Shown here piece by piece: positions 1 through 42,876 of a stretch of DNA of 42,876 nt. The position numbers were made by a program, and so were the translations under genes. The stretch's first letter is position 1; every line of letters starts with the position of its first letter. Source of the stretch: Bacteroidales bacterium (GTDB lineage Bacteria > Bacteroidota > Bacteroidia > Bacteroidales > UBA932); NCBI GenBank assembly GCA_017458145.1, contig JAFTGA010000057.1, positions 1 through 42,876 of the forward strand. Reading direction: 5' to 3'. Under the pieces are notes generated by a model. That model made no database searches. It was not told the origin of the DNA and worked only from the letters and a program-made list of their open reading frames with translations.

Positions 1-26
1 ACGCGGTGATGGTGTTGTGGCGATGT

Positions 27-34
27 CAAAGATA
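27..34 (-). promoter_or_regulatory. Promoter-like -7 box inside each CRISPR repeat
   Basis: Read on the minus strand, every intact repeat contains TATCTTTG, a perfect match to the Bacteroidetes -7 box TAnnTTTG, with GTTG at the repeat edge 20 nt upstream standing in for the -33 TTTG. The first copy is given here; the same box recurs at the same place in all six repeats. In the decayed seventh repeat the box is lost. Repeat-internal promoters are known from Neisseria type II-C arrays; that this one works is inference. Confidence 0.5.
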
Positions 35-474
35 CAAAATTCGAAAGCCATTCACAACTGCGATCATGTCCTTTCCCAACTTGATGACGGTGTTGTGGCG
101 ATGTCAAAGATACAAAATTCGAAAGCCATTCACAACTAATTTGTCAACTCCGGCCACGGAGTAAGGTGTTGTGGCGATGTCAAAGATACAAAATTCGAAA
201 GCCATTCACAACAAGGACCGGGTGCGTCCCTTCAGCGATGCGGGTGTTGTGGCGATGTCAAAGATACAAAATTCGAAAGCCATTCACAACATTCCCGTGT
301 AGAAGATCATCGTCCTGTTGGGTGTTGTGGCGATGTCAAAGATACAAAATTCGAAAGCCATTCACAACTTCCACTCCTTGACGAAGGAGGCCATATAGGT
401 GTTGTGGCGATGTCAAAGATACAAAATTCGAAAGCCATTCACAACCGTACGGTCAGATTTCGCTGACGCAGGTT

Positions 475-503
475 GTTGTGACGATCTCGAAAACAGAAAA
501 CTA
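475..503. repeat. Decayed terminal CRISPR repeat overlapping the mltG stop
   Basis: From 475 the sequence matches the repeat at about 22 of the first 30 positions (GTTGTG.CGAT.TC.AA.A.A and so on) and then diverges. The similarity ends at the mltG stop codon, which occupies 501-503. A degenerate last repeat is normally the leader-distal end of an array, which would point to plus-strand polarity. That conflicts with the minus-strand promoter boxes in the repeats. Confidence 0.75.
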
Positions 504-1535
504 TTTCCGGTTGCGGCGGTCGAGGGCGGCGCGGAAGGCCTGGGCGTTGCGGTTGTGCTCGGCGAGGGTCCTGGCGAAGACGTGGGTGCCGGAGAAGTCG
601 GCATTGGCGCAGAAATACAGGTTGCCGGCGCCCCAGGTGCCACCGAAGTCAGGGTTCAGCACGGCTTCGAGGGCGGCTCTCGTGGGCACGCAGATGGGTC
701 CCGGAGGGAGGCCGGCGTGCTTGTAGGTATTGTACGCGGAGTCCACTTCCAGATGCTTGTTCAGGATGCGGCTGAGCTTGTAGTCGTAGCAGAATGCGAC
801 GGTCGGATCGGCCTGCAGGGGCATTCCGATCTTGAGCCGGTTCAGATAGACACCGGCGATTTTGGGCATCTCCGCCTCGTTGTTGGACTCCGCCTTGACG
901 ATCGAGGCGAGCACGGAGGCCTCCTGGCTCGTCAGGCGCAGGGCCTTGGCCTTGGCGTAACGCTCCGCCGTCCAGTATGCGTCCCAGGCGGCCTTCTGCT
1001 TATCCAGCACATCCACCATCGAGGCGGTCCAATAGATATCGTAGGTGTCCGGCATCAGGAGCGAGAAGACGTTGCGGGGGGTAAACCCGTAGGAAGCGAG
1101 CAGTTTGTCGTCGTTGAGCGCTTGGTGGACCGTGGCGGAGTCAATCAGCAGCTGGCTTGCAATCTTGGCGGCAATGTTGGACTTGATGCGCAGATTGCCC
1201 GTCAGGGAGAGCCGCACCGGCGTCTGCCAGCCGTTGTTGAGCATCCGTGCCACATAGACGCTCGGATTGCCGGGAGACACGGTATAGTGTCCGGGCGTCA
1301 GGTACTGCTCCACCTGCTTGGCCTTGAAGCAGCGTTCCAGGCTCTTCAGGCTGACCACCTGGGCCTTCTCGGCAATCTGGGCGAGCACTTCTTCCGCCGT
1401 CGTCCCGGGGTACACATAGATCTCCGCCGTCTTCCGGAAATTGGGCAGTTTGTTGTCTCTCAGCCAGCTGTAGCCGAGCACGCCGGCGATGGCCAGGACG
1501 GCCAGCGCAAGCAGGGAATAAGTCGCTTTCTTCAT
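501..1535 (-). CDS. mltG: Endolytic murein transglycosylase MltG (YceG family)
   Basis: This 344-residue protein cleaves nascent peptidoglycan strands in the periplasm and is thought to set glycan chain length. It has one N-terminal membrane segment (about residues 5-25, LLALAVLAIAGVLGYSW) followed by the YceG domain. The family signature is visible in SIVKAESNNEAEMPKIAGVY followed by LNRL and LQADPTVAFCY; the Glu in KAES corresponds to the catalytic acid region. The ATG at 1533-1535 gives MKKATYSLLAL and is preferred over longer readings that run into the neighbouring gene. It lies 38 bp downstream of the HTCS stop on the same strand. Its 3' end abuts the CRISPR array, so the array was probably built against a housekeeping gene. 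Confidence 0.93.
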   Translation of the reverse strand: MKKATYSLLALAVLAIAGVLGYSWLRDNKLPNFRKTAEIYVYPGTTAEEVLAQIAEKAQVVSLKSLERCFKAKQVEQYLTPGHYTVSPGNPSVYVARMLNNGWQTPVRLSLTGNLRIKSNIAAKIASQLLIDSATVHQALNDDKLLASYGFTPRNVFSLLMPDTYDIYWTASMVDVLDKQKAAWDAYWTAERYAKAKALRLTSQEASVLASIVKAESNNEAEMPKIAGVYLNRLKIGMPLQADPTVAFCYDYKLSRILNKHLEVDSAYNTYKHAGLPPGPICVPTRAALEAVLNPDFGGTWGAGNLYFCANADFSGTHVFARTLAEHNRNAQAFRAALDRRNRK

Positions 1536-1573
1536 ACGGACGGCAAATTTACGAAGTTTTCGCAAAATACGCC

Positions 1574-4500
1574 TTACACCGAACTCGGCGGAATGCCGAA
1601 CTTGTTCTTGAAGGAACGGGAGAAGCCGGTGAGGGTGCCGAACCCCACCTTGTACCCTACCTCGCTGACATTGAACTCCCGGCTCTTGAGCAGTTCCATG
1701 GCGCGGTTGAGCCGGTAGTTGGTCAGGAACGTGTTCGGCGACATGCCGATCAGCGCCTTGAGCTTGGAGAAGACGCTCGTGCGGCTCATCCCCAGTTCGA
1801 GCGAGAGCGCCGTCACGCCGAAGTCCTCCTCGGACAGGTGCTCGTCGATAATCCGGTAGCACTTGTCCAGGAAGGCCTTGTCGTGCGCGGAGAGGCCGTC
1901 CGGAAGCGCCTCTTCCTCCTGAGAGGAGGAGGTGCGCTCGGAGAGCAGGTTCTGCAGGCGCCGCCGGTTGCCAAGCAGGTTGCGTACCAGGGCGGTGAGA
2001 TAGGCCGGATCGAAGGGTTTGCCCAGATAGCCGTCCGCCCCGAGGTCCAGGCCGTGAAGCTGGTTCTCCATATCGGCCTTGGCCGTGAGCAGGACGATGG
2101 GAATGTGGCAATACTCCGGATCGTTCTTGAGCTCCTTGCACAGCGTGTAGCCGTCTTTGTAGGGCATCATCACGTCGCTGACCACCAGATCCGGCGCGCT
2201 GATGCGGATGCACTTCCAGGCCTGTTCGCCGTCGCCGGCAAGCATTACCCGGAAATGGTCGGACAGGAAGCCGCGGATATACTCCCGCATATCGGCATTG
2301 TCCTCGACCACGAGCACCAGGGCACGCTCTGCATCCGGCTCCACGGTCTCGCCCGCAGGAGCCGCCTCTTCCGACTCCGCCTCCTCCTGCCACACGGCAT
2401 CGTCCGCGTAGTCCTCCATCCGGGCCGGGAACTCGAAAGTGAAGACCGACCCGATCGGATCGCCCGGCCGGGCGGTCAGGGAGCCTTTGTGCACCTGCGC
2501 GAGATGGCGGGCATAGTTGAGGCCGATGCCGAATCCGGACGGAAGATCGCCGCCCACCTTCTCCCCGAGGCGCTCGTAGCGGCCGAAGATCTGCTCCGCC
2601 TTGTCCGGTGAAATGCCGATGCCCGTATCGGCCACTTCGATGCGGGCCTGCGTGCCCTCCATGCGGGCGCTCACGGTGATCGCCCCGTGTTCGGGCGTAT
2701 ATTTGACGGCATTGCTCAGCAGGTTGAACACGATCCGCTCGACCTTCTCCCGGTCGCAGAACACGATCAGTTCCTGGGACAGGTCGGCCGTGACCCGGAG
2801 GCTCTTCTGGGCGAACACATATTCGAAGTTCCCGAGCATCTTGCGGAGCAGATGCGCGAGGTCCGTGCGCTGGACCGACAGGCTGTCCCGGCTCGCCCGG
2901 GAACGGCCAAACTGCAGGAACTGGTCCGTCAGGCGAAGCATCCGGTCGGCGTTGCGGTCGATGATGCCGATCAGTTTGCGGTCACCCTCGGACAGGCCGG
3001 GCGACTGGGCCAGTTCCTTGACCGGACCATAAATCAACGACAGCGGCGTACGGAACTCGTGGGAGACATCCGTAAAGAAGGTCAGACGCTCCTGGCTGAT
3101 CTGCTCCATCAGGCTCTTCTCCTGTTCGGACATCTCCAGCCGCTCCCGGTTGGCGCGCAGGCGGACCAGCTGTGTAAACACCAGGCCGATGAGTCCGAAC
3201 CCGAGCAGGGCATAGAAAAGCATCGCGGGCCAGGAGAGCCAGGGCGACGGCTTGATCCGCACGCGCACGGCCAGTTCGTCCGTCCCCCAGCTGCCGTCCG
3301 GCTGCTGTACGCGGGCGCGAAAGGTGTACCGTCCGCTGTGCAGGCCGGAATAACCGGCCCGGCGGGACTGTCCGGCATAGACCCAGTCGGAGTCGTACCC
3401 GTCCAGGCGGTATTGGTAGATCGGGCGGATGCCCGGATTGAAATTGCGGCAGGAGAAGAAGAACGAAAGCTGCCGGGAACGGTGGTCCAGCTCCAGCGGA
3501 CCGGCCGGGTATGGAGGGAGCGTCTCCCCGTTGACGGTGATGCCGTCCAGGGTGACGGGAATCTGCTGGACCTGCTGCGAGAAATTGCGCAGGAAGAACG
3601 TGAAGTCCGTCTGGCTGCCGAACAGCACGGTCCCGTTATCCGTCACGACAACGCTGTTGGTGTTGTTGGCCGCCGGATTGACATCCTGGTTCTTGAAGAG
3701 CGTAACGTTGCTGCCGTCCTCGGTGATCCGGATGAAGTCGAAGCGGGTGGACGCCCAGACTTCACCGTTCCGGTGGCCGGAGATGGAACTGACAGACGGA
3801 TCCGCATCCCGCGCGCCCAGATCGATTTTCACGGACGCACCCGTGTGGGGATCATAACGCCAGATTCCGTCGTTCGCCGTGCCGACCCACCAGCGGTTCC
3901 CGCTGTCCTCCCAGACGCAGGAAGGGTGTCTGAGACCGGTCCCCGCCGGGCGGAAGGCCCCACCGGCCTCGTACAGCCAGATATCCCCGTCGGCCAGGAA
4001 ATACGGCTGGCCCGAAGCGAACTGTCCGCTGAACCAGAAATCCGGATGAGCGGACGCCGTCAGGCGGTCCGGAGCACCTCCGGAAGGCGGGAAACGCAGG
4101 ATGCCGTCCTGCTGAAGCAGATACACGTTGCCGGCGGCATCGTCCCAAATGCAGTTGGTCGGCTCTATCTCCCAGCTGTGCACCAGGGACAGGAACTCTC
4201 CGTCGAAGACATAGTGCCGCAGCTGGTTGTAGTTGTATTGCAGCCACAGGCCGCCTTTCCGGTCCCGCAGCGAGATGCCGAGCTTTCCCTCCCCGTCGAG
4301 CCCCGGGCCGCGGAATACCGTATATTCTCCCGTGGCCACGTGCTGGCGGAATACACCCTTGTTCGTGATGACCAGCAGGTAGCCATAGCCGAGGGGGTAG
4401 AACATATTGAGCGCGTCGCCCGGGAAGGCATCCGGGATCCGGAGGCTGTGTTCGTCCGTGTGGCGGTAGAGGTTGAGCAGGTCGCGGTTGTTCTTGCTCA

Positions 4501-5389
4501 GCCACAGGTTGTCCTGCGTCAGCAGATAGCGGCACTCCCGCACCCCCGAGAGCGATTCATACTCCCATTCGCGGCGCGGCGTCCCGTCCGGAAGAACCCG
4601 GAAGATCCCCTCGTCCCGGATGCCCAGCATGCAGGTCTGTCCGTGGAAAGCCACGAACAGCACCGCCTTGCCGGCCGTGGCGGCGGACAGTGCCTGCGGC
4701 ACGGGCAGCGGAGCTCCGTCGCCGGCATAATGCAGCAGCCCGCCGGAAGTGCTGATCCAGACGGAGCCGTCCGGATCGGCGGAAATGCCGTTGACCGCCC
4801 GTCCGGTGATCGTGAACTCCCGCAGGATCCGAAAGTCCCGGTCCAGGATCAGGAAACTCTCGGCTGCGAGGTTCCGCACCCAGATCCGGTGGTCCGAAGT
4901 CAGGAGGAAGGAGGCATAGAGCAGCCGGGAGTCCAGGTAGACGGGTTGGACGGAAGCCGTCCGTTTGTCAGCCATAAAGAGCCCGCCCGCCGCCGAATAG
5001 AGCAGATGCCCGTCATCCCACGAGGCCAGGCTGAAGACATTGCGCGCCTCTACGTGCCAGTCGGGATCCACGCGCCCGTCCCGCAGCAGGCTGACATCCG
5101 ACCGCGTGCCGACCCACAGGCGGCCGTCCGGCTCCGCGCAGAGCGAGCGGACGTAATCTTCCGGAAGTCCGCCCTCGTTCTGATACCAGACCGTGTAGGC
5201 GCTGCCGTTGTAGCGGTTGAGTCCCCGGGCCGTGCCGATCCAGATATCTCCGCCGGCGTCCTCGGCCAGGGCGTCGACAACAGGATTGGACAGGGCGCCC
5301 TGCGTGGGCAGGACCGTAGTAATCTGCGCGGACACGCGCAACGGAAGGCACAGGGCCAGGAAGACAAGGGAACGAAAAAGCGTGTTCAT
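1574..5389 (-). CDS. Hybrid two-component system regulator (HTCS) of the PUL
   Basis: This single-chain sensor and regulator has 1271 residues. A signal peptide (to about residue 22, LRVSAQ) leads a periplasmic beta-propeller of two-component-propeller repeats (for example DIWIGTARGLNRYNG), then a Y_Y_Y domain at about 645-710 and a membrane helix at about 716-742. The cytoplasmic part has HisKA with SHEFRTPL (His777), an HATPase with NLLSNAVKYTPEHG and DTGIGIS, a receiver domain with SDVMMP (Asp1072), and a C-terminal AraC-type HTH from about 1171 to the end. HTCS proteins sense an oligosaccharide in the periplasm and activate their neighbouring susCD genes. It is divergent from susC with 198 bp between the starts. 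The ATG at 5387-5389 is chosen because it begins a clean signal peptide; an upstream ATG would add 16 unlike residues. Confidence 0.96.
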   Translation of the reverse strand: MNTLFRSLVFLALCLPLRVSAQITTVLPTQGALSNPVVDALAEDAGGDIWIGTARGLNRYNGSAYTVWYQNEGGLPEDYVRSLCAEPDGRLWVGTRSDVSLLRDGRVDPDWHVEARNVFSLASWDDGHLLYSAAGGLFMADKRTASVQPVYLDSRLLYASFLLTSDHRIWVRNLAAESFLILDRDFRILREFTITGRAVNGISADPDGSVWISTSGGLLHYAGDGAPLPVPQALSAATAGKAVLFVAFHGQTCMLGIRDEGIFRVLPDGTPRREWEYESLSGVRECRYLLTQDNLWLSKNNRDLLNLYRHTDEHSLRIPDAFPGDALNMFYPLGYGYLLVITNKGVFRQHVATGEYTVFRGPGLDGEGKLGISLRDRKGGLWLQYNYNQLRHYVFDGEFLSLVHSWEIEPTNCIWDDAAGNVYLLQQDGILRFPPSGGAPDRLTASAHPDFWFSGQFASGQPYFLADGDIWLYEAGGAFRPAGTGLRHPSCVWEDSGNRWWVGTANDGIWRYDPHTGASVKIDLGARDADPSVSSISGHRNGEVWASTRFDFIRITEDGSNVTLFKNQDVNPAANNTNSVVVTDNGTVLFGSQTDFTFFLRNFSQQVQQIPVTLDGITVNGETLPPYPAGPLELDHRSRQLSFFFSCRNFNPGIRPIYQYRLDGYDSDWVYAGQSRRAGYSGLHSGRYTFRARVQQPDGSWGTDELAVRVRIKPSPWLSWPAMLFYALLGFGLIGLVFTQLVRLRANRERLEMSEQEKSLMEQISQERLTFFTDVSHEFRTPLSLIYGPVKELAQSPGLSEGDRKLIGIIDRNADRMLRLTDQFLQFGRSRASRDSLSVQRTDLAHLLRKMLGNFEYVFAQKSLRVTADLSQELIVFCDREKVERIVFNLLSNAVKYTPEHGAITVSARMEGTQARIEVADTGIGISPDKAEQIFGRYERLGEKVGGDLPSGFGIGLNYARHLAQVHKGSLTARPGDPIGSVFTFEFPARMEDYADDAVWQEEAESEEAAPAGETVEPDAERALVLVVEDNADMREYIRGFLSDHFRVMLAGDGEQAWKCIRISAPDLVVSDVMMPYKDGYTLCKELKNDPEYCHIPIVLLTAKADMENQLHGLDLGADGYLGKPFDPAYLTALVRNLLGNRRRLQNLLSERTSSSQEEEALPDGLSAHDKAFLDKCYRIIDEHLSEEDFGVTALSLELGMSRTSVFSKLKALIGMSPNTFLTNYRLNRAMELLKSREFNVSEVGYKVGFGTLTGFSRSFKNKFGIPPSSV

Positions 5390-5414
5390 ATTCTGAAAAC
5401 AAGACTGGCGAATA

Positions 5415-5422
5415 CAAATATA
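5415..5422 (-). promoter_or_regulatory. Predicted -7 box of the HTCS gene
   Basis: The minus strand reads TATATTTG, a full match to TAnnTTTG, 25 bp before the HTCS start codon. No TTTG is found at the expected -33 position, which is common for activated promoters. The TGAACAT box at 5472-5478 is 49 bp away, so the HTCS may control its own gene. Confidence 0.5.
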
Positions 5423-5470
5423 ACCAGTTTTTAACATTCTGCATACCGGTCTGTCGCTTGGGTTGAAGGC

Positions 5471-5482
5471 TTGAACATCCGG
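5471..5482 (+). promoter_or_regulatory. Candidate HTCS operator TTGAACATCCGG
   Basis: This TGAACAT box lies in the divergent region between the HTCS gene and susC. It is exactly 50 bp upstream of the susC -7 box and 49 bp from the HTCS -7 box. Similar boxes sit at the same distance in the other promoters of the locus (14214, 14266 and 19325). Binding by the AraC-type domain of the HTCS is inference. Confidence 0.5.
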
Positions 5483-5528
5483 TAAAATATCCGCCCGATT
5501 CAGCGGAGCACATATATATAAAGCTGCC

Positions 5529-5536
5529 TAAATTTG
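5529..5536 (+). promoter_or_regulatory. Predicted -7 box of the susCD operon
   Basis: TAAATTTG matches TAnnTTTG and would place the transcript start near 5543, giving a leader of about 45 nt. No TTTG is seen at -33, which fits a promoter that needs the activator. Confidence 0.55.
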
Positions 5537-5587
5537 CAGCAGGACACTAAAATTGTTTTTACCACAAATATTCAACCTCATTAATCA

Positions 5588-8500
5588 ATGATTGAGATGA
5601 ACAAAACTCAACTTTTCAAACGCCTTGCGGCGCTGGCTGTCGGGTTCTTCCTCAGCCTCCCGCTGCTGTTGGCGCAGAACCGGGTTGTCAAGGGAACCGT
5701 CCTTGACGACACGGACCAGGGCGTCATCGGCGCCGCCGTCATGATCAAAGGCACGACCAACGGTGTCGCCACCGATGTCGACGGCAAATTCGAAATCAGC
5801 TGCGACCCCGCCGACGTGCTGGTCATCTCCAGCATCGGCTTCGACGATGTCGAAGTGGCTGTGGGGAACCGCACGGAACTGACCATCCGGCTTGAGATCT
5901 CCCAGGAACTGCTTGACGACGTGGTCGTCATCGGTTATGGTACGACCCGTGCCAAGAACTTCACCGGTTCGGTGGACGTCATCAAGATGAGCGACTCCCC
6001 TGTCGCCGACCTCGGCCTGAGCAACGCCGCCGACATGCTCCGCGGCCGCCTGTCCGGTGTCGACATGGGTGCCGAGTCCGCCACCGTCGGAAGCAACGCC
6101 AATATCATGGTGCGTGGCCGCAAGTCCATCAACTCGACCTCCTCCGCCCCGCTGCTCGTGGTCAACGGCGTCATCTTCACCGGCAACCTCGAGGACATCG
6201 ACCAGAACTCCATCGAGTCCATCAGCGTGCTCAAGGATGCCACCTCGCTGGCCGCCTATGGTTCCAAAGCCGCGAACGGCGTGATCATGATCACCCTCAA
6301 GAAGGGCGAAGAGGGCAAGCCCCTCATCACCTTCTCCACCTCCCACCAGTTCTCCACGCCGTCCTACCGCCAGCGTTTCCTCTCCCCGGAGAACTACATC
6401 AAGTACAGCAACGCCCGCCGCGGCATCGAGGACCTGACCAATACTTCCTGGATGTCCTTCCTCGAGAAGGCCAACTATGAGAAAGGCCGCACGACCGACT
6501 GGTACAATATGGTCACCCGCATGGGCTACACGCAGAACTACAACCTGAGCTTCTCCGGCCGCACCCAGAACTCCAACTACTATGTGGCGCTCGGGCACTC
6601 CGGACAGCGCGGTATCGTGGTCGGCAACGACTTCTCCCGCAACAACGTCTCGATGAACCTCTCCACCCATATCTTCAAGAACATCGAGATCGGTGCCAAC
6701 ATGGCCTACACCAACTCCGTGGACAACCACGTGGCCGCCAGTACCAACGTCAACCAGTCCCCGTACATGGAGCCGTACCTGCCGGACGGCAAGACCCTCC
6801 GCTACTATGTGGAAGGCGTCAACGCCTCCTCCGTCAACCCGCTGTGGGAGACCCAGGTCGGCCGCGAGAAGGACAACCGCCGCTTCAACCTCAACCTCGG
6901 CGGCTTCGTGAGCGTCAACATCCCCTGGGTGGAAGGCCTGAACCTCCGGATGAACGCTTCCTACACCAAGATGCAGTCCAACAACTACAGCTTCACCCAC
7001 GAGAACATCACCCCGGCCCTCCTCTCCAACGACTGGGAAGGCATCGGCCAGACCTCCGACTACTATAACCTGGCCAACGCCGAGGGAAGCATCAGCAATT
7101 CCGTCTCCGAGAACTGGGTCATGGACTTCATCCTCAGCTATGCCCGCCAGTTCGGCCGCCATTACGTCAGCGCCTCGCTCGTCTACACCCGCGACAGCGC
7201 CGAGTCCTCCTACTACTCCGAAGGCGGCAAGGGCTTCATGGCCGCCGGCAACACGCTGACCGGCTGGTACGGTCTCGGCAATGCCGACACCAAGACCGTC
7301 TCCAATCCTACCTACGTGCTCCACACCGACGTGGGCTACCTCGCGCGCGTGATCTATTCTTATCGCGACACCTACCACTTCAACGCCTCCTTCCGCCGGG
7401 ACGGCTCCTCCGTGTTCGGCAATGAGCGCAAATGGGGCAACTTCCCCGCCGTCGGCGCTGCCTGGACCATGTCCAACGAGCAGTTCATGAAGGACAACGT
7501 GCACTGGATCGACTTCCTCAAGCTGAAGCTCTCCTGGGGTAAGAACGGTGCCCAGACCATTTCTCCGTACGGCACCCTGTCCACGATCGCCGTGGCCAAG
7601 GGCGGCGGCATCCCCAACTACTATGGCGGTGAGACCCACTGGGGCCAGCGCCTCGCCACCCTCGGCAACCCGACCCTCGGCTGGCAGACCACCACGTCCT
7701 GGAACGGCGGTTTCGAGGCGGACTTCCTCCAGGGCCGCATCCACATCGATGTCAACGCCTACTTCTCCCAGACCACGGACCAGATCTTCGACCGCAACAT
7801 CCCGGTCATGACCGCCGGCATCACCACCCAGAAGGCGACGATGGGCCGCGTGGACAACAACGGCGTGGAGGTCAACCTCAACACCGTCAATATCAAGAAG
7901 AAGAACTTCGAATGGTCCTCCAACTGGGTATTCTCCCTCAACCGTAACCGGATCATCGACCTCTACGGTGACGGACAGGACGACCTCACCAAGAGCCTGT
8001 TCATCGGCCACCCGATCAACACGATCTACGGCTACAAGACCGAGGGCATCTTCCAGGACGGCCAGAACGCCGGCCGCCCGATCTTCTACACCCTGGACGG
8101 ACAGCAGACCGACAACCCTTCCCCTGAAGACCGTCAGATCCTCGGTTCCGGCGACGAGAACTTCCGTCTCTCCTGGGCCAACACCCTCCGCTGGGGCAAC
8201 TGGCAGGTTTACCTGATGTTCCAGGGCGTCTTCGGCGGCGCCGGCTTCGGCCTGGCGAACAACACCTTCGCCTACTCCACCTACGACATGACCGCTTCCT
8301 GTACCGCGCTTGACATCCCGTTCTGGACCAGGCAGGCCCCCAACAACACCTACCCGGCCCCGAACGTGAGCGAGAGCAAGTACGCCGTGTACAACTCCTA
8401 CGGCCACGTCCGCCTGCAGGACCTCTCCGTGTCCTACAACCTCAGCAAGCTGGTGAACAAGATCGGTCTCAAGGGCGCCCGCGTGACGCTCGCCGGCCGC

Positions 8501-8611
8501 AACCTATTCTTCATTGCTCCGGGCTGGAAGATGAGCGACCCGCAGTCCCGCTCCGCCTATGGCGTCGGCATCCCCCGCTCCGTCACCCTCGGCCTCAATG
8601 TCTCTTTCTGA
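5588..8611 (+). CDS. susC: SusC-like TonB-dependent outer membrane transporter
   Basis: The 1007-residue protein imports oligosaccharides across the outer membrane together with its SusD partner. It begins with a signal peptide (to about residue 30, LSLPLLLAQ). A carboxypeptidase-regulatory-like domain follows at about 33-110 (VVKGTVLDDTDQGVIGAAV), then a TonB-box-like stretch (DDVVVIGYGT) and a plug domain up to about 230. The 22-strand barrel ends in a typical aromatic C-terminus (LGLNVSF). A second in-frame ATG at 5597 (MNKTQLF) is an equally good start. susD follows after 27 bp, and an HTCS is divergent, which is the standard PUL core. Confidence 0.96.
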   Translation: MIEMNKTQLFKRLAALAVGFFLSLPLLLAQNRVVKGTVLDDTDQGVIGAAVMIKGTTNGVATDVDGKFEISCDPADVLVISSIGFDDVEVAVGNRTELTIRLEISQELLDDVVVIGYGTTRAKNFTGSVDVIKMSDSPVADLGLSNAADMLRGRLSGVDMGAESATVGSNANIMVRGRKSINSTSSAPLLVVNGVIFTGNLEDIDQNSIESISVLKDATSLAAYGSKAANGVIMITLKKGEEGKPLITFSTSHQFSTPSYRQRFLSPENYIKYSNARRGIEDLTNTSWMSFLEKANYEKGRTTDWYNMVTRMGYTQNYNLSFSGRTQNSNYYVALGHSGQRGIVVGNDFSRNNVSMNLSTHIFKNIEIGANMAYTNSVDNHVAASTNVNQSPYMEPYLPDGKTLRYYVEGVNASSVNPLWETQVGREKDNRRFNLNLGGFVSVNIPWVEGLNLRMNASYTKMQSNNYSFTHENITPALLSNDWEGIGQTSDYYNLANAEGSISNSVSENWVMDFILSYARQFGRHYVSASLVYTRDSAESSYYSEGGKGFMAAGNTLTGWYGLGNADTKTVSNPTYVLHTDVGYLARVIYSYRDTYHFNASFRRDGSSVFGNERKWGNFPAVGAAWTMSNEQFMKDNVHWIDFLKLKLSWGKNGAQTISPYGTLSTIAVAKGGGIPNYYGGETHWGQRLATLGNPTLGWQTTTSWNGGFEADFLQGRIHIDVNAYFSQTTDQIFDRNIPVMTAGITTQKATMGRVDNNGVEVNLNTVNIKKKNFEWSSNWVFSLNRNRIIDLYGDGQDDLTKSLFIGHPINTIYGYKTEGIFQDGQNAGRPIFYTLDGQQTDNPSPEDRQILGSGDENFRLSWANTLRWGNWQVYLMFQGVFGGAGFGLANNTFAYSTYDMTASCTALDIPFWTRQAPNNTYPAPNVSESKYAVYNSYGHVRLQDLSVSYNLSKLVNKIGLKGARVTLAGRNLFFIAPGWKMSDPQSRSAYGVGIPRSVTLGLNVSF

Positions 8612-8638
8612 TCCGCAACCTCTTAACTTGATATAGCC

Positions 8639-10510
8639 ATGAAACTGCATACATTCATTCCGGCCCTCGCATGCACCCTCCTTCTGGGTGGCGTCGCGAC
8701 CTCCTGCCTGTCCGACAAGGACTTCCTCACCGAGAAGCCGAAGGCCCAGCTGACCATCGCCAATGCCTACAACACTTCCGACCAGGTGGTCAACACCCTG
8801 CTGACCGGCTACTTTGAGTTCGAGGAGCTCTTCTTCCCGAACGCCATGGGCCAGGGCATCGCATACAACACTTCCACCGGCACGGATATGACCGACAACA
8901 AATACCAGCTCGGCATGGGTTCCCACATGAGCAACTTCACCGCCGCCTGGTCCGCCGATTCCGATCTCCCGAAGAGCCTCTGGGACAAGTTCTACAAGAT
9001 CATCTCCTACGCCAACCTGGCGCTCATCAAGATCGACGAGGTCGAATGGTCCTCCGAGGCCGAGAAGAGCCGCGTCGCCGCAGAAGCGAAATTCCTCCGC
9101 GGGCTGGCTTATCTGCGCCTGGGCGAACTCTTCGGCGGCGTGCCGATGGTGCTTGAGTACACCGAGACCCCGAACTACGCCTACGAACGCGCTTCCCGCT
9201 CCGAGACCTACGCCGCCGCGATCGACGACCTCAAGGCCGCCTACGCCGGGCTGCCCTGGGACGTGAAGGCCGAATACGGCCGCGCCGGCAAGGGTGCCGC
9301 GGGCATGTTCCTCGCCGAAGCCTACCTGGCCGACGGCGTGGAGAGCAACGACAACAAGACTTCCTACGATGAGGCCGCCAAGGTGGCCCGGGAAGTGATC
9401 GCCCACCACCCGCTGATGACCGGGCGTTTCGGTGTCCGCCTGCCCGACGCCGCCGGATCCAACTATGGCATCCCCAATGCCTACCCGGAAGGCAACGTGA
9501 TGTCCGACCTTTTCGTCGCCCAGAACATCATCAGCGCCGCCAATACGGAGGCCATCTGGGTGATGGTCAGCGCTCCCGACTACGCCACCTTCACCGCCAA
9601 CGGCGGCGAATTCTTCAACCCGACCCCGGGCGGACGCCGTTGCTGCACGCTGGGCTTCACCCCCGCCCTGCAGGACTACAACTGGGCGCCCGAGTACGCG
9701 GAAACCGGCGCGGCTGCCGGTCCCTGGAAGGCTTTCTCCGCCAAGTACGGCGGCGAGATGAGCCCCGCCACCCACGGCGGCACCGGCTGGGCCCAGAGCA
9801 CCCCGACCTGGTTCGCCTCCTACACGATGTGGGACGATGAGCACAACAACAACTCCCTGGGCAACGACCTCCGCTACATCGAGGACGTGACGGTCAAGAC
9901 CGAGTATATGTGCTGCGACGAGAACCACTCCCTCTATGAGCAGAAAGTCGGCTGGGACCAGATCGACCACTCCACCCCGGAACTCGCCGGCATCTTCTTC
10001 CCGATCTGGTACAAGGAGACTCCGTTCGACCTCTGGGACTATGATCCGGCGGATCCCGGCTTCTCCTGGTTCGGCAAGTACATCAACTTCTACCGTTCCA
10101 AGTATGCCGCCCGCACCTCTGAGGTGTACCTCCTGCTCGCCGAAGCCCTGCTGCGCGGCGGTGACAAGGCCGGCGCCCTCGACGCCCTCAACGCCGTCCG
10201 CGAGCGTGCCAACGCCAATCCGTTCGGCGACATCGACATCAACACCATCCTGGACGAGCGCGGCCGCGAACTGCTCTACGAAGAGTTCCGCTGGGCGACC
10301 TTCCTGCGGATGAAACCGGCCGAGTGGAAAGCCCGCATCAACGACTACAGCATGTACCACGCCAGGAGCGGTGCCGAGGTCTATCCGGCCATCCGCCGCT
10401 GGGCCGAGGATGCAGACGACATCAAGTTCGACCTCTTCCCCATTCCGCAGACCTACATCGACCTCAACACCGGTGCCAAATTGGAGCAGAACGCCGGCTG
10501 GACGAAGTAA
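8639..10510 (+). CDS. susD: SusD-like glycan-binding lipoprotein
   Basis: The 623-residue surface lipoprotein binds glycan and closes over the SusC barrel. Its N-terminus MKLHTFIPALACTLLLGG leads to a lipobox ending in Cys23 (VATSC). The N-terminal RagB/SusD helices show the usual EAKFLRGLAYLRLGELFGGV segment, and the C-terminal part has the family pattern SEVYLLLAEALLRGG followed by LNAVRERA and LDERGRELLYE. It is in one operon with susC and is followed by an esterase gene. The specificity cannot be read from the sequence. Confidence 0.95.
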   Translation: MKLHTFIPALACTLLLGGVATSCLSDKDFLTEKPKAQLTIANAYNTSDQVVNTLLTGYFEFEELFFPNAMGQGIAYNTSTGTDMTDNKYQLGMGSHMSNFTAAWSADSDLPKSLWDKFYKIISYANLALIKIDEVEWSSEAEKSRVAAEAKFLRGLAYLRLGELFGGVPMVLEYTETPNYAYERASRSETYAAAIDDLKAAYAGLPWDVKAEYGRAGKGAAGMFLAEAYLADGVESNDNKTSYDEAAKVAREVIAHHPLMTGRFGVRLPDAAGSNYGIPNAYPEGNVMSDLFVAQNIISAANTEAIWVMVSAPDYATFTANGGEFFNPTPGGRRCCTLGFTPALQDYNWAPEYAETGAAAGPWKAFSAKYGGEMSPATHGGTGWAQSTPTWFASYTMWDDEHNNNSLGNDLRYIEDVTVKTEYMCCDENHSLYEQKVGWDQIDHSTPELAGIFFPIWYKETPFDLWDYDPADPGFSWFGKYINFYRSKYAARTSEVYLLLAEALLRGGDKAGALDALNAVRERANANPFGDIDINTILDERGRELLYEEFRWATFLRMKPAEWKARINDYSMYHARSGAEVYPAIRRWAEDADDIKFDLFPIPQTYIDLNTGAKLEQNAGWTK

Positions 10511-10533
10511 CCATCTACTGAAACCTCTATCCC

Positions 10534-10563
10534 TGAGGCGGCGGATCGCAGTCCGCCGCCTCA
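10534..10563 (+). terminator. Strong hairpin between susD and the first esterase
   Basis: TGAGGCGGCGGA (10534-10545) pairs perfectly with TCCGCCGCCTCA (10552-10563) around a 6-nt loop, followed by TTTATTG. The U-tract is weak, so it may only attenuate read-through or protect the susCD mRNA rather than stop transcription before the esterase, 14 bp on. Confidence 0.6.
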
Positions 10564-10577
10564 TTTATTGTTCAAAT

Positions 10578-11735
10578 ATGAAAAAGATGTTCCCCTTTCT
10601 TCTGGCGGCCCTGATGACGTGCGCGCCGCTCCGTGCCCAGTACCCTGGCAGCCAATATCTTCCGCAGGTCGAAGGCAATTGCGTCACCTTCCGGCTGCAG
10701 GCGGACAAGGCGCAGGACGTGCAACTCTTCGGCGACTTCCTGCCCGGCGTCAACGAATACCGGCTGGGCGGACACGTCGCCATGGTCCGCAATGCCGACG
10801 GACTCTGGGAATATACGGCCCGCGGACTGGCTCCGGACTTCTATTACTACTATTTCGAGGTGGACGGCGTGCGGGTTCTGGATCCGCACAATCTCAAGCT
10901 GGTCTGCAACTATTCCGAGTTCTACAACTCCTTTCTGGTCCCGGGCGACGGGAGCCGCAACCTGGAGCAGACCGGCGTCCCGGCCGGGACGCTCGTCACG
11001 CACTGGTACGACTCACCGGAATATGGCGGACAGCGGCGCCTCAACGTCTGGCTGCCGGCGGACTACGACGCATCCGGCAGCTATCCCGTCCTGTATATGA
11101 TCCCGGGCGGCGGGGACGACGAGGACACCTGGACCGATATGGGACGCCTGCCCCAGATTCTCAGCCACATGACCGCCTCGGGCGAGGCCGTCCCGATGAT
11201 CGTGGTGCTCGTCAACGCAATGCCCAACCAATGGGCCGCTCCGCACGTGATGAATCCCATCCCGGGTGCCAGGAGCCACTTTGAGCTGATGGGCACGCCG
11301 CAGGGCGCCTCCGGCGGAGAATTCTGCAATGATCTGATACGCAATATCATTCCGTTCATCGAAGGGCATTACTCCGTGCGCAGGGACCGCGGCGGCAGGG
11401 CCGTATGCGGCGTCTCCATGGGCGGCGTGTACCAGATGTACCTGCTGGAGCGCCGGCCGGACTTGTTCGCCTACGTTGCCCTGATGGGCTCCGGCCTGAT
11501 GAATGCGGCTCCGGATGCGGCCGATGCTGCGCTGCGGCCGCTCAAGGAGGCCGGGTATTCGCTGATGTGGATCGGCGCAGGCAGCCAGGACATGGCGCTC
11601 CGCAGCGCCCGCAACCTGATGTCCGCCCTGGAACGCAGCCGCATGCCGTACACTTACTACGACTCCGCCGACGGCCACAACTGGCGCTCCTGGCGCCGCG
11701 ACCTGCAGCAGCTGCTGCCGCTGCTCTTCCGCTGA
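10578..11735 (+). CDS. CE1-like esterase with N-terminal Ig-like domain (PUL esterase 1)
   Basis: This 385-residue secreted alpha/beta-hydrolase has a signal peptide (MKKMFPFLLAALMTCAPLRAQ). An N-terminal early-set, CBM48-like domain covers about residues 30-120 (VTFRLQADKAQDVQLFGDF), and an esterase-D-type catalytic domain follows. The nucleophile is Ser280 in GVSMGG and the His is His367 in DGHNWRSWR. Proteins of this build in Bacteroidetes PULs are feruloyl or acetyl-xylan esterases. It is the third gene of the susCD operon, behind a hairpin. The ATG at 10578 starts the signal peptide; a longer frame from 10371 overlaps susD and is rejected. The acyl group removed is not known. Confidence 0.9.
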   Translation: MKKMFPFLLAALMTCAPLRAQYPGSQYLPQVEGNCVTFRLQADKAQDVQLFGDFLPGVNEYRLGGHVAMVRNADGLWEYTARGLAPDFYYYYFEVDGVRVLDPHNLKLVCNYSEFYNSFLVPGDGSRNLEQTGVPAGTLVTHWYDSPEYGGQRRLNVWLPADYDASGSYPVLYMIPGGGDDEDTWTDMGRLPQILSHMTASGEAVPMIVVLVNAMPNQWAAPHVMNPIPGARSHFELMGTPQGASGGEFCNDLIRNIIPFIEGHYSVRRDRGGRAVCGVSMGGVYQMYLLERRPDLFAYVALMGSGLMNAAPDAADAALRPLKEAGYSLMWIGAGSQDMALRSARNLMSALERSRMPYTYYDSADGHNWRSWRRDLQQLLPLLFR

Positions 11736-11778
11736 ACCGGCGCGGCCGGCAAGGTCCCGGCCCGAAGCGGACACAAAT

Positions 11779-11810
11779 GGATGGGTGCCCGGAGAAACGG
11801 GCACCCATCC
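11779..11810. terminator. Terminator hairpin between convergent genes
   Basis: GGATGGGTGCCCG (11779-11791) pairs perfectly with CGGGCACCCATCC (11798-11810) around a 6-nt loop, followed by TTGTATA. It lies between the convergent ends of the susCD-esterase operon and the GH3 gene and may serve both. Confidence 0.75.
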
Positions 11811-11858
11811 TTGTATACACCTATGACAAACGGGCCGTCGGAACGGCGCTGATTGCTT

Positions 11859-14123
11859 TTAGAAAGAGACTTCCGCCTTCTGGCGGATATCGTCGGAGGC
11901 AGCGCCGAGCAGGAGCTCCAGCCGGCCGTGCTCGAGATCCCAGGCGTTCTTGTCCACGTTCCAGTAGCGCAGGTCGTCGGAGGCGATTTCCAGCGTGACG
12001 GTCCGGGTCTCGCCGGGCTGCAGGCTCACGCGGGCGAAGGCCTTGAGTTCCTTTTCAGGCCACTCCACCTTGCTGTCCGGACGGCTGACATACAGCTGCA
12101 CGACCTCGTCGGCGGCCATCTGTCCGGCATTGGTCAGCGGGAAACTGACCTGAATGCCCTTCTTGCCGGCGGAAGCCCGGACAGCACCGTAGTTGAAGTC
12201 CACGTAGGACAGGCCGTGACCGAAGGCATACATCGGCTTGATGTCCTTGGTATCGAACCAGCGGTAGCCCACGAGAGACCCCTCGGTGTACTTGGACACT
12301 GGCTTGGGGAGCGCGTCGATGAAGGCCTGGCGCTCGGCGGGAGACATCTTGAGGACGTCCTCGCGGTACATCAGGGTGAAGAGGTCGCCGCCCTGCGTCT
12401 TGTCGGGGAAGTTGCCCAGCGCAAAGGCCGGGGAATCCTCCAGACGGGCCGGGAAGGTGAACGGAAGCTTGCCGGACGGGGCGATGTCGCCAAACAGGAC
12501 CTCGGCCAGGGCGGTGCCGCCCTCGGTGCCGTTCCACCAGCCCTGCAAGATGGCCGGGCTGACCGGCTCAAGCTCGCGCAGGTCGGTCGGACCGCCGGAA
12601 ATCAGCACGGTGACGAGTTTCGGATTGACGGCGGCCAGGGCCTTCACGATTTCATTCTGTCCGACAGGCAGGTCGATGTTGGCGCGGTCGCTGCCCTCGG
12701 TCTCGATGCTCTTGTTGGTGCCGCCGAAGAAGATCACGAGGTCGGCCTCACGGGCCAGGGCGACGGCCTCGGCGAGCAGCGCGGGATCGGCCGGCTCATC
12801 GATGGCAGCCGCCTCCAGCGGATCGGCCTTGGCCGGGGCGGGCCCCCAGCGGCGGCCCGGGAAATTCTTGTAGCCGGGCGCATAGAGCACCTCGGCGGCG
12901 TCTCCGGCGCGCCGGCGGATACCCTCGAGCGGCGTGACCTCATAGAGGGCCTTGACACCGGCGCCCATGCCGCCGGACTGGGTCTTGAGGACGGCGTTCT
13001 GGCCGATGACGGCTATCTTCTTCACCTCGCGGGAGAGCGGCAGCAGTCCGCCCTCGTTCTTGAGCAGCACGATGGACTTCTCCGCCACCGCCTTGGCAAT
13101 CTCCTGGCACTCAGGCTGGGAAGTCATCTTCGTGTTGGCCACGTTGTCGGGCACGGCCTCGACGGCATAGCGCACGCGCAGGATCTGGCGGACTTTCTCG
13201 TTGACCAGTTCCTCGGTCAGGGCACCGGTCCTGACGGAATCGATCACCGGCTGGCCCAGGTAGTTGCTGCCCGTCATCTGGACATTCAGGCCGTGCAGCA
13301 TGGCGCCCATCGTGCTGTGGGTGCCGCCCCAGTCGGAGACGGTGAAGCCCTTGAAGCCCCACTCGCCACGGAGAATCTCGTTCAGCAGGTGCTCGTTCTC
13401 GGAGCAATAGTCCCCGTTGACCTTATTATAAGCCGGCATCACGCTCATCGCGCCGCCTTCGCGGATTGCCCGCTCGAACGGCTTGAGATAGATCTCGCGA
13501 AGGGTGCGCTCATCCAGCTGGGCGTCGACACTGCCGCGGTTGGTCTCCTGGTTGTTGACGGCGAAGTGCTTGATGCACACGGCCGTCCCCTGGTCCTGGA
13601 CACCTTTTGTATAATAAAGGGCAAGGGCCGCGCTGAGGATCGGATCCTCGCTCAGGTACTCATAGGTGCGGCCGCCGACAGGCAGGCGCTGGATATTGAC
13701 GGCCGGGCCGAGGATCACGTCCTTGCCGCGCAGGCGGGCTTCGATGCCCATCCCCTTGCCGTACTGGTAGGCCAGATCCTCGGACCAGGTGGCGGCGAGG
13801 GCCGAGCCGGTCGGGAAATAGGTGGCGGAGTCGAGCTGCCAGCCCGCGGACTGGAATCCGTTCGGGACGCCTTCCTCGCGTATGCCGAACGGGCCGTCCG
13901 CATAGTGGATGTCGGCAATGCCGAGGCGCTCCACGCCCGCGGAAGACATGTTGGTCTTGCTGTGAAGCATCTCGACCTTCTCCTCGAGGGTCATCTGCGC
14001 GATGACGGCATCGATCTTGGCATCGTTCGCCGCCAGGCGGTCCTGCGGCGTGACCGGCTGCGCGCACGCGGCAAGCAGCGCAGCGGCGCCGGCCAGGGAA
14101 AGAATGGTTTTGATTCTGTACAT
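11859..14123 (-). CDS. GH3 family beta-glycosidase lipoprotein
   Basis: This 754-residue exo-glycosidase removes terminal beta-linked sugars, most often glucose or xylose in this family. A lipobox (LLAACAQ, Cys20) puts it in the periplasm or on a membrane surface. The GH3 N-terminal barrel has the nucleophile Asp264 in VSDWGG and the substrate-binding KHFAVNNQE. The alpha/beta C-terminal domain and a fibronectin-III-like domain with DLRYWN near the C-terminus follow. Length and order match BglX-type enzymes (about 765 residues). The ATG at 14121-14123 begins the signal peptide. It is the only glycoside hydrolase of the locus and is divergent from a carboxylesterase. Whether it is a glucosidase or xylosidase cannot be told. 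Confidence 0.94.
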   Translation of the reverse strand: MYRIKTILSLAGAAALLAACAQPVTPQDRLAANDAKIDAVIAQMTLEEKVEMLHSKTNMSSAGVERLGIADIHYADGPFGIREEGVPNGFQSAGWQLDSATYFPTGSALAATWSEDLAYQYGKGMGIEARLRGKDVILGPAVNIQRLPVGGRTYEYLSEDPILSAALALYYTKGVQDQGTAVCIKHFAVNNQETNRGSVDAQLDERTLREIYLKPFERAIREGGAMSVMPAYNKVNGDYCSENEHLLNEILRGEWGFKGFTVSDWGGTHSTMGAMLHGLNVQMTGSNYLGQPVIDSVRTGALTEELVNEKVRQILRVRYAVEAVPDNVANTKMTSQPECQEIAKAVAEKSIVLLKNEGGLLPLSREVKKIAVIGQNAVLKTQSGGMGAGVKALYEVTPLEGIRRRAGDAAEVLYAPGYKNFPGRRWGPAPAKADPLEAAAIDEPADPALLAEAVALAREADLVIFFGGTNKSIETEGSDRANIDLPVGQNEIVKALAAVNPKLVTVLISGGPTDLRELEPVSPAILQGWWNGTEGGTALAEVLFGDIAPSGKLPFTFPARLEDSPAFALGNFPDKTQGGDLFTLMYREDVLKMSPAERQAFIDALPKPVSKYTEGSLVGYRWFDTKDIKPMYAFGHGLSYVDFNYGAVRASAGKKGIQVSFPLTNAGQMAADEVVQLYVSRPDSKVEWPEKELKAFARVSLQPGETRTVTLEIASDDLRYWNVDKNAWDLEHGRLELLLGAASDDIRQKAEVSF

Positions 14124-14155
14124 AATGAATATAGCGTTATCTTGAATTTTCAACC

Positions 14156-14163
14156 TAAAGTTA
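14156..14163 (-). promoter_or_regulatory. Predicted -7 box of the GH3 gene
   Basis: The minus strand reads TAACTTTA, seven of eight positions of TAnnTTTG, about 33 bp before the start codon. The TGAACAT box at 14214-14220 is exactly 50 bp upstream, but points the other way from the boxes of susC and the plus-strand carboxylesterase. Confidence 0.35.
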
Positions 14164-14193
14164 GTCAGATTCCGCCAAAATACCGCCATGCCG

Positions 14194-14295
14194 CTGACAT
14201 TCGGGAAGGTTTTTGAACATCGGGCATAATATTCCTGCACAGGACGGCGGCGGCGCCGGCCGGCCTGAACATCGGGACAAAGGATTGAACACCGC
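14194..14295. promoter_or_regulatory. Two pairs of TGAACAT-type half-sites in a divergent promoter
   Basis: Four related boxes lie between the GH3 and carboxylesterase genes: CTGACATTCGGG at 14194, TTGAACATCGGG at 14213, CTGAACATCGGG at 14265 and TTGAACACCGC at 14285. Within each pair the spacing is 19-20 bp, about two helical turns, as expected for an AraC-type dimer on direct repeats. The 14213 box is 50 bp from the GH3 -7 box and the 14265 box is 50 bp from the carboxylesterase -7 box. The binding protein is inferred to be the HTCS. Confidence 0.5.
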
Positions 14296-14322
14296 AACGA
14301 GCACTTTGCAGCAGAGAATTCC

Positions 14323-14330
14323 TATCTTTG
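14323..14330 (+). promoter_or_regulatory. Predicted -7 box of the carboxylesterase operon
   Basis: TATCTTTG is a full match to TAnnTTTG, 24 bp before the start codon. There is no TTTG at the proper -33 distance. The TGAACAT box at 14266-14272 ends exactly 50 bp upstream. Confidence 0.55.
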
Positions 14331-14353
14331 TTTTCAGACAAATTCTGTTGAAT

Positions 14354-15718
14354 ATGACCAGACCCTCCACCCTTCTGCTGTCCGCCGCGGCCCTGCTGCT
14401 CGCGGCGTGCGCGCCCAAGAACCCCGTCCTGACCGTTTCCGGCGGCCGGATCCAGGGCGTGCTGACCGATTCCTCCTCCGTAATGGTTTATAAGGGCATC
14501 CCGTATGCCGCCCCGCCCGTGGGCGCGCTGCGCTGGCAGGCCCCGCAGCCCGTGCCCGCCTGGGAGGGCGTACGCGTGTGCGACAAGTTCAGCGCCATTT
14601 CCCTGCAGTCCGGCAACGCCCCCGGCACCTTCTACGGCGACGAATTCTACTGGATGGGCGACCCGGAGCAGAACGAAGACTGTCTCTACCTCAACGTCTG
14701 GGCTCCGGCCGGCACGGTCGGCAAGCCGGACGCCAAACTGCCCGTCGCGATGTGGATTCACGGCGGTGCCTATATGAACGGCTACGGCCACGAAGTCACG
14801 ATGGACGGCGACGCCTGGGCGCGCCGCGGCGTGATCCTCGTCACGATCAACTACCGCCTCGGCACGCTCGGTTTCCTCTCCCACCCCGAGCTCACCGCCG
14901 AGCAGGGCCAGTCCGGCAACTACGGCACGATGGACCAGATCGCCGCCCTGCAGTGGGTACACGACAACATCGCGGCCTTCGGCGGCGACCCCGCCAACAT
15001 CACCGTCTTCGGCCAGAGCGCCGGTGCGATGAGCGTCAAGACGCTGCTTATCTCTCCCCTCTCCCGCGGCCTGCTGGCCAAGGCCATCATCCAGAGCGGC
15101 GGCGGCATCGGACTCCGGAGTCTCGCCCCGGCGGACAACGTCCCGCAGTCCTTCTATGACGCGCAGGGCAAGGACATCATGGACAATGCCGGGCTGACGG
15201 ACCTCCAGGCCATGCGGGCCGCCCCGGCGGAAGACATTTTCGCCGCCTCCGGCAAGTACATGCAGGCGGACAAGGGCTTCGTGATGCTCTCGCCGCACAA
15301 CGACGGCAAGGTCCTCACCGAAGACTTCGACCACGCCCTCTACGACCGTTCGATGGCGCAGGTGCCCGTGATGATCGGCTACAACAAGGACGACATGGGC
15401 ATCCTGGCCGGTGCGGGCGTGGACCGTTTCTGCGCCGTGCGCGATTCGCTCGGCTGTCCGGTCTGGGAATACGAATTCCTGCGCGAGCTCCCGACCGACG
15501 ACGCCCATCCGGCTTCCAGGGCCGGCGCCTTCCACTCCGCCGAGCTCTGGTATACCTTCGGCACGCTCGGCAGGAGCTGGCGTCCCTTCATCCCGGCCGA
15601 CTACGCCCTGTCGGAGCGGATGGTGGACGCCTGGACGGCCTTCTGCCGCAGCGGCGACCCCGGCTGGCCCGCCTACAAGCACGACAAGCCCTACAAGGAA
15701 AACTTTGATATCCAATAA
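14354..15718 (+). CDS. Type-B carboxylesterase lipoprotein (CE10-like, PUL esterase 2)
   Basis: This 454-residue alpha/beta-hydrolase has a lipoprotein signal (LLLAACAP, Cys19). It shows the family marks YKGIPYAAPPVGALRWQ, EDCLYLNVWAP, the oxyanion stretch WIHGGAY and the nucleophile Ser222 in FGQSAGAMS. The catalytic His is His394 in GAFHSAELWYTFG. At the place of the usual catalytic Glu (DEG in p-nitrobenzyl esterases) the protein has NKDDMG, so an Asp (346 or 347) may serve as the acid. At 454 residues it is shorter than the usual 500-550. It likely removes acyl groups from small PUL products. The next esterase gene follows after 6 bp in the same operon. Confidence 0.9.
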   Translation: MTRPSTLLLSAAALLLAACAPKNPVLTVSGGRIQGVLTDSSSVMVYKGIPYAAPPVGALRWQAPQPVPAWEGVRVCDKFSAISLQSGNAPGTFYGDEFYWMGDPEQNEDCLYLNVWAPAGTVGKPDAKLPVAMWIHGGAYMNGYGHEVTMDGDAWARRGVILVTINYRLGTLGFLSHPELTAEQGQSGNYGTMDQIAALQWVHDNIAAFGGDPANITVFGQSAGAMSVKTLLISPLSRGLLAKAIIQSGGGIGLRSLAPADNVPQSFYDAQGKDIMDNAGLTDLQAMRAAPAEDIFAASGKYMQADKGFVMLSPHNDGKVLTEDFDHALYDRSMAQVPVMIGYNKDDMGILAGAGVDRFCAVRDSLGCPVWEYEFLRELPTDDAHPASRAGAFHSAELWYTFGTLGRSWRPFIPADYALSERMVDAWTAFCRSGDPGWPAYKHDKPYKENFDIQ

Positions 15719-15724
15719 GCAAAC

Positions 15725-16810
15725 ATGAAACGCATTCTGCTGCTCGCAGCCCTTTTCTGCTGCACCCTGCCGCTGTCCGCCCAGTGGCAGCGCCGGGCCA
15801 CCCCGGCCGACACCCTCCACTCCACCGTCGTGCTCCCCGACGGCGACGTCATCTTCCAGATCTACGCGCCCAAGGCGCGGACCGTCTCCGTGGCGGGCGA
15901 CCTGCCCTGGGGGCAGCCCGTCGTCTTCCGCGAAAGCCCGGACGGCGTCTGGAAAGGACGCTGCAAAGGCCTGGGAGACGGCGTGTTCCGCTACCATTTC
16001 ATCGTGGACGGCATCTCCGTCCAGGACCCCGCGAGCCCGCAGGCCGGAGAGACGTCCGCCCTGCTGACGGTCGGCGAAGGCTATGTCAGGGACGTGCCGC
16101 ACGGCGCCCTCGCCCAGCGCTGGTACGCTTCCAATACCCTCGGCGGCATGCGCCGGATGCACGTCTGGACCCCCGCCGGCTATGAAAACGGCAAGCAGAA
16201 ACTTCCGGTCCTGTACCTCATCCACGGCGGCGGCGACAACGACGCCTCCTGGCCGACGGTCGGGGCTGCCGGCTGGATCCTCGACGAACTGCTGGCCGAA
16301 GGCAAAATCGTCCCGATGATCGTCGTGATGCCCAACGGAACCGTCACCGGCGTCCCCAATGAGGTCCCGCCCTTCGCCGAAGACATGATGACGGACATCA
16401 TTCCTTTCATTGAAAGCAACTACCGCGTGATCGCCAAGCCTGAGAGCCGCGCCGTGGCAGGCCTGTCCATGGGCGGAATGGAGACGATGGAGGTCATCTT
16501 CAGGAATCCCGACTTCTTCCGCTACGCCTGGGTCCTCTCCTCCAGCTTCCAGCCCGGCCAGGACCCTGCCGCCGAAGCCGCCCGCCTGCACGTGGCCGAC
16601 AACGTCGCCCGTATCAACAAGACCTACAAGGCTTTCGTCTTCACCCAGGGCGGTCCTTCCGACATCGCCTACCAGAACTGCGTCAACACCCGCAAGGCCC
16701 TGGAAGGCCTCGGGCTCCGTTTCGACTATATGGAGAACGCCCAGGCCGGCCACAGCTGGGCCACCTGGCGCGCCGACCTCCGGGCCCTCGCCCCCACCCT
16801 CTTCCGCTAG
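15725..16810 (+). CDS. CE1-like esterase with N-terminal Ig-like domain (PUL esterase 3)
   Basis: This 361-residue secreted esterase has a signal peptide (MKRILLLAALFCCTLPLSAQ) and an early-set domain at about 35-105 (VIFQIYAPKARTVSVAGDL). The catalytic domain carries YLIHGGGDNDASW, Ser248 in GLSMGG and His343 in AGHSWATWR. It is of the same class as the esterases at 10578, 16881 and 18021 but clearly diverged from them, so the set is not a recent tandem duplication. It follows the carboxylesterase in one operon and is closed by a strong terminator. Feruloyl or acetyl esterase activity is likely from the family; the substrate is inference. Confidence 0.9.
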   Translation: MKRILLLAALFCCTLPLSAQWQRRATPADTLHSTVVLPDGDVIFQIYAPKARTVSVAGDLPWGQPVVFRESPDGVWKGRCKGLGDGVFRYHFIVDGISVQDPASPQAGETSALLTVGEGYVRDVPHGALAQRWYASNTLGGMRRMHVWTPAGYENGKQKLPVLYLIHGGGDNDASWPTVGAAGWILDELLAEGKIVPMIVVMPNGTVTGVPNEVPPFAEDMMTDIIPFIESNYRVIAKPESRAVAGLSMGGMETMEVIFRNPDFFRYAWVLSSSFQPGQDPAAEAARLHVADNVARINKTYKAFVFTQGGPSDIAYQNCVNTRKALEGLGLRFDYMENAQAGHSWATWRADLRALAPTLFR

Positions 16811-16830
16811 CGGGAGTGCAGCCAAATTCA

Positions 16831-16866
16831 AAAGAGGCCTGCGGACGGATCCGCAGGCCTCTTTTT
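16831..16866. terminator. Intrinsic terminator, usable from both sides
   Basis: AAAGAGGCCTGCGGA (16831-16845) and TCCGCAGGCCTCTTT (16850-16864) form a 15-bp perfect stem with a 4-nt loop, flanked by A-rich and T-rich ends. It ends the carboxylesterase operon and probably also the convergent esterase pair. Confidence 0.88.
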
Positions 16867-16880
16867 GGTATCATCAGGTC

Positions 16881-18014
16881 TTACCTGAATAGCTTCGGTG
16901 CGAAGGTGTTCAGATACAGTCTCCAGTTGGACCAGGTGTGTCCGCCGTCCGAGACGAAGTAGATATGGTCCAGTCCCTGCTCGGTGAGCGTCTTGTCCAG
17001 CTGCTGGGAGCCCTGGAACAGGAAGTCCGCATCGCCGCAGGCGAGGAAATACAGCTTCACGCCGGCCTTCTTGAGCGCAGCGATCTGCTCCGAGCTGGCC
17101 TGGCCGGCAGCGGAGAGCGGGCAGATATAATCGAACATCTGCGGATAGAGGATGGAGGCGCTGATCGTATGGCCGCCGCCCATCGACAGGCCGGCGATGG
17201 CGCGGGCCTCCGGCTTGGCGTTCACGCGGAAATTCTTCTCGACGAAAGGCACGATCTCCTCGCACAGGCTCTTGACATAGATGTTCTGGAAGGCGGGATC
17301 GCGCCAGTTCATCTGCTTCTCGGCAATGCCCAGCGTGCGGGCGGCCTGCTGACCGGGATTGCCGTTCGGCATCACCACGATCATCGGCTCGGCGAGCCCC
17401 TTCTCGATCAGGTTGTCCAGGATCTGGGCGGCACGGCCCATCGAGGTCCAGGCCTCCTCGTCACCGCCTGCGCCGTGCAGGAGGTACAACACCGGATACT
17501 TCTTCTTGGGATTGGCTTCGTAGCCGTACGGGGTATAGACGGTCAGGCGGCGGCTGAAGCCGAGCAGCTTGCTGTCGTACCAGGGATGGCTCACGGTGCC
17601 GTGGTGCTTTGCCTCGCCGTAGTTCTCGGTACGCTCGCCGGGGACGAGCAGCATCGGCAGGTAGCGGGTGCCGTCGCGCTGCACATACACGTTCTGCGGA
17701 TCATTGACGGCCACGCCGTCCACCACGAAATTGTAGGTGTAGATCTCCGGGGACGGGAGGGCGATCTTGACGGACCAGACATTGTTCTCGCCGCGGGTCA
17801 TGTCGATGGTGCCGCCATAGGGATTCGGCATCCAGGAACCGCTGAGCTTGACGACGGTGGCGTAGTCGGCCTTGAGGCGGAACGTCACGCTGTCTCCCTG
17901 GATCTCCGGGGAGATGACGGGTGCCTGGCGGCCGAAAGAGAAATTGTTGAGTTCCTGTGCCATGGCAGTGAGGGAAAGCGCAGCCGCAGCTGCGAGAATC
18001 AATAACTTTTTCAT
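16881..18014 (-). CDS. CE1-like esterase with N-terminal Ig-like domain (PUL esterase 4)
   Basis: This 377-residue secreted enzyme has a signal peptide (MKKLLILAAAAALSLTAMAQ). An early-set domain lies at about 40-115 (VTFRLKADYATVVKLSGSW), followed by an esterase-D-like domain with YLLHGAGGDEEAW, Ser277 in GLSMGG and His359 in DGGHTWSNWR. The order and length match Bacteroidetes feruloyl/acetyl-xylan esterases. It starts 6 bp after the stop of the esterase at 18021 and is the second gene of a two-gene minus-strand operon. Confidence 0.91.
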   Translation of the reverse strand: MKKLLILAAAAALSLTAMAQELNNFSFGRQAPVISPEIQGDSVTFRLKADYATVVKLSGSWMPNPYGGTIDMTRGENNVWSVKIALPSPEIYTYNFVVDGVAVNDPQNVYVQRDGTRYLPMLLVPGERTENYGEAKHHGTVSHPWYDSKLLGFSRRLTVYTPYGYEANPKKKYPVLYLLHGAGGDEEAWTSMGRAAQILDNLIEKGLAEPMIVVMPNGNPGQQAARTLGIAEKQMNWRDPAFQNIYVKSLCEEIVPFVEKNFRVNAKPEARAIAGLSMGGGHTISASILYPQMFDYICPLSAAGQASSEQIAALKKAGVKLYFLACGDADFLFQGSQQLDKTLTEQGLDHIYFVSDGGHTWSNWRLYLNTFAPKLFR

Positions 18015-18020
18015 CTTTGT

Positions 18021-19241
18021 TTATTTGAATAATAACGGTACGAATTCACTCAGATAGATCCGCCAGTTCCGCCAGATGTGGCCGCCGTCGGTCTCCATAT
18101 AGGTGTAGGGATAGCCGGCCGCGTCAAGCTTGGACCGGAAATCATTGTTGGACTGGATCAGGAAATCGCTGCTGCCGATGCCGATCCACAGCAGGGCGGG
18201 TTTCTTGGCGAAATAGGCCGCCAGTTTGCCGTCGATGTCCTCATAGATCTCCTTGTGGGCTGCGGTCTGTTCGGAGCCCGTGCCGATGGCGGCGGAGAAC
18301 ATTCCGGAATAATTGAACAGGTCCGGATTGTTCAGCGTGATGTACAGGGTATGGAAGCCGCCCATCGACAGGCCGCAGATGGCACGGGACTGCTTCCGGG
18401 CAAGGGTGCGGTAGTGGCTGTCGATGAACTTCACGACTTCCGGGAAAGAGGTCTCGAATGTCCCCTCCATCGTCTGCGGCAGGGACATCGTCGGGCGGTC
18501 ATATCCCGTGGAGTTTTCCAGCGGGGCCGCCTCCTGGGAGATGTTGCCGTTGGTGAACACGACGATCATCGGCCGGGCCTGCCCGCGGGCGATCAGGTTG
18601 TCGAGGATCTGCGTGGCACGCCCCTGCGTGACCCAGGCATCCTCATCGCCGCCGATGCCGTGCAGGACGTACAGGACGGGATATTTCTCCCTGGAAGACT
18701 CATACCCGGCGGGCGTATAGACCGTCAGGCGGCGGTCAAAGCCGGCCGTGGCGCTGGGATACCAGACCTTTGACACGGATCCGTGCGGGACGCGGTGGAT
18801 GGCATAGAGGTCGCTGCGTGCCCCCTCCTGCGGGACCAGCAGCACGCTGGTCAGCGAGGCGATATCCCGGTTCACGAAGACATTGGCCGGATCGATGGTC
18901 TGCAGTCCGTCCACGGAAAAAGTATAGGTATACATCTCGGGAGCGACCGCGAAGGGGGTGGTATATTCCCACACGCCGTCCGCGCCCTCCTTGAGCTCGC
19001 CCACGCCCGGAGCGTCGTAGGACATCTTCCGGCCGTTCATCTCGAACTCCATATGCTGCACGGGCATGAAATCACCGGACACGGTGACGCGCACGGCCTT
19101 GGGGGCGCGGTAGCGGAAGGTCACGGTGCCGTCCGCATTGATGACGGGAGACTCGACCTGCGAGCCGCCGAACAGGGCCTGCTGGGCAAAGGCGGAAGCG
19201 CCCATGAGCAGGGCGGCCGCGAAAATAAGCATTTTCTTCAT
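18021..19241 (-). CDS. CE1-like esterase with N-terminal Ig-like domain (PUL esterase 5)
   Basis: This 406-residue secreted esterase heads a two-gene operon. It has a signal peptide (MKKMLIFAAALLMGASAFAQ) and an early-set domain at about 40-130 (VTFRYRAPKAVRVTVSGDF). The catalytic domain carries YVLHGIGGDEDAW, Ser292 in GLSMGG and His388 in DGGHIWRNWR. It is most like its downstream neighbour in the catalytic core. A TTG three codons upstream is possible, but the ATG at 19239-19241 gives the usual signal peptide start. A TGAACAT box upstream ties it to the HTCS regulon (inference). Confidence 0.91.
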   Translation of the reverse strand: MKKMLIFAAALLMGASAFAQQALFGGSQVESPVINADGTVTFRYRAPKAVRVTVSGDFMPVQHMEFEMNGRKMSYDAPGVGELKEGADGVWEYTTPFAVAPEMYTYTFSVDGLQTIDPANVFVNRDIASLTSVLLVPQEGARSDLYAIHRVPHGSVSKVWYPSATAGFDRRLTVYTPAGYESSREKYPVLYVLHGIGGDEDAWVTQGRATQILDNLIARGQARPMIVVFTNGNISQEAAPLENSTGYDRPTMSLPQTMEGTFETSFPEVVKFIDSHYRTLARKQSRAICGLSMGGFHTLYITLNNPDLFNYSGMFSAAIGTGSEQTAAHKEIYEDIDGKLAAYFAKKPALLWIGIGSSDFLIQSNNDFRSKLDAAGYPYTYMETDGGHIWRNWRIYLSEFVPLLFK

Positions 19242-19266
19242 ATCTGACAAAAGATCTTGTTTGATG

Positions 19267-19274
19267 CAAATATA
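19267..19274 (-). promoter_or_regulatory. Predicted -7 box of the esterase 4/5 operon
   Basis: The minus strand reads TATATTTG, a full match to TAnnTTTG, 25 bp before the start codon. The -33 TTTG is missing. Confidence 0.55.
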
Positions 19275-19320
19275 TCCATTATCCGACAGGAAGACTATGC
19301 AGAATCTGCAATTCGTATAA

Positions 19321-19332
19321 CTGAATGTTCAG
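19321..19332 (-). promoter_or_regulatory. Candidate HTCS operator CTGAACATTCAG
   Basis: On the minus strand this box reads CTGAACATTCAG and is nearly palindromic. Its TGAACAT core (19325-19331) lies exactly 50 bp upstream of the -7 box of the esterase operon, as at susC and at the carboxylesterase. It is also close to the promoter of the divergent EF-hand protein gene. Confidence 0.48.
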
Positions 19333-19363
19333 AGAAATTCGTAACTTGCAGAAAAATTCAGGT

Positions 19364-20410
19364 ATGAAAACCTTCCGCATCATCTTCCTGGCAGCCGCCC
19401 TGCTGTGTGCCGGTGCGCTGCGCGCGCAGAATTTCAACCCGTCCGGCACTACCGCCGCAGACCTCCTGAACAAGCCGGCATCGGAAGAGGCCGTCACGGC
19501 CGAAGGCGACATCAACAAAGACGGCATCCAGGACCTGGTCATCGCCGCCCGCGGACAGAACGGCGGGGACAACGTCGCCTTCTATCTTGGAGACGGGCAG
19601 GGCGGTTACCGGATCTTCCGGAGCTACGATATCTTCTTCTCCGGAGAGAAGACCGGCATCACCATCAATGACAAGGGTGTCGTCCGGTTCCAGAACGACC
19701 TCCCCCAGGGCGATGCCGACATCTTTCTGTTCCGCTACGAAAAGGACGACCTGAAACTGATCGGCGGCAAGGAAGACCGGCACCAGACAGGGCACTACGA
19801 TATCTCCTACAACTATCTCACGGGCAAGATGATCCGTACCGATGGTGAAGGCAAGGCCCGCAAGAGCACCACCCTGCAGATGCCGGACCAGCCGCAGATC
19901 CGTTTCGGCTGGATTCCCCTGTGCTATGATATGCTGAAATACCTCGTCCTGGAAGACGAAAACGGCGACGGCCAGCTGTCCCCGGAGGACATGAAGGTGA
20001 TGGGCATCTTCCGCTCCATGCAGGCAGGCGACATGCTCTTCTGGCATTTCTGCGACTACCAGAACCCTTACCACGACCCCCGCGGCAAGAACGGCTCCTG
20101 GCATGCCGACGACGAGCACTTGAGCCCGGGCAGCTACAATATGTTCTCAAGCCTGAATATCACCCTGCGGGAAGACGGATCCTACCTGCTGGAAGAGAGC
20201 ACGCAGTATGAGGACCGGAGTTACGAGCAGCAGTTCAACGAAGACCTGTCCAACATGGACGAGGTCATGGAGAAAGCCGACATCAGGGAATCGACCACCA
20301 AGACCGTCTGGACCTTCAAGGACGGCCGCTTTACCCTGATTTCTTCCGAAAGCAAAGAATTAGTCAACGGGGAGGAGGTCAAGGAAGAAGCTACAGCTTC
20401 CGGAGAATGA
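19364..20410 (+). CDS. Secreted protein with two EF-hand-like calcium loops, function unknown
   Basis: I do not recognise this 348-residue protein as a family. It has a signal peptide (MKTFRIIFLAAALLCAGALRAQ), so it acts outside the cytoplasm. A VCBS/FG-GAP-like stretch near residues 45-65 contains the calcium-loop pattern DINKDGIQDLVI, and a second loop (DENGDGQLSPED) lies near residues 200-212. The C-terminal third is acidic. It diverges from the esterase 4/5 operon and shares its 120-bp promoter region, which hints at a PUL role such as substrate or surface binding, but this is weak. Its last 20 bp overlap the end of the convergent glucosaminidase gene. The ATG at 19364 is chosen for the signal peptide. 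Confidence 0.8.
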   Translation: MKTFRIIFLAAALLCAGALRAQNFNPSGTTAADLLNKPASEEAVTAEGDINKDGIQDLVIAARGQNGGDNVAFYLGDGQGGYRIFRSYDIFFSGEKTGITINDKGVVRFQNDLPQGDADIFLFRYEKDDLKLIGGKEDRHQTGHYDISYNYLTGKMIRTDGEGKARKSTTLQMPDQPQIRFGWIPLCYDMLKYLVLEDENGDGQLSPEDMKVMGIFRSMQAGDMLFWHFCDYQNPYHDPRGKNGSWHADDEHLSPGSYNMFSSLNITLREDGSYLLEESTQYEDRSYEQQFNEDLSNMDEVMEKADIRESTTKTVWTFKDGRFTLISSESKELVNGEEVKEEATASGE

Positions 20411-21401
20411 CCGTCTCCCCCGCCGCGTAGGCAGTCCCTTCGTGGAAGATGTTGTAAAGGCGGAGCTTGGAGAGCTGGATGCCGAACATCTGGGAGATTT
20501 CCCAGAGCGTCTCACCGTCCCGTTCCACCAGATATTTGCCCGCCTGGGCGCACTGCGCCTTCTTGCGGTCGAGATAGACCCGGCTGCCGGGTTGGAGCAG
20601 GCGGTCCGAATCCACGTCGTTGAAGCGGAGGACCTGCCTGGCGAAAAGTCCGTAGGCGTCCGCAATCGAGGAATAGGTCTCCCCCTCGACAGCCCGCACA
20701 TACGCTACGCCGTTCTCTTCATAGACCGGCCGGGACAGCGAAAAGGTAGCGGACTCGCTGTAATGCGGCGCCGGGGCGCTGCTCACGAGCCCGGATTCTC
20801 CGGCGGCCGCCAGCAGGGCTGTGGAGCCGTGTGACGCGGCGGCGCCTTCCACCGCGGCCAGCATCCCGAGCTGCTCCTCCCGGGGCGAGGGCACTTCCAC
20901 CGGAGCTTCCTGGTCGAAACGATACAGCTGGAAATCCTCGATCAGGGTAATCAGTTTGGTCGCATAAGCCGGATCCGTGGCATATCCGGCCCGGCGCAGG
21001 CCCTTCGCCCAGCCCTTGTAGTCGGTCGGGTCCAGATCGAACAGGCTCTGGTAGCGCTCCCGTTCCCGCAGGAAATCCGAATGGGCCCGGAAGGACTCCT
21101 CCGCACTTTCATACGCGCGGAAGCATTCCTGCACCTGTTCGTCATCCTTATAGTACTTCTCCCCCTCCCAGTCATTGTGGCATTTCAGGCCGAAGTGATT
21201 GTTGGCGATCTGCGCCAGCGGCGAGAGCCCGGCCCCCGACTCCACGAGACCCTGGGCAAGCGTGATGCTCGCGGGCACGCCGGTCCGCTGCATCTCGCTG
21301 ACGGCGAGGGCGGAATACTTCTCGATATAGGCAAGACGCGGATTCTTGGAGGCGCCCAGCGCCAGCACGGCCGCAGCAAGGAGGAATAAAAAACGTTTCA
21401 T
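20391..21401 (-). CDS. Glucosaminidase (GH73-like) with C-terminal LysM domains
   Basis: This 336-residue secreted peptidoglycan hydrolase has a short signal sequence (MKRFLFLLAAAVLALGA). The GH73/FlgJ-like domain at about 25-165 shows the catalytic Glu in AQGLVESGAGLSPLAQ, then NNHFGLKC and the YATDPAYATKLI segment. A low-complexity Ala/Ser linker follows. Two LysM-like modules that bind peptidoglycan make up the rest (VEGETYSSIADAYGL at about 235 and VERDGETLWEISQMFGI at about 290). It likely trims N-acetylglucosamine linkages during growth or division. RNase Z lies 12 bp upstream on the same strand. Confidence 0.9.
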   Translation of the reverse strand: MKRFLFLLAAAVLALGASKNPRLAYIEKYSALAVSEMQRTGVPASITLAQGLVESGAGLSPLAQIANNHFGLKCHNDWEGEKYYKDDEQVQECFRAYESAEESFRAHSDFLRERERYQSLFDLDPTDYKGWAKGLRRAGYATDPAYATKLITLIEDFQLYRFDQEAPVEVPSPREEQLGMLAAVEGAAASHGSTALLAAAGESGLVSSAPAPHYSESATFSLSRPVYEENGVAYVRAVEGETYSSIADAYGLFARQVLRFNDVDSDRLLQPGSRVYLDRKKAQCAQAGKYLVERDGETLWEISQMFGIQLSKLRLYNIFHEGTAYAAGETVILRKL

Positions 21402-21413
21402 CGCTGCAAGTTA

Positions 21414-22217
21414 CTAAATTTTGAAGACATCTCCATCCTGCGCGGCCACGGTCTCCGGGAAAATCTCCCGGCATTCGGCCTGCAGGGCGTCGAAATCCGT
21501 GATCCGGGAGGAATAGTGGCCGACCACGAGCCGGGCGGCGCCGGCATCCTTGGCGCATTGCGCCGCCTGCGCGGCGGTGGAATGCCCGCGGTCGGCGGCC
21601 TTGTCGGCCATCTCATTGGGATAGGTGGCTTCGTGGTACAGCAGGTCCACCCCCATCACCCACTCCGCCAGTTCCGGCAACGGGGAGGTGTCGGAGCAAT
21701 ACGCGTAGCTCTTCGGATGGTAGGCAGGATTCTCCTGCCAGTGCCGCTCCGTCACGATCTCGTCGAAACGGTACCCGTAGCACTCGATCTTGTGGTTGAG
21801 CGGGAAAGCCGTGACCGTCACCCACTTGGACCGGTGCACCAACTGCGGCCCACGGCAGTCCACGGGGGTGAACACGATGTCGTAGCTCTCGTGCTCTCCG
21901 AAGAAGCTCCGGTAGAAGTTGAGCACGGACCCGAGTGCCCGCGGCCCGTAGATATACAGCGGGGCCGTGCGGCCGTACATCGTCATCGTGTTCAGCAGGC
22001 CGAACAGGCCGAACAGATGGTCTCCGTGGATGTGGGAGATGAAGACGGCCTCCACCTTCATAAAAGCGAGGTGGGCGCGCCGCATCTGCTGCTGCGTGCC
22101 CTCCCCGCAATCCAAAAGGAACAAGCGCCCGTGTACTTCGAGCATCTGGGCGCTTGGGTTCCTATCAGAAATGGGCATGGCCGAAGCCGTGCCCATTATC
22201 GTGAGATTGAAGATCAT
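21414..22217 (-). CDS. rnz: Ribonuclease Z, short form
   Basis: This metallo-beta-lactamase-fold nuclease removes the 3' trailer of tRNA precursors. Metal-binding motifs are complete: SHIHGDHLFGL, NHKIECYGYRF, YCSDT, HEATYP, GHSTAAQAAQ and GHYSSR. At 267 residues it is shorter than the usual 300-310. The missing part lies between GYRFDE and SYAYCSDT, where only about 17 residues remain; in most bacterial RNase Z proteins this stretch holds the flexible arm or exosite that grips tRNA. The frame is uninterrupted, so this is not a sequencing break. It begins 6 bp after the rpsA stop and is likely co-transcribed with it. Confidence 0.92.
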   Translation of the reverse strand: MIFNLTIMGTASAMPISDRNPSAQMLEVHGRLFLLDCGEGTQQQMRRAHLAFMKVEAVFISHIHGDHLFGLFGLLNTMTMYGRTAPLYIYGPRALGSVLNFYRSFFGEHESYDIVFTPVDCRGPQLVHRSKWVTVTAFPLNHKIECYGYRFDEIVTERHWQENPAYHPKSYAYCSDTSPLPELAEWVMGVDLLYHEATYPNEMADKAADRGHSTAAQAAQCAKDAGAARLVVGHYSSRITDFDALQAECREIFPETVAAQDGDVFKI

Positions 22218-22223
22218 CGGGAA

Positions 22224-24068
22224 TTACTCGCCTTTCTCGAGTCTTTCCTTGAGGGCGGCCAGGGCGTCGATGTCGCCGAGGGTCGTCTTCTCGATGTTGG
22301 AGTTGACCTTCTTGACAGCCTTCTTGGTGCTCTCGGCCTCGCTGGCGGCGGCACGCTCCTTGACCTCCTGGTAGGTGCGCAGGTGGCTGAGGAGGATGCG
22401 GCGGGTGGAGCGACGGAGCTCGACCACCTTGAACGGCAGGGTCTCGCCGGCGACGGCCTGCTTGCCGTCTTCCTTGACGAGCTCGCGGGAGAACGCGAAG
22501 CCTTCGGCCTCACCGTCGAGGGTGATGTTGGCGCCCTTGTCGGTCAGGGAAGCAACCGTACCTTCCACCGTGGAGCCGACCGGGTACTTGGCCTCGATCT
22601 CGTCCCAAGGATTCGGGATGAGCTGCTTGTGGCCGAGGCTGAGCTTGTGGTTCTGCTCGTCGAAGTCGAGGATCTGGACGTCGATCACATCGCCGGGAGC
22701 GACCACCTCGGAGGGGTGCTTGATCTTGTTCCAGCTCAGGTCGCTGATGTGCACGAGGCCCTCGACACCGTCCTCCAGCTCGGCGAACACGCCGAAGTTG
22801 GTGATGTTGCGGACCGTAGCTTTCTGCTTGCTGCCGACGGGATACTTCTCGCGGATGCTCTCCCAGGGGTTCGGGGTGAGCTGCTTCAGGCCGAGGGAGA
22901 TCTTGCGGGCCTCGCGGTCGATGGAAAGCACCTGGGCCTCCACCTCGTCGCCGACCTTGAGGAACTCCTGGGCGGAGTGCAGTCTCGGGGACCAGGACAT
23001 CTCGGACACGTGGACCAGGCCCTCGACACCCGGCTCGATCTCGACGAAAGCGCCGTAGTCAGCGATCAGGATGACCTTGCCCTTGACCTTGTCGCCTTCC
23101 TTGATGTTGGCGTCCAGGTTGTCCCACGGGTGCGGGGTGAGCTGCTTCAGACCGAGCGCGATGCGCTTCTGGGCCTCATTGAAGTCGAGCACGACGACCT
23201 TGATCTTCTCGTCCAAGGAGACGACCTCCTCGGGATGGTTGACACGGCCCCAGGACAGGTCGGTGATGTGGATCAGACCGTCCACGCCGCCGAGGTCCAC
23301 GAACACACCGTAGTTGGTGATGTTCTTGACCACGCCCTCGAGGACCTGGCCCTTCTCCAGCTTGCTGATGAGCTCGGCGCGCTTGGCTTCCTGCTCGGCC
23401 TCGAGCAGCGCCTTGTGGCTGACGACGACATTGCGGAACTCCTGGTTGATCTTGACGATCTTGCAGTCGATGTTCTGGTTGACGAACTGATCGTAGTCGC
23501 GGATCGGCTTGATATCGATCTGGCTGCCCGGCAGGAAGGCCTCGATGCCGAACACGTCGACGATCATACCGCCCTTCGTGCGGGTCTTGACAAAGCCCTT
23601 GACGATCTCGTCGTTCTCAAAGGCCTCATTGACTCTATCCCAAGATTTGAGGGTGCGGGCCTTGCGGTGGGAAAGCACCAGCTGACCCTTCTTGTCCTCG
23701 GCGGACTCGACATAGACCTCCACCTTGTCGCCGACCTTGATGTCGGGATCATAGCGGAACTCGGACACGGGGATGACGCCCTCGCTCTTGCCGCCGATGG
23801 TGACGACGATCTCGCGCTTGGTCACGGCCGTGACCTCGCCCTCGACCACCTCGTTCTCCACGACCTTGGACAGGGTGGCGCCATAGGCCTCGTCGATGGC
23901 CTTCTTGTCGGCTGCGCCATAAACGTCGCCGCCCTCGAAGGCATCCCAGTCGAAGTCTTCCGGCTTGACGGAGGCATTCATCCGCACGCCGGGAACCTTG
24001 GTTTCTTTTTTCTCTGCCTCAGCGGCCGGAGCCTCGACGACAGGAACTTCATTCTTAATTTCTTCCAT
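22224..24068 (-). CDS. rpsA: 30S ribosomal protein S1
   Basis: The 614-residue protein binds mRNA on the small ribosomal subunit. After an acidic N-terminal tail of about 60 residues, six S1 RNA-binding repeats can be followed, for example VVEGEVTAVTKREIVVTIGG, LEGVVKNITNYGVFVDLGG, VKGKVILIADYGAFVEIEPG and QKATVRNITNFGVFAELEDG. The C-terminal tail is lysine- and glutamate-rich. In Bacteroidetes S1 matters for start selection because Shine-Dalgarno sites are rare. The ATG at 24066-24068 (MEEIKNEV) is preferred to an upstream in-frame start six codons earlier. Confidence 0.97.
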   Translation of the reverse strand: MEEIKNEVPVVEAPAAEAEKKETKVPGVRMNASVKPEDFDWDAFEGGDVYGAADKKAIDEAYGATLSKVVENEVVEGEVTAVTKREIVVTIGGKSEGVIPVSEFRYDPDIKVGDKVEVYVESAEDKKGQLVLSHRKARTLKSWDRVNEAFENDEIVKGFVKTRTKGGMIVDVFGIEAFLPGSQIDIKPIRDYDQFVNQNIDCKIVKINQEFRNVVVSHKALLEAEQEAKRAELISKLEKGQVLEGVVKNITNYGVFVDLGGVDGLIHITDLSWGRVNHPEEVVSLDEKIKVVVLDFNEAQKRIALGLKQLTPHPWDNLDANIKEGDKVKGKVILIADYGAFVEIEPGVEGLVHVSEMSWSPRLHSAQEFLKVGDEVEAQVLSIDREARKISLGLKQLTPNPWESIREKYPVGSKQKATVRNITNFGVFAELEDGVEGLVHISDLSWNKIKHPSEVVAPGDVIDVQILDFDEQNHKLSLGHKQLIPNPWDEIEAKYPVGSTVEGTVASLTDKGANITLDGEAEGFAFSRELVKEDGKQAVAGETLPFKVVELRRSTRRILLSHLRTYQEVKERAAASEAESTKKAVKKVNSNIEKTTLGDIDALAALKERLEKGE

Positions 24069-24145
24069 GTTGTAAATTAAAAACAAACTAGTAGTTAAAC
24101 ATTATTTTCTGTGCCGCCGGCCGGGGAGGCCGGAATTCGGGCGCG

Positions 24146-24153
24146 CAAAGTTA
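24146..24153 (-). promoter_or_regulatory. Predicted -7 box of rpsA
   Basis: The minus strand reads TAACTTTG, a full match to TAnnTTTG. The transcript would start near 24139 and have a leader of about 70 nt with a GC-rich hairpin (CCGGCC...GGCCGG) that could serve S1 autoregulation. Confidence 0.5.
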
Positions 24154-24174
24154 GCAAATATTTCTGATTTTCAC

Positions 24175-24182
24175 TACCTTTG
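24175..24182 (+). promoter_or_regulatory. Predicted -7 box of recR
   Basis: TACCTTTG matches TAnnTTTG and lies 19 bp before the recR start, so the leader would be only about 13 nt. Confidence 0.5.
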
Positions 24183-24201
24183 CGTCCGCGATTTGCAAAA
24201 A

Positions 24202-24825
24202 ATGTATTCTACCGAGAAATATCCTTCCCAGATCCTCCAGGAGGCGGTCGAAGCCATCGGCTCGCTGCCGGGCGTCGGTTCGCGCAGCGCCCTGCGCCTG
24301 GCCCTGCACCTGCTGGGCCAGCCCGCCGAGAACATCCACCACTTCACCGCCGCGATCAACCGGCTGGCGGACGACGTCCATTATTGCAGAACCTGCCAGA
24401 TGATCGCCGACTCCGACACCTGCTCGATTTGCGCCGACCGCACGCGGGACACGCGCACCATCTGTGTGGTCGAGAGCGTACGCGACGTGATGAGCATCGA
24501 AGCCACGGGCCAGTACCGGGGCGTCTATCACATCCTGGGCGGCATCATCTCCCCCATCGACGGCATCGGCCCGTCCGACCTCCACATCAAGGAGCTGGTC
24601 GAACGCATCCGCGGCATGCAGGCGGAAGACATCGAAATCATTCTCGCGCTGAGCGGCGACGTCGAAGGGGAAACGACCTCATTATATATATACCGCCAGA
24701 TCGAAGGGCTCGGGGTGAAGGTCTCCACCCTCGCCCGCGGCCTGGGCTTCGGCGACGACCTCGAATACGCCGACGCCCTCACCCTCGGCCGCTCGATCGT
24801 GGCCCGGCAGCCCTTCCGGCCTTGA
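24202..24825 (+). CDS. recR: Recombination mediator RecR
   Basis: This 207-residue protein helps load RecA at gaps during RecFOR repair. It shows an N-terminal helix-hairpin-helix (LPGVGSRSALRLALHLL), a four-Cys zinc finger (CRTCQMIADSDTCSIC), a Toprim domain (TICVVESVRDVMSIEATGQY) and the C-terminal RecR tail with LARGLGFGDDLEYADALTL. Length fits the family (about 200). The ATG at 24202 is taken; a TTG three codons earlier also fits. It is divergent from rpsA and ends 10 bp from the convergent permease gene. Confidence 0.96.
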   Translation: MYSTEKYPSQILQEAVEAIGSLPGVGSRSALRLALHLLGQPAENIHHFTAAINRLADDVHYCRTCQMIADSDTCSICADRTRDTRTICVVESVRDVMSIEATGQYRGVYHILGGIISPIDGIGPSDLHIKELVERIRGMQAEDIEIILALSGDVEGETTSLYIYRQIEGLGVKVSTLARGLGFGDDLEYADALTLGRSIVARQPFRP

Positions 24826-24835
24826 TCGGGCATCT

Positions 24836-26314
24836 CTATTCCTTTTTCAACTCCGTAGCCGGATTCGTCCGGGCTGCCCGCAGCGTCTGCCAGAGCACGG
24901 AAACAAAGGAAACGGCCAGGATCAGCAGCACTGCCACGGCGAGAATCCACCACCAGCCGCTGATCCGCTCGGGATAATATTCCAAGAAGCGCCGGACCAG
25001 CATGACGCCGGCCGGTACGCCCAGGGCCAGAGCGGACTGGACGACGATGCTGACCTGGTTGAACCCCATTTTCCGCCTGCGGCGGATCCGGCCGGAGACA
25101 ACATCCAGCGGGAGCCATGATGCCAGGGAAAAGGCCGGGAGAAGCCCGACCAGACCACCGATCCCCAGGACGGAGACGAGACCCAGCAACAAGAAGAACC
25201 CATCGAAATGTGCCCGCAACGGGACCGTCAGCCCGACAGGCCGGATACTGTTCAGCACCGGACCCACCGCCCAGGCCAGCAGCGCGGCCAGCACGAAACA
25301 CACGAGCACGAACAGGGCGGACTCGCGCACGACACGCCGGACCACACCGCCCCGCGACTCTCCGACCAGCCGGCGCGTCGCCATCTCCTTCGCCCGGCCC
25401 CCGCAGGCGGCCAGACTGAGATTGATATAATTCAGCACAGCAAAAGCGAGCAGGAGCAGCCCCAGGATCACAAGGACCACCAGATAAAGGCGGTTGCCGT
25501 GGCGGATCCCCAGCGAGCGCATCTCCGAAGCGAAAAACAGGTCCTCATACGGGGTCAGCATCGGTCCCTCCCTTTCATCCTTGTTCAAGAACCATCCGCA
25601 CAACTTCAAATACTTGGCAGAGACTTCCTGAATATCCGCCTGGGGTGTGGTCCGGGCCAGCAGATGGACCATCATGCCCGTCCCGGTATGACGCAAATCC
25701 GAATCGCGATAGGCCCGCACGGCCGGAATGGGTGCCTGGAAACTGACCAGAAAATCAAAATCATCCAGAATCGTAAAGGACGGATCCTCAACCACGCCGA
25801 CGATGGAGGAAAGGACGGTCTCCGCACCCCGTTCGTCACGCCCGGAGACGCTGCGCATTTCCAGCATCTTGTCCAGAGGCTCCTGCCCAGGAAAGAACTT
25901 GCGTGCGGCGGATTCCGTGACCAGGACACCCGGACCAGCCTTGAAAAGATCCAAACTGCCGGAACGCAGATCCTGCGGGACCATTTCCAGCAACCCTGCA
26001 TCCGCCAGCATGATCCGGGCTCGGTGAGGCTCCCCGTCAATCAGGATATTCATTTCAGCACGCACGAAAGCCGCCGTCTGCAGCAGTTCCGGAAGCGCGG
26101 CGAGTTCTTCCTGCTGCCGGTATTCCAACACGGGATCCGAGGGCGGACCGAGCAGGTACAGGTTTTCCTGTCCGTCAGGAGCACGGGAAATACGCAGCTG
26201 ATCCCGGATGGACGTGCCGATAATGACCACGAAGGCCAGGCTCACGATGAGCCCGGTCGCTTCGATGGCAGTGTACAGTTTGTTGCGGGAAAGGAACTTC
26301 AGGTAGGATTTCAT
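24836..26314 (-). CDS. ABC transporter permease, FtsX/MacB type, internally shortened
   Basis: This inner membrane permease has 492 residues; Bacteroidetes relatives usually have about 780-800 with two PCD-FtsX halves. The first half is complete: one helix near residues 14-34, a periplasmic PCD domain, then three helices at about 277-300, 333-355 and 373-395. Of the second half only the entry helix (QVSIVVQSALALGVPAG) and the last helix remain (ISGWWWILAVAVLLILAVSF, then LWQTLRAARTNPATELKKE). The second periplasmic domain and two helices between them are missing without a frame break. The start codon abuts the stop of the ATPase gene, so both are translated together. Confidence 0.88.
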   Translation of the reverse strand: MKSYLKFLSRNKLYTAIEATGLIVSLAFVVIIGTSIRDQLRISRAPDGQENLYLLGPPSDPVLEYRQQEELAALPELLQTAAFVRAEMNILIDGEPHRARIMLADAGLLEMVPQDLRSGSLDLFKAGPGVLVTESAARKFFPGQEPLDKMLEMRSVSGRDERGAETVLSSIVGVVEDPSFTILDDFDFLVSFQAPIPAVRAYRDSDLRHTGTGMMVHLLARTTPQADIQEVSAKYLKLCGWFLNKDEREGPMLTPYEDLFFASEMRSLGIRHGNRLYLVVLVILGLLLLAFAVLNYINLSLAACGGRAKEMATRRLVGESRGGVVRRVVRESALFVLVCFVLAALLAWAVGPVLNSIRPVGLTVPLRAHFDGFFLLLGLVSVLGIGGLVGLLPAFSLASWLPLDVVSGRIRRRRKMGFNQVSIVVQSALALGVPAGVMLVRRFLEYYPERISGWWWILAVAVLLILAVSFVSVLWQTLRAARTNPATELKKE

Positions 26315-26995
26315 TTACAGTTCATTTTTCACGTCGGAGACGATCTGCCCGTCGAAGAGGTCGATCGTGCGCTGGGCGCAGGCGGCATCTTTCTGGGAGT
26401 GGGTCACCATCACGATGGTGGTGCCTTCGGCGTTGAGTTCTTTCAGCAGGTCCATCACTTCCTTGCCGTTCTTGGAGTCGAGGTTGCCGGTGGGCTCATC
26501 TGCGAGGATCAGCTTGGGACCGGCCACGACGGCACGGGCGATGGCGACGCGCTGCTGCTGGCCGCCGGAGAGCTGCTGCGGGAAATGCTGGGCACGGTGA
26601 CTGATGGCCATCCGCTTCATGATGTCCGTGACCTTGGCCTTGCGCTCGGCGGCGCTGATGTTCAGGTAGCGCAGCGGCAGCTCAATGTTCTCATACACAT
26701 TCAGTTCGTCGATGAGGTTGAAGCTCTGGAACACGAAACCGATGTTGCCCTTGCGGAACTTGGTGCGCTCTTTCTCCTTCAATCCACCGACTTCGGTGCC
26801 GAGGAGCTCGTAGCTTCCGCTGGTGGGATTGTCCAGCAGGCCGAGGATGTTGAGCAGCGTGGACTTGCCGCAGCCCGAAGGGCCCATGATGGCGACGAAC
26901 TCGCCGTCCTTGATTTCAAACGATACGCCGTTGAGGGCCGTGGTCTCGATTTCTTCCGTCCGGAAGATCTTGGAAAGGTTGGAAACTTTGATCAT
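26315..26995 (-). CDS. ABC transporter ATP-binding protein, MacB/LolD type
   Basis: The 226-residue ATPase drives the neighbouring FtsX-type permease. It has Walker A (GPSGCGKST), the Q-loop (FVFQSFNLID), the signature LSGGQQQRVAIARA, Walker B (LILADEPTGNLD) and the switch His (VMVTHSQKDA). The start at 26993-26995 (MIKVSNLSK) is chosen; three codons upstream is another ATG. It is the third gene of the minus-strand TolC, membrane-fusion, ATPase, permease operon, which fits an exporter of the MacAB-TolC kind. Confidence 0.95.
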   Translation of the reverse strand: MIKVSNLSKIFRTEEIETTALNGVSFEIKDGEFVAIMGPSGCGKSTLLNILGLLDNPTSGSYELLGTEVGGLKEKERTKFRKGNIGFVFQSFNLIDELNVYENIELPLRYLNISAAERKAKVTDIMKRMAISHRAQHFPQQLSGGQQQRVAIARAVVAGPKLILADEPTGNLDSKNGKEVMDLLKELNAEGTTIVMVTHSQKDAACAQRTIDLFDGQIVSDVKNEL

Positions 26996-27029
26996 AATTA
27001 TCAATTTATTTGTTACTATTCTTTTTTAG

Positions 27030-27089
27030 ATGCCCGATCCGGTCGGGCATGACGGCTATTCGTCATCGCCGGCTTGACCGGGAATCTCA
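27030..27089. repeat. REP-like palindromic element inside the exporter operon
   Basis: The gap between the fusion-protein and ATPase genes holds the perfect palindrome ATGCCCGA-TCCGG-TCGGGCAT (27030-27050). Next to it is a second GC-rich module with GTCATCGCCGGCTTGACCGG, which runs into the stop codon of the fusion protein. Modules of this kind (GTCAT...GCCCGA...TCGGGCAT) recur in intergenic DNA of many bacteria. That it is repeated in this genome cannot be seen here. Confidence 0.5.
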
Positions 27090-28343
27090 AAACACCAGCA
27101 CATCACTGTCGCCATAGGTGTCATAGCCGGAGGTGATGACCTTCTCGCCGGGCTCCAGGCCTTCGAGAACCTCGTAGTACTGGGGATTTTGCCTGCCGAT
27201 ACGGATCTCTCTTTTGACGGCTTTGGTGCCCTCTTTGTTAACAACATAGATCCATTTTCCGCCGGTTTTCTGGTAGAAGGTGCCGCGGGGGATGATGACG
27301 GCCTCTTCCGGCTGGCCCAGCTGAAGGTTCAGGTAGTAGGTCTGGCCGGCGCGGATGTTCTCCGGCTGCTCGCCGTCGAACTTGAAATCGGCCTTGAATT
27401 TGCCGTCACGCACCTCCGGATACACTTTGCGGATGCTGGTGGAATAGGTCTCGCCCTGCCGTTCGAACGTGGCCTCCAGGCCCGCCACCACGCGGTCGAT
27501 GTAGTGCTCGTCAATCTGAGCCTCAACCTTGTAGGTGCCCACGGAATTGATCTGGCCGATCTTGGTGCCGCTGGCGATGCTCTGGCCCAGGACGACGTCC
27601 AGCAGGCCCAGTTCGCCGTCGATCGGCGCCTTGACGACGAGGTTGCTCTTGCGCCTGCGGATCATCTGCATATTGAGTTGCATGTTCTCCAGGGATTCCT
27701 CCATGCGGTCGATCTGCGTGCCGCGGTAGAGACTGTCCTGCTTGGAGCGCTCGGCCATCAAGTCGTATTTCTGCTTGGCCAGCCTGTAGTCCTCTTCGGC
27801 CTTCAGGTATTCTTCCCGGGCGATGAGTTTGTCCTCGTAGAGCGCCTTCTGCTGCTCATAGGCACGCCGCAGGCGGTCCACCTGCATGCCGTACTCCAGC
27901 ACGTTCTGACGTACGTCCAGCTTCTGCTGCTCCATCTGGATCTGCGTGTTGCGGAGGATGTTCTCCTTCTCCGCCAGCTCGGCTTCGGAATTCAGGATCT
28001 GCAGGTCCAGGTTGTCGTTATTGAGAATCAAGATGGCGTCGCCAGCCTTCACCGGCGAGCCCTCCTCGATGAGGATCGTCTGGACGATGCCGCCCTCCTG
28101 GGGACTCAGCTGGATAGTCGTCATCGGCTGCACGCGCCCGCTGATGCGGATGTAGTCGTTGAACTCGCCCCGCTGGGCGGCACTCACCATGATGCTGTCC
28201 TTATCCACCCGCAGCGTCTTGTTGTTCGGCCGCGCAATCAGATACACGATGAACGTGAGCAGCAGCGCCCCCAGCCACCAGGGCAGGGCCTTCCTGGTAA
28301 ACGCCACGCGCCATCCGGTCTTCTTTTCGATAATCTTGTCCAT
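27087..28343 (-). CDS. Membrane fusion protein of ABC exporter (HlyD/MacA-like)
   Basis: The 418-residue periplasmic adaptor links the inner membrane ABC pair to TolC. An N-terminal membrane anchor lies at about 22-42 (WWLGALLLTFIVYLIA). It is followed by a biotinyl-lipoyl half (SGRVQPMTTIQLSPQEGG), a long coiled-coil hairpin at about 105-215 rich in Gln, Glu and Leu, the second lipoyl half (VVKAPIDGELGLLDVVLGQ) and beta-barrel domains to the end. The ATG at 28341-28343 (MDKIIEKK) is one base from the tolC stop, so the genes are tightly coupled. Its stop lies in a REP-like element. Confidence 0.93.
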   Translation of the reverse strand: MDKIIEKKTGWRVAFTRKALPWWLGALLLTFIVYLIARPNNKTLRVDKDSIMVSAAQRGEFNDYIRISGRVQPMTTIQLSPQEGGIVQTILIEEGSPVKAGDAILILNNDNLDLQILNSEAELAEKENILRNTQIQMEQQKLDVRQNVLEYGMQVDRLRRAYEQQKALYEDKLIAREEYLKAEEDYRLAKQKYDLMAERSKQDSLYRGTQIDRMEESLENMQLNMQMIRRRKSNLVVKAPIDGELGLLDVVLGQSIASGTKIGQINSVGTYKVEAQIDEHYIDRVVAGLEATFERQGETYSTSIRKVYPEVRDGKFKADFKFDGEQPENIRAGQTYYLNLQLGQPEEAVIIPRGTFYQKTGGKWIYVVNKEGTKAVKREIRIGRQNPQYYEVLEGLEPGEKVITSGYDTYGDSDVLVF

Positions 28344-28344
28344 A

Positions 28345-29679
28345 TTACTGATCAATATATTCAATTCCACTGTAGTATTTCACCACCGCCTGCTTGATGA
28401 GGTATTTGAGGAGGCTTTCCATCTCGTCCGCCCGGGCCTTGAGGTAATTGTTGCTGGCCGTCTGGTACTCCAGCGGGGAGATCAGCCCCTGCTCCAGCTT
28501 CTTGAGATTGAGGGCGTAGGCCTCGGACTGGACCTCGGCCTTGCGCCGGGCCTGCTGCCAGGCCGAAGCGCTGCCGTCCCGGTCGCGGACCGCCCGGCGC
28601 ACCTCGCTCTCCACATCACGCTGCGCCTGGTCGTATTCCGCCTCGGCTTTCTTCAGGGCATTGCGCTTACGGCCGATGGCGGACTGGCGCGAGAGCCGGT
28701 TGAAAATCGGCACATTCAACGTCAGGGCGACATATTCGCCGCCGTTGGTCCGGAGCATCTCCCAGTAAGGCGTCGTCTGGTTGCCCTGATAGCTGTAGTA
28801 GCTGGTGCTCCATCCGCCGTTCAGGCTGAGCGAAGGGAGGAGTTGCCAGCGGGCCGTGTTCAGTTCGCGCCGCGCATTCTCCACGCCCCAGGCGGCCAGC
28901 AGGACGGCCGGGTCGTGCTGCAGGGCGAAGCCTGCCACGGCATCCGCATCAAGGGACTCCTCCGACCACATCGGCACCGCGGTATCAATGGTCAGTTCCT
29001 CCCCTGTCGGCCAGAACATCAGGTCGGCCAGGGTCATCTTCTCGCTTTCATATTGGTTGGCTGCATTGATCAGATTGTACTGCCTGTCCGCCAGGTCGGC
29101 CTCCATCTGAATCACGTCCGCGTGGCCTTTCTGCCCCAGTTCCTCCTGGCGGCGCGCCTTGACCAGGGTCTGCTCCGCCGTCGCCACCTGCTCCTCGCAC
29201 GCCTCGCACAGCCGCTTGTAATACAGCACGTTGCAGTACGCTTCCATGACCGCGAGGCAGATGTCCGCCTCCACCTGTTTCTCCCGGGTCCGGCCCATCT
29301 TGAGCGAGGTCCGGGAAATCCGGAGGTTGTTGACGGCGGAGAAGCCGTTGAACAGCGTAATGCCGGCGGACAGGGCGTATCCGTTGTTGAAGGAGACGGT
29401 GTTGATGTAAGTGTTCGTCTCAGGATCGATATTGCGGCCGAAATTGTAACTGGCAGACGAAGACGCATTCAACGTCGGGAGGAAGGCCGACAGGATGGCG
29501 TCCCGCCGTGCGAGTTGCGCATCCCCTGTCGCCGCCTGCTGGATCCGCACCTTGGTAGAATGGGAGACGGCATACTGCATACAGTCCCGCAGGGTCATGG
29601 CCTGCTGTCCCCGGGCCTCCGTCCCGATGACGGAGGCCGCAGCAATAACAGCTATGCTTATGAAAAAGTTATGTCTCAT
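28345..29679 (-). CDS. TolC-family outer membrane efflux protein
   Basis: This 444-residue protein forms the outer membrane exit duct of the exporter. It has a signal peptide (MRHNFFISIAVIAAASVIGT, with cleavage near EARGQ) and starts its mature part with the family pattern MTLRDCMQYAVSHSTKV. Two OEP repeats of long helices follow, with NGFSAVNNLRISRTSL in the first and FNRLSRQSAIGRKRNALKKA in the second. It is the first gene of the operon. The ATG at 29677-29679 is chosen because it begins the signal peptide; 25 residues upstream in the same frame do not fit. Confidence 0.94.
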   Translation of the reverse strand: MRHNFFISIAVIAAASVIGTEARGQQAMTLRDCMQYAVSHSTKVRIQQAATGDAQLARRDAILSAFLPTLNASSSASYNFGRNIDPETNTYINTVSFNNGYALSAGITLFNGFSAVNNLRISRTSLKMGRTREKQVEADICLAVMEAYCNVLYYKRLCEACEEQVATAEQTLVKARRQEELGQKGHADVIQMEADLADRQYNLINAANQYESEKMTLADLMFWPTGEELTIDTAVPMWSEESLDADAVAGFALQHDPAVLLAAWGVENARRELNTARWQLLPSLSLNGGWSTSYYSYQGNQTTPYWEMLRTNGGEYVALTLNVPIFNRLSRQSAIGRKRNALKKAEAEYDQAQRDVESEVRRAVRDRDGSASAWQQARRKAEVQSEAYALNLKKLEQGLISPLEYQTASNNYLKARADEMESLLKYLIKQAVVKYYSGIEYIDQ

Positions 29680-29740
29680 GCCTTCCCTCCCCAGCATGCG
29701 CCGTGCCACAAAACATATAACACTGAAAGACAGACATATA

Positions 29741-29748
29741 CAAAAATA
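29741..29748 (-). promoter_or_regulatory. Predicted -7 box of the exporter operon
   Basis: The minus strand reads TATTTTTG, a full match to TAnnTTTG, about 62 bp before the tolC start. The -33 position falls in the CTTTACAC palindrome at 29761-29784, so a protein bound there would affect the exporter promoter. Confidence 0.45.
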
Positions 29749-29760
29749 GCTCAAAAACAG

Positions 29761-30062
29761 AAAGTGTAAAGAACTTTACACTTTCTTTACACTTTACAGT
29801 CTTTTACACCCCCTCCCATCCCCCGAACACCTCCGACCAACCCCTATCAAAACCAAACAATTAGCCCTTTCTCGTTTATCGTTACCTATTGTTTCTTATG
29901 CTTCTTTTCGTTATATTTGTACCACATTTGCACCTTTAGGGTGTAGTGTAAAGACTTGACGGGCAAAAAACTGCGGACCACCCTAAATATTCCGCTGCCT
30001 TTACATCAGTTTACAAAAACACGCCCCAAACACTCTTTACACACCCTAAAAATATTGTAAAG
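29761..30062. repeat. Left-end CTTTACAC cluster in the 383-bp gap before the regulator gene
   Basis: This gene-free stretch between tolC and the HTH gene starts with an inverted repeat, AAAGTGTAAAG (29761-29771) and CTTTACACTTT (29774-29784). Further CTTTACAC or GTGTAAAG copies lie at 29785-29792, 29801-29809 (one extra T), 29946-29953, 29999-30006 (CTTTACAT), 30035-30042 and 30055-30062 (TTGTAAAG, touching the start codon). CCCTAAA words occur near 29934, 29981 and 30045. They could be arm sites of the recombinase or operators of the four-HTH protein. Confidence 0.6.
29888..29919 (+). promoter_or_regulatory. Predicted promoter of the HTH-recombinase operon
   Basis: ATTG (29888-29891) and TATATTTG (29912-29919) are separated by 20 bp, a near-ideal Bacteroidetes promoter. 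The transcript would start near 29926, with a leader of about 137 nt that holds four of the CTTTACAC-type sites, which fits autoregulation. Confidence 0.6.
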
Positions 30063-31145
30063 ATGGAAACGATAGAGAGAATACTTGGGCACGAGATTCC
30101 CATCCTGCCGGAACCCTTGCTCCCGGAGTCCGAACTGCGGCCGCTCACCGAGGCCGACTATCAGCGGCTCTTCGAGGAGTTCTGCGCTGCTCCCATCAGT
30201 ACCCTCCCTCCAGAGTTCTGGACCGAGACCACCACAGACAAACCGGTAAGCATAACTCCCGCCGAAGAAACCCAGGCGGCCACACCGCAGCGCCCCCGCC
30301 GCCATCATCTCACCGACCAGGAGAAATCCATCACCGCCCTCAAAGGCGAGCGCTACGTCAGCATCTCCGCTGCAGCCAGGATCCTCCACGTCACCCGACC
30401 CACCATCTACGCGATGATTGACCGCGGCGACCTCCAGCTTATCAAACTCGGCCCCCGCACCAACCGCATCGACCTTCAGGGCATCACCGACCAGCGCAAC
30501 TCCTTCCCGCCGGCCAAAACCCCGAAGAAGAAACTTGAAGATGAGCGCAAGAAATACATCTCCGCCCACGAAGCCGCTCTCAAATTCCGCAAGGACGAAA
30601 AGACCATCAAGGCCCGCGCCGCCGAAGCCGGAGTCGCCCTGGCCTGGTTCGACGGCACCGCCCACTACGGCCGCAAAGGCCTGGAGAAACTCTTCCCGGG
30701 AGAGAAGGAGAAACACGACTATCTCACGGTAGCGCAGCTCGCCGAAGAGTGCGGCATCTCCAAGCAGACCGTCTATGACTTCATCCACGACCACAAGCTG
30801 CCCCGCAAGCGCGAAGGCCGCACCGTCCTCATTGACCGCAAGGTCTGGGAGAAAGCCCGCAAAGGCGCCGTAACCCTGGCCGACGGAAAAGAAGTCAACT
30901 ACAAGGAACTCCAGCGCCAGTGCGCCGAAGCCCGCAACCTGGGCTACGTCACCATCAGCGACGCCGGGCGCGACTTCGGTATCCACCGCGGCCACCTCTA
31001 CTACTACGCCAAGAAACACAAGCTCAAGACCCTCAAAATCGGCGGCCAGGTATTTTACGAAAAAAAGCAACTCTATAAAATCTTGAAGGAAGAATATGTC
31101 AGCGACCAAAGTAACACTCCGGAAACGGGAACTCCCAAGCGGTAA
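30063..31145 (+). CDS. Regulator/excisionase-like protein with four tandem HTH domains
   Basis: This 360-residue DNA-binding protein appears to contain four copies of the MerR/excisionase-type HTH (HTH_17). They are YVSISAAARILHVTRPTIYA (about 97), YISAHEAALKFRKDEKTIKA (about 163), YLTVAQLAEECGISKQTVYD (about 221) and YVTISDAGRDFGIHRGHLYY (about 297), each followed by a basic strand region such as LPRKREGRTVLIDRKVW. The N-terminal 85 residues are acidic and proline-rich. Excisionases usually have a single such domain, so this layout is unusual. The gene overlaps the recombinase start by 50 bp. It likely bends or marks the repeated sites upstream of itself and sets integration against excision (inference). 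Confidence 0.82.
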   Translation: METIERILGHEIPILPEPLLPESELRPLTEADYQRLFEEFCAAPISTLPPEFWTETTTDKPVSITPAEETQAATPQRPRRHHLTDQEKSITALKGERYVSISAAARILHVTRPTIYAMIDRGDLQLIKLGPRTNRIDLQGITDQRNSFPPAKTPKKKLEDERKKYISAHEAALKFRKDEKTIKARAAEAGVALAWFDGTAHYGRKGLEKLFPGEKEKHDYLTVAQLAEECGISKQTVYDFIHDHKLPRKREGRTVLIDRKVWEKARKGAVTLADGKEVNYKELQRQCAEARNLGYVTISDAGRDFGIHRGHLYYYAKKHKLKTLKIGGQVFYEKKQLYKILKEEYVSDQSNTPETGTPKR

Positions 31146-32211
31146 GATCACCCTCTACCTGGACTTCTACCCGCCCGTGCGCAACCCCCGCACCGGCGAG
31201 CTCAGCCGCAGGGAATACCTGGGCATCTACCTGTTCAAGAAACCCAAAGACGCCACAGAGCGCAAAAGCAACAACGAGAAACTCCAGATTGCCGAGGCCA
31301 TCCGATCCGAGCGCGAGATTGCCATTCTCAAGGAGCAGTTCGGCTTCGCCGACCGCAACCGTGGCAAAGTGGACTTCATCCAGTACTTCCAGGACATAGC
31401 CAACGAACCGGGAAATTATGCCAGCGGCGCCTTCAAGCACTTCTTCCGCTTCACCGGCGGCAAATGCACCATCGCCGACGTCACTCTCGAACTCTGCCAG
31501 GAATTCCGCGAATACCTCCTCTCCGGAGAAGCCAGCCTCGACGACAAACGCTTCGTCTCCCACAACGGCGCCTCCCACCTCTGGATGTACTTCAAGATGG
31601 TCGTCCGCCGCGCCCAGCGCGACAAACTCATCACCGACGACATCGTCTCCCGGCTGGACTCCATCTCCGTAGCCCCCGTCCACAAGGAATACCTCACCAT
31701 CGAGGAAGTCCGCCGACTGGCCGCCACCCCCTGCGAAGACGAGCAGGTCAAGCGCGCCAGCCTCCTTGCCTGCCTCTGCGGCCTCCGCATCTCCGACATC
31801 GAGAGCCTCACCTGGGACAACGTCATCATCGCCCCCGACCAGGGCTACGCCCTCAAAGTCATCACCCAGAAGACCGGCGCCTACGCCGTCATCCCCATCA
31901 ACGAAGAAGCCTACAGCCTCCTGGGCGAACGCAAGGAAGGTCCCATCTTCGACCAGCTCCACCGCGGCACCCTCAACCGCCGCATCGCCCGTTGGGTAAA
32001 AGCCGCCGGCATCGACAAGCACATCACCTTCCACAACTTCCGCCACACCTACGCCACCATCCTGGCCAGCAACGGGACATCCATCTACACCGTCTCCAAA
32101 CTCCTCACGCACTCCAACGTCACCACCACGCAGATCTACGCCGACATCGTGGACGAGGAAAGGCGCAAGGCCGCGGAATCCATCAAGATAGGAATCAAAA
32201 CAGAAAAATAG
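31096..32211 (+). CDS. int: Tyrosine site-specific recombinase (integrase)
   Basis: The 371-residue recombinase integrates and excises the element. An N-terminal arm-binding segment (KRELPSGKITLYLDFYPPV) and a SAM-like core-binding domain (about 95-195) precede the catalytic domain. The active residues are Arg231 (CGLRISDIESL), Lys259 (TQKTGAY), His313 and Arg316 (HNFRHTYATIL), His339 (LLTHSNVTT) and Tyr348 (QIYADI). The set is complete, so the enzyme should be active. The ATG at 31096 follows GGAAG and lies inside the end of the HTH gene, which suggests coupled translation. Type and length are those of Bacteroidetes element integrases. Confidence 0.95.
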   Translation: MSATKVTLRKRELPSGKITLYLDFYPPVRNPRTGELSRREYLGIYLFKKPKDATERKSNNEKLQIAEAIRSEREIAILKEQFGFADRNRGKVDFIQYFQDIANEPGNYASGAFKHFFRFTGGKCTIADVTLELCQEFREYLLSGEASLDDKRFVSHNGASHLWMYFKMVVRRAQRDKLITDDIVSRLDSISVAPVHKEYLTIEEVRRLAATPCEDEQVKRASLLACLCGLRISDIESLTWDNVIIAPDQGYALKVITQKTGAYAVIPINEEAYSLLGERKEGPIFDQLHRGTLNRRIARWVKAAGIDKHITFHNFRHTYATILASNGTSIYTVSKLLTHSNVTTTQIYADIVDEERRKAAESIKIGIKTEK

Positions 32212-32217
32212 ACGCCT

Positions 32218-33252
32218 ATGAGAATCATACGACACTTCACGACCGTCGCAGACGTCATCGCCCAGGGCCCGGAATACGTGGCCCTCTATCGTCTGCTCCT
32301 TGAGATATATAGCCGGGGCCTCAACCCCGAAATGCGCTTCCTCGAATCCGACTTTCCATCCGTAACCCTCTGCAACTGCGCCAAGACCATCCTTGACGAG
32401 CTCCACACGGCCGATGACCTTGCCCCCTTCCTGGACAGCTACCACCGTCGTCTCAAGCCCACCCGCAAGTTCCGGAACCCCCGGACGGAAACCATCACCC
32501 GGCAGACCTACGACTGCCACCCCCATACCGGCGCCCAGCGCTGCGCCGTCATCGCCGCCGTCCTATACCTTGCAGAAGCCTCCGGCGCATTGAATGAAGA
32601 TCAGCTCCGTCAATACAAAGACTGGATCCTGCTCCACGCCGATGACTATCTCTTTGCAGACACCTTCATCGCCTCCATCCCGCCGCTCCGGCAGCTGAAG
32701 GAACCGATGCCGCCCACACCCCGGATGATGCTCACCAACTACGCCATCGCGCACTCCGTACTCGAGTCCGTGGACCGCGCCCTGGAGAGCAAGCCTGCCG
32801 CAGAACGGCCCCGCTTCCTGGACGCACTCATCCAGACCTTCCTCGGCGAACGGGAAAGCCTCAGAGACATCCTCGGCGGCATCCTGACCGCCCGGTACGA
32901 CGTCCTGGTTGCCGAAACCAAGGCCGAACAAGCCGGGGACGATGCCGGAAACACCCACGCCATACCGTCCGGCCAGCCCGGCGCGACCAGGCAGGCCACC
33001 GGCCGGCAGATCGGCATCCTCTTCTACTACCTCTTCAATGAACTCGGCATCGACTTCACCAACTCCGACAAGTCAGCCTGGGCCCGCCTCCTGAGCTTCA
33101 TCACCGGATACAGCGAGGAGACCCTCCGCAAGAAACTCGACTTCGATTTCGAGAACAAACAGGTACAGAAAGACCTCGGCACCGTCAAAGCGGAAATTCA
33201 GGAACTCTTCCCGGCCATCGCCCGAAAGATAGACAACGATAAGAAAATATAA
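32218..33252 (+). CDS. Element-encoded protein of unknown function
   Basis: I do not recognise this 344-residue protein. It begins 6 bp after the recombinase stop and is probably in the same transcript. No signal peptide, membrane segment or catalytic motif stands out. The N-terminal two thirds are helical and contain YDCHPHTGAQRCAVIAAVLY. After an Ala/Gly/Pro linker near residues 240-260 a compact C-terminal part follows (QIGILFYYLFNELGIDF, ITGYSEETLRKKLDFDFENK). Its place between recombinase and replication genes suggests an element function such as copy control. It is followed by a terminator. Confidence 0.78.
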   Translation: MRIIRHFTTVADVIAQGPEYVALYRLLLEIYSRGLNPEMRFLESDFPSVTLCNCAKTILDELHTADDLAPFLDSYHRRLKPTRKFRNPRTETITRQTYDCHPHTGAQRCAVIAAVLYLAEASGALNEDQLRQYKDWILLHADDYLFADTFIASIPPLRQLKEPMPPTPRMMLTNYAIAHSVLESVDRALESKPAAERPRFLDALIQTFLGERESLRDILGGILTARYDVLVAETKAEQAGDDAGNTHAIPSGQPGATRQATGRQIGILFYYLFNELGIDFTNSDKSAWARLLSFITGYSEETLRKKLDFDFENKQVQKDLGTVKAEIQELFPAIARKIDNDKKI

Positions 33253-33314
33253 CATTTGGGCTGCCTCCGGGCATCCCAAACCCAGCCCGGGCGGCATAGC
33301 CCCACTCTACATTT

Positions 33315-33344
33315 GCCAGCGAAACAACCGTCGCTGGCTTTTTT
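33315..33344 (+). terminator. Intrinsic terminator after the recombinase operon
   Basis: GCCAGCGA (33315-33322) pairs with TCGCTGGC (33331-33338), followed by TTTTTTA. It separates the HTH-recombinase-unknown operon from the replication genes. TACATTTG, a match to TAnnTTTG, overlaps its left arm (33308-33315) and could be a promoter for the next operon. Confidence 0.8.
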
Positions 33345-33396
33345 ATCCCCACAGGCGCCACGGGACAAAAAGGGCAGCGACACAAACAGTCAAGTT

Positions 33397-33858
33397 ATGC
33401 CCAAAAAGAAACCAACCGATCTCGTCCTGGACGAGTCCGTCATCCGTGAAGCCGAAATGGCACGCACCCTTGATGAACAGTTTGAAGAGGGCTATGCTGC
33501 CCTCCAACCCATTCCCGAAGAACAGCTGCCTCTCACGGCAGCCCGGATGCTCTATTACCTCGGAGCCCTCTGGGGCTTCCTCAAGCGGCTCAAGCCTGAG
33601 GACCTCGCCCCGGACTACGAAATGACCGTTGAGGAACTGTCTGCCTTCCTTCCCGAAAAGCCCGCCGTCCAGACCATCTACGGCTGGGTATCCGAAGAAA
33701 AGATTCCCTACATCAAGCGCGGAAAGCGCCTCTTCTTCGTCAAGCGCGCCATCATCCGCTGGAACACCGACGGCCGTCCCGTCAACCCCGACAACATCAC
33801 CGAAATCGCCCAGGCCTACGTTGCCAACAACCGGCCCGGCGCGAGGAAACGCCGCTGA
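33397..33858 (+). CDS. Small HTH protein, excisionase-like
   Basis: This 153-residue protein carries one MerR/excisionase-type HTH at about residues 80-125 (MTVEELSAFLPEKPAVQTIY, then GWVSEEKIPYIKRGKRLFFV). Before it is a helical acidic region with QLPLTAARMLYYLGALWGFL, and the C-terminus is basic (NNRPGARKRR). It starts just after a terminator and is 3 bp from the PrimPol gene, so it may be the real excisionase or the regulator of the replication cassette. The ATG at 33397 is chosen because the upstream frame runs through the terminator. Confidence 0.82.
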   Translation: MPKKKPTDLVLDESVIREAEMARTLDEQFEEGYAALQPIPEEQLPLTAARMLYYLGALWGFLKRLKPEDLAPDYEMTVEELSAFLPEKPAVQTIYGWVSEEKIPYIKRGKRLFFVKRAIIRWNTDGRPVNPDNITEIAQAYVANNRPGARKRR

Positions 33859-33861
33859 CAC

Positions 33862-34797
33862 ATGGACCGCCGACTCACCAAAGAGAACGTCATCGCCAAG
33901 ACGCTCTACGGATCCGATGTATATTCCCACATCCTCCGGCAGTTCTACCCGTCCGACTTCCTGATGCGGGTATCCGGTGACGACTGCGGCTGGAACCGCA
34001 ACCCCTGGGACAACTCCGCCCCAAGCCTTCACATCTGGATGGAGAAAGTCGATCCTGGCGCCCGGCTGAGCAACCGCATCGCCAGGCACCACGATGCCTC
34101 CGGGCACATCCCCGACGGCACCTTCCTGGACTTCGCCGAACTCTTCTACAAGAAATCCGGCGAGGAACTCCTGCAAATCCTTAACGACGAACTCCATCTC
34201 CACCTTGGAGAAGAGCAGCCCGGCGGCGTCCTCTTCCAGACCCCGCTCATCGCGCAGCCGCACTTCTCCTTCTTCAAGGCCCCGGTCCGAAACGTCACGC
34301 CCTACAAGCAGATATCCCTCCTCGATACCTGGCGTTACATCACCGGCCGATACGCCCGCCGCCGCACCGAGGAGCTCCGTCTCATCCGCGACCCCAAACG
34401 AGCCAGGATGTTCAAAGCCGAGAAATTCGACTACTGCACCTTCTCCGGCACCTTCTCCGTCCGCAGGGAAGACAAACTCCTCAACCACTCCGGACTCCTG
34501 TGCCTGGATTTCGACCACCTCCCGGACGTTGAGGAACTCTTCCGAAAACTCCTGCAGGACGAATACTTCGAGACGATGCTGCTCTTCCGGAGCCCCTCCG
34601 GCGACGGCCTCAAATGGATCATCCCCACGGACCTCACCGAGTGTAGCCACACCGCCTTCTTCCGCTCCGTCTCCGCCTACATCGCCCAGACCTATGGCGT
34701 CCCCGTGGACCAGTCAGGCAAAGACGTCTGCCGAGCCTGCTTCCTCCCGCACGACCCGCAGGCCTACCTCAACCCCGATTACAGCCGCGCCCTATGA
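33862..34797 (+). CDS. BT4734-like (VirE-N) primase-polymerase protein
   Basis: This 311-residue protein has two parts. Residues 1-125 (TKENVIAKTLYGSDVYSHIL, then NRNPWDNSAPSLHIW) resemble a domain seen next to Bacteroidetes element primases. Residues 130-311 match the BT4734-like N-terminal fold, an archaeo-eukaryotic-type primase: the DxD motif is in GLLCLDFDHLPD, the second motif in RSPSGDGLKWIIP, and the end is VCRACFLPHDPQAYLNP. It probably primes replication of the excised element together with the next gene, whose ATG overlaps its stop (ATGA at 34794). In many Bacteroides genomes the domain is fused to the helicase part; here they are two coupled proteins. Confidence 0.82.
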   Translation: MDRRLTKENVIAKTLYGSDVYSHILRQFYPSDFLMRVSGDDCGWNRNPWDNSAPSLHIWMEKVDPGARLSNRIARHHDASGHIPDGTFLDFAELFYKKSGEELLQILNDELHLHLGEEQPGGVLFQTPLIAQPHFSFFKAPVRNVTPYKQISLLDTWRYITGRYARRRTEELRLIRDPKRARMFKAEKFDYCTFSGTFSVRREDKLLNHSGLLCLDFDHLPDVEELFRKLLQDEYFETMLLFRSPSGDGLKWIIPTDLTECSHTAFFRSVSAYIAQTYGVPVDQSGKDVCRACFLPHDPQAYLNPDYSRAL

Positions 34798-36608
34798 GCA
34801 AAAAGAAATTCAACCCCGAAGACTGGAAGGATCCGGGACCGGCAGCACCGGCGCCCCCGAAGGCAGAGCAAGCCAAGCAGCCTGCCCGGCCGGCCGCTGC
34901 CAATCCGTCCTACTCCGCCACACTTGACGACCAGATTGAACGCCTCACCGCCCGCATCGAGTCGACCGCCACGGACATCACCGCCGGCTACGACCATTGG
35001 CGGGACCTCGGCTTCGCCCTCACCGACGCCCTGGGAGAAAACGGCCGCAGCTACTACCACCGCCTCAGCCGCTTCTATCCCGGCTACTCGGAGCAGGAAT
35101 GTGATGCCCAGTACGACAAATGTATGCGCGCCCGGGGCCACGGCATCACCATCCGCACCCTCTTCCACCTGGCCAAAGAGAACGGCGTGTCCGTCAGCTT
35201 CCCGACCGAAAAACCGCAGCAAAACTTTCCATCACCTGATGGAAATGATGGAACTGATGGAATGATGGAAATCGCCGCCCCGGAATCAATGCCCACCTTC
35301 TCCCGGGAACTCTACGGCCACCTTCCGGGACTCCTTGACGAAGTGGCCCGCAACGCCCGCTCCGACGAAGACGCCGACGTCCTCATCCTCGGAGCCCTCG
35401 TCACCTGGTCCGCCTGCCTGGGCAAAGTCTATGGTGTCTATGACAACAAGAAAGTCTATCCCAACCTCTTCCTCTACGTCACGGCACCGGCCTCCGCCGG
35501 CAAAGGCAGGCTCTCCCTCTGCAGACGTCTTGCACAGCCCATCCATGACCAGCTCCGCCAGCTCTACAGGGACGATATGGACGAATACCGCGTCCAGAAA
35601 GCCCGCTTCGACCAGGCAAAGAAAAAGAACCCGGACCTGGAACCGCCCGAAGAGCCGCCCCTGCGGATGCTCATCATTCCGGCCAACTCCAGCTCCACAT
35701 CCGTCTATCAGATCCTCTCCGACAACGGAGGCGGCGGCCTGATGTTCGAAACCGAAGGAGACACCCTGGCCAACGTCTTCGCCTCCGACTACGGCAACTA
35801 CTCCGACGGTTTCCGGAAAGCCTTCCACCACGAGCCCATCTCCTACACCCGGCGCAAAGACAGGGAATTTGTGGAACTCCTGCGGCCGCGCCTCTCCGCC
35901 GTCCTCTCCGGAACACCGCGACAGATCTCCGCCCTCATCCCGGATGCAGAGAACGGCCTGTTCAGCCGCTTCATCTTCTACTACCTCAACTTCCGCCTGG
36001 AATGGATTGACGTCTTCGCCCGCACCAGCAACACCACCCTGGAAGAAATCTTCGACGACATCGGCTACGGCTTCCTCGAACTCTACCAGCGCCTGGAGAT
36101 GCAGCCGGAACTGGAGTTTTCCCTGACACCCGGACAGCAGAGCGCCTTCCACGACTACTACCGCAGCACCCAGGAACAGTACTACTACCTCTTCGGTGAA
36201 GACATCATCGGCAGCGTCCGGCGACTCGGCCTCATCACCTTCCGTCTCGCTATGGTCCTGAGCGCCCTCCGCCTCCACGACACCGGCGAAGTCGTCACCA
36301 CCCTCATCTGTGACGACGAAGACTTCCAAAGTGCAATGGCCATCGCCCGGGCGCTCATCAGGCACACCGTCCGCGTCTATCGCGAACTCTCCAGCGCCGA
36401 CCTTGGCAAGCCCGCCGCAGAACGCTCCGACCGCCAGCAGCAGTTCCTCTCATCCCTCCCGGCCACCTTCTCCACCCAGGCCTTCCTCCAGCTCGCCGGC
36501 CGGCTCGGCATCACCCAGCCCACCGCCGAGCGCTACATCAGCGCCTGGTGCAAAAACGGCCTCCTCCACCGCATCAAACAAGGCTACTACGAAAAGACAC
36601 AGCAATGA
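34794..36608 (+). CDS. DUF3987 helicase-like protein with primase C-terminal domain
   Basis: This 604-residue ATPase is the likely helicase partner of the PrimPol. Residues about 60-130 form a PriCT_2-like domain (HWRDLGFALTDALGENGRSY). The DUF3987 core has Walker A around Lys237 (APASAGKGRLSL), an acidic Walker-B-like stretch near 318 (GGGLMFETEGDTLA) and the downstream LRPRLSAVLSGTPRQ. A winged-helix-like C-terminus ends the protein (FLQLAGRLGITQPTAERYIS). Between the two first domains a short repeat PDG-NDG-TDG-MME is encoded by a DNA iteron block (35227-35270). The gene overlaps both neighbours by ATGA. Confidence 0.86.
   Translation: MSKKKFNPEDWKDPGPAAPAPPKAEQAKQPARPAAANPSYSATLDDQIERLTARIESTATDITAGYDHWRDLGFALTDALGENGRSYYHRLSRFYPGYSEQECDAQYDKCMRARGHGITIRTLFHLAKENGVSVSFPTEKPQQNFPSPDGNDGTDGMMEIAAPESMPTFSRELYGHLPGLLDEVARNARSDEDADVLILGALVTWSACLGKVYGVYDNKKVYPNLFLYVTAPASAGKGRLSLCRRLAQPIHDQLRQLYRDDMDEYRVQKARFDQAKKKNPDLEPPEEPPLRMLIIPANSSSTSVYQILSDNGGGGLMFETEGDTLANVFASDYGNYSDGFRKAFHHEPISYTRRKDREFVELLRPRLSAVLSGTPRQISALIPDAENGLFSRFIFYYLNFRLEWIDVFARTSNTTLEEIFDDIGYGFLELYQRLEMQPELEFSLTPGQQSAFHDYYRSTQEQYYYLFGEDIIGSVRRLGLITFRLAMVLSALRLHDTGEVVTTLICDDEDFQSAMAIARALIRHTVRVYRELSSADLGKPAAERSDRQQQFLSSLPATFSTQAFLQLAGRLGITQPTAERYISAWCKNGLLHRIKQGYYEKTQQ
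35227..35270 (+). repeat. TGATGGAA iteron block inside the helicase gene
   Basis: Four TGATGGAA units start at 35237, 35246, 35255 and 35263 (spacing 9, 9, 8), preceded by the inverted unit TTCCATCA at 35227-35234. A matching block, in reverse orientation, lies at 39870-39913 near the right end of the element. Iterons of this spacing often bind replication initiators. Confidence 0.7.
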
Positions 36609-37195
36609 AAATCCTCATCGACAACGGACACGGCTCCAACACCCCCGGCAAATGCTCCCCGGACAGCCGTTACCACGAATGGAGCTACACCCGGCAAATC
36701 GCCGCCGCCATCGTCCGGCAATTGAAATACGCCGGCTACGATGCCGATCTCCTCGTACCCGAAGACTACGACGTCTCCCTCCGCGCCCGCGTCGAGCGAG
36801 CCAACACCTGGTGCCGCCAGCTGGGCAGGCGAAACGTCTGCCTGGTCTCCATCCACACCAATGCTGCCGGGAACGGCAAACAGTGGATGAATGCCCGAGG
36901 CTGGACCTGCTACACCTCCCGTGGCCAGACAGCGGGCGACCATCTCGCCACCTGCCTCTACGAGGCCGCCTCCCTCCACCTTCCCGGTCATAAGATTAGG
37001 AAAGACTACTCCGATGGAGACCCCGACTGGGAATCCGACTTCTACATCCTGAAGAACACCCTTTGCGCAAGCGCCCTCTCAGAGAACCTTTTCCACGACA
37101 ACCCTCAGGACCTCGCCTTCCTCGAATCCGTCCCCGGCCGCCAGGCCATCATCGACCTCCACGTCAGGGGGATAATCGATTATGTAAATGGTTGA
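36605..37195 (+). CDS. N-acetylmuramoyl-L-alanine amidase (Amidase_3 type)
   Basis: The 196-residue zinc hydrolase cuts the bond between muramic acid and the stem peptide. The metal ligands and catalytic residues are in place: His9 (DNGHGS), Glu25 (YHEWSY), the His in SIHTNA and the Glu in SALSENLF. There is no signal peptide, so it stays in the cytoplasm until lysis or uses another route. Its ATG overlaps the stop of the helicase gene (ATGA at 36605). BT4734-like, DUF3987 and amidase genes recur together in Bacteroidales, but the reason is not known. A terminator follows. Confidence 0.92.
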   Translation: MKILIDNGHGSNTPGKCSPDSRYHEWSYTRQIAAAIVRQLKYAGYDADLLVPEDYDVSLRARVERANTWCRQLGRRNVCLVSIHTNAAGNGKQWMNARGWTCYTSRGQTAGDHLATCLYEAASLHLPGHKIRKDYSDGDPDWESDFYILKNTLCASALSENLFHDNPQDLAFLESVPGRQAIIDLHVRGIIDYVNG

Positions 37196-37218
37196 ACAAT
37201 AGGCCCTGCAAAACTACG

Positions 37219-37249
37219 AAAGGCTTGCGGATGACGCCACAAGCCTTTT
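37219..37249 (+). terminator. Terminator of the PrimPol-helicase-amidase operon
   Basis: AAAGGCTTG (37219-37227) pairs with CAAGCCTTT (37240-37248), followed by TTA. It lies between the amidase gene and the convergent restriction gene and may act in both directions. Confidence 0.72.
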
Positions 37250-37271
37250 ACGTAATTGACTAGTAAAAGAT

Positions 37272-38213
37272 CTATTTTCTCGGTCCGATGAATCGGTCAC
37301 CGTTGAAGTGAATCATATGGTCAGGCGTATCCGAAAGCCACACCTCAGTTTCCCAGGCGATATCGTCCACATGCTTTTTGAACTCTTTTGCATTGGGGAA
37401 AGCCGTCACATACACAATTCCGTAGGGGCAATCCTTGGTGAACTCTTCCAGCTCAACCACACGTTTCGCCGATACCGGTCCGTGAGAGGTTACGACCTCA
37501 ACCAAGAACAGCCACTCTCTTTTGTCATCGCTGATGACGATATCCGGAAGCTTTGAATGCTCTGTGATGGGAAGATTAAGCGCTTCCAGTCCGGCGGGAT
37601 TCACATACAGGTCTTTATCCTCGGTATCGCCGATATAGAGCAGCTTCCCGCCGGGAGCAAACCTGGGAGCGAATTCCTCAACGACTGCCGCCTGGACCTC
37701 ATTGTGAGCACCGGGAGATAGATAGTACTCATTCCCCTCGATAACAAGAGGAATGCGGTGCATGTCACGTTCAGCAGCATATCTGTCGCGTAATATTTCA
37801 TACTCTACGGCAAACTGTTGCGTACGGCTATCCCAACTCTTTGTGCCATACGACTGAGCAACTTCAAGTGCTTCTTGTGTAATGGCGTAATGCGCTTTCG
37901 GGCTATTCACCGGTAGCGTAGGATCATCGGGATTGTAGTTGGCAACTCCTGCTTGAATAAACTGGTGGAGCACCTGACGGCGGAACGTCTCTCGGGTATT
38001 GGGTGCGTATGGGGCGTCAGCTTTGTAGTTCTCATTTACAAAAGCCATTATCTCTTTCGTAATACGCTGGCTGGTACGTGTGGCATCTGCCCAAGGCGTA
38101 TCCTCCTTAATGCTGCAAAGGGCCAGCAAAGTCAGTGCAGACATTTCATTCTGCTGCGCAGCCGGCAATCCCAATGCCTTCAAAATCTCTTGTGCCTCAG
38201 TAATTTTGCTCAT
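37272..38213 (-). CDS. Type II restriction endonuclease, PstI/BsuBI family
   Basis: This 313-residue protein matches the length of PstI and BsuBI (about 320). The C-terminal nuclease core shows KLPDIVISDDKREWLFLVEV followed by VTSHGPVSAKRVVEL, a PD-(D/E)xK arrangement. The N-terminal half is helical with the family-like TRETFRRQVLHQF. Enzymes of this family cut CTGCAG; the same site here is inference from the family. The gene begins 2 bp after the methyltransferase stop and is co-transcribed behind it, so protection is made first. Base composition is clearly more AT-rich than in the replication genes. Confidence 0.88.
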   Translation of the reverse strand: MSKITEAQEILKALGLPAAQQNEMSALTLLALCSIKEDTPWADATRTSQRITKEIMAFVNENYKADAPYAPNTRETFRRQVLHQFIQAGVANYNPDDPTLPVNSPKAHYAITQEALEVAQSYGTKSWDSRTQQFAVEYEILRDRYAAERDMHRIPLVIEGNEYYLSPGAHNEVQAAVVEEFAPRFAPGGKLLYIGDTEDKDLYVNPAGLEALNLPITEHSKLPDIVISDDKREWLFLVEVVTSHGPVSAKRVVELEEFTKDCPYGIVYVTAFPNAKEFKKHVDDIAWETEVWLSDTPDHMIHFNGDRFIGPRK

Positions 38214-38215
38214 AG

Positions 38216-39781
38216 CTACTGAATCTTAAAATAATCCAGGACTAAATCATTGATATAGTCAATGGAATAATTGTTTCTCAAAATAATCTTTCTCCCAATC
38301 TCCCGTATCGTTTCAATCGGAGGAAGGGGCATCATCCTAAGCTCCGTCGCACTCACATTGATGTTTCCGTTGAAAGTACGGAAATACGCATCAAACATCT
38401 CACTGTCCAAAAGAGCAGTAAGCCCCATAACTTCGTCTCTGCGGAGGTGACCTTTCGGCCTGTAAATATAGTTCAATTTGTTCTCAATTCCAACATACTC
38501 ATACTGAGCCATATTGCCGAAGTATGGAGCCGCAACCAGGCGGCTGCTGTCATCTTTGGAACTGAAACGCCTCAGCAGCACATAATTCTTATTGGGAAGC
38601 AGAGCTGCCTTCGTTTCCGGAGAGACCTTGATATACTGCCCCTTGTCTTTCTTCTGCACCGGATGATCACACAGCATCTTCACAACATTATGCAGCCAGT
38701 AGAGAGGCACCGTATCCTCGGCGGGGTCGCTGACAATAGAATCGTACGCCCGGAATGCTACCACAGGCCCCGTGGATATCTTGATTCCATACTTCTCCAT
38801 ATTGCCATCCCAAGAACGGAACAGACTCAAGATTGCCTCATCGCGTCCGTCAACCGGCAGATAGACAATCTTCTCGACACTGGTCACATCCACTATATTT
38901 GTTGCAGCATAATCCTTCTGATAGGGCTCTCCAAGATCCCGGATGCCCTGACTGAATGAAACCGTGATGGTAGAGACTTCGTGCGCCGGGTGCATCCGCA
39001 TAATGACCAGTTCCTGAAGAACTTCATCCTTGGAGAAAGTATCCTTCCTGGTATTGAACAAGTGAATTAGGTCGATATGAACGTGGCGGAAAAGGAAGTC
39101 GCGGAAAGACTGGAAATACCTGCCGGAAGCAAAACTTCTCGGGGTGATGAATATCATCAGCCCATCTTCTTCCAGCATCTTGGCGCAGATGGCCATAAAA
39201 AGAGCGTAGATATTGGTCTGCCCATCCACGATACTGGCGCACGACCGCGTATGTACATCGTCCTTGGCAAGCTTGAAGTAAGGCGGATTCGAGATGATAT
39301 ATTCATACTTCTCTCCGGCATTCATCTCTCCAAAGATGGTATCATCGCCGTCCAGGCACTCACATTTATCCAAGACGAAGTCTGATTCGTTCAAATTGTA
39401 ATCAAGCGCCACCCTTTTTTCTCCACACCATATCTTCAGATACGATAGCACCTCTTTGGTAAGCGGCACGACGTTCTTGTCGGTCTCATAAAGCGTCAGG
39501 GAGATATGCTCCGGCGCGGCATCCTGAACAAGATGCTCAATCAATGCACAAGAAAGGATGGACAGTCCGCAACCTGGATCCAGGACAGACACAGACTTCT
39601 TTCTGCATGGTGTGGCCAAATTGCCCATAAACTGGGAAATGGCGAGTGGCGTGAAGAACTGTCCCTTATGCTTCTTATCCTTCTGGACAGAGGCGTCCGC
39701 ATACCCTCTGCCAACCCTCTCCGCAAATTGTGAGGGCTTCTCTCCGGCGTTCGGGGTGATATGAACAGACTCAGTGGCCAT
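38216..39781 (-). CDS. DNA adenine methyltransferase of the PstI-like R-M system
   Basis: This 521-residue N6-adenine methyltransferase has the SAM-binding motif I (VLDPGCGLSILSCAL), an acidic motif II (LTLYETDKN) and the catalytic NPPY (YIISNPPYFKLA), in the order of PstI/BsuBI-type enzymes. A TaqI-like target-recognition region forms the C-terminal half (NKNYVLLRRFSSKDDSSRLV). It protects host DNA against the neighbouring nuclease. The gene has its own -7 box, TAAATTTG on the minus strand at 39804-39811, and a leader of only about 16 nt. Its GC content is low compared with the rest of the element. Confidence 0.92.
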   Translation of the reverse strand: MATESVHITPNAGEKPSQFAERVGRGYADASVQKDKKHKGQFFTPLAISQFMGNLATPCRKKSVSVLDPGCGLSILSCALIEHLVQDAAPEHISLTLYETDKNVVPLTKEVLSYLKIWCGEKRVALDYNLNESDFVLDKCECLDGDDTIFGEMNAGEKYEYIISNPPYFKLAKDDVHTRSCASIVDGQTNIYALFMAICAKMLEEDGLMIFITPRSFASGRYFQSFRDFLFRHVHIDLIHLFNTRKDTFSKDEVLQELVIMRMHPAHEVSTITVSFSQGIRDLGEPYQKDYAATNIVDVTSVEKIVYLPVDGRDEAILSLFRSWDGNMEKYGIKISTGPVVAFRAYDSIVSDPAEDTVPLYWLHNVVKMLCDHPVQKKDKGQYIKVSPETKAALLPNKNYVLLRRFSSKDDSSRLVAAPYFGNMAQYEYVGIENKLNYIYRPKGHLRRDEVMGLTALLDSEMFDAYFRTFNGNINVSATELRMMPLPPIETIREIGRKIILRNNYSIDYINDLVLDYFKIQ

Positions 39782-39803
39782 CGGTCATCATCCATAATTA
39801 TGA

Positions 39804-39811
39804 CAAATTTA
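39804..39811 (-). promoter_or_regulatory. Predicted -7 box of the R-M operon
   Basis: The minus strand reads TAAATTTG, a full match to TAnnTTTG, 22 bp before the methyltransferase start. No clear -33 box is seen. Confidence 0.45.
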
Positions 39812-39869
39812 CGGATATTTTTCGATTGGCCCAGCACGATTATGTCAGAATGATGAATCCGGACTGTTT

Positions 39870-39913
39870 TTCCATCATTTCCTCACTTCCATCAGTTCCA
39901 TCAATTGATGGAA
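39870..39913 (-). repeat. TTCCATCA iteron block near the right end
   Basis: TTCCATCA units lie at 39870, 39887 and 39896, with a damaged copy (TTCCTCA) at 39879; the spacing is 8-9 bp. The last unit forms the 18-bp perfect palindrome TTCCATCAATTGATGGAA (39896-39913). This is the reverse of the block at 35227-35270 in unit, spacing and end palindrome. Confidence 0.7.
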
Positions 39914-39918
39914 GATTT

Positions 39919-40230
39919 CTTTACACACAAAGCGTTTCCGAAATACAGTGCAGACTGTTTGCACTGTATCTATGTTTTCTTATCGTTATCTCGCTTTATT
40001 TTCGTAAAATTGTCTGTTAAAGCAGAATACCCCATGGCCGGAAATAAGCACGCGCTCACGCGTTACCGTGTACTGGACGCCTGTTTCAGTAACCGGATGA
40101 AGAAATACTACGCTGAAGACCTCATCAAAAAATGCAGCGAGGCTCTCTTTGAGCGCTACGGCTCTTATGGCGCAGGCATCAGCCGCCGAACCTTCTTTGA
40201 CGACCTCAATGACCTGGACAGTCTTTACAC
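39919..40230 (+). repeat. Right-end CTTTACAC sites
   Basis: Two exact CTTTACAC copies, at 39919-39926 and 40223-40230, match the left-end cluster. The second is part of ACAGTCTTTACAC, nearly the same as the left-end word at 29796. They mark the likely right border of the element. Confidence 0.5.
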
Positions 40231-40237
40231 ATCATAA
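40034..40237 (+). pseudogene. N-terminal stub of a WYL-family transcription regulator
   Basis: The 67-residue reading frame (MAGNKHALTRYRVLDACFSN, then YYAEDLIKKCSEALFERYG and GISRRTFFDDLNDLDS) matches the N-terminal winged HTH of Bacteroidetes WYL-domain regulators, which are normally about 300-350 residues. The protein stops just where the WYL part should begin, in the sequence that contains the last CTTTACAC site. It may have been cut when the element inserted, or it may still work as a small HTH controller of the divergent R-M genes. WYL regulators of this type often control defence genes. Confidence 0.6.
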
Positions 40238-40392
40238 ATCCCAACACACTTTCATCCGCACAGCCCTGCCACCAGCAGCGCTGCGCAAAAAGCAAAGTGC
40301 AATATGCGTTTCATCATACATCGTTTTTACATATTAAGTTAAAAATCCCTGTTTCTTGTTCCTCCAAAGCATTTGTCGTATCTTTTTAATAA

Positions 40393-40424
40393 GGGCAGCG
40401 TCGGCTCAACACCGACGACTGCCC
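40393..40424 (-). terminator. Hairpin after the TonB receptor gene
   Basis: GGGCAG and GTCGG (40393-40404) pair with CCGAC and CTGCCC (40412-40424) around a 7-nt loop with one small bulge. On the minus strand it lies 14 nt after the stop of the receptor gene and is followed by TTATTAAAAAG, so it is probably its terminator. The 5-bp stem with loop CTCAACA also looks like a tRNA T-arm, but no tRNA fits around it. Confidence 0.55.
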
Positions 40425-40438
40425 ATGCGAGAAAAAAT

Positions 40439-42876
40439 CTACAGTCGGTTGCGTTCACTTTGTCCAGCATGACTGCCTTTATATCGGCTGCGAGTAGCAT
40501 TGAATCGCCAAGAGAGGTCGATGCCAATGCGTCGGCTGTCGTTATACTGGCGGAACTGAGTACGCATATTGATGCCGCTATAAGCGGTCATTTCCGTGTA
40601 CTGAGTATGCAGAAGGTCGTTGACAAGAATGGCGACAGTGAGGCTCTTGTCTTTTAGGAACTGCTTGCTGAGACGTATGTTGAGACTGCCCGTAGTCTTT
40701 GTTTGGGCGCATCGAGTTTCGTTATAGGGGCTTAAATTGCCCTTGATATTCAGTAGCCATGAGTGAGGCAGTGTAAAGGTGTTGTCGAGCGTGAAACTGG
40801 AGATGAGACCATTCCACTTGTGGGTGATGCCAAGGGCTTCCACATCTTCATCAGCGAACCCCAGCCCGACAGTATAGTTCATCTGCCAGATGCCGATTTT
40901 CGGCGAGAAATTCAGCTCTATGCCGTATTCCTGACACTTGGGCGAGTTTCGATAGTCCATAATCATCACACCGGGATGGTTGATGTCATCGTAGGCTGTC
41001 TGGAAGGAACGTATGAGATTTTGGGTATATTGATAGTACGCCTCAACATAAAACCATTTCCAATTGGATGACCATGACAATTGCTGTGTCGTTTGTGGCT
41101 GCAACAGCGGGTTGCCCGTGTCGTACTCATACTTGCTTCGGTAGTTGATAGCGGAAGACAATAGATTATAAGATGGGTTTTGACGAGCCGTGAAGAAGGA
41201 GAGTTTGTGTGTCCAGTCACCAGAGTTATACGTGACCGAGGCACGGGGAATGAACACATGGTAGTTGGGGCTCATTTCGTCATCTTGCTGTCCGTTGTAG
41301 TCGTAGCGGTTGTGTTCGTTCTGCCAGCGTAGCCCGGCATTGAAGGAGAACTTGCCGAGATGGAGAGCATAGTTTGCAAAGAGCGACCACATGGCGGTCT
41401 GTTGGTGAACACTATTGTCGGCAGAGAAGCCACTTTGCGTAAAATCGCTCGTGCGGTCAACGGCAGATGCCTCCTCCCCGAAAGTCAGGTTCCCCTTTGG
41501 GACTGGTGCGGTTATGACAAGTTTCTCTGCAATAAGCTGGTTCTCCGTGTTAGTCTGGCTGCTGACGGTCGTGGAACCTTCCGTGCCGCCGCTCATGTCG
41601 GAAACACTATGAGCATTATAGAAATCGGTACTGAAGTCAAGCTTCCATTTGCCCACCTCGCCAACATAGTAGGCATTTACGGTGTGTGTCATCCGGGGCT
41701 TCCCCAGAGTTGTCGTCACACTATGTCCGCCATCGACAAGCGTGCCGTCCTGCCACACCTGCTCGTCGAAGGTGCGCTGGGTCTTGAAATCACCGATATA
41801 GTTGTTTGCAGTGTAGGTCAGGCCAATGGAGTGGTGGTCGTTAATTTCCCAGTTCCAACCGAGGTCAGCAAAGTAGTATTTCACCCGGGAGAGCCACTCG
41901 GCGGATTTCTCATAATCCCACAAGGATGAGGCCTGTAACTGGTCGTTGGAGGTGGCAGTGATGAGGCTGTTGTTATCCGTAAAGTAGCCACGGGCGAAGA
42001 AGTCCATACCATTTCGGGTGCGGTAATTCAGCGAAACATTGGCACTCTCATAGTGTTCTTGTCCTTGACGGTATGCTGCGGAGAAATTGCCACTCCATCC
42101 TTCTCCCGCCTTACGGACTGTCCTGAGCTTAATCACTGACGTAACATTGGCACCATATTCAGGGCCGGGGTTGGTGATAATCTCGGCGGAGAGGATTTCA
42201 TCGGCACGCAAGCGGTCAAGTTCTTCCTCGTCACGCACTTTCTTGTTGTTGATGTAGATTTCCGGTTTGCCATGACCGGCTATCTCGCCGTTGCTCATCA
42301 TCAGAGGCAGGTGGGTCAGCATCTCAGTGACTGAACCGAATTGTTTTAATGGTGTGCCCTGCACATTAGCGACAAGCGAGCCATTCTTGCTTTGAACAAG
42401 TTGCGGTCGCTCAGCGGTGACGGTCGTTCCTTGCAGTTCAAAAGATTCCGGTTCCATCCGTATCGTTCCCGCATACTCCGTTTCGCACAGCATCCAGTGC
42501 TCTTTGTAACCAATCAACGAAATTTTGGCAAGAACCGGCATCATCTCCACCGGAATCACAAATATCCCGCTGTCATTGCTGACACCTCCATTAAGGAAGG
42601 TCGAATCCTGCGGCGTGTATAGCGCGACTGTAGCATAAACGACCGGCTCCCCGGTCTCGTCAACCAGTCGGCCCCGCAGATGGCTGTCTGTTTTATGGGT
42701 ACACTCCACGGTTATCAGGGAATCCGCAACAGAAACTCGCATAGGATAGAACCCGACCACCTGGCGCACGGCATCCGGAACGGTCTGATTCTGAATGCTG
42801 GTCGATACGCGAAAGTCCTCCAGTTCGTTGTAGATGAAGTTCACATCGTACCTTGAAGTGGCATCGTTCAATGTGC
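40439..42876 (-). CDS. TonB-dependent receptor with STN-like N-terminal domain, partial
   Basis: The gene runs off the right edge, so its signal peptide and true start are not seen; about 812 residues are present. An STN-like domain (FIYNELEDFRVSTSIQNQTV) comes first, then a carboxypeptidase-regulatory-like domain (LRGRLVDETGEPVVYATVAL), a plug (GSVTEMLTHLPLMMSNGEIA) and an outer membrane barrel of the OMP_b-brl_3 kind that ends in a soluble-looking basic tail. An STN domain often means cell-surface signalling to an anti-sigma factor, but none is in view. The base composition is less GC-rich than the PUL. The substrate is unknown. Confidence 0.88.
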   Translation of the reverse strand, partial: TLNDATSRYDVNFIYNELEDFRVSTSIQNQTVPDAVRQVVGFYPMRVSVADSLITVECTHKTDSHLRGRLVDETGEPVVYATVALYTPQDSTFLNGGVSNDSGIFVIPVEMMPVLAKISLIGYKEHWMLCETEYAGTIRMEPESFELQGTTVTAERPQLVQSKNGSLVANVQGTPLKQFGSVTEMLTHLPLMMSNGEIAGHGKPEIYINNKKVRDEEELDRLRADEILSAEIITNPGPEYGANVTSVIKLRTVRKAGEGWSGNFSAAYRQGQEHYESANVSLNYRTRNGMDFFARGYFTDNNSLITATSNDQLQASSLWDYEKSAEWLSRVKYYFADLGWNWEINDHHSIGLTYTANNYIGDFKTQRTFDEQVWQDGTLVDGGHSVTTTLGKPRMTHTVNAYYVGEVGKWKLDFSTDFYNAHSVSDMSGGTEGSTTVSSQTNTENQLIAEKLVITAPVPKGNLTFGEEASAVDRTSDFTQSGFSADNSVHQQTAMWSLFANYALHLGKFSFNAGLRWQNEHNRYDYNGQQDDEMSPNYHVFIPRASVTYNSGDWTHKLSFFTARQNPSYNLLSSAINYRSKYEYDTGNPLLQPQTTQQLSWSSNWKWFYVEAYYQYTQNLIRSFQTAYDDINHPGVMIMDYRNSPKCQEYGIELNFSPKIGIWQMNYTVGLGFADEDVEALGITHKWNGLISSFTLDNTFTLPHSWLLNIKGNLSPYNETRCAQTKTTGSLNIRLSKQFLKDKSLTVAILVNDLLHTQYTEMTAYSGINMRTQFRQYNDSRRIGIDLSWRFNATRSRYKGSHAGQSERNRL

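Follow-up and report, generated by a model that had tools for sequence, protein, structure and literature searches.

The window, by which we mean the whole 42,876-nt stretch of DNA analyzed (contig JAFTGA010000057.1), contains an HTCS regulator gene, a GH3 glycoside hydrolase gene, and three esterase operons: susC-susD-esterase, carboxylesterase-esterase, and esterase4-esterase3 (table 1). The HTCS unites a periplasmic propeller sensor, a histidine kinase, a receiver, and an AraC-type DNA-binding domain in one protein (Pfam Reg_prop, Y_Y_Y, HisKA, HATPase_c, Response_reg, and HTH_18), with its receiver-AraC part at about residues 1030-1287. Its receiver carries CHIP, in keeping with the conserved S/CHIP receiver motif described for HTCS regulators (PMC11253607), and two of nine aligned orthologs (L104 and L105) have CHLP; this protein alignment left out the G083 and G091:C38 orthologs, each with one in-frame TGA. 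Translation of the HTCS probably starts at residue 17 because the -7 box falls within the longer ORF. Matches to "YceG" in relatives stem from ORF 501-2393, which shadows the HTCS gene, and a candidate frameshift in esterase A was dismissed, the gene being open in frame 10569. Among NCBIfam models, the second gene of the carboxylesterase-esterase operon comes closest to one for the feruloyl-esterase portion of a xylanase/feruloyl esterase, at a score below the cut-off.

Table 1. Genes, promoter boxes, and half-sites of the locus (positions in the window).
Feature	Position	Strand	Remarks
HTCS regulator gene	1574..5389	-	Pfam; alignment with 9 orthologs; ORF 1574-5437
HTCS -7 box TATATTTG	5415..5422	-	In 8 other aligned loci; 7/8 letters in L102
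Site I half-site 1 TTAACATTCTGCATA	5431..5445	+	Top-scoring window position for other-genome matrix
Site I half-site 2 TGTCGCTTGGGTTG	5452..5465	+	21 bp after half-site 1
Site II half-site 1	5472..5486	+	Box of the earlier note; 50-bp gap to susC -7 box
Site II half-site 2	5493..5507	+	Weak here; least conserved of four
susC -7 box TAAATTTG	5529..5536	+	
susC-like transporter gene	5588..8611	+	Pfam, NCBIfam TIGR04056; start ATG 5588 or 5597
susD-like gene	8639..10510	+	Pfam
Esterase A (PF00756)	10578..11735	+	Probable susC-susD operon member, from position
GH3 glycoside hydrolase gene	11859..14123	-	Pfam
GH3 -7 box (7/8) TAACTTTA	14156..14163	-	L098 counterpart TATCTTTA
Possible half-site CTGACATTCGGGAAG	14194..14208	+	20 bp before 14214 half-site; by eye
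Half-site TGAACATCGGGCATA	14214..14228	+	Reversed, 50 bp from GH3 -7 box; may instead belong to a Cur-like palindrome
Carboxylesterase half-site 1	14266..14280	+	50-bp gap to -7 box
Carboxylesterase half-site 2 TGAACACCGCAACGA	14286..14300	+	20 bp after half-site 1
Carboxylesterase -7 box TATCTTTG	14323..14330	+	
Carboxylesterase (PF00135)	14354..15718	+	Pfam
Esterase (PF00756)	15725..16810	+	Second in carboxylesterase-esterase operon
Esterase3 (PF00756)	16881..18014	-	Second gene of esterase4-esterase3 operon
Esterase4 (PF00756)	18021..19241	-	First gene of esterase4-esterase3 operon
Esterase4 -7 box TATATTTG	19267..19274	-	
Esterase4 half-site 2 TGCAGATTCTGCATA	19296..19310	-	21 bp after half-site 1
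Esterase4 half-site 1 TGAACATTCAGTTAT	19317..19331	-	50-bp gap to -7 box

Promoters of the three esterase operons share a fixed arrangement. At susC, the carboxylesterase gene, and esterase4, TGAACAT (5472-5478 and 14266-14272 on the plus strand, 19325-19331 on the minus strand) lies exactly 50 bp upstream of TAnnTTTG, the -7 box of Bacteroidetes primary-sigma promoters (as cited in PMC7366714). An earlier note on this DNA had reported these boxes and their gaps, and all were found in place, as were the two distances it had counted in reversed orientation: 49 bp from the box at 5472 to the HTCS -7 box and 50 bp (a by-eye count) from 14214 to the 7/8 box of the GH3 gene. Its further claim that these five promoters lack a good -33 TTTG also held, none having one at the right place. 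TTTG is absent from the 45 bp preceding the -7 boxes of susC, esterase4, and the HTCS; ahead of the carboxylesterase and GH3 boxes, it is present only at 14 and 12 bp, respectively.

The fixed spacing between TGAACAT and TAnnTTTG is not due to chance. TGAACAT alone shows no enrichment in the window (six found against a mean expectation of 3.35; 9 of 100 shuffles reach six), as would be expected if a 7-mer and promoter boxes had merely coincided and the pattern were the product of reading many combinations. We give such a coincidence practically no credence. Among 16 TAnnTTTG upstream regions (CRISPR array excluded), TGAACAT at gap 50 is the sole pairing of 7-mer and gap seen three times, and even with all 7-mers and all gaps between 15 and 100 allowed, in none of 2000 shuffles did a 7-mer occur three times at a single gap. 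Across the whole 2.18-Mb assembly (GCA_017458145.1), four matches occur at gaps of 35-65 and all four share one of the 31 possible gaps, 50, compared with one match for a reversed-pattern control; with one mismatch allowed at gap 50, there are seven matches and none in the control. Conservation of the box in orthologs, described below, likewise argues against coincidence. Three of the four exact matches are in the window and the fourth is ahead of an unlinked GH3-GH3 operon. Hence, the crowd of unrelated promoters that the earlier note named as evidence against a regulon was not found in the genome, but neither are matches confined to the window.

Each TGAACAT box forms the upstream one of two halves in a direct repeat of 20-21 bp, readily seen at three promoters but faint at susC. 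The site consensus is about TKAACATNCKGCATA plus a looser TGNCGNTTNGG, with halves 20-21 bp apart; counted upstream from where TAnnTTTG starts, the repeat extends from 57 bp (its first base) to ∼22 bp (the end of its second half). Two half-sites in direct repeat at about 21 bp have the form of HTCS sites in Bacteroides, for which comparative genomics predicted direct repeats with a mean spacing of 21 bp (Ravcheev et al. 2013, PMC3878776). Self-matches amount to 9 of 12 positions at 20 bp for the carboxylesterase promoter and 8 of 12 at 21 bp for esterase4; the C50 GH3 promoter has a direct repeat at 20 bp, and site II of susC has 5 of 12 at lag 21, its second half being the least conserved of four. 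Genome-wide, the pattern TGAACA-N13..15-TGAACA has just two matches, both of them in these promoters (control, 0).

At susC, the box belongs to an array of four half-sites. When susC promoters from nine loci are lined up at their -7 boxes, the array is complete and ungapped in eight, the window's among them. Site I starts 41 bp upstream of site II, with 8 bp separating it from the -7 box of the HTCS gene (7-8 bp across aligned loci, 18 in L107). Searched as a 105-bp pattern, the array is present in seven of the 400 genomes searched, this one among them (control, 0), and its match in G303 uncovered a previously unknown orthologous locus. A matrix trained on other genomes only placed 5431 first, 5472 second, and 19331 fourth in the window, with the caveats that the carboxylesterase box is outside the top 14 and that 2 of 30 shuffle maxima (18.2 and 19.0) are above the esterase4 score of 17.1. 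Position 14152 on the minus strand, ranked third and located in the GH3 leader, is probably spurious; we took it as chance because it is downstream of the GH3 -7 box and not seen in L098. The partner half of the direct repeat, the stronger site at 5431, and one conserved target beyond the window had escaped the earlier note.

The element co-occurs with orthologs of the HTCS. TKAACATNC at the 50-bp register is present in 6 of 10 genomes with an HTCS ortholog (38-74% identical) and in none of 12 genomes whose best HTCS, if any, is at most 35% identical. Five of the six matches are in the HTCS locus and the sixth is ahead of the GH3-operon ortholog of G141. Of the 11 related HTCS loci L098-L108, 8 have the word at 49-51 bp when a single mismatch is tolerated; L103, L104, and L108 are without it at one mismatch, L104 and L108 having degenerate words at the same place. 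It was not found in any of eight more distant HTCS loci (L109-L116). A scan of genome contigs gave one near relative, L122, a locus practically identical to that in G088 and not counted separately. For the GH3 operon, 19 of 44 listed rows were examined: among orthologs of at least 77%, the box is at 49-51 bp in five of nine (G089, G082, G201, G141, and G159) and missing from four (G215, G091, G172, and G088), and it is also absent from the 10 remaining copies examined, which are more distant or duplicate. A paralogous HTCS on contig 30 was considered as owner of a TGAAGAT variant and rejected, with no such promoter in a filtered scan of its 15-kb stretch.

We consider it highly probable that TGAACAT boxes are the promoter-distal halves of predicted binding sites for the adjacent HTCS, which would act as an activator at a fixed register. 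The computation shows the sites, their repeat, spacing, and conservation, and the co-occurrence with the HTCS; binding, activation, and the identity of the sugar are inferred. The periplasmic sensor would bind an oligosaccharide whose likely source is feruloylated or acetylated xylan, upon which the receiver would be phosphorylated and the AraC domains would bind the repeat. Because the second half ends ∼22 bp before TAnnTTTG, the downstream subunit is predicted to cover the missing -33 region. This subunit, adjoining RNA polymerase, would recruit the polymerase in place of the -33 contact in a class-II-like activation, and their contact would set the fixed spacing. Site I may adjust expression of the regulator, and the regulon would extend to the unlinked GH3-GH3 operon.

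The sign of regulation could be the reverse, with the HTCS repressing at these boxes until released by sugar sensing, as proposed for an esterase-rich PUL of Bacteroides intestinalis. In the published account of that similar arabinoxylan PUL, the target of the HTCS is described as "yet to be determined" and the model is one of repression (PMC7815789, Fig. 10 legend); site I, starting 8 bp ahead of the HTCS -7 box, is compatible with a repressor. However, a main site that stops short of the -7 box, promoters without a -33 element, and rigid spacing form the pattern of an activator. In addition, BT0366 is reported as an activator (PMC5061871) and unphosphorylated HTCS is reported to be inhibited in DNA binding (PMC11253607). 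Repression is thus unlikely here, and we retain activation by the HTCS.

The earlier note had assigned all esterase operons and the regulator itself to a single HTCS regulon, an interpretation that as a whole is partly supported. It stands for all three esterase operons, given the co-occurrence of the element with the HTCS ortholog and the location of all four genomic matches ahead of such genes. The HTCS and GH3 promoters, with the box in reversed orientation, may or may not belong to it. At the HTCS promoter, the distance to the box in nine aligned loci is 49 bp in five, 48 bp in three, and 59 bp in L107, whereas all nine have 50 bp on the side of the susC -7 box. The spacing on the HTCS side is therefore almost constant, though less strictly so than at susC, and may be no more than a by-product of the susC array. 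HTCS genes are described as typically not induced together with their PUL (PMC6874557); against this, long HTCS-like genes give the strongest register signal in the order-wide test below.

The link to the GH3 gene consists of a 7/8 box and a reversed site, and the latter may be a Cur-like palindrome. It differs from the palindrome TATGTTnTAnAACATA at 4 of 14 positions (14 of 2000 random places are equal or better), and its L098 counterpart reads ATGTT-TTTG-AACAT. These matches, and the presence of AACAT in the predicted global motif wwwTATGTTnTAnAACATAwww (PMC3878776), would suit a reading of the boxes in general as sites of a global activator such as the CRP-like regulator Cur/BT4338, with the HTCS uninvolved. 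But boxes of site I, site II, the carboxylesterase, and esterase4 are 6-9 mismatches of 14 away, near background and unlike Cur sites, and a global site is not expected to be confined to four promoters or to genomes with an HTCS ortholog. We therefore judge a global activator very unlikely and the HTCS the preferred regulator of these boxes.

Other HTCSs in related bacteria seem to have their sites at a similarly fixed position, with different words. In a motif-free test, 358 promoters beside other HTCSs have an excess of 21-bp self-repeats that begin ∼58 bp upstream of the -7 box (matched by 0 of 100 shuffles), and no such excess is present in 127 promoters from HTCS-free stretches. The 358 comprise all promoters in HTCS loci, a class wider than the susC-only class to which the same statistic was applied first; the register statistic is not significant for susC-like promoters only (n = 15, 47 of 300 shuffles) or for HMM-defined susC promoters only (n = 32, 13 of 200 shuffles). 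Exploratory maps preceded the test (n = 45 kin and n = 143 others without shuffles, then n = 22). The 80 HTCS loci, from 37 genomes, were chosen from roughly 160 listed, mostly as open frames of at least 1,250 aa with contig room; all hold an HTCS and 78 yielded promoters. The first control, 20 stretches with 135 promoters, proved to include L370, with an HTCS, and L369, with an HTCS-like kinase, the removal of which left 127 promoters and the same answer. We think it probable that a rule applies across Bacteroidales, in which HTCS-activated promoters of any motif carry a 21-bp repeat starting 55-60 bp upstream of the -7 box, with the second subunit replacing the -33 contact.

Relative to regulons described in PMC3878776, the locus shares a two-half direct repeat upstream of susC and enzyme operons, as well as some targets unlinked to the PUL, but the fixed distance to the -7 box and the four-half-site array are features here that are not given there. 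The esterase-rich PUL of B. intestinalis (PMC7815789) has in common the HTCS, susC/susD, several esterases, and GH3 that are the content of an EGE PUL, and differs in GH43, as none was found among the 30 window ORFs scanned. The layout also resembles that of the arabinan HTCS BT0366, a fragment of which binds the susC-side promoter and the region between the HTCS gene and its neighbor in EMSA (PMC5061871). BT0366 differs in sensor, sugar, and motif, and its register to the -7 box is not given in that account.

HTCSs determine glycan use in many Bacteroidales, and the DNA targets of most are unknown; the 2013 reconstruction, with its 16 predicted HTCS motifs, assigned none to 20 HTCSs of B. thetaiotaomicron (PMC3878776). 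For one such regulator, the finding provides a candidate sequence, a target list, and a geometry, and favors activation over repression. It also offers a candidate motif-free positional rule that could be checked for every HTCS. If the rule is true, HTCS sites could be found in a single genome, without knowledge of the motif, from self-repeats at that place.

The three forward TGAACAT boxes reported in the earlier note, before susC, the carboxylesterase gene and esterase4, are correctly positioned, and at each the -7 box TAnnTTTG follows after exactly 50 bp. By itself, TGAACAT is not overrepresented in the window. Among the 16 regions upstream of TAnnTTTG in the window (CRISPR array excluded), it is the only 7-mer seen three times at one distance, and 0 of 2000 shuffles had any 7-mer three times at one distance. 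Across the whole assembly (2.18 Mb, 80.5% complete), TGAACAT and TAnnTTTG separated by gaps of 35-65 bp matched four times, always at a gap of 50; a control with the reversed pattern matched once. A scan of 120 further genomes from the genus gave 22 pairs at gap 50 and 4, 8, 13, 9, 7, and 8 pairs at gaps of 47, 48, 49, 51, 52, and 53, respectively. Because some of these rows are mutually orthologous or coding-like, the counts serve as no more than supporting evidence.

Sites of hybrid two-component system (HTCS) regulators are direct repeats with a mean spacing of 21 bp, according to the accessible text of PMC3878776. Judged by its sequence, TGAACAT forms the upstream half of a repeat of this kind. 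A second half lies 20 bp on at the carboxylesterase (9 of 12 self-matches) and 21 bp on at esterase4 (8 of 12), and the susC repeat is weak in this genome (5 of 12). HTCS-susC intergenic regions were gathered from relatives and nine, including that of the window, were aligned with the first suitable -7 box as anchor. In eight of the nine loci, an ungapped, continuous array of four half-sites runs from TTAACATTCTGCATA through 21 bp to TGNCGNTTNGGTTG, through 20 bp to TGAACATNCGG, through ∼21 bp to a weaker fourth half, and through ∼22 bp to the -7 box; L107 differs in site I, the first pair of half-sites. L104 and L108 have a degenerate form of TGAACAT at its usual position. On average, the majority base accounts for 0.86, 0.80, 0.81, and 0.61 of the letters in half-sites 1-4; two spacers reach 0.47 and 0.56, the 5 bp that follow the third half-site 0.76, and the 22 bp that precede the -7 box 0.48. 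The strongest site, at 5431, had been overlooked in the earlier note. A looser scan of 22 loci (≤1 mismatch) found 15 pairs at gap 50 versus 0-3 at any other gap of 30-70. With the same tolerance, a pair at 49-51 bp is present in 8 of 11 related HTCS loci (L098-L108; absent from L103, L104, and L108) and in none of eight more distant ones (L109-L116).

Occurrence of the site follows that of the regulator. With TKAACATNC placed in the 50-bp register, 6 of 10 genomes that have an HTCS 38-74% identical to that of the window matched, against 0 of 12 that lack an HTCS or have none above 35% identity. Five of the six matches are within the HTCS locus, and the sixth precedes the G141 orthologue of an unlinked GH3-GH3 operon. 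A matrix trained solely on susC promoters of other genomes ranked 5431 first (39.6), 5472 second (22.7), and 19331 fourth (17.1) in the window; maxima in shuffles were 8.1 to 19.0, with 2 of 30 exceeding 17.1. The third, 14152(-), is regarded as chance, and the carboxylesterase site is outside the best 14 places. The full array pattern occurs in 7 of 400 genomes, our own counted (control, 0), and the match in G303, between a susC (79%) and an HTCS (61%), exposed a further orthologous locus. HTCS orthologues on G083:C49 and G091:C38 each have one in-frame TGA.

The fourth pair in the assembly precedes the GH3-GH3 operon on another contig, C50. A second TGAACA lies 20 bp beyond the box, and the direct repeat TGAACA-N13..15-TGAACA occurs twice in the genome, here and at the carboxylesterase (14266), with 0 in the control. 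The C50 site has a matrix score of 17.6, the top of its 20 kb. Nine of 12 related genomes have a near-full-length orthologue of the C50 GH3 (77-84% identity), and in five the box is 49-51 bp from the -7 box: G089 (49), G082 (50), G201 (49, one mismatch), G141 (50), and G159 (51). The box was not found before the other four (G215, G091, G172, and G088), nor before ten further copies, most of ≤67% identity, among the 19 copies examined. In several species, therefore, this unlinked operon probably belongs to the regulon, and that speaks strongly against coincidence. A tandem second promoter-like stretch ahead of the operon (G000:C50:25165-25229; L005:10166-10230) has two TGAAGAT 20 bp apart and 50 bp before TACATTTG, and resembles a site for another HTCS. 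Elsewhere in the genome, at G000:C42:18482-18546(-), TGAAGAT stands 50 bp ahead of TATCTTTG and is followed 20 bp later by TGAAGCC; the gene downstream has a signal-peptide-like start.

Two promoters, those of HTCS and GH3, face the box in reverse orientation. The box is 50 bp from the susC -7 box in all nine aligned loci. Its distance from the HTCS -7 box is 49 bp in five loci and 48 bp in three, with L107 at 59 bp. The latter distance is nearly fixed, so the HTCS gene may belong to the regulon, as first proposed, or the spacing may simply be inherited from the susC array. In eight loci, 7-8 bp separate the start of site I from the HTCS -7 box, a position that would place it on the HTCS promoter. 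In Bacteroides thetaiotaomicron, the part of PMC6874557 consulted describes HTCS genes as typically having low constitutive expression and not being induced with their PUL. The GH3 promoter has a 7/8 -7 box, and its 50-bp distance from the reversed site is kept in L098 (counted by eye). There the counterpart of the site is ATGTT-TTTG-AACAT, near the predicted palindrome of the global regulator Cur, so the reversed GH3-side site may belong to a different regulator. The GH3 gene of L105 is preceded by a forward box of its own at 49 bp, and that of L106 by one at 50 bp (counted by eye).

Other features of the window, with the C50 pair, are tabulated below. On the minus strand, six copies of the CRISPR-like repeat contain TATCTTTG, which resembles a -7 box; each repeat could therefore act as a promoter. 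The gene divergent from esterase4 has no Pfam or NCBIfam match at 1e-5 and no tblastn match among those listed in relatives' loci.

Locations of additional features in the window and of the unlinked promoter pair
Feature	Location	Remarks
CRISPR-like array	1-475	period 76-78 bp, at least 6 copies
Gene divergent from esterase4	19364-20410	
Integrated element	29760-39781	short TTTACAC-type repeats
Tyrosine integrase	31096-32211	in integrated element
BT4734-like and DUF3987 primase-like genes	33862-36608	in integrated element
BsuBI/PstI-type restriction-modification pair	37272-39781	in integrated element
Fourth TGAACAT/-7 pair	C50:25359-25423	before GH3-GH3 operon, other contig; ATG at L005:10458

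Counted upstream from the -7 box, the repeat extends from 57 bp, the start of its distal half, to ∼22 bp, the end of its proximal half. A -33 element would be expected there, and none was found at that place. Such geometry is that of an AraC-type activator that replaces the -33 contact (class II activation). An HTCS bound at the repeat would, as activator, stand in for this contact. Activation agrees with the portions consulted of reports on BT0366 (PMC5061871) and on unphosphorylated HTCS, whose DNA binding is reported to be inhibited (PMC11253607). In contrast, the accessible text on an esterase-rich PUL of Bacteroides intestinalis models repression and describes the DNA target as still to be determined (PMC7815789). 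From the esterases and GH3 enzymes present, we infer feruloylated or acetylated xylan as substrate. In the open-access literature searched, TAnnTTTG and "hybrid two-component" occurred together only in a transcriptome map, and none of the listed titles concerned the register; as these searches covered open-access text, novelty of the register is not claimed.

Should contact with RNA polymerase determine the spacing, HTCSs that recognise different motifs would be expected to keep it as well. In a motif-free test, each 12-mer upstream of a -7 box was compared with the one lying 10-35 bp beyond it. In exploratory promoter sets from the vicinity of other HTCSs, the maximum fell at lag 21, some 54-61 bp upstream; 0 of 200 shuffles reached it for 22 susC-like promoters, and a set of 143 promoters was mapped without shuffles. 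The statistic was then fixed (lag 21, offsets 54-60) and applied to 80 additional HTCS loci, drawn from 37 genomes of the order. Neither the class tried first, 15 susC-like promoters (0.307; 47 of 300 shuffles), nor 32 susC-like promoters identified by HMM (0.288; 13 of 200) was significant. The self-match map of the 32 susC-like promoters of the order peaks at lag 30, offsets 73-77 (12 of 200 shuffles as high). All 358 promoters of the new loci gave 0.303 versus 0.269 shuffled (0 of 100 shuffles; bootstrap by locus, 0.288-0.319), and the top cell of their whole map is at offset 58, lag 21. Control promoters (n = 127) from 18 HTCS-free stretches of the same genomes were at shuffle level (0.274; 105 of 200), and the difference was reached by 348 of 20000 label permutations. 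Codon periodicity is no explanation because lag 21 alone stands out (0.303 versus 0.251-0.283 at other lags). By distance to the start codon, promoters at 12-60 nt carry the strongest signal (0.33, n = 162, against 0.269 in 60 control promoters), and those at 60-120 nt show none (0.27, n = 80); 71 non-susC ORFs of at least 1,200 aa, by length mostly HTCS genes, give 0.327. A common register rule for HTCS promoters is, from these sequence comparisons, likely but not proven.
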